This document shows positions 1 through 50,077 of a DNA stretch of 50,077 nucleotides, piece by piece. Position numbers and translations under genes: made by a program. This DNA comes from a bacterium (GTDB lineage Bacteria > Pseudomonadota > Gammaproteobacteria > Burkholderiales > Burkholderiaceae_C): NCBI GenBank assembly GCA_030824555.1, contig JAVBXK010000129.1:1-50077 (forward strand), written 5' to 3'. Below the pieces are notes generated by a model, which ran no database searches, had not been told where the DNA came from, and saw only the letters and a list, made by a program, of their open reading frames with translations. Every line of letters begins with the position of its first letter. Within the stretch, counting starts at the first letter, position 1.

Positions 1-845
1 TGCACGTTTTTCAGCAGGCTGACGGGGCGGGTGGGGTCCCAGTCCAGCGGGTGCAGCAACTGGCCGTCGGGGCACACCAGCAGCAGCTCGCCGTAGGGCA
101 TTTCGTGCTCCATGTGGCGCGACTCTTTGCCGCCCATGAGCCCGGCACGCGGGCAGCTGGTGAACAGCGGGTGCTCGCCCGCGCACGCGTCAAGCACGGC
201 GTGTACCGTGGGGTAGGCCTGCATGCGCTCCAGCGTGCGGATGGTCGGGAAGATCATGAAGAACCGGCCCGCCGCGTGTTCGGCCAGTGCGTGAGCGGGC
301 GACACCCAGACGGGTTCGAACTGCTCGGCGTTGTCGGGCACGGGGGACTGGCCCTCGGGCATGCGGGCCACCAGAAACGGCACGTCGAAACGGCGGGGCA
401 GATCGGGGTCGGTGGTCCAGTGCGCCAGCATGAACACGTCGGCACCGGCCAGCGTGAGGCTGCGCTGGCTCATCTGGGCAAAAAAGTCGCCCTTGCGGTC
501 CAGTGTTTGCACGTCGGCATCGTTGGCCCAGCTGCCGTCAGCGTGGCGTGCCAACAAAATGCCCAGTTCTTCGAAGCTTTCGCGCATGGCGGCCACGGCC
601 TGGGTCAGCGCGGTGTCCGATTGCGTCGGCCGCCGGGTGGACAGGTGGTGTGCCGTGCCGTCGGCTGCGTCGATGGCCCCACCCGGGAACACATAGGCGT
701 TGGGTGCGAAACTGGCCGTGGCACTGCGGCGCGTCATCAGCACCTGGGGGCCGTCGGGCGTGTCGCGCATCAGCAAGACGGTGGCTGCCAGCCGTGGCGT
801 GGCTGCGGGACGTTGGGGGTGGAGAAGTTGATACGGTCTGACCAT
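1..845 (-). CDS. Nudix hydrolase, C-terminus beyond window
   Basis: About 281 codons are present; the reading frame is open to the window edge, so the C-terminus is missing. The start ATG (843-845 on the complement) is followed by MVRPYQLLHPQ. A GG at residues 55-56 and RESFEELGI at 88-96 form a Nudix box, but an insertion of about 25 residues separates the two halves, as in the NUDT19-like branch of COG0494. Nudix enzymes cleave nucleoside diphosphates linked to another group; the NUDT19-type members act on CoA esters, which is only a suggestion here. The gene is divergent from the response-regulator operon, 173 bases away. Long open frames on the plus strand of this stretch have no recognisable protein features. 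Confidence 0.8.
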   Translation of the reverse strand, partial: MVRPYQLLHPQRPAATPRLAATVLLMRDTPDGPQVLMTRRSATASFAPNAYVFPGGAIDAADGTAHHLSTRRPTQSDTALTQAVAAMRESFEELGILLARHADGSWANDADVQTLDRKGDFFAQMSQRSLTLAGADVFMLAHWTTDPDLPRRFDVPFLVARMPEGQSPVPDNAEQFEPVWVSPAHALAEHAAGRFFMIFPTIRTLERMQAYPTVHAVLDACAGEHPLFTSCPRAGLMGGKESRHMEHEMPYGELLLVCPDGQLLHPLDWDPTRPVSLLKNV

Positions 846-965
846 GGTGCATGGTAGCGGCATTCACCCAGGCACTGAATTTGCCTGCACAGAAGCATAA
901 ATAGCCTGCTCTGTGACCAATCTCACCGAATGTGTCTTGCCGGGCGCGCGCCATCGTCCGCCCCA

Positions 966-993
966 TGGACAAAGGGGAAGACACGGCTAGAAT
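966..993 (+). promoter_or_regulatory. putative sigma70 promoter of signalling operon
   Basis: TGGACA (966-971) and TAGAAT (988-993) are separated by 16 bases and sit about 25 bases ahead of the response-regulator GTG, leaving room for the GGAG ribosome site at 1008-1011. Assigned by eye only. Confidence 0.35.
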
Positions 994-1018
994 TCGCCCC
1001 TTACTTCGGAGTGCAACG

Positions 1019-1387
1019 GTGACTCACAGTGTTTTGATAGTGGACGACAGCCGGGTTTCCCGGATGATGATCAAGGCTCGCATGCTGGCTGTCTGCCCGG
1101 ATTGGACCTATCTGGAGGCCGCCAGTGGCGACGAAGCCCTGACGATGGTGGCGGCCGGTGCACCCGACTACCTGACCATGGACATGAACATGCCTGGTCT
1201 GACCGGTTTCGAGGCTGCGGAACAAATCGCAACGTCGGCGCCAACGGTGCGCATGGTCATGTTGACAGCCAACATCCAGGAAAGCAGCCGTCTGCGTGCC
1301 GAGGCCATGGGCTTGGGTTTTGTGCAAAAGCCCATCACCGACGCCAGCATCAAGCAAGTGCTCGATTTCTTCACAGGTACATCATGA
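1019..1387 (+). CDS. single-domain response regulator (CheY-like)
   Basis: A 122-residue receiver domain with no output domain. Acidic pair D9/D10 (VLIVDDSR), phospho-acceptor D55 (LTMDMNMPG), switch Thr83 (MLTAN) and Lys104 (VQKP) are all present. The GTG at 1019 was preferred over upstream codons because GGAG at 1008-1011 is correctly spaced and the protein then begins directly with the first beta strand. Its stop overlaps the next start (ATGA), so it is translationally coupled to a CheC-type phosphatase, its likely partner. No histidine kinase is in the window, so the input signal is unknown. Confidence 0.88.
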   Translation: MTHSVLIVDDSRVSRMMIKARMLAVCPDWTYLEAASGDEALTMVAAGAPDYLTMDMNMPGLTGFEAAEQIATSAPTVRMVMLTANIQESSRLRAEAMGLGFVQKPITDASIKQVLDFFTGTS

Positions 1388-1986
1388 AACTCGATGATTT
1401 GGCTCTGGATGCGCTGACCGAGTTGTTCAACCTCGGGGTCGGTCAAGCCGCCAGTGCGTTCAGCCAGATCGCGGGCGATACCGTGCAATTGACCGTGCCG
1501 CGTGTGCGCGTCATGACGCACGCCGAACTGTCGCAACACCTGATCGAAGGGGGCAGTGCCGCTGTCAGCGCCGTGCGTCAGCGCTACTCGGGTGCGATCA
1601 ATTCGGAAGCCGTGCTGATGTTCCCCGCCGAGCGCGGGTTGCAGCTGGTCCAGATGATGGTGGGTGGCGAACTGCCACTGGACCAGTTGGCCGAAATGGA
1701 GCAGGAAGCATTGTCCGAAATCGGCAACATTTTGTTGAATTCGGTGATGGCCAGCGTAGCCGATGCGCTTCAGATTCAGCTCGACGGCTCGTTGCCCACG
1801 GTCGAACTCAGTCAAGTGGGCAACGTGCTGCGCAGCCAGCACGAAACCGGTGGTGCGGTGCTGATGATTGACATCCAGTTCGAAGTCGCTGCCCGTGAAG
1901 TGAAGGGCCTGCTGGCGTTCCTGCTCGATGTAGCCTCGCAGGATGCGCTGGAACAACTGATTGCACGTTTCGTGGCGGGTGCATGA
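1384..1986 (+). CDS. CheC-type phosphatase
   Basis: 200 residues. Two copies of the CheC/CheX/FliY active-site pattern (acidic or Ser)-x3-E-x2-N are visible: D9...E13...N16 in DALTELFNLG, and E108...E112...N115 in EALSEIGN. Proteins of this family dephosphorylate CheY-P. Because the gene lies in an ATGA overlap behind a stand-alone receiver and ATGA-overlaps a diguanylate cyclase, the natural reading is that it resets that receiver. This is inferred from family and context. It has no separate CheD partner nearby. Confidence 0.82.
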   Translation: MKLDDLALDALTELFNLGVGQAASAFSQIAGDTVQLTVPRVRVMTHAELSQHLIEGGSAAVSAVRQRYSGAINSEAVLMFPAERGLQLVQMMVGGELPLDQLAEMEQEALSEIGNILLNSVMASVADALQIQLDGSLPTVELSQVGNVLRSQHETGGAVLMIDIQFEVAAREVKGLLAFLLDVASQDALEQLIARFVAGA

Positions 1987-3020
1987 CCCTGTCTTCTGCG
2001 CCAACCGATACCCATGATGTGCCGGTGACAACGGGCAACAACGCCCCGCCTTGGCCATTGGTGGCACTGGTGCACCTGCAAGCCGGTATCCTGATCCTGG
2101 ATGCGTCAGGCAAAGTGGTATTCGTCAACGAATGGTTTCTCAAACGTTGCGGTCTGGAGGCTGATGGGCTGCTGGGTCACAGGCTGATCGATGTGTTCGA
2201 CGGCACCGCAACCGTCCATTTCTGCCGCCGGTTGACCCTGAGCCAGAAAACCGGTTTTCCCGCGATGTTGTCGCACAGCTTGCATGCGCCGCCGCTGCCG
2301 CTGTACATGCCTCATCTGGTGGGGCATGCCCCGGCCCTGCTGAGCCAGTCGGTGCACATCATTCCCATGGGCAAGTGGACCACGCAACGGCACGATCAGG
2401 CCTACACGCTGGTGCAGGTGACCGACGTGACGCCCACCGTGCGCCGCGAATCGCTGTTGCGCACGCGGGTCGATCAGATGCACCTCATGGCCCGGGTCGA
2501 TGCGCTCACGGGCATCGGCAACCGGCGTGCGTTTGCCGAAACGCTGGACACCGAAGTCCGTGCGGCCATCCGGTCCGGCACGCCACTGGGCCTGCTGATG
2601 ATGGATATCGACTATTTCAAACCCTACAACGACCATTACGGACACCCAGCCGGTGACCAGTGTCTGCGTGAGGTGGCCGCCATGCTGCAGCGCGTGGTCA
2701 GGCGCCCGCGCGATCGCCTGGCCCGTTACGGTGGCGAAGAGTTCGTGGTGTTGTTGCCCGGTACACCGCTTGAAGGCGTGCTGGAAGTCGGGCGCGAAGT
2801 GATCGAGCAGATGCGCCTGTTGCGGCTGCCACACCTGGCACGCCAGGGTGGCAACACCGTGACGTTGAGCGTGGGCGCCGTCTCTATCGTGCCCAGGCAC
2901 GTTGACGAAGCCAGTACCCTGGTGAGCATGGCCGACAAGGCTTTGTACGAAGCCAAGGCGGGTGGGCGCAACAGGCTCTGTTACGCACCCGCAGTGCAAA
3001 TCGATTTACCTGCTGCCTGA
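1983..3020 (+). CDS. PAS-GGDEF diguanylate cyclase
   Basis: 345 residues. An N-terminal PAS-like domain (about 30-150, AGILILDASGKVVFVNEWF) precedes a GGDEF domain (about 170-335). The signature is GGEEF at 250-254, a functional variant, and an intact RxxD inhibitory site (RPRD, 241-244) lies exactly five residues ahead, so product feedback inhibition is expected. It makes cyclic di-GMP from two GTP. There is no transmembrane segment, so it is cytosolic. It is the third gene of an overlapping trio with a receiver and a CheC phosphatase, suggesting that receiver phosphorylation state controls c-di-GMP output. Confidence 0.9.
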   Translation: MTLSSAPTDTHDVPVTTGNNAPPWPLVALVHLQAGILILDASGKVVFVNEWFLKRCGLEADGLLGHRLIDVFDGTATVHFCRRLTLSQKTGFPAMLSHSLHAPPLPLYMPHLVGHAPALLSQSVHIIPMGKWTTQRHDQAYTLVQVTDVTPTVRRESLLRTRVDQMHLMARVDALTGIGNRRAFAETLDTEVRAAIRSGTPLGLLMMDIDYFKPYNDHYGHPAGDQCLREVAAMLQRVVRRPRDRLARYGGEEFVVLLPGTPLEGVLEVGREVIEQMRLLRLPHLARQGGNTVTLSVGAVSIVPRHVDEASTLVSMADKALYEAKAGGRNRLCYAPAVQIDLPAA

Positions 3021-3026
3021 ACTGCC

Positions 3027-3908
3027 GTGCGCATTCCGTTTACCAAAATGCAAGGGGCCGGCAACGACTTTGTCGTGCTCGATGAAACACGGCAGTCCTT
3101 CGGGCTCACCGCTGCCCAATACCGGTTTCTGGCTGACCGGCATTTTGGTGTCGGTGCCGATCAGATCCTCACCGTGCGCCCGTCGCCTGGACCGGGCATC
3201 GATTTCGAATACGTCATCCACAACGCCGACGGTGGCGAGGTCGAGCACTGCGGCAACGGCGCCAGGTGCTTCGTGCGCTTCGTGCGCGAGCAGGGGCTGA
3301 CCACACAAGATGCCGTGCGGGTGAAGGTCAAGCACGGCGTCATCGAACTGCGCATGAACCCAGATGGCCGGGTCACCGTCAACATGGGGCCGCCCGTGTT
3401 CGACCCTGCACGCGTGCCATTCGTGCTACCAGCGCTGCCGCCACTTGTACAAAATGATTGGCAAAAATGGCCTCTGGCGCTTGATGCAGATGCGTTGATT
3501 GCTCCTGTTTTAGTGGGCGTGGTGTCCATGGGCAACCCGCATGCCGTGCAGCTGGTTGACGATGTCGATACCGCCCCTGTTGCCACAGTTGGCCCGTTGG
3601 TGGAAAACCATGTGGCGTTTCCCAATCGCGTGAATGCCGGGTTCATGCAGGTCGTGTCGCGCAACCATGTGCGCTTGCGCGTGTACGAACGCGGCGCAGG
3701 CGAAACGCTGGCGTGCGGCACGGGCGCGTGCGCTGCCGTCGTGGCTGGCGTGCGCTGGGGCCTGCTGGATGCCCCGGTCGACGTGGACACGCACGGTGGC
3801 CGCCTGACCATCAGCTGGGAGCAGACCGCAGACCTGAGAGCCCCTGTCTACATGACCGGGCCCGCCACCACCGTGTTCACGGGCACCATCGACCTGCCTG
3901 CCCTCTGA
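3027..3908 (+). CDS. dapF: diaminopimelate epimerase
   Basis: 293 residues. Converts LL- to meso-diaminopimelate for lysine and peptidoglycan synthesis. The two catalytic cysteines are seen: C75 in EHCGNGARC and C230 in LACGTGAC; the N-terminal [11 protein letters not shown] block is canonical. The start is GTG, six bases behind the cyclase stop. Residues about 140-162 are encoded by an AT-rich dispersed element (see repeat at 3448-3512), in a region between the two domains where family members vary in length. The DUF484-xerC neighbours behind it are the usual arrangement in many proteobacteria. Confidence 0.96.
3448..3512 (+). repeat. AT-rich GCTT-N18-GCT element, copy 1, inside dapF
   Basis: A low-GC island within a high-GC gene. 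The core is GCTT at 3479-3482, 18 bases, then GCT at 3501-3503. It is preceded by AAAATGGCCTCT, like the A-rich lead of the other copies, and by TTGTACAAAA, also found at copy 2. It is read in frame and adds about 22 codons of dapF. Similarity to the other copies was found by eye. Confidence 0.6.
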
Positions 3909-3975
3909 CACTTCGCCAGGGGCTACAGTTGGGGTTGTTTCAGTCTGTCCGCCTGTACCGTCACATTTGCCTGCC

Positions 3976-4677
3976 ATGAGCACTTCTTTCATCGACACCC
4001 AGCCCATTTCTCCCATCACCGAGGAAGACATCGCCAACTACCTGGTGCAGACGCCTGATTTTTTCGAGCGCCACGCCGAGGTACTGGCGTCGGTGCAGCT
4101 GAGCAGCCCGCACGGTGGCCGGGCGGTCAGCTTGCAGGAACGCCAGGCCGAACTGCTGCGCGACAAGATCCGTGGCCTGGAGCGCAAAGCCAGCGACATG
4201 ATCCGCTACGGCCACGAAAACATGGGCATCGGCGACAAGCTGCAGGGCTGGACATTCGGTCTGCTGAAAGCAGCCGACCCGGGCGACCTGCCCACCGTGA
4301 TTGCCCGTGACCTGGCGCTGTGTTTCGGCGTGCCCCAAACGGCACTGCGTCTGTGGGATGTGGCACCCACCTGGGCGTCGGCACCCTACGCCCAGGGTTG
4401 CAGCGACGATGTGAAGGCGTTTGCCACGTCGCTGGTGCAACCGTATTGCGGCAGCAACCCCGGCCTGGAAGCTGTGAGCTGGCTCGACGAACCCGCAGAA
4501 GCCAAGTCGCTTGCCTTGATTGCGTTGCGTGAGGAGCCGGGTGCGCCGTCGTTCGGCATGCTGGTGCTGGCCTCGCCCGATGTGCGCCGCTTCCAGGCTG
4601 ACATGGGCACTGACTTTTTGGAGCGCATTGGCGAGCTGGCCAGTGCTGCGCTGTCGCGGCTGCGCCCACGCGCCTGA
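3976..4677 (+). CDS. DUF484 family protein
   Basis: 233 residues from the ATG at 3976; a TTG three codons earlier is possible but lacks support. The DUF484 opening, TEEDIANYLVQTPDFFERH, is followed by a short helical stretch and a GAF-like domain. Function is not established; the gene sits between dapF and xerC in many gammaproteobacteria and betaproteobacteria, which is the arrangement here. It is probably co-transcribed with both. No catalytic residues are recognisable. Confidence 0.88.
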   Translation: MSTSFIDTQPISPITEEDIANYLVQTPDFFERHAEVLASVQLSSPHGGRAVSLQERQAELLRDKIRGLERKASDMIRYGHENMGIGDKLQGWTFGLLKAADPGDLPTVIARDLALCFGVPQTALRLWDVAPTWASAPYAQGCSDDVKAFATSLVQPYCGSNPGLEAVSWLDEPAEAKSLALIALREEPGAPSFGMLVLASPDVRRFQADMGTDFLERIGELASAALSRLRPRA

Positions 4678-4712
4678 CAGACTGCCAGTCCACCCGCCTG
4701 TCCGTCCAGCAC

Positions 4713-5762
4713 ATGGCTGAGCCAGCGCTTTCACCAGCCGATGCCGAGCTGGTTCGGCGCTACCTGCAGCACGTGCAGGTTGAAAAGCGGTTGGCGGCTC
4801 GCACGCTGGCGCTCTACACCATTGACCTGAACAAACTCGCTGCGGCGGCTGTCACTGCGCGCGTGGCGCTGACAGCGGTGCAGACCCACCACGTTCGCCG
4901 CTGGGTGGCCCAGATGCACGCCGGTGGCCGCAGTGGGCGGGGCATTGCCCTCATCCTCTCCGGTTGGCGGGGGTTTTATGTGTGGTTGGGGCGCATGGGG
5001 CTCATGGCGCACAACCCCGTGCAGGACGTGCGTGCGCCCAAAGCGCCCAAGCCCCTGCCCAAGGCGCTGGGCGTGGACGAGGCCATGCAACTCGTCACCG
5101 CGCCAGCCAGGGTTGGAGGTGACCACGGTACGACCCCAGAGGACGGTGTGAACGGGCCGATCGATGCCGTTCAAGCCGCGCGCGACCAGTGCATGGTTGA
5201 GCTGTTGTACGGTTCTGGCCTGCGCCTGGGTGAGTTGCTCGGGCTGGACGTGAACGGTGCCCCCCCAGCAGTGGGCTGGGTGGATGCCGATGCCGCCGAG
5301 GTGCATGTGCTGGGCAAGGGGTCGAAACGGCGCACGGTGCCGGTGGGTGGCCCCGCGTTGCAGGCGCTGGCCACTTGGATGGCGGTGCGTGACCAATGGC
5401 TGCCTGTCGGCGGCAGACCCGGCGGGCAAATCGATGGGGCCGGTGCCCTGGCCGATGGGCTGCGCGCGCTGTTCATCAACCGCCGTGGCAAACGCCTGTC
5501 GCCGCAGCAGACCCGTCTGGCGCTGCGGCAGCGTTCGTTGCAGGCGGGGCTGGCCACGCCGGTGCACCCGCACATGCTGCGCCACTCGTTTGCCAGCCAT
5601 GTGCTGCAGTCCAGTGGCGACCTTCGCGCCGTGCAAGAGTTGCTGGGCCATGCCCACATTGCCACCACGCAGGTGTACACGCGGCTGGACTTTCAGCACC
5701 TGGCCAAGGCCTATGACGCAGCCCACCCGCGGGCGGGTCGCAAAGGCACGCCGCCGAAATGA
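4713..5762 (+). CDS. xerC: site-specific tyrosine recombinase XerC
   Basis: 349 residues. With XerD it resolves chromosome dimers at dif. The SAM-like core-binding domain covers about 1-110 and the catalytic domain the rest. Catalytic residues are R171 (GSGLRLGELL), K202 (GKGSKRR), H287 and R290 (HPHMLRH), H313 (LGHAHI) and nucleophile Y322 (TQVYTRLD). It is longer than the usual about 300 residues owing to a Gly-rich insertion at 133-155 and an extra loop at 232-247. Chromosomal context (dapF-DUF484-xerC) argues against a phage or integron integrase. Confidence 0.95.
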   Translation: MAEPALSPADAELVRRYLQHVQVEKRLAARTLALYTIDLNKLAAAAVTARVALTAVQTHHVRRWVAQMHAGGRSGRGIALILSGWRGFYVWLGRMGLMAHNPVQDVRAPKAPKPLPKALGVDEAMQLVTAPARVGGDHGTTPEDGVNGPIDAVQAARDQCMVELLYGSGLRLGELLGLDVNGAPPAVGWVDADAAEVHVLGKGSKRRTVPVGGPALQALATWMAVRDQWLPVGGRPGGQIDGAGALADGLRALFINRRGKRLSPQQTRLALRQRSLQAGLATPVHPHMLRHSFASHVLQSSGDLRAVQELLGHAHIATTQVYTRLDFQHLAKAYDAAHPRAGRKGTPPK

Positions 5763-5844
5763 CCTGAACCCCGTGGGTTGGTGTGGCGCGATCCGTTGGC
5801 ACAAGACGATCGCACACATACAGCCATGCGGGTTGATTTCTGTA

Positions 5845-5867
5845 AAGATTCATTTTAAATGATGCTT
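5845..5867 (+). promoter_or_regulatory. NsrR-type operator
   Basis: An 11-1-11 palindrome in an AT-rich promoter: left arm AAGATTCATTT, spacer T, right arm AAATGATGCTT. Against the NsrR half-site pattern AAGATGYATTT I count 10 of 11 matches on the left and 8 of 11 on the right. Its position upstream of nnrS and an nsrR-like gene makes NsrR control, with release by nitric oxide, the likely role. Confidence 0.55.
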
Positions 5868-5888
5868 ATAACGGTGTTTGTTGTAAAA

Positions 5889-5911
5889 TAGATATATTAA
5901 ATTTACATCTT
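5889..5911 (+). promoter_or_regulatory. second, weaker NsrR-like site
   Basis: Left arm TAGATATATTA, spacer A, right arm ATTTACATCTT, giving about 8 and 9 of 11 matches to the NsrR half-site pattern. It ends nine bases before the ATG of the next gene, where bound repressor would block the promoter or early elongation. Weaker than the first site and in very AT-rich DNA, so it could be chance. Confidence 0.35.
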
Positions 5912-5920
5912 TAAACTGCC

Positions 5921-6190
5921 ATGAACCAACTGATTCAACTCGACCTGACCGCATCCAACGTTGCCACTGACCGCGATGCTGCCGTGCTGGCCGCGTTTGC
6001 GCAACTGCCCGTGGGCGACAGCCTGGCATGGACGCAGGCCCATGACCCGCTCCCGTTGCACGAGGCGCTGATGGCACAGTGGGGGGGACAGTTTGCCTGG
6101 ACCCGGCAAGAACAGGACGGTGGGAACTGGGCGCTGCACCTGACGCGCAAGCCCGCTGGCAAAAGCTGCTGTGGCTGCTGCGGCGGCTGA
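5921..6190 (+). CDS. small DUF2249-like protein with Cys-rich tail
   Basis: 89 residues. The middle (DSLAWTQAHDPLPLHEAL) resembles DUF2249 proteins, which often accompany nitric-oxide and denitrification genes. The end, KSCCGCCGG, contains four cysteines and could bind a metal or iron-sulfur cluster; that is inference. It is first in a run with nnrS and the NsrR-like gene and lies directly behind two NsrR-like operators, so a role in nitrosative stress is likely. Not a recognised enzyme. Confidence 0.7.
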   Translation: MNQLIQLDLTASNVATDRDAAVLAAFAQLPVGDSLAWTQAHDPLPLHEALMAQWGGQFAWTRQEQDGGNWALHLTRKPAGKSCCGCCGG

Positions 6191-6221
6191 TCCCCCATAG
6201 CTGTACCGGCAAGCAAACGCC

Positions 6222-7418
6222 ATGGCCTCCGTCATCATCCCTTTAAAAGAACCCACTCGTCGTGCGCCCCCCGGCCGCATGGCGCTGTGGGATCTGGGTT
6301 TTCGCCCCTTCTACCTGCTGGCGGCGTTGTTCGCTGCCTTGTCGGTGCCCTTGTGGGCGCTGCAGTTCTCTGGGTTGACCTCACATGCCTGGCTGCGTGG
6401 TGCGGTTTGGCACGCCCATGAAATGGTGTTTGGCTACACGCTGGCGGTGGTCATCGGCTTTTTGTTCACGGCGGGGCGCAACTGGTCGGGTCAGCCCACA
6501 CCCAAAGGCCTGTGGCTCGCGGCACTGGCCGCGCTCTGGGTGGCTGCCCGCATCCTGGTGCTCACACCCTGGGGTGTTGCGGCTGCGGTCGTGAACGTGG
6601 CTGTGCCCTGGTTGGCTGCGTGGGGGCTGTGGCGGGCGCTGTACCAAGGCCGCAACAGCCGCAACTACTTTTTCGTGGCGCTGCTGGTGGCGATGGGTGC
6701 CGCCGCTGGCGTCGTTCATCTGACGCAGTCGATGGGGGTGCCGTTTCCCGGTGGGCTGGGCATTCCGGTGGCGTTGGATGTGGTCTTGTTCATGGTGAGT
6801 GTGATGGGCGGGCGCGTGATCCCCATGTTCTCCAACAACGGGGTGCCAGGCATGAATGCCGTGCGCCACCCGACCGTCGAAAAAGCGGCCCTGGGCAGTG
6901 TGCTGGCGCTGATCGTGGCCGACGCACTGGGGCTGCATGGTGTGGCGCTGGCTGTGTTGCTGTTGGCGGCCACAGGGGCACACGCCGCCCGCTTGTGGCT
7001 GTGGCAACCGCTCAAATCGCGCGCCAACCCGTTGGTGTGGGTGTTGCACGTGGCTTACCTGTGGGTGCCATTGCACTTGTTGCTGCGTGCGGCCGCCGAG
7101 CTGAGCTGGGTTGCACCCGGCCCGGCCACGCACGCGGTGACCGTGGGTGTGATTGGCACGATGACGCTGGGCATGATCACCCGCACCGCGCTGGGGCACA
7201 CAGGCCGGGCGCTGCACGCGTCACGCATGGAAACGGCTGCCTATGTGGCCGTGACTGCATCAGCCGTGGTGCGTGTGTGCTTGCCACTGGTGGCCCCTGC
7301 CAGCCTGATGGTGGCTGTGCACGTGTCTGCCACGCTGTGGACGCTGGCTTTCGTGCTGTACCTGGTGCGCTACGTCCCGTTCCTGATTTACGCTCGGGTG
7401 GATGGTCAACCGGGCTGA
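6222..7418 (+). CDS. nnrS: NnrS family heme-copper membrane protein
   Basis: 398 residues, strongly hydrophobic with about 12 predicted membrane segments. The opening LWDLGFRPFYLLAALFA and the WHAHEMVFGY histidine motif are typical of NnrS, an inner-membrane protein that protects against nitric oxide in denitrifiers and related bacteria. It follows the small Cys-tailed gene by 31 bases and precedes the NsrR-like regulator by 52, so all three probably form one nitric-oxide-inducible operon. Confidence 0.9.
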   Translation: MASVIIPLKEPTRRAPPGRMALWDLGFRPFYLLAALFAALSVPLWALQFSGLTSHAWLRGAVWHAHEMVFGYTLAVVIGFLFTAGRNWSGQPTPKGLWLAALAALWVAARILVLTPWGVAAAVVNVAVPWLAAWGLWRALYQGRNSRNYFFVALLVAMGAAAGVVHLTQSMGVPFPGGLGIPVALDVVLFMVSVMGGRVIPMFSNNGVPGMNAVRHPTVEKAALGSVLALIVADALGLHGVALAVLLLAATGAHAARLWLWQPLKSRANPLVWVLHVAYLWVPLHLLLRAAAELSWVAPGPATHAVTVGVIGTMTLGMITRTALGHTGRALHASRMETAAYVAVTASAVVRVCLPLVAPASLMVAVHVSATLWTLAFVLYLVRYVPFLIYARVDGQPG

Positions 7419-7470
7419 ACGCCTTGGATGGGTTGACCGCACCACACCACCCTGGCATTTTGGAGCCCCG

Positions 7471-7929
7471 ATGCGTCTGACCACCATGACCGACTATGCG
7501 CTGCGACTGCTGGTGTACATCGGCCAGAACCGTGACCGGCTGTGCACGATAGCGGAGGTGGCCAGGGTCCACGGCATCTCCGAGGCGCACCTGATGAAGA
7601 TCACCCACCAGCTCGGGCTGGGTGGGTGGATTGAAACCGTCCGTGGCAAGGGCGGTGGCATGCGCCTGGCGCGGGAGCCTGACCAGATCAACCTGGGTGA
7701 ACTCGTTCGCCGCGTGGAGCCTGACTTCGCGCTGGTCGAATGCCTGGGTGTCGCTGACCTGTGTTCGCTGTCTGGCAACTGCCGGTTGACCGAGGTGTTC
7801 AACGGTGCGTTGGCTGCGTTCATGGCGCGGCTCGATGCGGTGACGCTGGCAGACGTGTTGCCGTCGCCCAAACCGGCACAGTTCGTTCAGTCAGTCGATA
7901 TCAAGACCATCCGCGTGCATCCGCTGTAA
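7471..7929 (+). CDS. nsrR: Rrf2-family NO-sensing repressor NsrR
   Basis: 152 residues from the ATG at 7471. Winged helix at about 1-65 with the DNA-contact sequence VRGKGGGMRLA, typical of NsrR. Three cysteines, C91, C98 and C104, are positioned to hold an iron-sulfur cluster; Asp8 (TDYALR), the fourth ligand reported for one NsrR, is also present. Nitric oxide destroys DNA binding in this family. The adjacent nnrS and the palindromes at 5845-5911 suggest it represses its own operon. IscR is unlikely because the cysteine spacing and neighbours differ. Confidence 0.88.
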   Translation: MRLTTMTDYALRLLVYIGQNRDRLCTIAEVARVHGISEAHLMKITHQLGLGGWIETVRGKGGGMRLAREPDQINLGELVRRVEPDFALVECLGVADLCSLSGNCRLTEVFNGALAAFMARLDAVTLADVLPSPKPAQFVQSVDIKTIRVHPL

Positions 7930-7995
7930 CGGGCGCGGCATGCAAAACCGAATGGCGTCATGCACAAAGATGCCAATGGCCACACACGCCCAGGT

Positions 7996-8430
7996 TCAGT
8001 CGCGTGTGGCCTGGCGGCGCAATTCGTCCAAGTAGGCCTGCCCGTCAGGCGGGCGGCCCGAGCGCTGGCTTTCCCACACCATGCGACCCAGGCAGTCCAT
8101 GGCCACATGGTGGGCATCGTGCAATGAGTCTCGGCGGGCGGCCAGCAACTCGACGGCCTGGCGCACACCGGCGGGTTGGTCGATAGAGCATTGCTCGCTG
8201 ATGCTCAAGTGCATGGACAGGTGCAGGAACGGGTTGGTTTTGCTGGCATCAGGCTGATGCATGTGGCGCAACGCAGCGTCCACGTCTGACAGTTCGGCGT
8301 GGAACTCGGGGTGCTCGTCTATCCACTGGCCACTCAGCACCTCGATCGCTTCCATGGCTTCGCCGGACCGCTGCTTGCGGTACACGTCACAAAAAAACCG
8401 GCGAACATCTTCCTGGCTGGGGTTGAACAT
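7996..8430 (-). CDS. DUF1841 family protein
   Basis: 144 residues. MFNPSQEDVRRFFCDVYRK at the start and the His-rich central stretch NPFLHLSMHLSISEQ match DUF1841, a small family of proteobacterial proteins without known function. The conserved histidines and acidic residues could bind metal, but this is speculation. The ATG at 8430 was chosen over an in-frame codon 14 residues upstream because family members begin with this sequence. It follows the TRIC-like gene on the same strand by 48 bases. Confidence 0.8.
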   Translation of the reverse strand: MFNPSQEDVRRFFCDVYRKQRSGEAMEAIEVLSGQWIDEHPEFHAELSDVDAALRHMHQPDASKTNPFLHLSMHLSISEQCSIDQPAGVRQAVELLAARRDSLHDAHHVAMDCLGRMVWESQRSGRPPDGQAYLDELRRQATRD

Positions 8431-8478
8431 GGTGAAGTCTGGGGTCAAGGAAACAGGGAGCGCAGCATACACGGGCCG

Positions 8479-9117
8479 TCAGCTGCGCCAGGGCGGCAAC
8501 GTCCAGTTGCGCCACACGGCCAACCCGCGCAAGCCCACGGTCACACCCGCGCAGGCCGTCAGGGCCAGCCAGCCGGGGCTGTGTGCCTGCCACAAGCCCA
8601 GGTACACCCAGCCTCCGGCGAACGCACACACGGTGTAGGGCTGGTGGTCGCGCAGCACAGCCGGGATTTCGTTGCACACCATGTCGCGCAGCACGCCGCC
8701 GACCACGCTAGTCACCACGCCCATCAGCACCGCCACCAGCCCGGGCATGTCGGCCGCCAGCGCCTGGTGCACGCCGCTGGCGGTGAACAGACCCAGGCCC
8801 AGCGCGTCGGGCCAGAAGATGGCTTTTTCGGTCAGGTCGAAATGGCGCTGCCGCAGCACCAGCATGGCCAGCAAGGCCAATGCGAACACGCCCCACAGCA
8901 GTTCGACATGGCGCACCCAGAAAAACGGGCGTTGGTCCAGCAGCAGATCGCGCACCGTGCCGCCACCGAATGCGCACAAAAACGCCACCGCACACACGCC
9001 CACGGCATCGAGCCGCTTGCGTGCAGCTTCCATCAGCCCAGACAGCGCGAACGCAGCCGTGGCGGCAATTTCAACCAGGATGCGCAGGGCTTCACCCCAA
9101 TTCGATACGGCGTTCAT
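8479..9117 (-). CDS. TRIC/UPF0126 family membrane protein
   Basis: 212 residues with about seven hydrophobic segments arranged as two similar halves. The paired motifs FGGGTVRD and VGGVLRD are the hallmark of UPF0126 (YadS/YicG), related to trimeric intracellular cation channels; some members transport glycine or other small substrates. Substrate here is unknown. Same strand as the DUF1841 gene downstream, probably co-transcribed. Confidence 0.88.
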   Translation of the reverse strand: MNAVSNWGEALRILVEIAATAAFALSGLMEAARKRLDAVGVCAVAFLCAFGGGTVRDLLLDQRPFFWVRHVELLWGVFALALLAMLVLRQRHFDLTEKAIFWPDALGLGLFTASGVHQALAADMPGLVAVLMGVVTSVVGGVLRDMVCNEIPAVLRDHQPYTVCAFAGGWVYLGLWQAHSPGWLALTACAGVTVGLRGLAVWRNWTLPPWRS

Positions 9118-9249
9118 GGCGCGAGATTGTCGCTGTGTTCAGGCCGTGTGCAGGTGCGGCGCTGGTGCGTTGCCAGGCTTCACTATCATCGAGAGGTTGG
9201 GCCGCTGTGCCCCCGTTTCACCATCTGGTTTCGTTTCAGGAGGTCTGTC

Positions 9250-9867
9250 ATGCCCGTTGTCGTTGTCGCCAATCCCAAAGGCGGGGTGGGCAAATCCACG
9301 TTGGCCACGCAGCTGGCCGGTTACATGGCCAGCCAGGGCCATGCCGTGATGCTGGGTGACACCGACAAACAGCAATCGTCCCGCCTGTGGCTGAGCCTGC
9401 GGCCAGACGAAGCCCGGCCCATCGCCACGTGGGACGTGTCACCCGACCTTATCGTCAAGCCCCCCAAGGGCAGCACGCACGTGGTGTTGGACACCCCCGG
9501 CGGCTTGCATGGCTGGCGCTTCAACGACGTGATGCGCATGGCCACCAAGCTCATCGTGCCGTTGCAGGCAGGCCTGTTCGACATGTACGCCACACGCGAT
9601 TTCCTGGCCGAGCTGGCTGACAAAAAGAAACTGTCCGAATTGGACGTGGCCATCGTCGGTATGCGTGTGCAGCCCCGCACCATCGCGGCCGACAAGTTGC
9701 GCGAGTTTGTCGACGGGCTGGGCCTGCCCGTGCTGGGCTACCTGCGCGACACCCAGAACTATGTGCACCTGGCGGCCCGTGGCCTGACGTTGTTCGATGT
9801 GGCACCCGGCCGCGTGACCCGCGACTTGGAGCAGTGGCAGGGCATTTGCCAGTGGGTGGATGCCTGA
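9250..9867 (+). CDS. ParA-like P-loop ATPase
   Basis: 205 residues. Deviant Walker A motif KGGVGKST at 10-17 and the switch region VVLDTPGGLHGW are ParA/MinD-like. The start ATG has a perfect AGGAGG six bases before it. No ParB, centromere-like repeats or MinC/E are adjacent, so this is an orphan ParA; relatives position chromosomes, plasmids, chemotaxis arrays or carboxysomes. Its short length (no DNA-binding N-terminal domain) is like PpfA/ParC or ParF types. The cargo is unknown. Confidence 0.85.
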   Translation: MPVVVVANPKGGVGKSTLATQLAGYMASQGHAVMLGDTDKQQSSRLWLSLRPDEARPIATWDVSPDLIVKPPKGSTHVVLDTPGGLHGWRFNDVMRMATKLIVPLQAGLFDMYATRDFLAELADKKKLSELDVAIVGMRVQPRTIAADKLREFVDGLGLPVLGYLRDTQNYVHLAARGLTLFDVAPGRVTRDLEQWQGICQWVDA

Positions 9868-9892
9868 CCACCCAGCAGGATGGGGACAGCGG

Positions 9893-9909
9893 CGAAAAAC
9901 TTTCAGTCT
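9893..9909 (+). repeat. 17-nt CGAAAGAC repeat, copy 1
   Basis: CGAAAAACTTTCAGTCT differs at two positions from the consensus CGAAAGACTYTCRGCCT shared with sites at 15727, 31222 and 41984. It lies 26 bases behind the ParA-like stop. Confidence 0.4.
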
Positions 9910-9974
9910 CTCAGGGGAAACCTGATGCCAGGCTGTCCCGTGCATGACGCGTCAGGTGGTTACCCGAGGTGACG

Positions 9975-10442
9975 ATGCAGGCCATGAAAAAAATATTCAC
10001 CCATCTGTCCGATCTGGCACCGCTGGTGGGCCAGCAAGTGGCTGTGAGCGACTGGATCACCGTCGAACAGGCTGCGGTCGATCAATTCGCCCAGGCCACT
10101 GGCGACCACCAGTGGATTCACGTCGATCCGGGCAAGGCGGCCAGCGGCCCGTTCGGTACCACCATTGCGCACGGGTTCATGACGCTGTCGCTGCTGCCAC
10201 GGTTTTTCGAGTCGTCATTTGCCATCGAAAACTCGTCCATGGGCGTGAACTACGGGTTGAACAAGGTGCGCTTTCCGGCACCGGTGCCGGTGGGCAGCCG
10301 ATTGCGGGCACACATGCAACTCATCGCGTTTGACTGGATTGAAAACGGTGGTTGTCAGATGACGTGGGGTATCACTGTCGAGCGCGAGGGCCACACCAAA
10401 CCCGTGTGTGTGGCAGAAAGTCTGGTACGCCGCTACCCCTGA
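9975..10442 (+). CDS. MaoC-like (R)-specific hydratase
   Basis: 155 residues in a single hot-dog fold. GDHQWIHVD at about 42-50 carries the Asp and His of the hydratase-2 motif, so hydration or dehydration of an enoyl thioester is expected; NodN-like members share this layout. Start choice is open: ATG 9975 has GAGG five bases ahead, ATG 9984 is an alternative. It ends 32 bases before the convergent trmL gene. Substrate chain length cannot be told. Confidence 0.83.
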   Translation: MQAMKKIFTHLSDLAPLVGQQVAVSDWITVEQAAVDQFAQATGDHQWIHVDPGKAASGPFGTTIAHGFMTLSLLPRFFESSFAIENSSMGVNYGLNKVRFPAPVPVGSRLRAHMQLIAFDWIENGGCQMTWGITVEREGHTKPVCVAESLVRRYP

Positions 10443-10474
10443 TTGGCGCGTTGCCCGGACGTGCCCGGAGAGCG

Positions 10475-10954
10475 TCAGTCTTTGGGCGCTGCGCCTGCGA
10501 AACCCAGTTGTCGCCACCCTTCGTAAGCGGTCACGGCAACTGCGTTGGACAGGTTCAGGCTGCGCTGGCCAGCCATCATGGGCAGTTTCAACCAATGCGT
10601 GGCGGGTATCTGCTGGCGGATGTCTGCGGGCAGGCCCTGCGTTTCAGAGCCAAACACCAGCCAATCGCCTACTTGAAAGGCCACGTCGTGTGTCCAGCGC
10701 TGGCCTTTGGTGGTCATGGCAAACAGCCTGTCCGGTGCGGGTTGCCGGGTGGCCAGGAAAGTCTCCCAGCTGGGGTGGCGCGTCACGTTGGCGTACTCGT
10801 GGTAGTCCAGCCCCGCGCGGCGCATTTGCTTGTCTTCCATTGAAAAACCCAGAGGTTCAACCAGGTGCAGGCTGCAGCCTGTGTTGGCACACAGGCGGAT
10901 GACGTTGCCCGTGTTGGGCGGGATTTCCGGGTGAACCAGAACGATGTTGAACAT
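10475..10954 (-). CDS. trmL: tRNA (cytidine(34)-2'-O)-methyltransferase
   Basis: 159 residues. A minimal SPOUT methyltransferase that methylates the wobble nucleotide of tRNA-Leu isoacceptors. Motifs are NTGNVIRLCANTG near the start, VFGSETQGLP, and the C-terminal knot RSLNLSNAVAV. Length matches E. coli TrmL. The start ATG at 10954 gives the family opening MFNIVLVHPEIPPNTG. A tRNA-Leu gene, though not a proven substrate, lies at 25267. Confidence 0.94.
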   Translation of the reverse strand: MFNIVLVHPEIPPNTGNVIRLCANTGCSLHLVEPLGFSMEDKQMRRAGLDYHEYANVTRHPSWETFLATRQPAPDRLFAMTTKGQRWTHDVAFQVGDWLVFGSETQGLPADIRQQIPATHWLKLPMMAGQRSLNLSNAVAVTAYEGWRQLGFAGAAPKD

Positions 10955-11006
10955 GGTGGTGGTGTGCGTGCAAGGTAGGGCCGGGCGGGATTCGGCCGGA
11001 CCGGGA

Positions 11007-11813
11007 TTATTCCGCTGAATCGGCCTCAGGCGCGGGTGTGCGCGCAAACACCACGGCCGACACGCTGGCGGCACCCGCGTGCAGCAGGGTGCGCGCGGCG
11101 GCGTGCAGGGTGGCACCGGTGGTCATCACGTCGTCGACCAGCAGCACTGACTTGCCAGCCAGCGCATGGGCCGCATTCGGGTGCACGGCATAGGCTGTAC
11201 GCAGGTTGGTCAGGCGAGCGTGGCGGTCCAGGTGGTGTTGTGCGGTGGTGTCGGTCACTTTCATCAGTACATCGTGGCGCAGCGTGGGGGCGTTGGCGGG
11301 CATGGTGCCAGCCGCCAGTCTGTGGATCGCTTTGGTCAGCTCCCACGCCTGGTTGTAGCCGCGCTCGCCCAGGCGGTGCCGGGTCAGGGGAATGGGCAGC
11401 CACCAATCACACGCGCGGGCCACCGGGCGCAGGGCGGTCTGTTCCCACAGCATGTCGGCAAACCACGTGGCCCAAGCGGGTTCGTTTGCAAACTTGAAAC
11501 GGTGAATCAGGCTCTGCCACGGGTAGCCATAGTCCACTGCGGCGAAGCAGGCCGCCAAAAGGGTGGGGTGGGTCTGGCAATCGGTGCAGGTGTGGGTCTG
11601 GGTGTGGGTGGCGGTCCCGGCACCAGCTCCCGTGTCAGGCGGCAGCGGCAGCGCACACGTGGGGCACCTGGCCACCGGGGCCGCAAACGCCTGCGCACAG
11701 TCGCCGCACACCGGTTTGCCAGCGGGCAGGGCAGGCCAGCGGCCACACACTGCGCAGCCCGACGGGAAGCAGGTGCCGAGCGAAGGCAGCCAGGCGGGTC
11801 GTGTGGGGAACAT
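11007..11813 (-). CDS. ComF family phosphoribosyltransferase-like protein
   Basis: 268 residues. An N-terminal zinc ribbon (C20-x2-C23, C36-x2-C39, C50-x2-C53, C76-x2-C79) precedes a type I phosphoribosyltransferase fold ending in the PRPP motif VLLVDDVMTTGATL. ComF proteins support DNA uptake and fork restart; GntX is the E. coli homologue. A Thr/His run between residues 66 and 83 interrupts the zinc region. An in-frame extension upstream exists, but the ATG at 11813 matches family N-termini. It is divergent from the methyltransferase and 53 bases before trmL on the same strand. Confidence 0.88.
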   Translation of the reverse strand: MFPTRPAWLPSLGTCFPSGCAVCGRWPALPAGKPVCGDCAQAFAAPVARCPTCALPLPPDTGAGAGTATHTQTHTCTDCQTHPTLLAACFAAVDYGYPWQSLIHRFKFANEPAWATWFADMLWEQTALRPVARACDWWLPIPLTRHRLGERGYNQAWELTKAIHRLAAGTMPANAPTLRHDVLMKVTDTTAQHHLDRHARLTNLRTAYAVHPNAAHALAGKSVLLVDDVMTTGATLHAAARTLLHAGAASVSAVVFARTPAPEADSAE

Positions 11814-11847
11814 GCGGTCACTATACTGGCGGCCCGCGCCCACTCGT

Positions 11848-11930
11848 GAGCGCCCCAGACCTGTGGCACGACGCCATGCAGCCCGAAGAGGGTGGGAAAA
11901 CTGGGGTGCGATCCGGCGTTTTCTCATGAG
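11848..11930 (-). repeat. GC-rich dispersed repeat with GTTTTCTCATGAG end
   Basis: Its reverse complement resembles the sequence at 41999-42084 over the whole length: GAGCGCCCC, ACCTGT, a C-rich middle, GGGAAAACT, CCGGCGTTTTCTCATGAG. It occupies the gap between comF and the methyltransferase and supplies the ATG used here as the latter's start. Confidence 0.5.
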
Positions 11931-12858
11931 CCCACACGTGTCCACTTCCCCAACCGAAACCCCGGTGCCTTCGATGGACGGCGCTGCCGTCGAACGGTGG
12001 GCCCGTTTGTCTGCCGCGCCGAGTCCGTGGCTGCACGATGAAGTGGGCGCCCGCATGGCGCAGCGGCTGCACTGGATCAAGACCGCTCCGTCAAGCTGGC
12101 TGGACTGGTCGCCGTTGCGCGGTGGTGCCGCCGCCGGGCAGGCGGTGGCCAGTTTGTACAAAAATTCAAAGCTTTTTTTGCCTTCATCGCTTTTTTATAA
12201 AGAGATGTCAGCTATAAAAAAAGTAAATTCTGCACGGCATGGTCTTTGGGCCCGGCTCACCGGTCAGGGCCCCACGCAGGCAGACTCGGACACGCAGGTG
12301 GGCATGGTGTGGGCCAACATGTGCCTGCACGACACACACCTGCCCCGCACCGTGATGCAGCAATGGCACAGGCACCTGGACGTGGACGGTTTCCTGATGT
12401 TTTCGTGCCTGGGCCCGGACACGCTGACCGAACTCCGTGCCGTCTACGCGCGCCTGGGCTGGCCTGCGCCGTGCCATGCGTTCACCGACATGCATGACTG
12501 GGGGGACATGTTGGTCGAAAGCGGGTTCGATGCGCCAGTGATGGACGTGGAGCGCATCGTGCTCAGCTACGCCTCGGGCGATCGGTTGTTGCAGGACTTG
12601 CGCCAGTTCGGGCGCAACCTGAGCGCCGAGCGCTCGCGTGTCACGCGCGGCAGGCGTTGGCGCCGCGAGTTGATCCAGGCGCTGGAAAGTGGTTTGCCCC
12701 GCACGCCAGATGGCCAGATGACTTTGACGTTTGAAGTGATCTACGGCCACGCCTACAAGCCCTTGCCGAAGGTGAAGGTTGCCGCCAGCAGTGCGGTGTC
12801 GCTGGCCGACATGAAGCAGATGCTGGGGGCGGGCAATCCGCCCAGCAACCGCCGCTGA
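11926..12858 (+). CDS. BioC-like SAM methyltransferase with AT-rich in-frame insert
   Basis: 310 residues. The C-terminal half (VWANMCLHD, HLDVDGFLMFSCLGPDTL, FTDMHDWGDMLVESGF, LTFEVIYGHAYKP) is that of BioC-like malonyl-ACP methyltransferases, which start biotin synthesis. The SAM-binding N-terminal half is poor: the glycine loop is LRGGAAAGQAV, and residues about 79-102 come from an AT-rich dispersed element in place of the strand that normally ends with the acidic ribose-binding residue. Activity is therefore uncertain. Start ATG 11926 lies inside another repeat and lacks a ribosome site; ATG 11974 is an alternative. No other bio genes are near. Confidence 0.7.
   Translation: MSPHVSTSPTETPVPSMDGAAVERWARLSAAPSPWLHDEVGARMAQRLHWIKTAPSSWLDWSPLRGGAAAGQAVASLYKNSKLFLPSSLFYKEMSAIKKVNSARHGLWARLTGQGPTQADSDTQVGMVWANMCLHDTHLPRTVMQQWHRHLDVDGFLMFSCLGPDTLTELRAVYARLGWPAPCHAFTDMHDWGDMLVESGFDAPVMDVERIVLSYASGDRLLQDLRQFGRNLSAERSRVTRGRRWRRELIQALESGLPRTPDGQMTLTFEVIYGHAYKPLPKVKVAASSAVSLADMKQMLGAGNPPSNRR
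12160..12232 (+). repeat. AT-rich GCTT-N18-GCT element, copy 2, inside methyltransferase
   Basis: A strikingly AT-rich block in a high-GC gene. GCTT at 12189-12192, 18 bases, GCTAT at 12211-12215. Like copy 1 it is introduced by TTTGTACAAAA. It has no stop codon in the gene's frame. Confidence 0.6.
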
Positions 12859-12932
12859 AGCGGTGTCGGCGGTTTTGTATTGGCGCGCTTGCCAAGCGGT
12901 CTGTCAGTTGCTGCGTGCCGCCCCGTGCGTGG

Positions 12933-14954
12933 TCAGCCGATGTAGTGGTCGATCAGCAGCACGGCAAACAGCACGCTCAGGTGGATGAGGGAAAACCGGA
13001 ACGTCTTGCGTGCCAGGGCGTCGGAATAGTCGCGCCACAGTTGCCAGGCGTACACACAAAACCCCAGGCACAAGCCCGTGGCCACCACCAGGTACAGCCA
13101 GCCGCTCATGCCATAGACGAACGGCAACAGGCAGGCGGCCAGCAGCACAAACGTGTACAGCAGGATTTGCAGGCGGGTGAACTCGCTGCCGTGCGTCACG
13201 GGCAGCATGGGCAGGCCAGACTTGCGGTAGTCTTCCACCCGGTACAGGGCCAGTGCCCAGAAATGGGGCGGTGTCCACACGAAGATGATCAGGAACAGGA
13301 TGAGCGCCGGCGGTTGCACGTCGGCTGTCATGGCGGCCCAGCCCAGCACGGGCGGCATGGCACCCGACGCGCCGCCGATGACGATGTTTTGCGGTGTCAT
13401 CGGTTTCAGGATGACGGTATAGATGACGGCATAGCCCACGAACGTGGCGAACGTGAGCCACATGGTCAACGGGTTGATCCAGACATACAGAATGGCCGAA
13501 CCCACACCGCACAGCAGTGCCGAAAAGGCCAGGGCCTGCAGGTCGCTCAACTGACCACGGGCGGTGGGCCGCCAGGCGGTGCGCTTCATTTTGGCATCGA
13601 TGCCTTTTTCGATCAGGCAGTTGAAGGCGGCTGCAGCGCCTGCCACCAGATAAATGCCCATGCATGCCAGCGTGGCGCGCCAGACCTCTGCGACGGTGGG
13701 CACCCCTGGCACGGCCAGCACCATGCCGATGAGCGCACAAAACACAATCAGCTGGATCACCCGTGGTTTGGTCAGCGCGTGAAACTGCTGCCAGACAGAC
13801 AAAGGGGACAACGGCTCTGCGACCTGCTCGCGGCTGGCAGCCAGCGTCCAGGTCAGCGCCAGCAACAGGCCTGCCGCACCAGCGGTGTGCAACACGGCTG
13901 TGGCCAGCGGCCACTGCAGCAGCACGTTGCTCAAGCCCGTGACCACCTGTGCCAGCAACAGCGCAACCAGCCATTTGGCCTGGGTCCGCATGCCGGGTGC
14001 GCGGTACAGCGCCCATGCCACACCCAGCAGCACGGTAGCCAGCACGCCAGCGCCCAGGCGGTGCACCATGTGGATGGCCGTCAGCCCGGCAAAGGCAATG
14101 GGTGTACCGTCTGCCCGCAGCCCCAAGTGTCGCCAGATCTGAAAACCTTCTTCGAACGACATGGGTGGCCACCAGCTGCCCTGGCACAGCGGGAATTCGG
14201 TACAGGCCAGCACGGCGTAGTTGGTGCTGACCCAACCGCCCAATGCAGTCTGGGCCATCAGCAACCACAGGCTGCACCCGACCCACCAGCGCAAGGTGGG
14301 TGACAAGGCCGGCCAGTCAGCAGCCGATCCGTTTCGAGACAGCCGCAGCGTTTGCACGCAGAGCATGGCCAGCAGCACAAACCCGCCCATGAGGTGCAGG
14401 GTGACGATGGCCGGGTACAGCCTCATGGTAACTGTCAGCGCCCCGAATGCACCCTGTATGCAGACCCAGGCCAGTGTCAGCAAGGGCAGCCAGAGTCCGC
14501 CCTGAGGGTGTTGTGTCGGGGTGCCAGGTTGCTTGGCCCTGCGGTGCTCAAACCAGGCCATGCCAGCCAGCACCAGGATCAGTCCACCCACACCGGTGGC
14601 CAGGTAACGGTGCACCATTTCAACCCAGGCCTTGCTGTGTGTGACCGGCCCGGTGGGCAGTTGGGCCTCGGCCTGTGCAATCTGGTGTGCGGCCCCCATC
14701 GGACTGACGCTGCCGTAGCACCCAGGCCAGTCGGGGCAACCCAAGCCTGAATCGGTCAAACGGGTGAACGCGCCAAACAGCACCAGGTCAAACGTCAGGA
14801 ACAGCGTAAGCGCCGCCAGAGCTTGACGCTTTTGCAGACTGGTGCCACCACGGGTGCGCCACCACACCCATGCCAGCGGGCCGCTGGCGATGGCCGCGCC
14901 CAGCAGCAGCATGGTGAGCGCCGGGCTGAGGTTGAAGAGGCTGGTGGTTTCCAT
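12933..14954 (-). CDS. fused heme A synthase-heme O synthase (CtaA-CtaB)
   Basis: 673 residues in one uninterrupted frame. Residues about 1-375 are CtaA/Cox15, with four conserved heme-ligand type histidines: H115 (EMVHRYL), H187 (TLHLMGG), H298 (HMVHRLG) and H356 (VLHTAGA). From about 390 ([15 protein letters not shown]) to the end it is CtaB, a UbiA-type prenyltransferase with the N445-x7-D453 signature [15 protein letters not shown]. CtaB farnesylates heme B to heme O; CtaA oxidises heme O to heme A for the aa3 oxidase. The two are normally separate neighbouring genes; a short hydrophilic linker (373-389) joins them here. A sequencing indel that removed a stop cannot be excluded. Confidence 0.9.
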
Positions 14955-14957
14955 GGG

Positions 14958-15587
14958 TCAGCGTCCGGGCTCGTCCCAGGAGGCTGATGCGCGCAGCAGC
15001 CGCTCCAGGTCGCGGCGAGCTTTGGCCGCTGCGGGCGCATCCATGTTGGCCGCCATGCGCATCATGGCGTTGCCCAACGGATCGACCACGTAGAAATGGT
15101 CGGTCAAGGCCTGGGCAGACGGTGCGCCAAACCAGGCATCCAGCACGGCAGGGCTGACGCGAAGCACGGTGGTGTCACCCAAGTGCCGGCGCAACTCTGC
15201 CGGGACAGGTGCGTCATCAGTGACGAGCCAGACGCGATCGACGCGGGACTTGTCTTTGCCCAGCATTTCACGGAGTTGGCGTTGCAGGTACAACTCGCGC
15301 GAACAGCTTTCGAGGCAGTTACCCCCCGCCGCTGTCACCAGCAGCCATTGTTTTTTCAATGCAGACAACGGCTGTGACACGCCTTCAAGGTCTGTGCCCG
15401 TTGCTTCGGGCGCGGGCCGTGCTGGGGTGATGAGCTCGCCGTAAGCGGCGCGGCCTTCGGGGCGCACCACGAAATAGGCGTAATAGCTGACCAGCACGGG
15501 CAGCGAGCAGATCAGCACGATGGCCAGCAGCTTCCATCGGCTGCCCAAACCGCTTGGGGGCGCAGCCATGTCCCGGTGAGACGGCAT
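14958..15587 (-). CDS. membrane-anchored SCO/thioredoxin-like protein of cox cluster
   Basis: 209 residues from ATG 15587. One membrane segment (about 20-40, LLAIVLICSLPVLVSYYAYF) anchors a periplasmic domain carrying CLESC in WLLVTAAGGNCLESCSR, which resembles the copper-binding CxxxC loop of SCO1/SenC, although the rest is diverged. Proteins at this place, between surf1 and ctaA, are common in Burkholderiales oxidase clusters and probably help copper or redox maturation; function is inferred. The frame stays open upstream and homologues may begin at a TTG at 15665. It ends three bases before the ctaAB start. Confidence 0.65.
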   Translation of the reverse strand: MPSHRDMAAPPSGLGSRWKLLAIVLICSLPVLVSYYAYFVVRPEGRAAYGELITPARPAPEATGTDLEGVSQPLSALKKQWLLVTAAGGNCLESCSRELYLQRQLREMLGKDKSRVDRVWLVTDDAPVPAELRRHLGDTTVLRVSPAVLDAWFGAPSAQALTDHFYVVDPLGNAMMRMAANMDAPAAAKARRDLERLLRASASWDEPGR

Positions 15588-15726
15588 GGCATGCACGGTC
15601 AGCGTCAGCGGCTGGTCTGATCCGTCAGGTGTCGGGGCAGCGGGGTGAGGCGTGGGCTGTTGCAAGGCGGTGTCCGGTTGAATGGGGCAAAAACAGCTCA
15701 GAGGCTGAGCGTCTTTTGGGCATGAG

Positions 15727-15743
15727 CGAAAGACTCTCAGCCT
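15727..15743 (+). repeat. 17-nt CGAAAGAC repeat, copy 2
   Basis: CGAAAGACTCTCAGCCT matches the four-copy consensus exactly. It abuts the surf1 stop codon at 15745. Confidence 0.4.
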
Positions 15744-15744
15744 C

Positions 15745-16464
15745 TCAGGTGTTGTCGTTGCGTCGAGTGCTGGCAACGCCAAAAAAGACGACCAATGCAA
15801 TGGCCATACCAAACCATTGCAGGGCGTAGCTTTGGTGCATGGATGCCCGGTCTTCAGGCGGTGGCCATTTGCGCACCAGGGCCGGACCGCCGTCGTCGCT
15901 GGTTTGCAGCAGGACTACCGGCTGAACCGGATGAGCCGATTGCGATGTGTAGCGTGCCAGGTCAAGGCGTTGCCACAGCTCAGGCCAGGCCTCGGGGCGG
16001 TCGGGCATCAGGAAAAAGGCTTTGGTCGAAGGTACTGCGGCCACACCCGTCACTGTGACCTTGCCGGTGGGCGTGTCCACCCGGGGCAACTGATCACGGG
16101 TGTTGCCCCAGCCGATCCAGCCGCGGTTGACCAGTATGCGAGTGTCTGAGCCATCGATCTTCAACGGGGTGACCAAATGCAGACCAGGGCGACCCCCGTC
16201 CTGGCGGTTATCCACATAAAAACTGCCTTTGGGCTCGTAGGTGCCTGTGGCCGTGATGGGTGCATCTTGTGTGTGCTCGGTATCCAGCAATGCAGCACCG
16301 ACACTGACTGGCCCCAACTGCGCTCTGGCTGCATGCTGCTCACGTGCTGCGGCTGCGCGCTCACCTTTTCCAGCCTGCCAGAGTCCGAGGTGAATGAACA
16401 GGGCCAGCAGGAACGCGGTACCGATGGCGGGCAACAGCCTGGGGCGAAAACGCAAGGGGGGCAT
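15745..16464 (-). CDS. SURF1 family oxidase assembly protein
   Basis: 239 residues. Two terminal membrane segments (LLPAIGTAFLLALFIHLGLWQ near the start, WFGMAIALVVFFGV at the end) flank a periplasmic domain. GLWQAGKGERAA, GTYEPKGSFYVDNRQ and LVNRGWI are SURF1 motifs. SURF1 helps insert heme A into subunit I of cytochrome oxidase. The internal ATG at 16464 was preferred because it places the first membrane helix at residue 10; an upstream ATG 13 codons earlier is possible. Confidence 0.9.
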   Translation of the reverse strand: MPPLRFRPRLLPAIGTAFLLALFIHLGLWQAGKGERAAAAREQHAARAQLGPVSVGAALLDTEHTQDAPITATGTYEPKGSFYVDNRQDGGRPGLHLVTPLKIDGSDTRILVNRGWIGWGNTRDQLPRVDTPTGKVTVTGVAAVPSTKAFFLMPDRPEAWPELWQRLDLARYTSQSAHPVQPVVLLQTSDDGGPALVRKWPPPEDRASMHQSYALQWFGMAIALVVFFGVASTRRNDNT

Positions 16465-16514
16465 GTGAGTAGTCAAAAACCGGATAATGGCTGAACACAT
16501 CACCGTTGAATGAC

Positions 16515-16721
16515 ATGCTGACGAAAATCATTGTTTCCGCACTGCTGGTTCTGATCCTGGTCAGTTTGTTCAGTGCTCTGGCCTTGCTGTTTCGCAAGGA
16601 ATCACACAGCAAGCGCTTGGTGCAGGCCTTGACTGTGCGCGTGTCACTGTCAATCGGCCTGTTTGCCTTGCTGTTGGCTGGATTTTATTTCGGACTCATA
16701 CCGCAGCAGGGGCTCAGGTAA
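16515..16721 (+). CDS. DUF2909 twin transmembrane protein
   Basis: 68 residues, almost entirely two membrane helices (about 4-28 and 42-62) joined by a basic loop, RKESHSKRLVQ. DUF2909 proteins occur between oxidase subunit III and surf1 in Burkholderiales, and this gene lies exactly there, on the opposite strand. Function is unknown; a structural or assembly role at the oxidase is inferred. ATG 16515 is used; a TTG three codons upstream also fits. Confidence 0.82.
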   Translation: MLTKIIVSALLVLILVSLFSALALLFRKESHSKRLVQALTVRVSLSIGLFALLLAGFYFGLIPQQGLR

Positions 16722-16746
16722 CCCGCTGCCCCGTGGCAGCGGGTTT
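16720..16746. terminator. bidirectional hairpin terminator
   Basis: Stem AACCCGCTGCC / GGCAGCGGGTTT with a CCGT loop, perfect over 11 pairs, between the convergent ends of DUF2909 and ctaE. It overlaps both stop codons. The T run is short (three). Confidence 0.65.
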
Positions 16747-17608
16747 ACACCCAGTAGACGAACACGAACACGACCAGCCAGACCACGTCCACAAAGTGCC
16801 AGTACCAGGCCACTGCCTCGAAGGCGAAGTGGTTGTGTTCCGAGAAGTGACCTTTCATGCTGCGACCCAGCATGACAGCCAGCATGATGGCCCCCAGTGT
16901 CACGTGCATGCCGTGGAAGCCGGTCAGGATGAAAAAGGTGGCGCCGTACACACCTGCGCCGAGCGTCAGACCCAATTCGCTGTAGGCGTGCATGTATTCA
17001 TAGACTTGGAAGCCCATGAAAACTGCGCCCAGCAGAATGGTCAGCAGCAGGCCCAGCTTCAATTGACCACGTTTGTTTTCGATCAAGCCCCAGTGTGCCC
17101 AGGTCAGGGTGGCGCCCGAAAGCAGCAGCAGCATTGTGTTGATGGCTGGAATGCCCCATGCCCCCATGGGGGTGAAGGCTTCGCCCATCGGACCGGCACT
17201 GGGCCATTTGGGGTCAAAGCCCGCGAAGGGGGCATACGCAGCATCGAACCCACCCAGTTCTGGCAGCGCAATGCGGCGAATGTAGAACAACACGCCGAAG
17301 AAGCATGCAAAGAACATCAGTTCGGAAAAAATGAACCACACCATGCCGATGCGGTAGGAGCGGTCTTCCCACATGGTGTATTTGCCGCCAACGCTTTCAG
17401 CGATCACCTCGCTGAACCAGCGCACCACCACGTACAGGATGAGCGCTGCGCCGAACAGCATGCTCCACACCCCAGAGGGCACACCATTGAGTTTGAAGAT
17501 GAAACCGAGGGCCAGCAGAAAGATGCCTGACGACAGGAACGTCGAATAGTGGCTGGCGGCCGGGACGAAGTAATGCGCCTTGGCATCTGGAATAGCTGTG
17601 GTGCTCAT
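16745..17608 (-). CDS. ctaE: cytochrome c oxidase subunit III
   Basis: 287 residues, seven membrane segments. The sequences HYFVPAASHYSTF, RIGMVWFIFSELMFFACFF and GFHGMHVTLGAI are typical of subunit III of aa3 oxidases. The ATG at 17608 has GGAG nine bases before it and was chosen over a GTG five codons upstream. Last subunit gene of the minus-strand oxidase operon; it follows ctaG by 31 bases and ends within a terminator hairpin. Confidence 0.96.
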   Translation of the reverse strand: MSTTAIPDAKAHYFVPAASHYSTFLSSGIFLLALGFIFKLNGVPSGVWSMLFGAALILYVVVRWFSEVIAESVGGKYTMWEDRSYRIGMVWFIFSELMFFACFFGVLFYIRRIALPELGGFDAAYAPFAGFDPKWPSAGPMGEAFTPMGAWGIPAINTMLLLLSGATLTWAHWGLIENKRGQLKLGLLLTILLGAVFMGFQVYEYMHAYSELGLTLGAGVYGATFFILTGFHGMHVTLGAIMLAVMLGRSMKGHFSEHNHFAFEAVAWYWHFVDVVWLVVFVFVYWV

Positions 17609-17639
17609 GGTTTGTGTCTCCACTTTCAGTCAAGTCGGG

Positions 17640-18218
17640 TTAAAGCTTTGCCTTCGGCGCTTCGAAGAAGGTGTATGAAAGCGTGATCGTGCCCAGGTCG
17701 GGACGCAATTCCGGGTTCACAACGAACACAACGGGCATCCAGCGTTCCTCGCCTGGCTGAAAGGTCTGTTCCGAAAAACAGAAACATTCAATTTTTTCAA
17801 AATAGGGTGCTGCCACGGCAGGTGTTACGCTGGGAATGGCCTGGCCTACGAAAACCTGGGCTGAGTCGTTCTTGACGCGGTACTGCGTGTGAATGACGGC
17901 ACCGGGGTTCACGCGCATGGAAAACTGCTCGGGTGCAAACGAAAGCCCCACGCCGGGCATGGTGTGACTGAGAAACTCCACCTTGACCCAGCGTGCGGCA
18001 TCCACTTGCGTGTTTTTGTTCACCACGGCGGCTTGGGTGTTGGTGCGCCCGTTCAAGCCCGTTATCTTGCAGATGACGTCGTACAACGGCACCAATGCAA
18101 ACCCGAACCCGACGAAAAACAACGCAACCACCGCCAGGCGAACGCCCAGGCGCTGATTGCTCTGCACGCGGGGCGTTGGCGGTAGGCTGTCAGTGGTCAA
18201 ACCGGCCTGTACTTCCAT
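17640..18218 (-). CDS. ctaG: cytochrome c oxidase assembly protein CtaG/Cox11
   Basis: 192 residues. One N-terminal membrane helix (about 25-45, VRLAVVALFFVGFGFALVPL) and a periplasmic immunoglobulin-like domain with the copper-binding pair in IECFCFSEQ. Cox11 delivers copper to the CuB site of subunit I. Its start overlaps the end of the small assembly gene by 22 bases. PLYDVICKITGLNG after the helix is a strong family marker. Confidence 0.95.
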   Translation of the reverse strand: MEVQAGLTTDSLPPTPRVQSNQRLGVRLAVVALFFVGFGFALVPLYDVICKITGLNGRTNTQAAVVNKNTQVDAARWVKVEFLSHTMPGVGLSFAPEQFSMRVNPGAVIHTQYRVKNDSAQVFVGQAIPSVTPAVAAPYFEKIECFCFSEQTFQPGEERWMPVVFVVNPELRPDLGTITLSYTFFEAPKAKL

Positions 18219-18355
18219 ATGGCAAGCAGAAAAATGGCCAACACAACCCCACCCAGTGCCAGACCCAGTTTCAGATTGTTTTTGCGGCGGCTTGCCACCC
18301 AATCGGGCGCGTCCGCCTGAGGCAATTGCACAGGTGTTTTATCCATGTCGGGCAT
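18197..18355 (-). CDS. small cytochrome oxidase assembly protein
   Basis: 52 residues, one C-terminal membrane helix (about 29-46, LKLGLALGGVVLAIFLLAIW) preceded by the basic SRRKNNLK. Small proteins of this type, between subunit I and ctaG, are annotated in Burkholderiales as cytochrome oxidase small assembly proteins; the role is inferred from place. Start options are in-frame ATGs at 18370 (overlapping the ctaD stop as TGATG), 18355 and 18346. Coupling to ctaD translation is likely if the first is used. Confidence 0.7.
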   Translation of the reverse strand: MPDMDKTPVQLPQADAPDWVASRRKNNLKLGLALGGVVLAIFLLAIWKYRPV

Positions 18356-18369
18356 GTTCGCAGCGTGCA

Positions 18370-19974
18370 TCACTTGATGGTGGGCTGAACTTCAAAGGTG
18401 TGGTAAGGCGCGGGAGACGGCACAGTCCACTCAAGGCCAGTGGCACCTTCCCAAGACTTTGCCTCTGCCTTTTTGCCACCACGGATGCACTGAATGACGT
18501 TGTAGATGAAGATCAGGTGTGACGCTCCGAGCACGAATGCTCCCACGGTCGACATCATGTTCCATTCGGTGAACATCAATGGGTAGTCAGGGATGCGCCG
18601 GGGCATGCCAGCCAGACCCACCAGGAACTGGGGAATGAAAGTCAGGTTGAAACCAATGACAGCAACCCAGAAGTGCAGCCGCCCCAGGCGCTCGTTCAGC
18701 ATGTGCCCAGTCCACTTGGGCAGCCAGTAGTAAACGGCGGCCATGGCACCCATCACGGTAGTGGGGTACAGCGCGTAATGGAAGTGGGCCACCAGGAAGT
18801 AGGCGTTGTGGTACTGGGGGTCGGCAGCGGCATCGGCCAGCACCAAACCGGTCAAACCACCCCAGCCGAACAGCACGACGAAGCCGATGGCAAACAGCAT
18901 GGGCGTTTCAAAGCTCAGAGAGCCGCGCCAGATCGTGGCGATCCAGCAGAAGAACATCACCGCCAATGGCAGCGAAATCAGCATGGTGCTGTACATGAAG
19001 TACAGCTGCCCGCCGGTGGACATACCGCTGGTGAACATGTGGTGCGCCCACACGATCACTGACAGGCCTGCGATGCCCCACATCGAGTAAACCTGCGCGC
19101 GATAGCCATACGTGGGCTTGCGAGAGAAGGCAGACAGCACATGCGGCACAGCGCCTGTGATGGGCAACAACAGCACATAGACCTCTGGGTGACCCATGAA
19201 CCAGAAAATGTGTTGCCACAGCACTGGGTCGCCACCGCCCGAAGCGCTGAAGAAGTGGGTGCCGAAGTGGCGGTCCATCAGGACCATCGTCACGCCGCCT
19301 GCCAGCACCGGCATGATCACGATCAGCAAAATGGCCGTCATCAGGAAGCCGTGTGCGAACAGGGGCATCTTCATCAGCGTCATGCCGGGTGCTCGCATGT
19401 TCAGGATCGTGACGATCACGTTGATCGCACCCAGAATGGACGACACGCCCAGCATGTGAACGGCAAAAATGGCAAAGTCCATGCCCCAGCCACTCTGCAC
19501 GGAAAGTGGTGCATACATGGTCCAACCCGTGTCCACGGCACCTGGGCCGATGCCCGCAATGCCCAGGAAGAACGGCAGGGTCAGCATCAAAGCAGCAGGT
19601 GGCAGAATCCAGAAGCCCCAGTTGTTCAGACGTGGCAGGGCCATGTCAGGGGCCCCCAGCACCATGGGCAACATGTAGTTGGCCAGGCCAGTGGCGGCAG
19701 GCATGGCAAAACCGAACACCATGATCAGGCCGTGCAGCGTGATCAGCTGGTTGAAGAACTCGGGTTGCATCAGTTGCAATCCGGGTTGGAACAGCTCGGC
19801 GCGCACCGCCAGAATCATCGAGCCGCCGATCAGCAGCATCGTGAGGGCGAAAATCAAGTACATGATGCCAATGTCTTTGTGGTTGGTGGTTTCTATCCAC
19901 CGCAACCAGCCATAGGCATGGTGGGTATCGTGCCCGCCATCGTGGTGCAAGTCGTGCGCCAAATCATGTGCCAT
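18370..19974 (-). CDS. ctaD: cytochrome c oxidase subunit I (aa3)
   Basis: 534 residues with 12 membrane segments. The catalytic core of the proton-pumping terminal oxidase. HPEVYVLLLP (cross-linked His-Tyr and CuB ligand), AHHMFTSG (CuB histidines), and HFHYALYP (heme ligands) are all intact, as is the D-channel entrance region. A His-rich N-terminus, AHDLAHDLHHDGGHDTHH, is unusual in density and could bind metal. The AAGGAGTT ribosome site just before 19974 fixes the start. Lies 32 bases behind ctaC. Confidence 0.97.
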   Translation of the reverse strand: MAHDLAHDLHHDGGHDTHHAYGWLRWIETTNHKDIGIMYLIFALTMLLIGGSMILAVRAELFQPGLQLMQPEFFNQLITLHGLIMVFGFAMPAATGLANYMLPMVLGAPDMALPRLNNWGFWILPPAALMLTLPFFLGIAGIGPGAVDTGWTMYAPLSVQSGWGMDFAIFAVHMLGVSSILGAINVIVTILNMRAPGMTLMKMPLFAHGFLMTAILLIVIMPVLAGGVTMVLMDRHFGTHFFSASGGGDPVLWQHIFWFMGHPEVYVLLLPITGAVPHVLSAFSRKPTYGYRAQVYSMWGIAGLSVIVWAHHMFTSGMSTGGQLYFMYSTMLISLPLAVMFFCWIATIWRGSLSFETPMLFAIGFVVLFGWGGLTGLVLADAAADPQYHNAYFLVAHFHYALYPTTVMGAMAAVYYWLPKWTGHMLNERLGRLHFWVAVIGFNLTFIPQFLVGLAGMPRRIPDYPLMFTEWNMMSTVGAFVLGASHLIFIYNVIQCIRGGKKAEAKSWEGATGLEWTVPSPAPYHTFEVQPTIK

Positions 19975-20006
19975 GGGTAACTCCTTTATCTTGAATGCTT
20001 GATCGA

Positions 20007-20816
20007 TTACTTGGCGCTGGCGACGAGTGCCTTGCGAGAGGCCAACCAGGTGTTGAACTCTTCTTGCGTCACGACATTGACAACCACTGGCATGAAGCCG
20101 TGCTCTTTGCCGCACAGTTCAGAGCACTGACCGCGGTAGGTGCCCGTTTTGTCGACGGTGGCCCAGAATTCGCGCAGGAAACCGGGCACAGCGTCGCGCT
20201 TGACGCCAAATGCGGGTACCCACCAGCTGTGGATCACATCGTTGGATGTTGTGATGAAGCGCACCTTCTTGCCGACCGGTATGACCAGGGGGTTATCCAC
20301 TTCCAACAAGTAGTTTTCACCTTTTGCTGTGGTGTTTTCGATCTGTTCGCGCGGTGTGGTCAGGCGACTGGTGTATTTCACACCTTCGGCTGGGAATTCG
20401 TATTCCCACAGCCACTGGCTGCCGGTGACCTTGACGACCAAGTCTGCGTCGGTCTTTGTGTCTTCGTACATCAGGACCGCGTGGTAGGCAGGGATGCCGA
20501 ACACACCGTAGTCAAGGATGAGCAAGCCCGCAAACGGCAGCAGCACAAAGAACCACTGCTTGCGGGATTTGGGCGCGACAAAATTGGCTGCCACGTGCCC
20601 CCGCGACTTTCGGTGTGCCCAGAATGAATAAAGCATCAATGCCAGAACGCCGAAGAACAGCGTCAGGGCGATGACCATGAACAGGTTGTGTACGTGCAAG
20701 GTTTCCCGTGCAATGGGGGTCACCGGTTCAGGGAAATTCCATGAATAGCCTGCCACAGCGGTGGCCGCTGCCACGGAAATGGTCAGTCCCACGACTGTTT
20801 TCTTGATGCCTTGCAT
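20007..20816 (-). CDS. ctaC: cytochrome c oxidase subunit II
   Basis: 269 residues. A signal or anchor helix (about 5-25), two further membrane helices (about 43-65 and 85-105), then the periplasmic CuA domain. The CuA ligands are in CSELCGKEHGFM. There is no fused cytochrome c domain, unlike many betaproteobacterial subunit II proteins, so electrons must come from a separate cytochrome c. First subunit gene of the minus-strand operon. Confidence 0.96.
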   Translation of the reverse strand: MQGIKKTVVGLTISVAAATAVAGYSWNFPEPVTPIARETLHVHNLFMVIALTLFFGVLALMLYSFWAHRKSRGHVAANFVAPKSRKQWFFVLLPFAGLLILDYGVFGIPAYHAVLMYEDTKTDADLVVKVTGSQWLWEYEFPAEGVKYTSRLTTPREQIENTTAKGENYLLEVDNPLVIPVGKKVRFITTSNDVIHSWWVPAFGVKRDAVPGFLREFWATVDKTGTYRGQCSELCGKEHGFMPVVVNVVTQEEFNTWLASRKALVASAK

Positions 20817-20837
20817 AGTTCTCCGTCCTGATGAGTG

Positions 20838-20866
20838 CAATTCGCCGACGCTTTGATAATTGTCAA
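20838..20866 (-). promoter_or_regulatory. putative promoter of oxidase operon
   Basis: A consensus minus-35 box TTGACA (complement of 20861-20866) is followed after 17 bases by a poor minus-10, GAATTG. Position upstream of ctaC is right, but the weak minus-10 keeps confidence low. Confidence 0.3.
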
Positions 20867-20976
20867 TTCTAGTGGGTCAGCTGGCTACCCGGACTCCCAA
20901 GAAACCCCGGGGGGCACCCGTGACTTGATTTCTGGGCTTCTGGTATCAATTTGTCGGGCTGGATTGCCTCTGTGAC

Positions 20977-21198
20977 TCAGTTGAACCACAGACTTCTGAC
21001 TGTGGGCCAGACCAATGCCCAGACAATGATGAAAGGGGCGGCGACCCAGGACAGTTCAATGACAATCGAGCCATGAAAGTTGGCTTGGGGGTCAGTCTGT
21101 GCACGATGGTTTCGCCAGCTCGACCAGCACATCAGCATGAACACGATGACCAGAATGGCCATACTCAGCAGGCCCAATACACCACGAAAATTGTCCAA
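20977..21198 (-). CDS. mini-protein resembling Cox2 transmembrane hairpin
   Basis: 73 residues, two membrane helices (about 8-27 and 45-66). The arrangement of helix, basic WRNHR, loop, then HGSIVIELSWVAAPFIIVW and a final helix parallels the N-terminal hairpin of oxidase subunit II (helix, WxxR, loop, xIEIxWTxxP), but no CuA domain follows. The start is TTG with AGGAG six bases ahead. It lies upstream of ctaC on the same strand, 160 bases away. Function unknown; it could be an accessory subunit or a relic of a duplicated subunit II. Confidence 0.6.
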   Translation of the reverse strand: MDNFRGVLGLLSMAILVIVFMLMCWSSWRNHRAQTDPQANFHGSIVIELSWVAAPFIIVWALVWPTVRSLWFN

Positions 21199-21387
21199 AC
21201 TGCGCTCCTGTTGCCCCTGCCGTCAACGCAGGTGCTGACGGGCTGTCATCCGAGGCAAGGCGCGCATTCTATGTAAAGTCAGCGGTTCGTGTTGGATGTT
21301 CAAGCCGTGGTCAGGGTATGTACCCGTTATCGGCAGGGCGAGATGGCAATGTGTCAAACAGCTGGGCTCTCCAGCGTCAGGAAGATC

Positions 21388-22005
21388 ATGGTTCAGTGGT
21401 ACGGCAAGGAATCCAGGCGAGCGCTGTTGTGCGGCCTGTTGGGCATACTGGGTGCGGGCATCGCGGGGTGTTCGGAGTCGGCACCGCCGTTTGTTGGCAT
21501 TGATCTCACGGGCGCGACATACGCCCAAGGTTTTTCGTTGCCCGATCAGCACGGCCGTGTCCGTTCGCTGGATTCGTTTGCAGGCAAGGTTGTGGTGGTG
21601 TTTTTTGGCTACACGCAATGCCCTGATGTCTGCCCGACATCCCTGGCTGAACTGGCTGAAACCAAGCGATTGCTGGGTGACCAGGGTACGCGCCTGCAAG
21701 GCGTGTTCATCAGCGTCGACCCTGCCCGTGACACACCTGAAGTCATGAAGGCCTACATGGCCAATTTTGACAACACGTTCCTGGCTCTTCATGCGACGGC
21801 TGAGCAGTTGCCCGATCTCGCCAAATCGTTCAAGGTGTACTACAAGCAGGTGGACGGCAAAACGCCCTCAAGCTACACCATGGACCACTCAGCTGGCAGC
21901 TATGTGTATGACCCCAAGGGGCGCGTGCGCCTGTATCACCGCTATGGCAGCGGTGCGCCAGCGTTGGCTGCAGACATCAGACGCCTGCTTGCAGAGAAGG
22001 GCTGA
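21388..22005 (+). CDS. SCO1/SenC copper chaperone lipoprotein
   Basis: 205 residues. A lipoprotein signal, RRALLCGLLGILGAGIAGC, precedes a thioredoxin-like domain with CPDVC (copper-binding CxxxC) and a later histidine in YTMDHSAGSYVYD. SCO proteins load copper into the CuA site of subunit II. ATG 21388 was preferred since it places the lipobox at about residue 23; the open frame extends 33 codons further. Unlike the usual order it is divergent from the oxidase operon. Confidence 0.9.
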   Translation: MVQWYGKESRRALLCGLLGILGAGIAGCSESAPPFVGIDLTGATYAQGFSLPDQHGRVRSLDSFAGKVVVVFFGYTQCPDVCPTSLAELAETKRLLGDQGTRLQGVFISVDPARDTPEVMKAYMANFDNTFLALHATAEQLPDLAKSFKVYYKQVDGKTPSSYTMDHSAGSYVYDPKGRVRLYHRYGSGAPALAADIRRLLAEKG

Positions 22006-22013
22006 CAGCCCTA

Positions 22014-23003
22014 TCAATCCACCCGTGCGCCGCTGCTTTTCACCACAGGGCCATATTTGGCGCGTTCCTGTGCCATGAACGACCCAAACTGCTCAGGGGT
22101 GCTTGGCGTGGTCTCGGCCATCAGGGTGGCAAACCGGGCCTTCACGTCGGGGTGTGCCAAGGCCTCGGTGTAGGCCTTGTTCAGCCGCTGGATCACGTCT
22201 GCCGGCGTGCCTGAGGGGGCCACCAGGCCCCACCAAGTGTCTACCGCAAAGCCGGGATACAACTCGGCCACGGCGGGTACGTCGGGCAATGCCGGACTGC
22301 GCAGTGCGGTGGTGACTGCCAACGCCTTGAGCTTGCCCGCCTTGATGTTGGCAGACGCGGTTGCCAGGTTGTCAAAATTGAAATCCACCTGGCCCCCCAG
22401 CAAAGCCAATTGCGCAGGGTTGCCGCCGTTGTACGGAATGTGCAGGGCAAAAATGCCTGCCCGCTGCTTGAACAACTCCCCTGCCAGGTGGCCAGCGCTG
22501 CCGTTGCCCCCGGACCCGAAATTCAGCTTGGCGGGGTTGGCCTTGGCGTAGGCTACCAAGTCTTTCAGTGTGTGGATGTTCAGCCGCTTGGCGGCTTCGG
22601 CGTTCATCACCAGCACGTTGGGCACCCTCACCAGTTGGGTGATGGGGGCAAAGTCTTTGGCTGCATCGAAAGGCATCCGGGCAAACAACCACGGGTTGAT
22701 GGCATGCGTGGCCACGGCTGCAATGCCGATGGTCAAACCATCGGGCGCTGCTTTGGCTACCAAGTCGACACCGATGTTGCCACCAGCGCCTGGTTTGTTT
22801 TCGATCACCACCACGCCCAGTGATTCCTTCACACGCTCTGCCAGCACCCGTGCCGTGACATCAATGGGGCCGCCTGGTCCATAAGGCACCACGATGCGGC
22901 TGACTTTGCTCTGCGCCAGGGCGCTGGACATGAGCATGGTGTTGCCAGCCAACAGGGCGGCCAACATGGCAGGGGCGGTGACAAGCATCTGGCGTCGCAG
23001 CAT
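22014..23003 (-). CDS. Bug/TctC family periplasmic solute-binding protein
   Basis: 329 residues with a signal peptide ending at about ALAQS. IVVPYGPGGPIDVTARVLAE, VVIENKPGAGGNIGVDLVA and the closing KSSGARVD are Bug-family features. These bind carboxylates and related acids for tripartite tricarboxylate transporters, though many copies stand alone as here. No TctA or TctB is adjacent, so the ligand cannot be named. It is convergent with the SCO gene, eight bases apart. Confidence 0.92.
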   Translation of the reverse strand: MLRRQMLVTAPAMLAALLAGNTMLMSSALAQSKVSRIVVPYGPGGPIDVTARVLAERVKESLGVVVIENKPGAGGNIGVDLVAKAAPDGLTIGIAAVATHAINPWLFARMPFDAAKDFAPITQLVRVPNVLVMNAEAAKRLNIHTLKDLVAYAKANPAKLNFGSGGNGSAGHLAGELFKQRAGIFALHIPYNGGNPAQLALLGGQVDFNFDNLATASANIKAGKLKALAVTTALRSPALPDVPAVAELYPGFAVDTWWGLVAPSGTPADVIQRLNKAYTEALAHPDVKARFATLMAETTPSTPEQFGSFMAQERAKYGPVVKSSGARVD

Positions 23004-23099
23004 GGTGTGTGTCTCGGTTTCGTTGGAAGGAATCGGGTTGTGGGCCGAAGGTGGGGGTGCCCGGGTCAATGTAGCTTGTCGCGCCAGGTCATCTTGCTG

Positions 23100-24137
23100 T
23101 CAAGGGTGAGCCTTGTCTGCTTCGGAGGTGAACGAGTCTGCAAAAAATTCGTCTGCTGGCAGGCCGCAGCGCGTCGAAAAATCGGTGCGTGCTGACTCCA
23201 CCACCACGGGGGCACCGCAGGCATACACCTGGTGGCCGCTGAGGTCCGGGTGGTCGGCCATCACCGCCTGGTGGACAAAGCCTGTGCGGCCAGTCCAGTT
23301 GTCTGACGGGAGCGCATCCGACACCACGGGCACGTAGGTCAGGTTCGGCATGGTGGGGGCGAGCGCCAGCATCCACGGGTGCATGTACAGGTCCGACGGT
23401 CTGCGGCCACCCCAGTAGACCTGGACCGAGCGCTTGGAGTCAATGGCCTGCATGTGCTCCAGCAAAGCCTTGATGGGCGCGAAACCCGTTCCGGAAGCCA
23501 GGAAAACCATGGGTTTGCTGCTGTCCTCACGCAGGAAGAAGCTGCCATGCGGGCCTTCGATGCGAAGGATGTCCTTTTCTTTTAGTAAGCCAAACACCTG
23601 GTCAGTGAACTTGCCTCCCGGCATGTGCCGAACGTGCAATTCAATGTGCGCGGGCGAGCCCTGGTTGCTCGGTGCATTGGCCATGGAGTAGCTGCGGCGG
23701 TCTCCATCGCGCAGCAGGAATTCGACATACTGGCCGGCATGGAATTGAAACGGCTCCGTTGCTGGCAATTGCAAGCGCAGCACGGCTACGTCCGACGACA
23801 GCTTTTGCAAGGTGCTGACGCGAACGGGCATCTTCTTGATGGGGAATGCACCCACTTCCGTTACTTGTTTTGACTCTAGCACTATGTCAGATTGCGCCGT
23901 GGCGCAACAGGTCAGCACCATTCCAGCTGCGGCCTCCTCTGGTGTCAGCGCTTTGCTCTGATGGGGTCCATGCACAACGGTGCCCGACAGTTTTTTGCAT
24001 TTGCATGATCCGCAGGCTCCGTCTTTGCAGCCATAGGGCATGCCAATGCCGTCGCGTATGGCCGCGGCCAGGATGACTTCGCCGGGGTGCGCTTCAAAGT
24101 AGCGACCGCTGGGCTGAACCGTGATGTGAAATGTCAT
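23100..24137 (-). CDS. 2Fe-2S/FAD oxidoreductase (AscD/Fre-like)
   Basis: 345 residues. An N-terminal plant-type ferredoxin domain (about 1-90: CKDGACGSCKCKKL and a final Cys in LTCCATA) is followed by a ferredoxin-NADP+ reductase module with FAD motif RRSYSMANAP and NAD site FLASGTGFAPIKALLEH. Usually labelled CDP-6-deoxy-delta-3,4-glucoseen reductase in Burkholderiales, but no deoxysugar genes are here, so a general electron-transfer role is at least as likely. Start ATG 24137 gives MTFHITVQPSG, matching the family. Confidence 0.88.
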   Translation of the reverse strand: MTFHITVQPSGRYFEAHPGEVILAAAIRDGIGMPYGCKDGACGSCKCKKLSGTVVHGPHQSKALTPEEAAAGMVLTCCATAQSDIVLESKQVTEVGAFPIKKMPVRVSTLQKLSSDVAVLRLQLPATEPFQFHAGQYVEFLLRDGDRRSYSMANAPSNQGSPAHIELHVRHMPGGKFTDQVFGLLKEKDILRIEGPHGSFFLREDSSKPMVFLASGTGFAPIKALLEHMQAIDSKRSVQVYWGGRRPSDLYMHPWMLALAPTMPNLTYVPVVSDALPSDNWTGRTGFVHQAVMADHPDLSGHQVYACGAPVVVESARTDFSTRCGLPADEFFADSFTSEADKAHP

Positions 24138-24228
24138 ACTCGATTGGAACAAATGGATGAACGGGGTGCATGCCTGGCGCGTTGCAGCGTGGACGCATGG
24201 CCAAATTGTCTCGCATCTGGAGCATGGA

Positions 24229-25152
24229 ATGACATTGTTGGGGGCGTTGCCGTCACGGTTTCGGCGCGAACGGATTCTCGTGGTGGGGTGTGGCGACATC
24301 GGTCTGCGGACCGTGCGCGAATTGTGTCCGCGTGCGCGGGTGATGGCGCTCACGTCTAATGCGGAGCGCCGTGACGAGTTGCGTGCAGCCGGTTGCACCC
24401 CTCTGTTGGGCAACTTGGACCATCCAGCTGGGTTGCGCCGCTTGGCGGGGCTGTCCCACCGGGTATTGCACCTGGCACCACCGCCTGCTGATGCGGGCAA
24501 CCGCTGGCGTACCGACCCGCGAACGCGGGCGTTGACCCGTGTGCTGGCACTTCGCACACCACCGAAAGTGCTGGTGTATGGCTCGACCAGTGGTGTGTAT
24601 GGTGACTGTGAGGGGGCGTTGGTCCGGGAAACGCAGGTCTTGTCCCCACAAACGCCTCGCGCCATGAGGCGACAGGATGCGGAGGCATCGGTCCGGGCAT
24701 TTGGCAAGCAGGCTGGTGTGGCCTGGGTGATTTTGCGCATCCCGGGCATCTACGCCTTGGACCGCGAGGGCGGGACACCGGCCGAGCGGTTGCGCAAAGG
24801 CACGCCCGTGCTGGAGGCCGCTGACGACGTGTACACCAACCACATCCAGGCCGATGACCTGGCTCGGGCGTGTGTGCTGGCATTGTGGCGGGGCGGGCGC
24901 CAGCGTTGCGTCAACGTCAACGACGACACCGATCTGAAGATGGGCGACTACTTCGATCTGGCTGCCGATATCTACGGGCTTCCCCGCCCGCAGCGTTTGC
25001 CGCGTTCCACCGCACAGGCCCAATTGCCACTGGTGTTGCTGAGCTTCATGAGCGAGTCACGTCGCATGTGCAACGACCGCATGAAATCGGAGCTGGGCCT
25101 GGTGCTGCGTTACCCCACCGTGCGTGACGGGTTGCTGGCGCATGCGCCGTGA
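24229..25152 (+). CDS. NAD(P)-binding SDR-like epimerase
   Basis: 307 residues. Rossmann opening RILVVGCGDIGLRTVREL, a YGSTSGVYGD segment that holds the Ser of the active site, but the usual YxxxK is replaced by a region reading RRQDAEASV, so classic epimerase catalysis is doubtful. Resembles the YeeZ-type extended SDR proteins of unknown role. ATG 24229 has GGAG nearby; the open frame begins earlier. Divergent from the 2Fe-2S reductase, 91 bases apart. Confidence 0.78.
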   Translation: MTLLGALPSRFRRERILVVGCGDIGLRTVRELCPRARVMALTSNAERRDELRAAGCTPLLGNLDHPAGLRRLAGLSHRVLHLAPPPADAGNRWRTDPRTRALTRVLALRTPPKVLVYGSTSGVYGDCEGALVRETQVLSPQTPRAMRRQDAEASVRAFGKQAGVAWVILRIPGIYALDREGGTPAERLRKGTPVLEAADDVYTNHIQADDLARACVLALWRGGRQRCVNVNDDTDLKMGDYFDLAADIYGLPRPQRLPRSTAQAQLPLVLLSFMSESRRMCNDRMKSELGLVLRYPTVRDGLLAHAP

Positions 25153-25201
25153 CGGGCTGGGGATGGGCTGCCACTGACGGGCGGCACGCCGTGCAGAAAG
25201 C

Positions 25202-25225
25202 AAAAAGCCCCATGAATGGGGCTTT
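25202..25225 (-). terminator. terminator of tRNA-Leu
   Basis: Stem AAAGCCCCAT / ATGGGGCTTT. On the minus strand it ends in a run of five T, correctly placed 42 bases behind the tRNA; on the plus strand it may also stop transcription of the SDR gene. Confidence 0.7.
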
Positions 25226-25266
25226 GCTGTCGGTTGTTGCTGAAAACCACGCCACTGTGAAGTGAG

Positions 25267-25354
25267 TGGTGCCGGGGGCCGGACTCGAACCGGCACGGTG
25301 TTTAGCACCGGCAGATTTTGAATCTGCTGCGTCTACCAATTTCGCCACTCCGGC
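25267..25354 (-). tRNA. tRNA-Leu(CAA)
   Basis: 85 bases plus an encoded CCA. Acceptor arms GCCGGAG / CTCCGGC-type pairing is split by the class II structure: D arm GGCGAAATTGGTAGACGC, anticodon stem GCAGA/TCTGC with loop TTCAAAA (anticodon CAA), long variable arm with GGTG/CACC, T arm GGTTCGAGTCC. It decodes UUG leucine. A promoter and a terminator flank it. Confidence 0.95.
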
Positions 25355-25370
25355 GACAACCTAGCTCTAA

Positions 25371-25400
25371 ATTATGGCACAGTGCAAAGCCCTGTTGCAA
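25371..25400 (-). promoter_or_regulatory. promoter of tRNA-Leu
   Basis: TTGCAA and CATAAT on the minus strand, 18 bases apart, with the minus-10 ending 16 bases before the tRNA 5' end. Confidence 0.5.
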
Positions 25401-25469
25401 TGGAACTGCAGCGGGTAGCATTTTTTCTTTGCTTGGCATTTGTTTTCCTCTACCAACCAATTGCTGTCT

Positions 25470-26402
25470 ATGAACTCTGAAGCAACTGTCGCAACACAGC
25501 CGGTCTATCCGACCATTGAAGATGTCATTGGCAAAACGCCACTGGTGGCATTGCAGCGCATCGGTGCACAGGTCTGCCGTGACAACGGCAACGTCATCCT
25601 GGGCAAGCTGGAAGGGAACAACCCTGCTGGCTCGGTGAAGGACCGCCCGGCTGTGTCGATGATCCAGCGCGCGCAGGAGCGTGGCGACATTCGGCCCGGG
25701 GACACGTTGATCGAAGCCACATCGGGCAACACCGGCATCGCACTGGCCATGGCTGCGGCCATCAAGGGCTACCGCATGGTGCTGATCATGCCGGAGGATC
25801 TGAGCATCGAGCGCGCGCAGACCATGAAAGCGTTCGGTGCCGAGCTGATCCTCACGCCCAAAAGCGGCGGCATGGAATATGCCCGCGACCTGGCAGACCA
25901 GATGCAGGCGCAAGGCAAGGGCCGTGTGTTGGACCAGTTTGCCAATGCCGACAACCCGCGCATCCATTTTGAAACCACAGGGCCTGAGATCTGGCAGCAA
26001 ACGTCTGGCCGCATCACGCATTTCGTCAGCGCCATGGGCACCACGGGCACCATCACCGGTGTGTCGCGTTTCCTCAAGTCGCAGAACAAGGACGTGCGCG
26101 TGATCGGTGCGCAGCCCAGCGAAGGCTCGCGCATACCCGGCATACGAAAGTGGCCAACCGAATACCTGCCCAAAATTTACGACCCCGCAGGTGTGGATGA
26201 GCTGGCTTACGTGAGCCAGGCTGACGCCGAGGACATGTGCCGCCGCCTGGCCAGGGAAGAGGGCATTTTTGCGGGCATCTCTGCAGCGGGTGCCTGCTGT
26301 GTGGCGCTGGCGCTGGCGCAGCAGGTGCGCAACGCCACCATCGTGTTCGTGGTGTGCGACCGCGGTGACCGCTACCTGTCCACGGGGGTGTTCCCGGCAT
26401 GA
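25470..26402 (+). CDS. cysM: cysteine synthase B
   Basis: 310 residues. A PLP enzyme of the O-acetylserine sulfhydrylase family. PLP-lysine in GSVKDRPA, phosphate-binding EATSGNTGIALA, and GTTGTITGVSRFLK loops are present. The CysM rather than CysK assignment rests on NPAGSVKDRPA and the QPSEGSRIPGIRKWP stretch. The stop overlaps the next gene (ATGA). Confidence 0.93.
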   Translation: MNSEATVATQPVYPTIEDVIGKTPLVALQRIGAQVCRDNGNVILGKLEGNNPAGSVKDRPAVSMIQRAQERGDIRPGDTLIEATSGNTGIALAMAAAIKGYRMVLIMPEDLSIERAQTMKAFGAELILTPKSGGMEYARDLADQMQAQGKGRVLDQFANADNPRIHFETTGPEIWQQTSGRITHFVSAMGTTGTITGVSRFLKSQNKDVRVIGAQPSEGSRIPGIRKWPTEYLPKIYDPAGVDELAYVSQADAEDMCRRLAREEGIFAGISAAGACCVALALAQQVRNATIVFVVCDRGDRYLSTGVFPA

Positions 26403-26926
26403 CGCCTGCGCCGTTTACCTATTGCCCTGTCTGCGCCACCGCATTGGCACCGCGCAGCGAGGTGGAAGATGGCGGTGCGAAGACCCGTTTGCGTTGCCCG
26501 GCGTGCCAGTTCACACACTGGAACAACCCCACCCCGGTGCTGGCTGCCATCGTTGAAATGCCCGATGGCCGTGTGCTGCTGGCCCGCAATGCCGCGTGGA
26601 CGAACCGCATGTTCGCCCTGATCACGGGGTTCATGGAGGCGGGGGAAACACCCGAAGCAGGCATTGCCCGCGAAGTGGCCGAAGAAACGGGCCTGACGGT
26701 CACGTCGCTGTCGCTCGTGGGTGTGCACGATTTCCAGCGCATGAACCAGGTCGTCATCACCTACCACGCGCGGTGTGAGGGCACTGTGGTGTTGTCGCCT
26801 GAGCTGGCCGAATACAAGATGTTTGCACCGGCCAACATCCGTTGCTGGCGCGCCGGTACCGGCCTGGCGCTGGCCGACTGGCTGCGCAGCCAAGGCTACA
26901 CGCCACAGTTCATCGAGTCGGTTTAA
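26399..26926 (+). CDS. Nudix hydrolase with zinc ribbon (NudC-like)
   Basis: 175 residues. A zinc ribbon, YCPVCATAL...LRCPACQF, leads into a perfect Nudix box, GFMEAGETPEAGIAREVAEE then TGL. This layout resembles NADH pyrophosphatase NudC without its N-terminal domain; NAD(H) or capped RNA are possible substrates, unproven. Translationally coupled to cysM by ATGA overlap. Confidence 0.9.
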   Translation: MTPAPFTYCPVCATALAPRSEVEDGGAKTRLRCPACQFTHWNNPTPVLAAIVEMPDGRVLLARNAAWTNRMFALITGFMEAGETPEAGIAREVAEETGLTVTSLSLVGVHDFQRMNQVVITYHARCEGTVVLSPELAEYKMFAPANIRCWRAGTGLALADWLRSQGYTPQFIESV

Positions 26927-26986
26927 CCCACTGAAAGCACGGGGTCAGAGCCCGACCCTAGAATCGCGCACATCAAGAGGACACAC

Positions 26987-27214
26987 ATGACAGCCGACAA
27001 AGAACTCGACGCCCGGGGATTGAACTGCCCATTGCCCATTCTCAAGGCCAAGAAAGCACTGGCTGACATGACCAGCGGGCAGACACTGAAAATCATCGCC
27101 ACCGATGGCGGCTCGGTCAGGGATTTCCAGGCGTTTGCCAAGCAAACGGGTAACGACCTGATGTCGCAGGACACCGTGAACGGCGAATACGTCACGGTGC
27201 TCAAGCGCCGCTGA
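26987..27214 (+). CDS. TusA/SirA family sulfur carrier
   Basis: 75 residues. ELDARGLNCPLPILKAKKAL carries the CPxP motif whose cysteine accepts persulfide. TusA relays sulfur for tRNA thiolation and molybdenum cofactor; other family members serve different sulfur routes, so the exact partner is unknown. AGAGGA precedes the ATG, and a possible minus-10 TAGAAT lies at 26959-26964. Confidence 0.9.
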   Translation: MTADKELDARGLNCPLPILKAKKALADMTSGQTLKIIATDGGSVRDFQAFAKQTGNDLMSQDTVNGEYVTVLKRR

Positions 27215-27310
27215 GGTCGCCTGCGTTTCAGCTGCCAACCGCCTGGGATGGCGGTGCTCCCGGCAACGAGTTGCCACCGTACCCAGGTGTACAGCGGCAA
27301 CTTGCAGACA

Positions 27311-30300
27311 TCAGCCCAGGCGGGCGAGCTGGTCTTTCACCTTGGCCAACGTGGCTGAGAAGTCGGCCATACGCTTTCTCTCCTGCTCCAGCACGGCGGC
27401 AGGGGCTTTGGCCACAAAGGCTTCGTTGCCCAATTTGGTGTGGGCCTTGTTGATTTCGTTTTCCAGGCGGGTGGCTTCCTTGCCCAAGCGCGCTTTTTCA
27501 GCGGCCACGTCCACTTCCATGAACAGACACAGGCGGGCTTCGCCGACCACCGCCACCGGCGCAGCCTGAGCGGCAGCGGCCCAGGTGGCGTCGTCTTCAA
27601 ACACCTTCACTTCGCTCAGTTTGGCCAGCGCTTGCAACACGGGGGCTGCGCTCTGCATGAACGCGGTGTCGCCCACCACGAACAGGGGCAAACGTGTGGC
27701 GGGTGACACGTTCATTTCGCCGCGCAGGTTGCGGCAGGCATCCACCAGTGTTTTCAGCTTGGCCACGTGGGCTTCGGCCTGCTCGTCGATGCGCTCGGGC
27801 TGGCTGACCGGGTAGGCGGCCACACTGACCGACTCACCCGCACGCCCGGCCACAGGGGCCACCTTTTGCCACAGTTCTTCGGTGATGAAGGGCGTGACGG
27901 GGTGCAGCAGGCGCAGAATGGTTTCCAACGTGCGGATGAGCGTGCGGCGTGTGCCGCGCTGGGTTTCGGCGTTGCCAGTTTGGATTTGCACCTTGGCGAT
28001 TTCCAGGTACCAGTCGCAGAACTCGTTCCACACGAAGTCGTAAATCGTGTTGGCCACGTTGTCCAGGCGGTAGTCGGCAAAGCCTTTGGCCACCTCGGCT
28101 TCCACGCGCTGCAGGCGCGAGACGATCCAGCGGTCGGGTTGGCTGAATGCCAGATAGCCGCCACCGGGCACGCAGGCATCGGCGGTGTGGTCGTTCAGTC
28201 CGCAATCCTGGCCTTCGCAGTTCATCAGCACGAAACGGGTGGCATTCCACAGCTTGTTGCAGAAGTTGCGGTAGCCCTCGCAGCGCTTGCTGTCGAAGTT
28301 GATGCTGCGACCCAGGGATGCCAGTGCGGCAAACGTGAAGCGCAGGGCATCGGCGCCATAGGCGGGAATGCCGTCGGGGAATTCTTTTTCGGTCTGCTTG
28401 CGCACCTTGGGCGCGGTTTCGGGCTTGCGCAGGCCGGTGGTGCGTTTGTCGAGCAGGGGGCTCAGGGCAATGCCGTCGATCAGGTCCACGGGGTCGAGCA
28501 CGTTGCCTTCGGACTTGCTCATCTTCTGGCCCTGGGCATCGCGCACCAGGCCGTGGATGTAGACGTGCTTGAACGGCACCTTGCCGGTGAAGTGCGTGGT
28601 CATCATGATCATCCGGGCGACCCAGAAGAAAATGATGTCGTAGCCCGTCACCAACACCGTGCTGGGCAGGTAAAGGTCGTAGTCTTGAAGGTTGGCGTTG
28701 GCTGGAGCGCTGGCGGGCGTGCCGGACTCGCCCGGGCTCATACTCGCTGCGCTCGCCAAATCGCCCGGTTCGAGCCCGGCACGCCCGCCAGCTTGCGGGT
28801 TCTCCAAGGCTTCAGGCCAGCCCATGGTGCTGAACGGCACCAGTGCGCTGGAGTACCAGGTGTCCAGCACGTCGGGGTCGCGCCGCAGTGGGCCTGAATA
28901 TCCGGCTTTTTGGGCTTTCTCCGCAGCATCTGTCTCATTCTTAGCTACGAAAAGTTCACCATTTTCGCCGTACCAGGCGGGGATCTGGTGGCCCCACCAG
29001 AGCTGGCGGCTGATACACCAGTCCTGGATGTTGTTCATCCACTGGTTGTAGGTGTTGACCCAGTTTTCGGGCACGAAGCTCACTTGGCCGCTGGTGACGG
29101 CGTCGATGGCTTTCTGGGCGATGCTCTTGCCGGTGGGGTCTTGTTCGGACACCTTGTTCATGGCCACGAACCACTGGTCGGTCAGCATGGGCTCCACCAC
29201 CTGGCCGGTGCGGGTGCAGATGGGCACCATCAGTTTGTGCTTCTTGATTTCGACCAGCGCACCGCAGGCTTCCAGGTCAGCCACGATGGCTTTGCGTGCC
29301 ACGAAGCGGTCCATGCCCCGGTATTTTTCGGGTGCGTTGTCGTTGACGGTGGCTTGCAGCGTCAGCACGCAGATCATGGGCAGGTTCTGGCGCTGGCCCA
29401 CGGCGTAGTCGTTGGGGTCGTGCGCGGGGGTGACCTTCACCACGCCGGTGCCGAAGGCTTTATCCACATAGGCATCGGCAATGATGGGAATGGCCCGGTC
29501 GCACAACGGCAGGTTGACCAGTTTGCCGATCAGGTGCTGGTAGCGCTCGTCTTCGGGGTGCACCATCACGGCCACGTCGCCCAGCATGGTCTCGGGCCGG
29601 GTGGTGGCCACGGTCAGGCCTTTGGCCAGCTCGCCGTTCACGGTTTGCGGGCCGTCGGCAAACGGGTATTCGATGTGCCACAGCGAGCCGTCTTTTTCCT
29701 CGTTTTCCACTTCCAGGTCGGACACGGCCGATTGCAGCACCGGGTCCCAGTTGACCAGGCGTTTGCCACGGTAAATCAGGCCCTGTTCGTACAGCTTCAC
29801 GAAGGTGTCTGTGACCACCTTGCTCAGCTTGTCGTCCATGGTGAAGTATTCGCGGCCCCAGTCCACGCTGTCGCCCATGCGGCGCATCTGGGTGGTGATG
29901 GTGTTGCCGGATTTTTCTTTCCACTCCCACACCTTGGACACGAAATTCTTACGCGCTTCGGCTGGCGTGGGGCCCATGTCGTGGCGGCTGATGCCTTGCT
30001 CTTGCAGCTGGCGCTCCACCACGATTTGCGTGGCAATGCCAGCGTGGTCGGTGCCGGGCACCCACACGGTGTTGAACCCGGCCATGCGGTGGTAGCGGGT
30101 CAGGCTGTCCATGATGGTCTGGTTGAAGGCGTGGCCCATGTGCAGCGTGCCCGTCACGTTGGGCGGTGGCAGCTGGATGGCGAACGACGGTGCGCCCGCC
30201 TGGGGCACTCCCGTGCCCCGGAACCCGGCGGTGCCATAGCCGCGTTGCTCCCACTCTGGCCCCCATTGGGCTTCCAGCGCAGCAGGCTCGAAAGACTTGG

Positions 30301-30349
30301 ACAGCGATTGCAGGCCGGGTTGTGAGGGCTGCTGAACGGGTTCTGACAT
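27311..30349 (-). CDS. valS: valyl-tRNA synthetase
   Basis: 1012 residues, longer than the usual about 950. Class I signatures [10 protein letters not shown] (HIGH) and QKMSKSEGN (KMSKS) are intact, as are the editing domain [10 protein letters not shown] and the C-terminal coiled coil (about 945-1010) ending KDQLARLG. An extra stretch at residues about 520-547, between [11 protein letters not shown] and DYDLYLPST, is encoded by an 84-bp palindromic element; it lies in the catalytic domain ahead of the [10 protein letters not shown] strand. ATG 30349 matches the family start. It converges with the TusA-like gene. Confidence 0.96.
28709..28792. repeat. 84-bp palindromic insertion in valS
   Basis: Arms beginning GCTGGCGGGCGTGCCGG and ending with its exact complement CCGGCACGCCCGCCAGC are 17 bases perfect; pairing continues, with small differences, for about 12 more (CTCG..CCGGGC). 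The centre contains GCGAGCGCAGCGAG. It is 28 codons long and in frame with valS. No second copy was noticed in the window. Confidence 0.75.
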
Positions 30350-30462
30350 GGCGGAAATCTCGGGCTGGGCGCGCGGGCAGTGCCTGCGGCGGTGTGATGA
30401 ACAACCCGCGATTTTACGAAGCGTTGCTGCTTGCGGCTCGCTACCTGTTTGCTGCCCGTTTG

Positions 30463-31164
30463 CTACGGGTCCACATGGCCAGTCCACACCGCCCATTCCG
30501 GGCCAGGCGGCACGTGCAAATTCAGCGCAAGGCCGGTCACGGGGTGGGTCAAACAGAGGGTGGTGGCGTGCAGCCACAGGCGTTGCAGCCCCAGGTGCTG
30601 GGCCACGGCACGGTTCAACGGGCCTTTGCCGTGCGTGGCGTCGCCCACGATGGGGTGGGCAATGTGCTTCATGTGGCGTCGCAGCTGGTGGCGCCGCCCG
30701 GTCAGGGGCTGCAGCTCAACCTTTGCCAGCCGTGTGCCGGGGTGCGGCCCGTGGGGAATGGGCAGCGTCAGCCGAACCAGCGTGCGGTAACGGGTTTGTG
30801 CGCTTTGCACCTGCTCGCGGGTGTCACGGGCATCGTCGGGCAGGCGGCGCAGCGGGTGGTCGATGTGGCCCTCGTCAGCCGGCCAGCCACGCACCACGGC
30901 CTGGTAGGTTTTGTGCAAACCTGCGCCGTGTTCGAATGCCTGGGCCGTCAGGCGGGCGGTGTGGGCGTCAAGCGCAAACAGCAGCAGCCCGCTGGTGCCT
31001 TTGTCGAGCCGGTGCACCGGCCACACGTGCCGCCCGAGCTGGTCGCGCAGCAGCTGCATGGCAAAGCGGGTTTCGCCCGCGTCCAGCCCGGTGCGGTGCA
31101 CCAGCAGGCCAGGCGGCTTGTCGATGGCCACCAGATACGGGTCTTGGTACACCACATCGAGCAT
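30463..31164 (-). CDS. truC: tRNA pseudouridine(65) synthase
   Basis: 233 residues. RluA-fold synthase with the catalytic Asp in [54 protein letters not shown] and [10 protein letters not shown] follow E. coli TruC closely, including the absence of an S4 domain. ATG 31164 begins the family sequence MLDVVYQ. It ends 113 bases before the valS start on the same strand. Confidence 0.92.
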
Positions 31165-31221
31165 GGTCCCGATTGTGCCGCCCAGCCGGGGCAAGGGCTG
31201 GGGGCACAGGGCGGGTATGTC

Positions 31222-31238
31222 CGAAAGACGCTCGGCCT
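31222..31238 (+). repeat. 17-nt CGAAAGAC repeat, copy 3
   Basis: CGAAAGACGCTCGGCCT, one mismatch to the consensus. It lies 14 bases beyond the ohr stop in the truC-ohr gap. Confidence 0.4.
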
Positions 31239-31251
31239 GTCTCAATCTTTC

Positions 31252-31680
31252 TCAGGCCAGTTCGATCACCACGTCGATGTTGCCGCGTGTGGCGTTGGAG
31301 TAAGGGCAGACCTGGTGGGCGGCATCGACCAGTTTCTGGGCCACGGCACGGTCCACGCCGGGCACGGTCACCACCAGTTTGGCGTTGATGCCAAAGCCTT
31401 GCGGGATGGGACCGATGCCCACACTGGCGGTGATGGACGTGTCAGCTGGCACGGCAATTTTTTGCGCGGCAGCCACGTGTTTCAGCGCGCCGATGAAGCA
31501 GGCGGAGTACCCGGCTGCAAACAGCTGCTCGGGGTTGGTGGCACCGCCGGGGCCGCCCAGTTCTTTGGGGGGAGCCAGTTTCACGTCCAGCAAGCCGTCG
31601 CTGGAGACCGAGCGGCCGTCGCGCCCGCCGGTAGAGGTGGCCACGGCGGTGTAAAGCACTTTGTCGAGAGAGGTGGTCAT
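31252..31680 (-). CDS. ohr: organic hydroperoxide resistance protein
   Basis: 142 residues of the OsmC/Ohr fold. The two redox cysteines are in [10 protein letters not shown] and [11 protein letters not shown], the latter spelling being specific for Ohr over OsmC. It reduces organic peroxides with dihydrolipoyl partners. No OhrR-type regulator gene is adjacent. ATG 31680 matches family starts. Confidence 0.93.
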
Positions 31681-31778
31681 GGGGTCAGGGCTTTCAAAAA
31701 TGTGCCGGGGTGTGCACCGGCGAGGTGGGAATGTGGGCGGGCCGGTTGGGCCAACAGGGTCGGTGGTTGTGTGCGGTG

Positions 31779-32135
31779 TCAGGCCCACCGCACGGCGGCC
31801 AAGCCAATGGCGCCGGGCAGCGCCTGGATGAACAGAATTTTTCGGCTGGCGGTCAAGCCGCCATACAGCCCGGCCACTGCCACACAGGCCAGGAAAAACA
31901 CTTTCACGGCATTGCCAGCGGGGCCCAGTGCCAGGCCCCAGATCAGGCCCGCAGCCAAAAAGCCGTTGTACAGCCCCTGGTTGGCTGCCAGCACTTTGGT
32001 CGATGCGGCGAACTCAGGCGTCATGCCGAAGGCGCGCAGGCCCTTGGGCTTGTCCCACATGAACATCTCCAACACAAGGATGTAGATGTGCAGGGCGGCA
32101 ATCAGGGCGGTCAGGACGTTGGCGGTGGTTTGCAT
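31779..32135 (-). CDS. DUF1304 membrane protein
   Basis: 118 residues with four hydrophobic helices. [18 protein letters not shown] and [16 protein letters not shown] are DUF1304 signatures. Function is unknown; DUF1304 genes are often near peroxide or organic-acid genes. Upstream of ohr on the same strand with a 98-base gap. Confidence 0.88.
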
Positions 32136-32163
32136 GGTGTGGCTTTGTGTTGTCGGTGTTTTG

Positions 32164-32192
32164 AATTGTACATAAATAAATTGTGTGCAATA
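32164..32192. promoter_or_regulatory. AT-rich possible regulator site ahead of DUF1304-ohr
   Basis: AATTGT occurs at 32164 and again at 32179, followed by a small palindrome ATTGTGTGCAAT. This recalls OhrR-type AATTGT boxes but the match is loose, and the region also serves as promoter DNA for divergent yaaA. Confidence 0.2.
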
Positions 32193-32290
32193 TAAATCCG
32201 TGCGAACTGCAAGGGCAATCCAGGGCGGGACACAGGTCGTGCGGCAACGGGTGCTTCAAAACGGCCATTTCGACGTGACAGAATGGAAGG

Positions 32291-33073
32291 ATGCTTTTCC
32301 TGATTTCACCCGCCAAGGCGCTGGACTTCGACACGCCGCCCACCACCACCCGGCACACCCAGCCCCTGTTCGTGAAGCAAGCGTCCGAGCTGATTGCGGT
32401 GTTGCGCCCCAAAGCACCGCAGGACATTGCAGCCCTCATGGGTTTGAGTGACCAGCTGGCAGGGCTGAATGCCGCGCGATACCAGGCCTGGACGCCCACT
32501 TTCAACACCCGCAACGCCAAGCAGGCTGTGTTGGCGTTCGACGGCGATGTGTACGGCGGGCTGAACGCGCCGACCCTGCCCGAGGCCGATCTGGCCTGGG
32601 CGCAAGACCACGTGTGCATCCTCAGTGGCCTGTACGGCGTGTTGCGCCCGCTTGACCTGATGCAACCCTACCGCCTTGAAATGGGCACCCGCCTGGCCAC
32701 TGCCCACGGCACCAACCTGTACCAGTTCTGGGGCAGCCAGATTGCCGATTACCTGAACCAACGCGCCCGGGCCGATGCGTCGCCCGTGGTCATCAACCTG
32801 GCCAGCGAGGAATACTTCAAAGCTGTGGCCAAAAAAGTGCTGCAGCCCCGAGTGGTGACGTGCGTGTTCGAAGAGCACCGGGGTGGTGGCCAGTACAAGG
32901 TCATCAGCTTCATGGCCAAGCGCGCCCGGGGGCTGATGGTGCGCTACGCGGTGCAACACCGTGCGGCCACGCCAGAGGCCCTCAAGGGGTTCGATCTGGA
33001 GGGCTACGCCTACCAGGCGGCGCTGTCATCACCCGACACCCTGGTGTTCCGCCGTGACCGCGCGGTGCATTGA
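32291..33073 (+). CDS. yaaA: peroxide stress protein YaaA
   Basis: 260 residues. MLFLISPAKALDF, LSDQLAGLNAARYQAW, AFDGDVYGGL and FMAKRARGLMVRY are diagnostic of YaaA (DUF328), which limits oxidative damage by lowering free iron and binds DNA. It is divergent from DUF1304-ohr, forming a peroxide-related pair of transcripts. Length equals E. coli YaaA. Confidence 0.95.
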   Translation: MLFLISPAKALDFDTPPTTTRHTQPLFVKQASELIAVLRPKAPQDIAALMGLSDQLAGLNAARYQAWTPTFNTRNAKQAVLAFDGDVYGGLNAPTLPEADLAWAQDHVCILSGLYGVLRPLDLMQPYRLEMGTRLATAHGTNLYQFWGSQIADYLNQRARADASPVVINLASEEYFKAVAKKVLQPRVVTCVFEEHRGGGQYKVISFMAKRARGLMVRYAVQHRAATPEALKGFDLEGYAYQAALSSPDTLVFRRDRAVH

Positions 33074-33140
33074 CTTCACCCGCACGCCACCACGGCCCAC
33101 ATCGTTAGGCCGACACGCCCCCACTGACAGAAGGTTGCCC

Positions 33141-34193
33141 ATGACCCAACTCATCACACCGGAACTGCAAAAGTGGATCGTTGACCAGGTGACCGCCGGA
33201 CATGGCCCCGATTCGGTGCTGCAGGCCATGAGAACGGCTGGCTGGCAGGCCGAGGTGGCGCTGCGTGCACTGGAGCACACCCTGGCCTCGCACCTGAGCG
33301 CGCACGGTGTGGACGTGGCGGCGGTACTGGGGCCTGACCACACCCACCCAGCACAGGCCGCTCAACCCGTGGGCACCCCTGCCGTTGAAGGCCAAGCCGC
33401 ATCAGCGCGCGCGTCAGCCCCGGCAACCGTTGCCACGGCAGGTGCTGCAACGGTGGTGGTGGCCCCCGTGCAAAACCAGTTTGACCCGGCCAGCCAGGTG
33501 CCACCCATGCTGACCCGTCTGGCTGCACGCACCTTCAAGGCCATGCCCGAGCCCGATTTGGCACAGTCGCCCCGGCAGATCGACGTGGGCGACCGCACCG
33601 TTGACGTGCTGCTGACCCTGTCGCGGCCCAGGGTGGTGGTGTTTGGCAATTTCCTGAGCGAAGACGAATGCACTGCGCTGATCGATGCCGCTCGCCCGCG
33701 CATGGCGCGCTCACTGACCGTTGAAAACGCCACCGGCGGCGAAGCGGTCAACGCCGACCGCACCAGCAACGGCATGTTCTTCAGGCGGGCCGAAAGCGAG
33801 CTGGTGGCCCGCATCGAAACCCGCATTGCCCGGCTGCTGCACTGGCCGCTTGAAAACGGCGAAGGCGTTCAGGTGCTGAATTACCAGCCCGGCGCCGAAT
33901 ACAAGCCACACTACGACTACTTTGACCCCCTGGCACCCGGCACCCCTTCCATACTCAAACGTGGTGGTCAGCGGGTGGGCACGCTGGTGATGTACCTGAA
34001 CAACCCCGAGTGCGGTGGCGGCACCACTTTCCCCGACGTGGGGCTGGAAGTGTCGCCCCAGCGTGGCCATGCCGTGTTTTTTGCCTACGACCGCCCGCAC
34101 CCCAGCAGCCAGACGCTGCACGGAGGTGGCCCCGTCATCAGCGGCGAAAAATGGGTGGCCACCAAGTGGCTGCGCGAACGGGAGTTTGTGTGA
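33141..34193 (+). CDS. 2OG-Fe(II) oxygenase (prolyl 4-hydroxylase-like) with helical N-terminus
   Basis: 350 residues. The C-terminal double-stranded beta-helix (about 165-350) has metal ligands His and Asp in KPHYDYFD, distal His in QTLHGGG and the 2OG-binding Lys in EKWVATKW. The N-terminal 55 residues form a short three-helix, UBA-like segment (ELQKWIVDQVTAGHGPDSVL), joined by an Ala/Val-rich linker (65-110). Substrate unknown; bacterial relatives hydroxylate proline in proteins such as EF-Tu. ATG 33141 is used. Confidence 0.87.
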   Translation: MTQLITPELQKWIVDQVTAGHGPDSVLQAMRTAGWQAEVALRALEHTLASHLSAHGVDVAAVLGPDHTHPAQAAQPVGTPAVEGQAASARASAPATVATAGAATVVVAPVQNQFDPASQVPPMLTRLAARTFKAMPEPDLAQSPRQIDVGDRTVDVLLTLSRPRVVVFGNFLSEDECTALIDAARPRMARSLTVENATGGEAVNADRTSNGMFFRRAESELVARIETRIARLLHWPLENGEGVQVLNYQPGAEYKPHYDYFDPLAPGTPSILKRGGQRVGTLVMYLNNPECGGGTTFPDVGLEVSPQRGHAVFFAYDRPHPSSQTLHGGGPVISGEKWVATKWLREREFV

Positions 34194-34205
34194 CAAACTT
34201 GATGT

Positions 34206-34262
34206 AAAAAAACAGACTCTATCGCTTTCCTGATAAGCATTGTTTGCTATCAATGTTGTTCT
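34206..34262 (+). repeat. AT-rich GCTT-N18-GCT element, copy 3, intergenic
   Basis: GCTT 34224-34227, 18 bases, GCTAT 34246-34250, introduced by AAAAAAACAGACTCTATC. It starts 13 bases after the oxygenase stop. Confidence 0.6.
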
Positions 34263-34308
34263 TTGATGAAAAATGCCTTCATGGCATACAAAACGGTACC
34301 TCTTCGCT

Positions 34309-35202
34309 ATGAAAATCAATTCAAACGGTTTGAGCTTCGAGGTGCTGGTTGACGAACCTGCTCAGGCGCCGCCTGTGGGCACCGTGCTGCTGACCATGGG
34401 GCTGGGCATGCAGCTGGTGGCCTGGCCCGATGCGTTCATCCAGGCGCTGTTGCAGGCGGGCTACCGCGTGGTGCGTTACGACAACCGCGACATCGGCCTG
34501 TCGTCTCACCTTGACGTGCTGGGCAAACCCAGCATGCCGTGGCAACTGGTCAAGCACAAGCTGGGTTTCAACATGGCCCACCCTTACACGCTGCAAGACA
34601 TGGCCGACGACGCGCTGGGCCTGCTCGATGCGCTGGGTGTGGACAAGGTGCATTTGGTTGGTGTCAGCATGGGCGGCATGATTTCGCAGCGCCTGGCAGC
34701 CACCGCGCCGCAACGCGTGCTCAGCCTGACCAGCATCATGAGCAGCAGCGGTGCACCGGGCCTGCCCGGCCCGGCCCCCGAAGTGGCCCGCGCCATGATG
34801 CACGCACCCGCCAGCACCGACCCCACCGATGTCGTGGCCAGCACGCTCAACCTGTTCCAGCTGATTGGCAGCCCGGGCTTCCGTGACGACGCCGCCCACC
34901 TGCGCGATCGCCTGATGGCCGGGGTGACGCGCAGTTACCACCCCGAGGGCGTGCTGCGCCAGACGCTGGCTGTCATGTCCGACACGGAACGCCACACCCT
35001 GCTGCCCCGCATCACCTGCCCCACGCTGGTCATTCACGGCACAGCCGACCCGCTGGTGCCGCTGGCCTGTGGGCAGGACACGGCGCAGCGCATACCCGGC
35101 GCGCGTTTCCATGCAATTGAAGGCATGGGCCACGACTGGCCCCCCGCCGTGTTGCCCATCTGGCTGGGGCTGCTGCTGCCGCACCTGGCCGCAGCCCGTT
35201 GA
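34309..35202 (+). CDS. alpha/beta hydrolase
   Basis: 297 residues. Nucleophile Ser in GVSMGGMIS, oxyanion region LTMGLGMQL, catalytic Asp in HGTADPLVP and His in GMGHDWPP complete the triad. Similar to TAP-like or 3-oxoadipate-enol-lactonase-like hydrolases; the substrate is unknown. ATG 34309 is used; the open frame has 12 more codons upstream that lie next to the AT-rich repeat. Confidence 0.88.
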   Translation: MKINSNGLSFEVLVDEPAQAPPVGTVLLTMGLGMQLVAWPDAFIQALLQAGYRVVRYDNRDIGLSSHLDVLGKPSMPWQLVKHKLGFNMAHPYTLQDMADDALGLLDALGVDKVHLVGVSMGGMISQRLAATAPQRVLSLTSIMSSSGAPGLPGPAPEVARAMMHAPASTDPTDVVASTLNLFQLIGSPGFRDDAAHLRDRLMAGVTRSYHPEGVLRQTLAVMSDTERHTLLPRITCPTLVIHGTADPLVPLACGQDTAQRIPGARFHAIEGMGHDWPPAVLPIWLGLLLPHLAAAR

Positions 35203-35281
35203 CCGAGAGCGCCCCCAACCCTGGCTTCGCCAGGCCCCCCGAGGGGGTGTAACCATTCTTGGGGCGGCCCAGCGAATGGTT
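35203..35281 (-). repeat. GC-rich dispersed repeat with hairpin tail
   Basis: GAGAGCGCCCCCAACCC...GCCCCCCGAGGGGG is the reverse complement of the block at 42038-42084 with few differences. It continues into a strong hairpin, AACCATTC...GAATGGTT, with an inner TGGG/CCCA pair. It directly follows the hydrolase stop and may act as a terminator. Confidence 0.55.
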
Positions 35282-35334
35282 TGAGCTGCGAGCCTTTCGT
35301 TCAACCCACCGGCATTCCTTCGAGGAAAATCACT

Positions 35335-35396
35335 TATCAGTAGCTGACTATTCAATACAGATAAGCGACATAGCCATATTTGGCTTTTAATTTCAA
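35335..35396 (-). repeat. AT-rich GCTT-N18-GCT element, copy 4, ahead of queF
   Basis: On the minus strand GCTT (35366-35363), 18 bases, GCTAC (35344-35340). It fills the space in front of queF, so queF's promoter and ribosome site must lie within or beside it. Confidence 0.6.
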
Positions 35397-35397
35397 G

Positions 35398-36252
35398 ATG
35401 ACCACTCCCCAACCCGACCAATCCCAGCTGGGCAAACCCACTGCCTACATCGACCAGTACGACCCCACGCTGCTGTTCCCACTGCCGCGCGCGCCCAAGC
35501 GGGCCGAAGTGGGCATCACGGGCACGCTGCCGTTTCTGGGTGCCGATCTGTGGATGGCGTTCGAGGTGAGCTGGCTCAACCGCAAGGGCAAGCCCCAGGT
35601 GGCGCTGGCGCAGATCACGGTGCCAGCCGAGTCGCCCCACATCATCGAAAGCAAGAGCTTCAAGCTTTACCTGAACAGCCTGAACAACACGCCGTTTGAC
35701 GATGCCGAAGCCGTGCGCGCCACCTTGCGCGCCGACCTGACCGAGGCCGCCTGGCGCGGCGCATCGGCGGTGGGCTCCAGCGTGGGGGTGAAACTGCTGG
35801 CCCCCGAGCTGTTCGACCGCGAACCCATTCACGAGCTGGACGGCCTCAACCTCGACCGCCTTGACATCGAATGCACGCGCTACACACCCGCGCCCGATCT
35901 GCTGTCAGCCGCCGTCGGCGAACAGCCCGTGACGGAAACCTTCACCAGCCACCTGCTGAAAAGCAACTGCCTGGTCACTGGTCAGCCCGACTGGGGCAGC
36001 GTGCAAATCAACTACAGCGGCCCGCAGATTGACCAGGGCGGGCTGCTGCAATACATCGTGAGTTTTCGCAACCACAACGAATTCCACGAGCAATGCGTGG
36101 AGCGCATGTTCATGGACATCTGGACGCGCTGCAAACCCACCAAACTGACGGTGTACGCCCGCTACACCCGACGCGGTGGGCTGGACATCAGCCCCTGGCG
36201 CACCAGCCACCCGCAGGCCCTGCCGCCCCACATCCGTACCGCGCGGCAGTGA
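35398..36252 (+). CDS. queF: NADPH-dependent 7-cyano-7-deazaguanine reductase
   Basis: 284 residues, the long bimodular QueF. It reduces preQ0 to preQ1 in queuosine synthesis. The nucleophilic Cys is in [15 protein letters not shown], with the adjacent Asp; the [11 protein letters not shown] motif binds substrate and NADPH. No other queuosine genes are in the window, and no preQ1 riboswitch was recognised in front of it. Its upstream region is occupied by repeat copy 4. Confidence 0.95.
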
Positions 36253-36379
36253 GCTGGGTGGAAAAAATGGCCATGGCATGCAGTCATCTGACGAGCGTCA
36301 ACGTCAGTTGAAGTTAAAAACCGTAATCTCACAGGGTGGCTGCCAACCATTGTGGCGAGCCGTTTGATTGGGAGTACTC

Positions 36380-37972
36380 ATGGCGTTTTCAGATCTCAAA
36401 ATCCGTACCCGCATCCTGGCGGGGTTTTCGGTGCTCATCCTGGGCAGTGTGTTCATGGCCTTGTATGCGTCGGCGCAGTTCGGCGCCACCAGCCGCACGC
36501 TGACGGACATCGTCGAGTCGCACATCGACAAAATTTCGCTGACCAAGGGCCTGCAGGACAACGTGAACCTGGTGGCCCGCGGGGTGCGCAACATCGCGCT
36601 GCTGACCGACCCGGAAAAACAGCAGTGGGAAAAGCAGCGCATCGACAAGGCCAGCGCCGCCAACACCGAGTTGTTCAACAAACTCGCTGCAACTCAAAAT
36701 GAGCCAGCAGAACAAGCTGCATTGGATGCGGCCAAAGCGGCCCGGGCGTTGTACCTGCCGCTCATTCACAAGGCAATTGAATTGGGCACCACGGGTGAAT
36801 ACACGGCAGCCGTGGTGTTGATGATGGGTGACCTGCGCAAGGTCCAGAACGATTACCTGGACAAGCTCCAGAAGTACGTTGACCTTGAAATCAACCTGGC
36901 CAAAGAACAGGCGATCAGGGAGCAAAAAGACGCGAAAACAACCAGTTGGGTGTTGATGGCGGCGGCACTGGTCAGTGCGGTGGTGGGGCTGATGGTCGGT
37001 GTGTACGTCAGCCGCTCGGTCACGCAACCCATCGGTGAGGCTGTCATGGTGGCCCAGGCGGTTGCGAAGGGGGACTTGACCGTGCATGTGCGGGCGCACA
37101 GTCAAGACGAAGCGGGCCAGCTGTTGCAGGCGCTGCACGACATGAACCAGAACCTGCAGCGCATGGTGGGCAAGGTGCGCATGTCCAGCGATTCGATCGT
37201 GACCGGTGCCACCCAGGTGGCCGCAGGCAGCATGGACCTGTCGCAACGTACCGAGGCCCAGGCGGCCAACCTGGAGCAAACGGCCGCGTCGCTGGAAGAA
37301 CTCACGTCCACGGTCACACAAACGTCGGACACCTCACGTCAGGCCAACCAGTTGGCGCACCAGGCGTCTCAGGCCGCCATGCGTGGTGGCGAGGTGGTGG
37401 GCAAAGTGGTGCAAACCATGAGCGACATCACGCATTCCAGCCACAAGATGTCTGAAATCATCGGCGTGATCGACGGCATTGCTTTCCAGACCAACATCCT
37501 GGCGCTCAATGCGGCGGTCGAGGCGGCGCGTGCGGGCGAGGCTGGGCGAGGTTTTGCCGTGGTGGCGGGCGAGGTGCGCAGTCTGGCGCAGCGCAGTGCC
37601 GAAGCCGCGCGCGAAATCAAAGCGTTGATTCAAGGCAGCATCGGCAACGTCGAAGCGGGCAGTGAACTGGTGGCCCAGGCCGGGCAGTCAATGGAGGACA
37701 TCGTCAGCCAGGTGAGCCGCGTGACCGATCTGATCAACGAAATGAGCAGCGCCACCCAGGAGCAAACGGGTGGCATCCAGCAGATCAACACGGCGGTGTC
37801 TCAAATGGACCAGATGACCCAGCAGAACGCTGCGCTGGTGGAAGAGTCGTCTGCGGCGGCGGCCAGCCTGCAAAGTCAGGCTACCGAGCTGACACAGGCC
37901 GTGTCCGTGTTCAAAACGGACGATGGCGCAGGGGCATCAGCTTCACCGCGCCTGGGTTTGGCGGCAAGCTGA
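36380..37972 (+). CDS. methyl-accepting chemotaxis protein
   Basis: 530 residues. Membrane helix about 10-32, periplasmic four-helix-bundle sensor about 33-190, second helix about 195-215, HAMP ([20 protein letters not shown]) and a long cytoplasmic coiled coil with the tip [20 protein letters not shown]. The C-terminus ([20 protein letters not shown]) lacks the NWETF tether for CheR/CheB. GGAG precedes ATG 36380 by five bases. Ligand unknown. It shares its last 30 bases with the convergent hydrolase gene. Confidence 0.95.
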
Positions 37973-39142
37973 ACCGTTGAAGCCCTGCAGCACGTTCACG
38001 GCATTCACGCCCACTTCAGCCACGGCGTAACCGCCTTCGAACGTGAACACGGTGGGCAGGCCCAGGCTGGCCAGGGCTGCACCCATGGTCAGGAAATCGT
38101 CGCTTTGCAGCTTGAAGCCTGAAATGGGGTCGCCCGCAAAGGTGTCCAGTCCCAGTGGCACCACCAGGGCTTGCGCGTCAAAGCCGCGCACGCGGGCCAG
38201 CGCGGTGTCAAGTGTGGCCAGCCAGGCGGTGCTGCCTGTGCCCCTGGGCAGCGGCAGGTTCAGGTTGAAGCCTGTGCCTGCACCCGCACCGGTTTCGTCG
38301 GTGTGCCCCAGGAAAAAGGGGTATTCGGTGGTGGGGTCGCCGTGGATGGACACGGTCAGCACGTCTGCGCGCTCATAGAAGATGGTTTGGGTGCCGTTGC
38401 CGTGGTGGTAGTCCACGTCCAGCACGGCAACGCGTGCGCAGCCGCCATCACGCAGCGCCTGTGCGGCCACGGCGGCGTTGTTCAGGAAGCAATAGCCACC
38501 CATGAAGTCGGGTCCGGCATGGTGGCCTGGCGGGCGAGTGAGGGCCAGCGCTGATGGCAGAGGCGTGGTGGCGCGCACCGTTGCGGTGGTCGCGGCGGCC
38601 GTGCCCTCGGTCAGGTGCGGCAGGCTTGTGTCGGTGCTTTCAGCCATGTTTGCCAGCACGGCTTGTGCAGCAGCCAGTGCGCAGGCTGCACCGGCACGTG
38701 CGGCCACCCAGCTGCCTGCCGTCAACGGTGTGCCCGAATCGAATGCGTACATGCCCAACCGTGCTGCAAAGTTGCGGGGCGGGTGGGTGGTGGCAAAACC
38801 GTGGCGGTTGGGCAAAGGCCAGACGGATGGCAAGGCGTCGCGCTGCGCGTTGGCCGGGTCCATGGCCACCCACTCGTCCCACGCACCGGCCAGAAAACGC
38901 AGGTAGGCAGGGCTGTGCAAGCGTGCAAGCGTGGCGTCCAGGCTGGCTTCGAATGCGGCTGTGCCCAAGGCTGGCGTGGCCAGCGGGCCGACGGGGCGGC
39001 GCGCCAGCTCGGCCAGCACATGGTCCAGCCGTGCGGGCACCTCGTGGCAGGGCACCATCTGCCCCCTGAACATTTCCTGTTGGCCCGCGTGTTGTGCGTG
39101 CAAGGGGTTGTGAAAAACGTGCATGTTCATGTGCGCCGACAT
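37943..39142 (-). CDS. histone deacetylase-family amidohydrolase
   Basis: 399 residues. Arginase/deacetylase fold with [16 protein letters not shown], zinc ligands in [12 protein letters not shown] and in [11 protein letters not shown], and a final FEGGYAV. Bacterial members deacetylate acetylpolyamines or similar small amides. An Ala/Thr-rich insert at about 168-198 is atypical. The coding 3' end overlaps the chemoreceptor by 30 bases. Confidence 0.92.
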
Positions 39143-39145
39143 ATC

Positions 39146-39219
39146 AGCCTCCGCCGAGCCGCCTCAAGGAGGCTGAAGCCCCCTTGGGGGGCAGCGAACG
39201 ATGTGAGCGTGGGGGTTGT
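39146..39219. repeat. GC-rich dispersed repeat, hairpins
   Basis: Two hairpins in tandem: AGCCTCC/GGAGGCT (39146-39152, 39168-39174) and GCCCCCTTGGGGGGC (39178-39192), followed by AGCGAACGATGTGAGCGTGGGGG. It shares the C-run/G-run core with the repeats at 35203 and 41999 and sits between two genes of the same strand. Confidence 0.5.
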
Positions 39220-39225
39220 TTCATT

Positions 39226-40074
39226 TCAGCCCAGTTCTTTGAACGATTGCAGCGGCGACAGCGGCGTGAAGCTGCCCGCCCGTTTGGCCTGCATGGCCGC
39301 AATGGACTCGCGCACATGCACGTTGCTCCAGATGGCGCCTTGCAGCCAGCCCATCTGGCGCAGGCTGTCTTCCACACTGTGGTCGCGGGCGTACTGGACG
39401 GCCTGTTTGGTGCCCCAGATGGCAATGGGGGGCTTGGCGGCAATCTCTTTGGCGCATTGCAGCGCGGCGGCCAACATGGCCTCCGGGGTGTCAAACACCT
39501 CGTTCACCAGGCCATGGGCCAGCGCCTTGGCGGCGGGCAGGCGGCGGCCGGTGTAGGCCAGCTCTTTCACCACGGCAATCGGTATCAGCTTGGGCAGGCG
39601 CTGCAAGGTGCCCACGTCGGCCACCATGCCGATGTTGATTTCCTGGATGCAGAAGAACGCGTCTGCCGTGGCGTAGCGGATGCAGGCGGCCGTGACCATG
39701 TCCACCGCCCCGCCGATGCACCCGCCCTGGATGGCGCAGATGACGGGGATGCGCAGCGCCTCCAGCTTGGTGAACGTGGCCTGCATGTCGGTCAGCAGGT
39801 CGAATATGGCTGCGCGGCCTTCGGGGCTTTGGTCGTCCATCTGGATGGCGCCTGCAAAGGTTTCCAGCGCCATGCCCGCGCTGAAGTGCTTGCCCGTGCT
39901 GGAGATGACCAGCGCCCGGGCCGTGCCGCTGCGGTGCAGGGTGGTCAGCACCTCGTCCAGCTCGCGCCAGAAGGTGGGGTGCATGGTGTTCATGGCCTCG
40001 GGGCGGTTGAGCACCAGGTGGGCGATGTGGTCGGCTTCGGTCAGTGTGAAGCAAGTCAGTGGGTGGGTGGTCAT
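39226..40074 (-). CDS. enoyl-CoA hydratase/isomerase, dienoyl-CoA isomerase-like
   Basis: 282 residues of the crotonase fold. Oxyanion-hole segments KHFSAGMALETF and GGCIGGAVDMVTA are present. The stretch CIQEINIGMVADVGTLQRLP matches delta3,5-delta2,4-dienoyl-CoA isomerase (ECH1), including its Glu and Asp catalytic pair, so isomerisation of odd-position double bonds in fatty-acid breakdown is the best guess. RDHSVEDSL near the end also follows ECH1. ATG 40074 is used. Confidence 0.88.
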   Translation of the reverse strand: MTTHPLTCFTLTEADHIAHLVLNRPEAMNTMHPTFWRELDEVLTTLHRSGTARALVISSTGKHFSAGMALETFAGAIQMDDQSPEGRAAIFDLLTDMQATFTKLEALRIPVICAIQGGCIGGAVDMVTAACIRYATADAFFCIQEINIGMVADVGTLQRLPKLIPIAVVKELAYTGRRLPAAKALAHGLVNEVFDTPEAMLAAALQCAKEIAAKPPIAIWGTKQAVQYARDHSVEDSLRQMGWLQGAIWSNVHVRESIAAMQAKRAGSFTPLSPLQSFKELG

Positions 40075-40119
40075 GCGTGTCTGTGGATGGAGCAAAGGAA
40101 CGGCAAAGGGAGACCAGGT

Positions 40120-40491
40120 TCAGCGGGAGCAGCCCTTGCCGTTGGACGGCCGAAAATCACTTTCGATGGCATCGGTCTCGTCCGTGTAAGCGCCTTGAGA
40201 TGTTTTGCCGTAATGCTTGGTGCCAAAACAGTGGTAACGCTTGGTTCGGCTGTTGGCCCAGACCAGATCGCGACTGCCGCCCGGTGCGGGGGCCTTGTTG
40301 GCAAAGTAGTCGGGTTTGTTTTTGGGTTCAGTGCTTTTTGTCGCTGTGGCTGTGACTGTGACTGCGGGTGCGGGTGCTGCTTGCTCGGGTGGCTTGGTGG
40401 GGGCCGCTGCGGCTGTTGATGCCGGGCTTTGGGCATGTGCCCCGCTGGCAACCAGACAGACAGCCAAAGCGATTCGTGACAAATGTTTCAT
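40120..40491 (-). CDS. small exported protein with YHC...GKT C-terminal module
   Basis: 123 residues. A signal peptide (MKHLSRIALAVCLVASGAHA) is followed by an Ala/Pro/Thr-rich linker and a C-terminal domain WANSRTKRYHCFGTKHYGKT ending in a GKGC motif. This module recalls the short YHC-GT-YYGKTK-G-YM-E segment found at the end of some exported nucleases and in Ada-like zinc modules. It is probably periplasmic; function unknown. On the same strand behind it lies the dienoyl isomerase, 45 bases away. Confidence 0.7.
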   Translation of the reverse strand: MKHLSRIALAVCLVASGAHAQSPASTAAAAPTKPPEQAAPAPAVTVTATATKSTEPKNKPDYFANKAPAPGGSRDLVWANSRTKRYHCFGTKHYGKTSQGAYTDETDAIESDFRPSNGKGCSR

Positions 40492-40662
40492 TGAAGGTGT
40501 CTCTCCGTGGTTTTTTTGCAGAAGTTGACCAGTATGGCGTTGGCAAAACCGGGCGGCAACTGAAAGCGGGTGCGTCTGCGACAGTGTGTGGTTTGGCGGC
40601 ATCTGCTGGTGGTGGTGCGGGCAGGCAACAATGGCGGTTTTCACACACCCTTTCAGGCCACC

Positions 40663-41106
40663 ATGCCCCGCATCCAGTTCACCCTTCCCGACCGGTTCAG
40701 TTTCGTCACCGACATGCAGATCTACATCAGCCACGTCAACCAGGGCGGGCACCTCGACAACGCCCAGCTGCTCACGCTGGTGTCGGAAGCGCGCGTGCGG
40801 TTCTTCAAATCATTGGGCTACACCGAGGGCAACGTGGCTGGGCACCCCATTGTGGTGGGCGACATCGTGGCGCAGTACAAGTCGGAAGGCTTCCACGGCG
40901 AAACCATGCGCGTCAGCATGGTGCCGCAGGACTTCAACCTGTACGGCTTCGACCTGGTGTTTCAAATGGCGTGCCCCGACAAGGGGCGCGAGGTGGCGCG
41001 GGGCAAGATCGGCATCGTGTTCATCGACATGGCGACCCGCAAGGTGTCACCCGTGCCCCCCGCGTTTCTGGAAAAAACGGCGGCGCTGACCGGATCAAAC
41101 GGTTGA
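40663..41106 (+). CDS. hot-dog acyl-CoA thioesterase
   Basis: 147 residues. ISHVNQGGHLDNAQLLTLVSEARVRFF is the 4-hydroxybenzoyl-CoA thioesterase-type helix segment, though the usual catalytic Asp of xDxxGHxNN is Asn here (HVNQGGHLDN), which could alter mechanism. Likely cleaves an acyl-CoA; substrate unknown. It is divergent from the small exported gene. ATG 40663 was selected over an open frame extending 31 codons upstream. Confidence 0.83.
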   Translation: MPRIQFTLPDRFSFVTDMQIYISHVNQGGHLDNAQLLTLVSEARVRFFKSLGYTEGNVAGHPIVVGDIVAQYKSEGFHGETMRVSMVPQDFNLYGFDLVFQMACPDKGREVARGKIGIVFIDMATRKVSPVPPAFLEKTAALTGSNG

Positions 41107-41127
41107 GTTGCCCGTCTGTGTATTGAA

Positions 41128-41192
41128 TCAGTTGTAGCAAACTTTCTATGCTGCAAAAGCAGTAGGCACTGATTTTATATATATTTTACAGA
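41128..41192 (-). repeat. AT-rich GCTT-N18-GCT element, copy 5, intergenic
   Basis: On the minus strand GCTT (41160-41157), 18 bases, GCTAC (41138-41134), with an A/T run TATATATAAAATC ahead. It lies between the convergent ends of the thioesterase and the GntR gene. Confidence 0.6.
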
Positions 41193-41230
41193 GTGCCCGT
41201 CTGTTGATGGCCGGGTGCGCCACAGTGTGC

Positions 41231-41980
41231 TCAGGCGTGCAGGGCTGGTATGGGCGAGTCGAAGCTGAGCCCCGCCACCTCGAAGCCACGCCGGTGGTCC
41301 ATCAGGTGTCGGCGGGTCCAGGCCACGGCCGATTCGGCATCGCGCTGGCACAGCGAGTCGTACACGTGCCGGTGTGCCTCCAGCAGGCGCGTGCCCGATT
41401 GCGGCAGCGCCGGCGCAATGGCCGCGTAGCCCGCCCGCATCAGCAGGCTGACCGGCGCGCGCGCCAGCAGCAGCGCCTGGTTGTGCGTGGCCTCGGCAAT
41501 GAGCGACTGGAATTCAATGGTGGCCGCCACGGGCGATTGCCCGCTGTCCACCAGGCTGGCGGTGAGCGCCAGGTTGCGTGCCAGCGCCGCCAGCTCGTCA
41601 GCGCTGATCCGCTCTGCGGCCAGCTGGGCGCACATGGGTTCGAGCGTGGCGGCCACCTCCCACACGTCGCGGAACGTGACCTGCTGCATGTGCAACGAGC
41701 GCTCGGCCGCGCGGGCCAGGTCGGCCTGCCGGGGCACGGTCACCACCAGCCGCTTGCCCCTGCGTTGCAGCAGCCCGTCCTGCTCCAACTGGCGCAGCCC
41801 CTCGCGCACGGTCGAGCGGTGCACGCTGTACTGGCTGGACAGGGTGGCTTCTATGGGCAGCGCATCGCCGGGCTGTATGTCGCCACGCACGATGCGCTGG
41901 CGCAGGTCGTCGTACACGGCGCGGTAGGCGGGCGCCCAGGGTGGCTTGACGGGTTCCATGGCGGGGTGGTGAACGGGCAT
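41231..41980 (-). CDS. GntR-family regulator, FadR/FCD type
   Basis: 249 residues. Winged helix at about 15-82 with the GntR signature SSQYSVHRSTVREGLRQLEQ, then an FCD all-helical ligand domain with possible metal ligands (EAHRHVYDSL and a final RRHLMDH). FCD regulators typically sense small organic acids or acyl-CoAs. As the last gene of a minus-strand run with acyl-CoA enzymes, it is the natural candidate to bind the two TTGTCNGACAA palindromes at 47562 and 47738. ATG 41980 used; ATG 41959 possible. Confidence 0.9.
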   Translation of the reverse strand: MPVHHPAMEPVKPPWAPAYRAVYDDLRQRIVRGDIQPGDALPIEATLSSQYSVHRSTVREGLRQLEQDGLLQRRGKRLVVTVPRQADLARAAERSLHMQQVTFRDVWEVAATLEPMCAQLAAERISADELAALARNLALTASLVDSGQSPVAATIEFQSLIAEATHNQALLLARAPVSLLMRAGYAAIAPALPQSGTRLLEAHRHVYDSLCQRDAESAVAWTRRHLMDHRRGFEVAGLSFDSPIPALHA

Positions 41981-41983
41981 GTG

Positions 41984-42000
41984 CGAAAGACTTTCGGCCT
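41984..42000 (+). repeat. 17-nt CGAAAGAC repeat, copy 4
   Basis: CGAAAGACTTTCGGCCT matches the consensus exactly and starts with the perfect inverted repeat CGAAAG-A-CTTTCG. It directly abuts the GC-rich repeat and sits three bases before the GntR start. Confidence 0.45.
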
Positions 42001-42084
42001 CATGAGAAAACGCCGGGCCGCTCCCAAGTTTTCTCATCCCCCTCGGGGGGGGCCTGGCGCGAAGCGACAGGTTTGGGGGCGCTC
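41999..42084 (+). repeat. GC-rich dispersed repeat with CTCATGAGAAAAC end
   Basis: CTCATGAGAAAACGCCGG, AAGTTTTCTCATCCCC, CCTCGGGGGG and TTTGGGGGCGCTC correspond block by block to the complement of 11848-11930, and the second half to the complement of 35203-35250. ATGAGAAAAC and GTTTTCTCAT form inverted arms. It occupies the GntR upstream region. Confidence 0.55.
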
Positions 42085-42235
42085 TCGGTGGGTGGTACAG
42101 CGGCGAAGTCTAGTGGACTGGCCGCTGCCCGATTCGATCCCCGATTCACGCCACGTCCGCACTCCGTTTCACCGCGCCGTTGCGCCCCAGGGGCTGAGCG
42201 TTTGGGCCCGCAGGGGCGGCATGAGGGACCGGCGC

Positions 42236-43216
42236 TCAGTCTGCCGTGAAACCAGACGCTTTGATGATGGGCTCCCACTTCTGTGCGGCTGCGTTCTGGC
42301 GGTCGATCAGTTCCTGTGTGGACTTGCCCACGGGGTTGAACCCCATGACGGCCAGTTTGTCCTTCACGTCGGGCAGGGCCATGACCTTGGCCAACGCCTT
42401 GTTCAGGTTGGCGACGGTGGCCGCGGGTGTGTGGGCGGGCACGTACAGCGCGTTGAAGCCCATGCCACTGACGTTGGGGAAACCCAGCTCTGCAAAGGTG
42501 GGCACGTCGGGCGTTTGCGGGATGCGGGCCTCGGACGTGACGGCCAGGATTTTGATTTTGCCGGCCTTGTGGTTCTCAACCAGGCTGCTGGCCACGTCGA
42601 TGGACGAGGCAATCTGCCCGCCCATCAGTGCCAGCGCAATGGGGGCGCTGCCCTGGAAAGGCACGTTTTGCATGGGCACGCCAATGGCGTTGCCCAGCAG
42701 CAAGCCATAGAAATGATGGGGTGCGCCCAGTGCCGGGATGCCGTAGTTGGCTTGCTGCGGGTTCTTCTTGGCCCAGGCGACGAACTCGGCCCAGGTGTTG
42801 ACCTTGGGCTCGGTGCCCACGGCAAAGGCGAAGGCAAATTCGGCCACGGTGCCCACGGGCACCAGGTCTTTCTTCAGGTCGTAATTCAGCTTCTTGAAGG
42901 TGAAGGGGTACAGCGCTGACAGGGCGTCGGGGCCCAGCATCATCACGCTGCCGTCGGCCGGGGCGGTTTTCAGGGCATCGACCGCGATGCGGCCACCGGC
43001 ACCGGGCTTGTTGTCCACCACCACGGGGCGGTTGAGTTCGGTGCGGAACTTGTCGGCCAGCATGCGCGCGATGTTGTCGAACGAGCCGCCTGCCGGGAAG
43101 CCGACGATGATTCTGGCGGGTGCGCTGTCCTGCGCCTGGGCGGGCAGGGTGGTGCCCAAGCCCAGCAGGGTGGCCAGCAGGGCGTGGGTCACGTGGCGGC
43201 GGTAGATGCGTGTCAT
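42236..43216 (-). CDS. Bug/TctC family periplasmic solute-binding protein
   Basis: 326 residues. Signal peptide to about TTLPAQAQDS. RIIVGFPAGGSFDNIARMLAD, VVVDNKPGAGGRIAVDALK and closing KASGFTAD follow the Bug pattern; it is only distantly like the other Bug protein at 22014. Its place behind an acyl-CoA ligase and before a GntR regulator suggests that it binds the acid which the cluster degrades, a common arrangement in Comamonadaceae. The transporter membrane proteins are not in the window. Confidence 0.93.
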   Translation of the reverse strand: MTRIYRRHVTHALLATLLGLGTTLPAQAQDSAPARIIVGFPAGGSFDNIARMLADKFRTELNRPVVVDNKPGAGGRIAVDALKTAPADGSVMMLGPDALSALYPFTFKKLNYDLKKDLVPVGTVAEFAFAFAVGTEPKVNTWAEFVAWAKKNPQQANYGIPALGAPHHFYGLLLGNAIGVPMQNVPFQGSAPIALALMGGQIASSIDVASSLVENHKAGKIKILAVTSEARIPQTPDVPTFAELGFPNVSGMGFNALYVPAHTPAATVANLNKALAKVMALPDVKDKLAVMGFNPVGKSTQELIDRQNAAAQKWEPIIKASGFTAD

Positions 43217-43322
43217 GGATGTCTCCTTTGTGGTGGGTGAAAACGGGGCGGAAGCGTGGCGGGCCGAGTACAGGGTGTGTCCAGCGAGGGGTGGGCCGCG
43301 TGCGGCGGCTCAATCGAGGTGG

Positions 43323-45113
43323 TCAGCCTGCAGTTGGAGCAGCGGGTACTGGGGTGTCCTGCGCATCCTGCTGTGCCTGCAGGGTGCGCCACATCAGCTT
43401 GCCCGAGGCGTTGCGCGGCAACGCGTCGGCAAATTCGACGGTGCGCGGGTATTTGTAGACGGCCATGTGTTCGCGTGCCCAGGCCACCACCTGTTCTTCG
43501 GTCACGCTGCCCTTGTGGCTGTCACGGAGCACGATGACGGCCTTGACCGACTCGCCCCGGTAGCCATCGCGCGTTGAGATGACGCAGGCTTCCTGCACCG
43601 CAGGGTGGCGGTGCAGCAGGGCTTCCACCTCGGCAGGCCACACCTTGAAGCCGCTGGCGTTGATCATGCGTTTGAGGCGGTCAGCCATGTAGAAGTAGCC
43701 GTCAGCGTCCACACGGCCCAGGTCACCGGTGCGGAAGTAGGCCTGCCCGTCCAGCTCGGTGAAGGCATCGGCCGTGGCCTTGGGTTGTTGCCAATAGCCT
43801 TTGAACACCTGCGGGCCACGCACCACGATTTCGCCCACCTCGTTGGTGGGCAGCTCGTGCAGTGTCACGGGGTCGATGATGCGGGCTTGCGTGCCGATGT
43901 ACGGGATGCCCAGGCAGTGGCGGCGCGGGGCTTGGCGTGGGTTGGTGTGCGTGGGGGCAGCGGTTTCGGTCAGGCCGTAGCCTTCCACGTACTGCAACCC
44001 GAACTTGGCTTGCAGCTCGGCGGCTACCGCGTCGGGCATGGCCGCACCGCCGCCGCCGATGTAGCGCAGGCTGGACAGGTCGTGGTGCTGGAGGCTGACA
44101 TCGCCCAGCAGGTCCATCACCATGGTGGGGATGTTGGGCCAATGGGTGACGCGGTGGGTTTGTATGGCCTGTGCGGCCTGCTTGCGGTCCCACCGGGGCA
44201 GCAGCACCAGCTTGCAGCCGTGGCGGATGGCCGCCAGCATGCCGATCACCAGGCCGGTGATGTGAAACATGGGCACGGCAATCAGCACCGCGTCGCCAGC
44301 GCGCATGTCCAGCCAGGGCGCGGCGGCCAGCACGTTGTGCATGAGCGTGGCGTGGGTGTGCATGCACCCCTTGGCCGCCCCTGTGGTGCCACTGGTGTAG
44401 GGCAGCAGCGCCAGGTCTGCACCTGCGCAGGGCACGTCCCGGCACGGGCCAGCCCCGGCCATCAGGTCTGCCCAGCGGTGGGTGTGTACGCCGTTTGCCT
44501 GGGGCAGCGGGTGACGTGTGGGCAGCCACTGTTGCCAGGCGGGTGGCCAGGTGGACACGTCCGCACCGGGGGGCAGCGCATCGGCCAGGTCGAACACCAC
44601 CAGATGTGCCAGCTGGCCGTTGGATTCGGGTGCTTCGCTGGCACGGCCCAGTTCGGGCGCGATGTCGGAAGATGCCACGGCCACACGGGCACCTGCGTCT
44701 TTGATGTAGTGCCCCAGCTCGTCGGCCTTGTTCATGGGGTTGACCGGCACCGCGACGGCCCCGGCGCGGATCACCGCATGAAACGCCACGATGAACTGCG
44801 GGCAGTTCTGCATGAACAGCAGCACCCGGTCACCCCGCGCCACGCCCAACCCTTGCAGCGCTGCGGCCAGGCGGGTGGCCTGGTCGTGCACCTCGGCCCA
44901 GGTGTGGGTGCGGCCCAGAAAGTCCAGCGCCACCTCGTGCGGTGCGCGTACCGCGCGTGCTGCCAGCCCTGCCCACAGCGATTCATCGGGCACGGTCAGG
45001 TTGCGGGGCACACCGGGGGGCCAAAAGAGCAGGTTGGCGGAGCCGGGTGGCAAGGGCAATGAGGGGCTTTGATCGGTTGACACGGGTGCTGGGGTCAGGG
45101 TGTGTTGAGTCAC
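43323..45113 (-). CDS. acyl-CoA ligase (ANL superfamily)
   Basis: 596 residues. AMP/phosphate loop YTSGTTGAAKG, GYGLTETAAP, YFRTGDLGRVDADGYFYMAD and the catalytic-Lys region near RNASGKLMWR are complete. It activates a carboxylic acid to its CoA thioester with ATP. In the kinase-ACAD-ligase run it would provide the first step; the chain type cannot be read from sequence. It ends 106 bases before the Bug gene and starts 18 bases behind the ACAD gene. Confidence 0.94.
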   Translation of the reverse strand: MTQHTLTPAPVSTDQSPSLPLPPGSANLLFWPPGVPRNLTVPDESLWAGLAARAVRAPHEVALDFLGRTHTWAEVHDQATRLAAALQGLGVARGDRVLLFMQNCPQFIVAFHAVIRAGAVAVPVNPMNKADELGHYIKDAGARVAVASSDIAPELGRASEAPESNGQLAHLVVFDLADALPPGADVSTWPPAWQQWLPTRHPLPQANGVHTHRWADLMAGAGPCRDVPCAGADLALLPYTSGTTGAAKGCMHTHATLMHNVLAAAPWLDMRAGDAVLIAVPMFHITGLVIGMLAAIRHGCKLVLLPRWDRKQAAQAIQTHRVTHWPNIPTMVMDLLGDVSLQHHDLSSLRYIGGGGAAMPDAVAAELQAKFGLQYVEGYGLTETAAPTHTNPRQAPRRHCLGIPYIGTQARIIDPVTLHELPTNEVGEIVVRGPQVFKGYWQQPKATADAFTELDGQAYFRTGDLGRVDADGYFYMADRLKRMINASGFKVWPAEVEALLHRHPAVQEACVISTRDGYRGESVKAVIVLRDSHKGSVTEEQVVAWAREHMAVYKYPRTVEFADALPRNASGKLMWRTLQAQQDAQDTPVPAAPTAG

Positions 45114-45131
45114 GAGGGGGTGAGGCCGCGC

Positions 45132-46397
45132 TCAGCAGCCGCGTGTGACGGGCATGGCCGCCGGTTTGCGACGCAGCCCCAGGCGGGCCAGTTCGAGCTT
45201 GGCCAGCGACTGGCGGTGCACCTCGTCAGGGCCGTCTGCCAGCCGCAGGGTGCGCTGGTCTGCATACGAAAAGGCCAGCGGCGTGTCATCGGACACACCG
45301 GCACCGCCGTGCGCCTGGATGGCCCAGTCGATCACCTTGCAGGCCATGGTGGGGGCCACGATCTTGATCATGGCAATTTCGCCCTGGGCGGCTTTGTTGC
45401 CCACGGTGTCCATCATCCAGGCGGCTTTGAGCGTGAGCAGGCGGGCCTGTTCGATCAGGCAGCGCGATTCGGCAATGCGCTCGTGCCACACGCCTTGTTC
45501 GGCAAGGGCTTTGCCGAATGCCGTGCGCGCAGCCAGGCGCTGGCACATCAGCTCGAACGCGCGCTCGGCCGCACCGATGGAGCGCATGCAGTGGTGGATG
45601 CGCCCTGGCCCCAGGCGGCCCTGTGCAATCTCGAAGCCACGGCCCTCGCCCAGTAGCAGGTTGGTCACCGGCACGCGCACGTTCTCCAGCAACACCTCCA
45701 TGTGACCATGCGGCGCGTGGTTGTAGCCGAACACGGGCACCGGCCGCACCACGGTGACGCCGGGTGCATCGGCAGGCACCACCACCATGGACTGCTGCTG
45801 GTGCCGTGGGGCGTTGGCATCGGTTTTGCCCATGACGATGAACACCTTGCAGTGGCGGCTGCCCGCACCGGTGGACCACCATTTGCGGCCGTTGATGACG
45901 TACTCATCGCCTTCGCGGCGGATGTCGCACTGCACGTTGGTGGCGTCTGACGAGGCCACTGCGGGCTCGGTCATCAGGAAGGCCGAGCGCATGTCGCCCG
46001 CCAGCAGCGGTTTCAGCCAGCGTTCTTTCAGGGGCTCGCTGGCGTAGCGCTCCAGCGTTTCCATGTTGCCGGTGTCGGGGGCCGAGCAGTTGAACACCTC
46101 GCTCGCCCAGTGCACGCGCCCCATGATTTCGCACAGCGGTGCGTACTCGAAGTTGGACAGCCCCTGCGGCGCATGCGGCGAATGGGGCAGGAACAGGTTC
46201 CACAGCCCTTGCGCCTGGGCCAGTTTTTTGAGGCGTGCCACGGTGGGGCAGGTGGTCCAGCCTTCGGCCGATTCCCAGCGCTGGGCGGTGGCCTCCTGCC
46301 ACACCTGCTCTTCGTTGGGGTAAATGTGCGTGGTCATGAAGGCCAGCAGTTGCTCGCGCACTTGGGCAGCGTGGGCGGATGCTTCGAAAAAGCTCAT
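45132..46397 (-). CDS. acyl-CoA dehydrogenase, ACAD10/11 type
   Basis: 421 residues. FAD/acyl-binding [15 protein letters not shown] and the C-terminal helical domain ([30 protein letters not shown]) are complete. The end reads [11 protein letters not shown], so the position of the usual catalytic Glu (YEGT in medium-chain enzymes) holds Asp, about residue 388. This signature is shared with ACAD10/11-like enzymes that pair with a kinase, which is the next gene upstream. ATG 46397 chosen; the open frame continues upstream without protein-like content. Confidence 0.93.
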
Positions 46398-46426
46398 GAG
46401 TGGTTCCTGGTGGGTGAGTTTGGGTA

Positions 46427-47554
46427 TCAGGCGGCCAGTGCGTGCGGGGTCAAGGCCGTGGCCTGCCCCTGTGCAATGGCCCAGCCACGGTTGGCCACGG
46501 CGGGGGCCATGGCTGCAATGTCGGCGGCGGTGGGGTTGGAGGCTGTGCCCTCGCGTTGCCGGTGGCCAATGCCCTGCAAGATGGCACTCAGGCGGAACAG
46601 GTTGAGAGCCAGGTAAAACGGCCAGTCTTTCAGCACCTGCGCGGTGTCCAGCCCGGTGTGCTCGCAATAGCGGGCCACGTAGGCGTGCTCGCTGGGCAGA
46701 CCCAGTGCGGCCAGGCGCTGGTCGCCATGGCCGCGCAGGATGCCCGATGGCATGTGCCAGGCCAGGCAGTTGTAGGCCAGGTCGCTCAGCGGGTGGCCCA
46801 GGGTGGACAGCTCCCAGTCCAACACGGCCACCACTTCGGGCCGGGTGGGGTGGAACATCAGGTTTTCCAGGCGGAAGTCGCCGTGGGTGATGCAGGTGTG
46901 GTCGGGGGTGTCGGCCCCGGCCGGTATGTGGTTGGGCAGCCAGGCCATCAGGTGTTCCATGGCGGGCACAGTGGTCTGACAGGTGGCGCGGTATTGCTGT
47001 GACCAGCGGCGGATCAGCCGTTGGCAGTAGCTGTCGTGTCGCCCAAAGTCTGCAAGGCCCCGTGCACGCCAGTCCACGGCATGCAAATCGGCCAGCACCC
47101 GGTTGGCTGCCATGAAGTAGCTTGCGCGCTCTGGTGCGGGGACCTCGGGCAGCGTGGCATCGCGAAAGATGCGCCCCTGCACAAAGTCCATCACGTAAAA
47201 CGCCACGCCGATGACGGACTCGTCTTCGCACAGCGCGCGCACCGTGGGCACCGGCACGGCCGTGCCTTGCAGCGACTGCAGGACGCGGCATTCGCGCTCG
47301 ATGGCGTGTGCCGACGGCAGCAAGCTGGCCACGGGTGCCGGTTTGGCCCGCAGCACCCAGGCGTGGTCGGCACAGGTCAGCAGCCATGACGGGTTGGACT
47401 GCCCGCCGTCCATGCGCTGCACCTGCAGCCGGTGGTCCACACCGGCCACGCGGGGCGACAGCCATTGGACCAGCGCCGGTACGTTCAGTGTGTGCGGCGA
47501 GGCGGTGGTGCTGTGCGCCGGGCCGTTGTCGCGTTCAGTGAGGTGTGTTGCCAT
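46427..47554 (-). CDS. aminoglycoside-phosphotransferase-like kinase (ACAD10/11-associated)
   Basis: 375 residues. Kinase motifs: catalytic loop [14 protein letters not shown], metal-binding [19 protein letters not shown], and a nucleotide-binding start [12 protein letters not shown]. In animals this domain is fused to ACAD10/11, where it phosphorylates 4-hydroxyacyl-CoA; in bacteria such as the Pseudomonas putida levulinate operon a separate kinase does so. The partner ACAD lies 29 bases downstream, supporting that function here, by inference. First gene of the run; an operator lies eight bases before its ATG. Confidence 0.92.
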
Positions 47555-47561
47555 GTTTAAA

Positions 47562-47574
47562 ATTGTCCGACAAT
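47562..47574. promoter_or_regulatory. GntR/FCD operator, left copy
   Basis: ATTGTCCGACAAT, a perfect palindrome around its central base. It fits the FCD-type pattern TNGTNNNACNA. It is eight bases upstream of the kinase ATG. Confidence 0.6.
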
Positions 47575-47664
47575 CAACGGCATGCAAAACACGGTGTAAA
47601 CCCTTGAACGATCACGTAGGAGACAGCGTGTGAGCTTTGAATGGTTCGATTTGATTGAGATATG

Positions 47665-47680
47665 CTTGTTTTTAAACAAG
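47665..47680. repeat. inverted repeat in divergent promoter
   Basis: CTTGTTT-TT-AAACAAG, seven-base arms with a two-base centre, between the two operators in an AT-rich stretch of roughly 175 bases. Could be an activator site or merely promoter DNA. Confidence 0.3.
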
Positions 47681-47737
47681 TAATTTGATTTTGAAATTGT
47701 GGTTGCATGTGTGTATATGGCTTTTGTGAATTATTTA

Positions 47738-47750
47738 ATTGTCGGACAAT
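47738..47750. promoter_or_regulatory. GntR/FCD operator, right copy
   Basis: ATTGTCGGACAAT, identical to the left copy except for the central base read on the other strand. Centre-to-centre distance is 176 bases. It ends two bases before the first possible ATG of the dehydrogenase. Confidence 0.6.
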
Positions 47751-47752
47751 AA

Positions 47753-49087
47753 ATGAAAAAACACCTGTTCATGAAAGACGACATGCCTACGACTGCCCAC
47801 CTGCCACCTGCTGCACCCGCACCTTCACCTGTTCCCGCTTCTGCACCTTCGCCTTCACCTGCGGCCACATCCGCTGCCGCCGATGCCTACCTGGCGCTGG
47901 CGCGTGCGGCCACCTTGCACGGTGCCGAATGGCCTGCCGTGCGTGATTTGCCCGCCGACCGCTTGCTGGCTGTGGTGGGGGCGGGGACCATGGGCGCCGG
48001 CATCGCGCTGTGTGCGCTGGCAGCAGGCGTCCCCACCCTGCTGGCCGATGCCCGGCCCGAAGCCCTGGCCCATGGCGTGGCGCGCATCCGCAGCAGCCTG
48101 GACGGTGCCGTGCAACGGGGACGGCTGACACCCCGGCAGCGTGACGAGCGCCTGGCCTTGCTGCGCCCCTGCGCTGACTGGCACGAGCTGGCCGACGCCG
48201 ATGCCGTGATCGAGGCGGTGTACGAAAACCTCGGCGTCAAGCAAACGCTGCTGGCCCAACTGCACGCGGTGTGCGGGCCACAGACGCTGTTCATCAGCAA
48301 CACGTCCACGCTGGACATCGACGCCATGGCCCAGGCCAGCGGGCGGCCCGACCGGGTGGTGGGCATGCACTTCCTCACGCCCGCGCACATCACGCCGCTG
48401 GTGGAGGTGGTTCAGGGCCGTGCGCTGTCAGCCGCCAGCCTGGCCCGCGCCCGTGCCTGGGCCATGCGGCTGGGCAAGCTGCCTGTGCTGTGTGGCAATG
48501 CCTGGGGTTTCATTGGCAACCGCATGTTCGAGGGCTACCTGCGCGAGGTCGATGCCCTGCAGCTGGCAGGCGTGCCAGCCGAGCGCATCGACCGTGTGCT
48601 GGAAGCGTTCGGTTTTGTCCTGGGGCCGTGCCGCACGCTGGACATGGCGGGTACCGATTTGGTCAGCCAGGTGCTGGCCGAGCGGGGCAAGCGGTTTGAC
48701 CAACCGCCCGCCTACCGCCGCATCACCCAGCGGCTGGCCGAGCTGGGCCGGTTCGGGCAGAAGAGCGGCCGCGGGCATTACCTGTACGAGGGGCGACAGC
48801 CGGTGCCCGACCCCGATCTGGCCCGCGTGTGCGCCGAAGAAGCCGCACGCTTGGGGCTGACCCCACAGCCGGACGTGAGCGACGAGCACATCGTCACCCG
48901 CTGCGTGCAGCCGTTGGTTGACGAAGGGCAGCGCTTGCTGGCCGAGGGTGTGGCGCAGCGCGCCAGCGACATCGATCTGGTGTGGGTGCTGGGCTACGGG
49001 TTCCCGGCCAGCAAGGGTGGGCCGTTGTGGTGGGCCGCCGGGCAGGGCCACCAGACCCCGCCTCAGCCTCAGGCTGTGGTCAGCTGA
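47753..49087 (+). CDS. 3-hydroxyacyl-CoA dehydrogenase
   Basis: 444 residues. A Pro/Ala/Ser-rich N-terminus (17-45) precedes the NAD-binding VVGAGTMGAGIAL (76-83 core), ISNTSTLDIDAM, and GMHFLTPAHITPLVEVVQG with the catalytic His; two C-terminal 3HCDH domains follow. There is no hydratase domain. It oxidises 3-hydroxyacyl-CoA to 3-oxoacyl-CoA. The first ATG is used, but ATG 47771 or 47783 may be the real start, removing the basic KKHLF leader. It is divergent from the kinase and shares the operator region. Confidence 0.92.
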   Translation: MKKHLFMKDDMPTTAHLPPAAPAPSPVPASAPSPSPAATSAAADAYLALARAATLHGAEWPAVRDLPADRLLAVVGAGTMGAGIALCALAAGVPTLLADARPEALAHGVARIRSSLDGAVQRGRLTPRQRDERLALLRPCADWHELADADAVIEAVYENLGVKQTLLAQLHAVCGPQTLFISNTSTLDIDAMAQASGRPDRVVGMHFLTPAHITPLVEVVQGRALSAASLARARAWAMRLGKLPVLCGNAWGFIGNRMFEGYLREVDALQLAGVPAERIDRVLEAFGFVLGPCRTLDMAGTDLVSQVLAERGKRFDQPPAYRRITQRLAELGRFGQKSGRGHYLYEGRQPVPDPDLARVCAEEAARLGLTPQPDVSDEHIVTRCVQPLVDEGQRLLAEGVAQRASDIDLVWVLGYGFPASKGGPLWWAAGQGHQTPPQPQAVVS

Positions 49088-49316
49088 GTGCGCCGCTGAA
49101 CGGGCAGCCGCCATGGCTGCCCGGGCTTTCGCACGAGCCGCACGGGCTGGCGGGCATGCGGATGGCGTTGGTCAAGTCGCCGGGTTTGGCAAACACCGAC
49201 AGCAGTTTGTTCAGGTTTTGTGAGTGGCATTGCGGGCACTCGGGCACGGTGCTGGACCTGACCAGTGCTTCGAATTCGTGGCCACAGCCACTGCAGGCGT
49301 ATTCGTAAATGGGCAT
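49080..49316 (-). CDS. FmdB-family zinc ribbon protein
   Basis: 78 residues. MPIYEYACSGCGHEFE and PECPQCHS give a CxxC-CxxC zinc ribbon of the FmdB type, possibly regulatory; a further Cys-rich tail, SPCGSCESPG, follows. The usual genomic neighbour (aspS or DUF502) is absent. The final eight bases overlap the convergent dehydrogenase gene. Confidence 0.87.
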   Translation of the reverse strand: MPIYEYACSGCGHEFEALVRSSTVPECPQCHSQNLNKLLSVFAKPGDLTNAIRMPASPCGSCESPGSHGGCPFSGALS

Positions 49317-49394
49317 GTGTGAGTGTGTGAGTCGGTGGGCAAGCACCCGATTATCCGGTCAGCTGCGACGGTGGTCGAACCGTTGGGTTGCTCA

Positions 49395-50077
49395 TCACGG
49401 CGTCCACACCAGTTCCGCAAAGGCCTGCCGCCCACCCTGGTGGCTGCCCCAGAAGCTGCCTGCCGGGCCGTGTGCCGACACCAGCCCCCAAGTGACTTGC
49501 CACTGCGGGTTGAGGCGTTGTTGGGCCGCCACCCGCAGATAGTGCTGGCGGCTGGCGGGGTGCAGCGCGGCTTCCAGGGTCCACAGCCAGCGGGTGTCGG
49601 CGGGCTGGTACTGCAGCCGGGCCATGGCGTGGTGACGGAACACGCGCCGAAAGTCCCACCATCCGTCGGGCTGAGGCTGGCCCCGCCGGTGAACCTGCTC
49701 CCACTGGCCTTGCAGCAGCAGGTACAGGGTGTCGCGCGGGTGCGCCAGGCCATTGAATTCGTGGTCCACGCTGGCCACCAGGGTGTCGAAATCATCCCCG
49801 GCAGCCTGACGCTGGCGGGCCCATTCCAGCCGGAGCATCGAGCCCTCGGCCACGGGACGTGTCAGGCCCAGTCCCCACAGGTGCACGGTGTCGTGCGCGG
49901 GGCGCAAGCTCACGCTGGCCGCTCCGGCAGGGGCGGTGGCTGGCACATCCAAGCGGACCGATGGCGACAGCGCTGGCCCCCGGTACATCACCATTGACAG
50001 GTCGTTGTCGCCCCGCTGGGTGGTGAGGCGCATGCCCAGCTGGTGGCCGGGGCGGGCGGTGGGGGCCAGCACCACAC
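49395..50077 (-). CDS. beta-rich protein of unknown function, N-terminus beyond window
   Basis: About 227 codons present; the frame is open to the window edge, so the N-terminus is missing. Alternating hydrophobic strands (TVHLWGLGLTRPVAEG, LYLLLQGQWEQV, RWLWTLEAALHPA, HYLRVAAQQRLNP) with aromatic ends suggest an outer-membrane beta barrel. The last residue is Pro, not the aromatic residue normal for BAM substrates, so this is tentative. No family was recognised. Confidence 0.5.
   Translation of the reverse strand, partial: VVLAPTARPGHQLGMRLTTQRGDNDLSMVMYRGPALSPSVRLDVPATAPAGAASVSLRPAHDTVHLWGLGLTRPVAEGSMLRLEWARQRQAAGDDFDTLVASVDHEFNGLAHPRDTLYLLLQGQWEQVHRRGQPQPDGWWDFRRVFRHHAMARLQYQPADTRWLWTLEAALHPASRQHYLRVAAQQRLNPQWQVTWGLVSAHGPAGSFWGSHQGGRQAFAELVWTP

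Follow-up and report, generated by a model that had tools for sequence, protein, structure and literature searches.

Dispersed AT-flanked palindromes of Comamonadaceae genomes, tentatively read as conserved DNA recognition sites

The five AT-rich segments that share the pattern GCTT-N18-GCT in the window (the whole stretch of 50,077 nucleotides that was analysed) are members of a real element family, beyond chance as a family, and this single family is dispersed by the hundred in some Comamonadaceae genomes. The element is about 70 bp long and is an imperfect palindrome with AT-rich flanks, whose half-sites GCTT and GCTA lie 22 bp (about two helical turns) apart. The explanation that we favour, with somewhat less than even confidence, is that the element is a REP-like palindrome, retained as a DNA site that a putative trans-acting factor would recognise by its sequence. 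The family would probably be of REP-like origin, and its copies would now mostly be held in place rather than spreading, their positions being maintained by a putative trans-acting protein or complex that would recognise the element at the DNA level. We infer this recognition and the accompanying selection from sequence comparisons, and chromosome organisation would be a first guess for the role of the putative factor.

The five instances of GCTT-N18-GCT given in a preliminary description of the window were all found, at the same coordinates and on the same strands. The copies, and two parts of copy 3, are the following.

3446..3521, plus strand: element copy 1, inside dapF (diaminopimelate epimerase, about 3027-3908; Pfam DAP_epimerase); weight matrix 21 bits
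12156..12231, plus strand: element copy 2, a T-run variant and the best in the window; weight matrix 62 bits, Infernal 38 bits
34191..34266, plus strand: element copy 3, starting at the stop codon of a 2OG-Fe(II) oxygenase-like gene (33141-34193); weight matrix 35 bits
34194..34213 (approximate), plus strand: 5' AT-rich part of copy 3 with its A-tract, from sequence and family alignment
34223..34250, plus strand: core of copy 3, CGCTT-N17-TGCTAT, the family's most conserved bases at fixed spacing
35324..35399, minus strand: element copy 4, flanked by an alpha/beta hydrolase gene (34309-35202) and a queF-like gene (35398-36252), both from Pfam; weight matrix 31 bits
41118..41193, minus strand: element copy 5, between convergent genes (Pfam); weight matrix 17 bits

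A weight matrix built from 26 copies of the same genome, all outside the window, gives exactly five matches of at least 8 bits in the window (62, 35, 31, 21 and 17 bits) and none in the reversed window. The shuffle check proposed earlier shows that the five copies exceed chance, 100 dinucleotide shuffles of the window giving 0 matches and a top score of -5.6 bits. An Infernal sequence model of the same 26 copies places the same five at the top (38, 23.7, 12.3, 11.0 and 10.6 bits), the last three being weak individually (E 0.007-0.02). The pattern GCTT-N18-GCT alone is weak, with 21 matches in the window vs 6.9 expected; it is carried by all five copies, but is not diagnostic of the family, 16 of the 21 matches having no element score. 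According to our gene calls, which are home-made and crude, four copies are intergenic and one is genic (3446, in dapF), instead of the three and two first described. Copy 2 occupies the gap between a minus-strand gene with a Pribosyltran domain and a plus-strand ORF from 12304, and copy 5 is flanked by a 4HBT_2 thioesterase-like gene (40609-41106) and a GntR-type regulator gene (41231-41980). The preceding sequence said to be common to two copies, TTGTACAAAA, is present in copies 1 and 2; it is missing from the orthologous dapF segments, and we therefore take it as a coincidence. Rfam yields one tRNA only in the window at gathering scores and no match to the element, and the Rfam covariance models give no match to 11 element loci at E up to 1.

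The core had been called invariant, and GCTT...GCT does contain the most invariant bases of the family. In 135 copies of the window's own genome outside the model, 131-135 copies per column agree over CGCTT and 119-135 over GCTA, vs 95-122 over the less conserved arm able to pair with CGCTT. CGCTT-N17-AGCTA occurs 259 times, as opposed to 0-7 times for any other spacing between 5 and 44, counts that are biased by the retrieval of many loci with fixed-spacing patterns; in the 120 named loci, among the matches listed, the 175 cases at spacing 17 leave about 55 when the 120 seeds are subtracted, vs 25 for the other spacings taken together. TpA steps in the all-A/T runs of columns 18-22 amount to 6/129 vs 72 expected in the own copies, and to 10/59 vs 24 expected in the named loci, among the matches listed.

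The core CGCTT-N17-AGCTAT is found 207 times in the own genome (0 in the reversed control) and at least 10 times per genome in 24 of the 150 genomes of the family. The density of the element is roughly one per 10 kb and its distribution over the genera is patchy. The named matches are Comamonadaceae or MAGs, among the matches listed, in line with the earlier suggestion that such segments occur in Comamonadaceae; Acidovorax temperans DSM 7270 and Diaphorobacter nitroreducens DSM 15985 are two of the strains represented. The 120 named loci were obtained by exact pattern, and all figures drawn from them describe that sample, among the matches listed; counts near 150 from the model search are lower bounds, since at most 150 candidates per genome were scored. 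With a single query copy, phage records give 0 matches and plasmid records 2 of 72,556. The 145 copies typed from the list of genome G033 divide into 58 plus and 87 minus (binomial p 0.02); a replichore-polar motif was considered and rejected, there being no replichore bias (p 0.98).

The copies are mostly intergenic, namely 174 of the 185 placed in named loci (among the matches listed) and 131 of 161 own copies, 30 of the latter lying in genes by the crude gene calls. Stop codons often directly precede them and, where a stop lies no more than 80 nt away, the midpoint of the element falls at a median of 33-41.5 nt behind it. Between co-directional genes of the named loci, among the matches listed, there is no preference of orientation (66 opposite, 62 same), and the choice of an A-run or a T-run is independent of gene orientation. 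The 174 intergenic copies include 35 in convergent and 11 in divergent gaps, among the matches listed, these gaps representing 18 kb and 29 kb, respectively, of 141 kb. Insertions are found adjoining elements, as would be expected if insertion into the elements is not tolerated.

Many copies hold their position between species, and some between genera. The non-seed copies of the named loci give, among the matches listed, 60 orthologous comparisons (derived from 26 of 84 such copies, reciprocal pairs being counted twice), with the element present in 58, one place empty (L195 vs L214) and one not colinear. It had been supposed that a lack of presence/absence polymorphism would mark the family as a coincidence; this rule fails, because stable positions may reflect constraint. 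A few colinear places, with a flank identity of 72-84%, score as candidate empty sites, and in the pair L002 and L115 the relative's site is 54 nt shorter, a candidate true empty site. In the case of copy 2, a counterpart occurs in one of the six relatives scanned at that gap (G003) and is weaker (23 bits); in the case of copy 3, element-like sequence is found in the gap in seven of the nine relatives examined, and G008 has an element behind the queF-like gene rather than at the copy 3 site. Over seven groups of non-seed orthologues, invariant columns differ at 14/243 vs 173/675 for poorly conserved columns, a comparison in which conserved columns are favoured by the score limit that copies had to pass; the left-flank differences (358/810), inflated by shifts, are left out of the argument. 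The nearest-neighbour identity of the own copies has a mean of 0.717 (simulated 0.670) and reaches 0.83-0.92 (simulated maximum 0.754).

The dapF copy allows a calibrated test, since the constraint can be gauged there from synonymous sites. In nine genomes, other genera included, the nucleotide signature inside the gene is maintained in spite of codon bias. In these nine, GC3 is 0.21-0.39 over the element vs 0.71-0.91 over the remainder of dapF, and it is 0.58-1.00 at the same place in seven other genomes, groups that were defined after the scores had been seen, G009 belonging to neither and G005 to the low group despite its 33 model hits. G009, with 67 exact cores, and G005 are exceptions, having little or no signature. 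Synonymous recoding, with the window's codon usage applied to all five dapF sequences, attains the observed score in 0 of 3000 recodings of each.

The consensus itself differs between relatives: G033 and G163, of one genus, use different dialects. Exact cores number 471 in G033 and 18 in G163; CGCTT is present in 2 of 23 copies of G163 vs 19 of 28 of G033, where the stretches were picked by model hits and CGCTT is thus favoured, and [CG]CTA in 14 of 23 vs 0 of 28. A burst in G033 is not supported by the nine copies of one 20-kb stretch, five of which could be mapped to G163 by both flanks and four could not: four of the five have element-like sequence in G163 (25, 6, 32 and 35 bits) and one mapped site is without the element. 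Could hundreds of long, A-tract-flanked sites, many of them position-fixed between genera, form a co-evolving dispersed DNA recognition system of the Comamonadaceae, whose dialects would shift with a putative chromosome-wide factor such as an architectural protein, an uptake receptor or a recombinase? We regard this as possible, though doubtful. Several genera of environmental bacteria carry the element as abundant non-coding sequence, and if hundreds of its positions are maintained by a trans-acting factor that can also shift their consensus jointly, this would be an uncharacterised chromosome-wide system.

REPs have been proposed as terminators or exonuclease-blocking stem-loops. The present elements could be bidirectional 3'-end hairpins of either kind, a reading that we find unlikely. 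It would account for the median distance behind stop codons and for the predominance of convergent over divergent gaps among the matches listed, which is also that of the Acidovorax ebreus motif discussed below (44 convergent vs 4 divergent of 107 intergenic copies in Table 7 of PMC5217627). The copies also fold better than mononucleotide shuffles, which preserve base content and not dinucleotide content: the mean z is -1.95 for the 135 own copies outside the model and, among the matches listed from named loci, -4.26 for 200 copies (120 of 204 matches being seeds) and -2.74 for the 83 non-seed copies. In the same listed matches, canonical terminators outside the element are fewer at element-bearing 3' ends (8/127 vs 61/330 at other ends), where the element occupies part of the searched space. 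However, a hairpin with a U-tract overlaps the element at just 16 of these 127 listed ends, and when all terminator sites are counted there is no difference (24/127 vs 61/330, among the matches listed); together with the independence of the A- or T-run from gene orientation, this leaves the U-tract terminator unsupported, and a signature in the middle of dapF does not suit termination. Covariation of the paired columns is scant: among 30 pairs per set, z exceeds 2 only for 32-50 (z 2.6, own copies) and 10-72 (z 2.9, named loci, among the matches listed), the remaining dyad pairs having z near 0 or below. The conserved RNA-level structure suggested in the preliminary description is weakened by this scarcity over dispersed copies, by the lack of orientation preference and by the few U-tract hairpins; in its favour are the folding beyond shuffles and one orthologous site of G010 and G016 at which the stem is kept with different letters on both arms.

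We judge it improbable that the copies are relics, now functionless, of a non-autonomous mobile element that once spread in a burst. They are small, palindromic, dispersed, AT-rich and patchy over the genera, and both the rarity of the copy 2 counterpart and the shorter site in L002 vs L115 would fit relics, but the element is present in 58 of the 60 listed comparisons of non-seed copies and, with the one query copy, is found in no phage record and in hardly any plasmid record. The earlier notion of a non-autonomous element stands as far as a single dispersed family is concerned; its degeneration by age is not well supported, because conserved columns change less between orthologues and the dapF signature is kept in nine genomes. 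Still less probable is a recombination site, at which homologous or site-specific exchange between direct repeats of the element would add or remove about 1-2 kb of DNA. In four of four picked cases (L128/L147, L138/L187, L374/L368 and L372/L368), the left and right flanks of a single element match two different directly repeated elements of a relative; these cases were, however, chosen after the event for their look, ordinary homologous recombination between repeats gives the same pattern, most orthologous sites are without extra DNA and the dapF signature is left unexplained. A DNA-uptake-sequence-like motif, spread via biased uptake and recombination, appears very improbable. Dispersal, lineage dialects, the lack of replichore bias, the rarity on plasmids and phages and the A-tracts, which the Haemophilus USS also carries, agree with it, whereas DUS and USS are much commoner and shorter than the present element, which is about 70 bp long and mostly intergenic.

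The element can be compared with several known systems. Table 7 of PMC5217627 (2017) gives for Acidovorax ebreus TPSY, with no function in that table, the motif pair GCTTAT(N)5AAGCG, in 114 copies of which 107 are intergenic and generally less than 50 bp from genes; by sequence it is the core of the present element, and the pair ATAGCT(N)22CAAAAG of Polaromonas naphthalenivorans CJ2 in the same paper may be its genus variant. The core was already published in 2017, and the full element, its cross-genus positions, the dapF signature and the dialects go beyond that listing, whose motifs are statistical. The BRE (Betaproteobacterial repeat element) is also a dispersed intergenic repeat with Comamonadaceae among its hosts, but is set apart by composition and length, with 69% GC and about 90 bp in the Bordetella copies described in PMC3110155 vs the AT-rich flanks here. 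The likeness to REPs, as these are outlined in PMC3733652, lies in the palindromic form, the high copy number and the mostly intergenic location close to 3' ends. REPs are GTAG- or CGTC-tagged in that outline, whereas the present element is about 70 bp long, has A-tracts and mostly carries ATAG: on the reverse strand, 144 of 161 own copies have ATAG (116) or GTAG (28) beside the palindrome. No pairing with RAYT was found. Of 29 genomes, 23 have Y1_Tnp, among them the four family members in which the model has no hits, and G002, with 25 hits, lacks it. RAYT is rejected as partner, since this transposase, the one tested, occurs whether or not the element is present. A different palindrome follows several RAYT genes, and element-like sequence also lies 3' of RAYT in several genomes.

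The five instances of GCTT-N18-GCT that opened this analysis were correctly located, and the seven-base pattern is insufficient to define a family, since the window holds 21 matches to it where 6.9 would be expected. The window's own genome (5.16 Mb, 139 contigs) was searched with what we take to be the consensus of a Comamonadaceae element, which gave 33 matches at up to three mismatches and none for the reversed pattern. Twenty-six of these, all outside the window, provided an ungapped 76-column alignment, an Infernal sequence model and a weight matrix. By both model and matrix the five copies are the window's top five, and the shuffle control yielded no element in 100 dinucleotide shuffles or in the reversed window. 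The five copies are the following:

3446..3521, plus strand, copy 1
12156..12231, plus strand, copy 2
34191..34266, plus strand, copy 3
35324..35399, minus strand, copy 4
41118..41193, minus strand, copy 5

The element is about 70 bp long with AT-rich borders, and consists of an AT block, an A-tract (an A-run in most copies, a T-run in a minority), a GCCTCT-like word, AGCGCTT, a variable centre, an AAGCGCT-like arm, AGCAGCTAT and a second AT block. Among 135 copies of the own genome that did not enter the model, the CGCTT columns are kept in 131-135 and the GCTA columns in 119-135, against only 95-122 per column for the arm expected to pair with CGCTT, so that the core singled out by the preliminary description is the most conserved part of the element. 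Its spacing is near-rigid, although most loci were themselves obtained by fixed-spacing patterns; a copy behind the genome's own transposase gene is apparently one base shorter. A second small count of CGCTT-Nk-AGCTA occurs at k=32, with 7 instances in the named loci (L098-L217), the own stretches (L238-L337) and the window. In one named locus (L138, 871-946) the arms form a perfect 16-base inverted repeat, ATAGCTGCTAGCGCTT / AAGCGCTAGCAGCTAT, perhaps near an ancestral form.

At E ≤1e-4 the model gives element hits for 13 of 17 genomes of the window's family and for none of 12 from the order's other families. The 120 named loci, among the matches listed, belong to Acidovorax, Simplicispira, Comamonas, Diaphorobacter, Giesbergeria, Paenacidovorax, Extensimonas and Rhodoferax, the remainder being MAGs whose names go no further than family, order or class. 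For the exact core CGCTT-N17-AGCTAT the own genome has 207 occurrences, and 24 of 150 family genomes have 10 or more, the highest count being 471; the reversed core never exceeds 6 per genome. One query copy matched 2 of 72,556 plasmid records and none of 50,697 phage records.

Together these 120 named loci span 930 kb and contain, among the matches listed, 204 copies: 120 seed copies, which match the exact pattern that fetched the loci, and 84 others. Nineteen at locus edges were left unplaced; of the 185 placeable ones 174 are intergenic (128 in co-directional, 35 in convergent and 11 in divergent gaps) and 11 lie in genes. In the own stretches 131 of 161 copies are intergenic and 30 lie inside called genes. 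Where a copy has a stop codon no more than 80 nt away, its middle falls at a median of 33-41.5 nt past the stop, so that the element there abuts or includes it. Between co-directional genes 62 copies have the same orientation and 66 the opposite one, and the choice of A-run or T-run shows no dependence on orientation to the gene. Of 127 3' ends that bear the element, 16 show a hairpin with a U-tract overlapping it; all terminator sites counted, the figures are 24 of 127 for element-bearing ends versus 61 of 330 for ends without it.

Many copies keep their position between relatives. Among the matches listed, 26 of the 84 non-seed copies gave 60 orthologous comparisons, reciprocal pairs being counted double, with 58 present, one empty and one not colinear. 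In seven non-seed groups orthologues differ in 14 of 243 comparisons at invariant columns, in 67 of 729 at columns that 70% or more of the own copies conserve, in 173 of 675 at poorly conserved columns and in 215 of 810 in the right flanks. Three Acidovorax-type loci have one copy in common with the own genome, at about 78% flank identity, and several other colinear places were scored empty at 72-84%. Among places so scored, that of locus L002 against L115 is 54 nt shorter and is perhaps a true empty site; those of L195 and L214 against own locus L012 probably carry a degenerate copy, because the gap length is similar; another lies in L080 against the window. Copy 2 has a counterpart in genome G003 and none of at least 12 bits in five other relatives scanned. 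The gap of copies 3 and 4 holds element-like sequence of 21-66 bits in seven relatives (G001, G003, G004, G006, G009, G010, G016) and none in G005 and G008. An alpha/beta hydrolase gene (window 34309-35202) is also present at this place in G001; it is absent from the other six, where the gap consists of the element alone. In G008 and G005 an element lies behind, not before, a queF-like gene (32 and 17 bits, respectively):

L222, 3084-3159, element behind the queF-like gene
L226, 678-753, element behind the queF-like gene

Copy 1 lies within dapF, whose WPLAL-region peptide is more widely kept than the nucleotide signature. None of 3000 synonymous recodings reached the observed element score in each of five dapF sequences, so that the signature exceeds what the peptide explains. 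In nine signature genomes GC3 is 0.21-0.39 over the element versus 0.71-0.91 in the rest of dapF, and codon identity at equal residues is 0.73 versus 0.56; seven other genomes have a GC3 of 0.58-1.00 over the same place and a codon identity of 0.37 versus 0.52 elsewhere. The link with element carriage is not perfect, since in G009 and G005, which carry elements, the signature is slight or absent, and G008, whose dapF copy is strong, has 2 exact cores but 38 model hits.

Two genomes of one genus, G033 and G163, differ in exact cores (471 versus 18) and in model hits (at least 150 versus 61). CGCTT occurs in 19 of 28 copies of G033, from four stretches chosen by model hits, and in 2 of 23 copies of G163, from loci fetched without the model (Fisher p = 1.7e-5); [CG]CTA occurs in 0 of 28 and 14 of 23 (p = 6e-7). 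Five G033 copies could be placed in G163 through both of their flanks, and four of them have element-like sequence there, so the consensus is different at shared positions. Such a dialect change at shared sites is what would be expected if a trans-acting specificity sets their sequence; the dialects may also have arisen through re-seeding by new copies.

The strongest single observation in favour of a hairpin is the stem in the gap of copies 3 and 4, kept in G010 and G016 with letters differing on both arms; element copies also fold better than mononucleotide shuffles. Covariation is weak: of 30 dyad pairs per set, a single one exceeds z = 2 in the own copies (pair 32-50, z 2.6) and likewise a single one in the named loci (pair 10-72, z 2.9). 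The A-tract avoids TpA steps both in the own genome (6 of 129 versus 72 expected) and in the named loci (10 of 59 versus 24), which suggests that DNA shape matters. The near-rigid two-turn spacing, the A-tracts, the lack of orientation preference, the weak covariation and the dapF signature lead us to propose that a putative protein would recognise the element at the DNA level; a role in chromosome organisation is our guess.

The sole candidate tested as the element's factor was the RAYT-like Y1 transposase, whose occurrence does not follow that of the element. This transposase is a single gene in much of the family (L369-L371, L381-L393), followed 3' by TCTGACCCCAATTA-like sequence in most flanks displayed and, in G015, by a full GGGGTCAGACCCCAATTA palindrome.

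Four cases, singled out for their recombination-like appearance, show a lone element whose flanks match two different directly repeated elements, about 1-2.2 kb apart, in a relative; homologous recombination between repeats would suffice for such junctions. On contig 115 of G000 (L368, 7163-18412) seven same-strand elements lie among small genes, some toxin-antitoxin-like by our reading; one gene is duplicated along with its element, remnants of its 3' end are repeated, and relatives show piecewise gain and loss.

The element core is listed for A. ebreus without function in the part of PMC5217627 consulted; the titles and opening lines of abstracts surveyed held no other description, and a literature search with fragments of the element sequence returned no paper. 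PMC3733652 contains none of six taxon names sought in it. The Betaproteobacterial repeat element (BRE) is described in PMC3110155, as far as its consulted part goes. G033 and G163 also carry dispersed palindromes that are GC-rich, about 100 bp long and possibly BRE. GC-rich inverted repeats also adjoin copy 4 (window 35206-35285), with an RNA fold of -40.4 kcal/mol.
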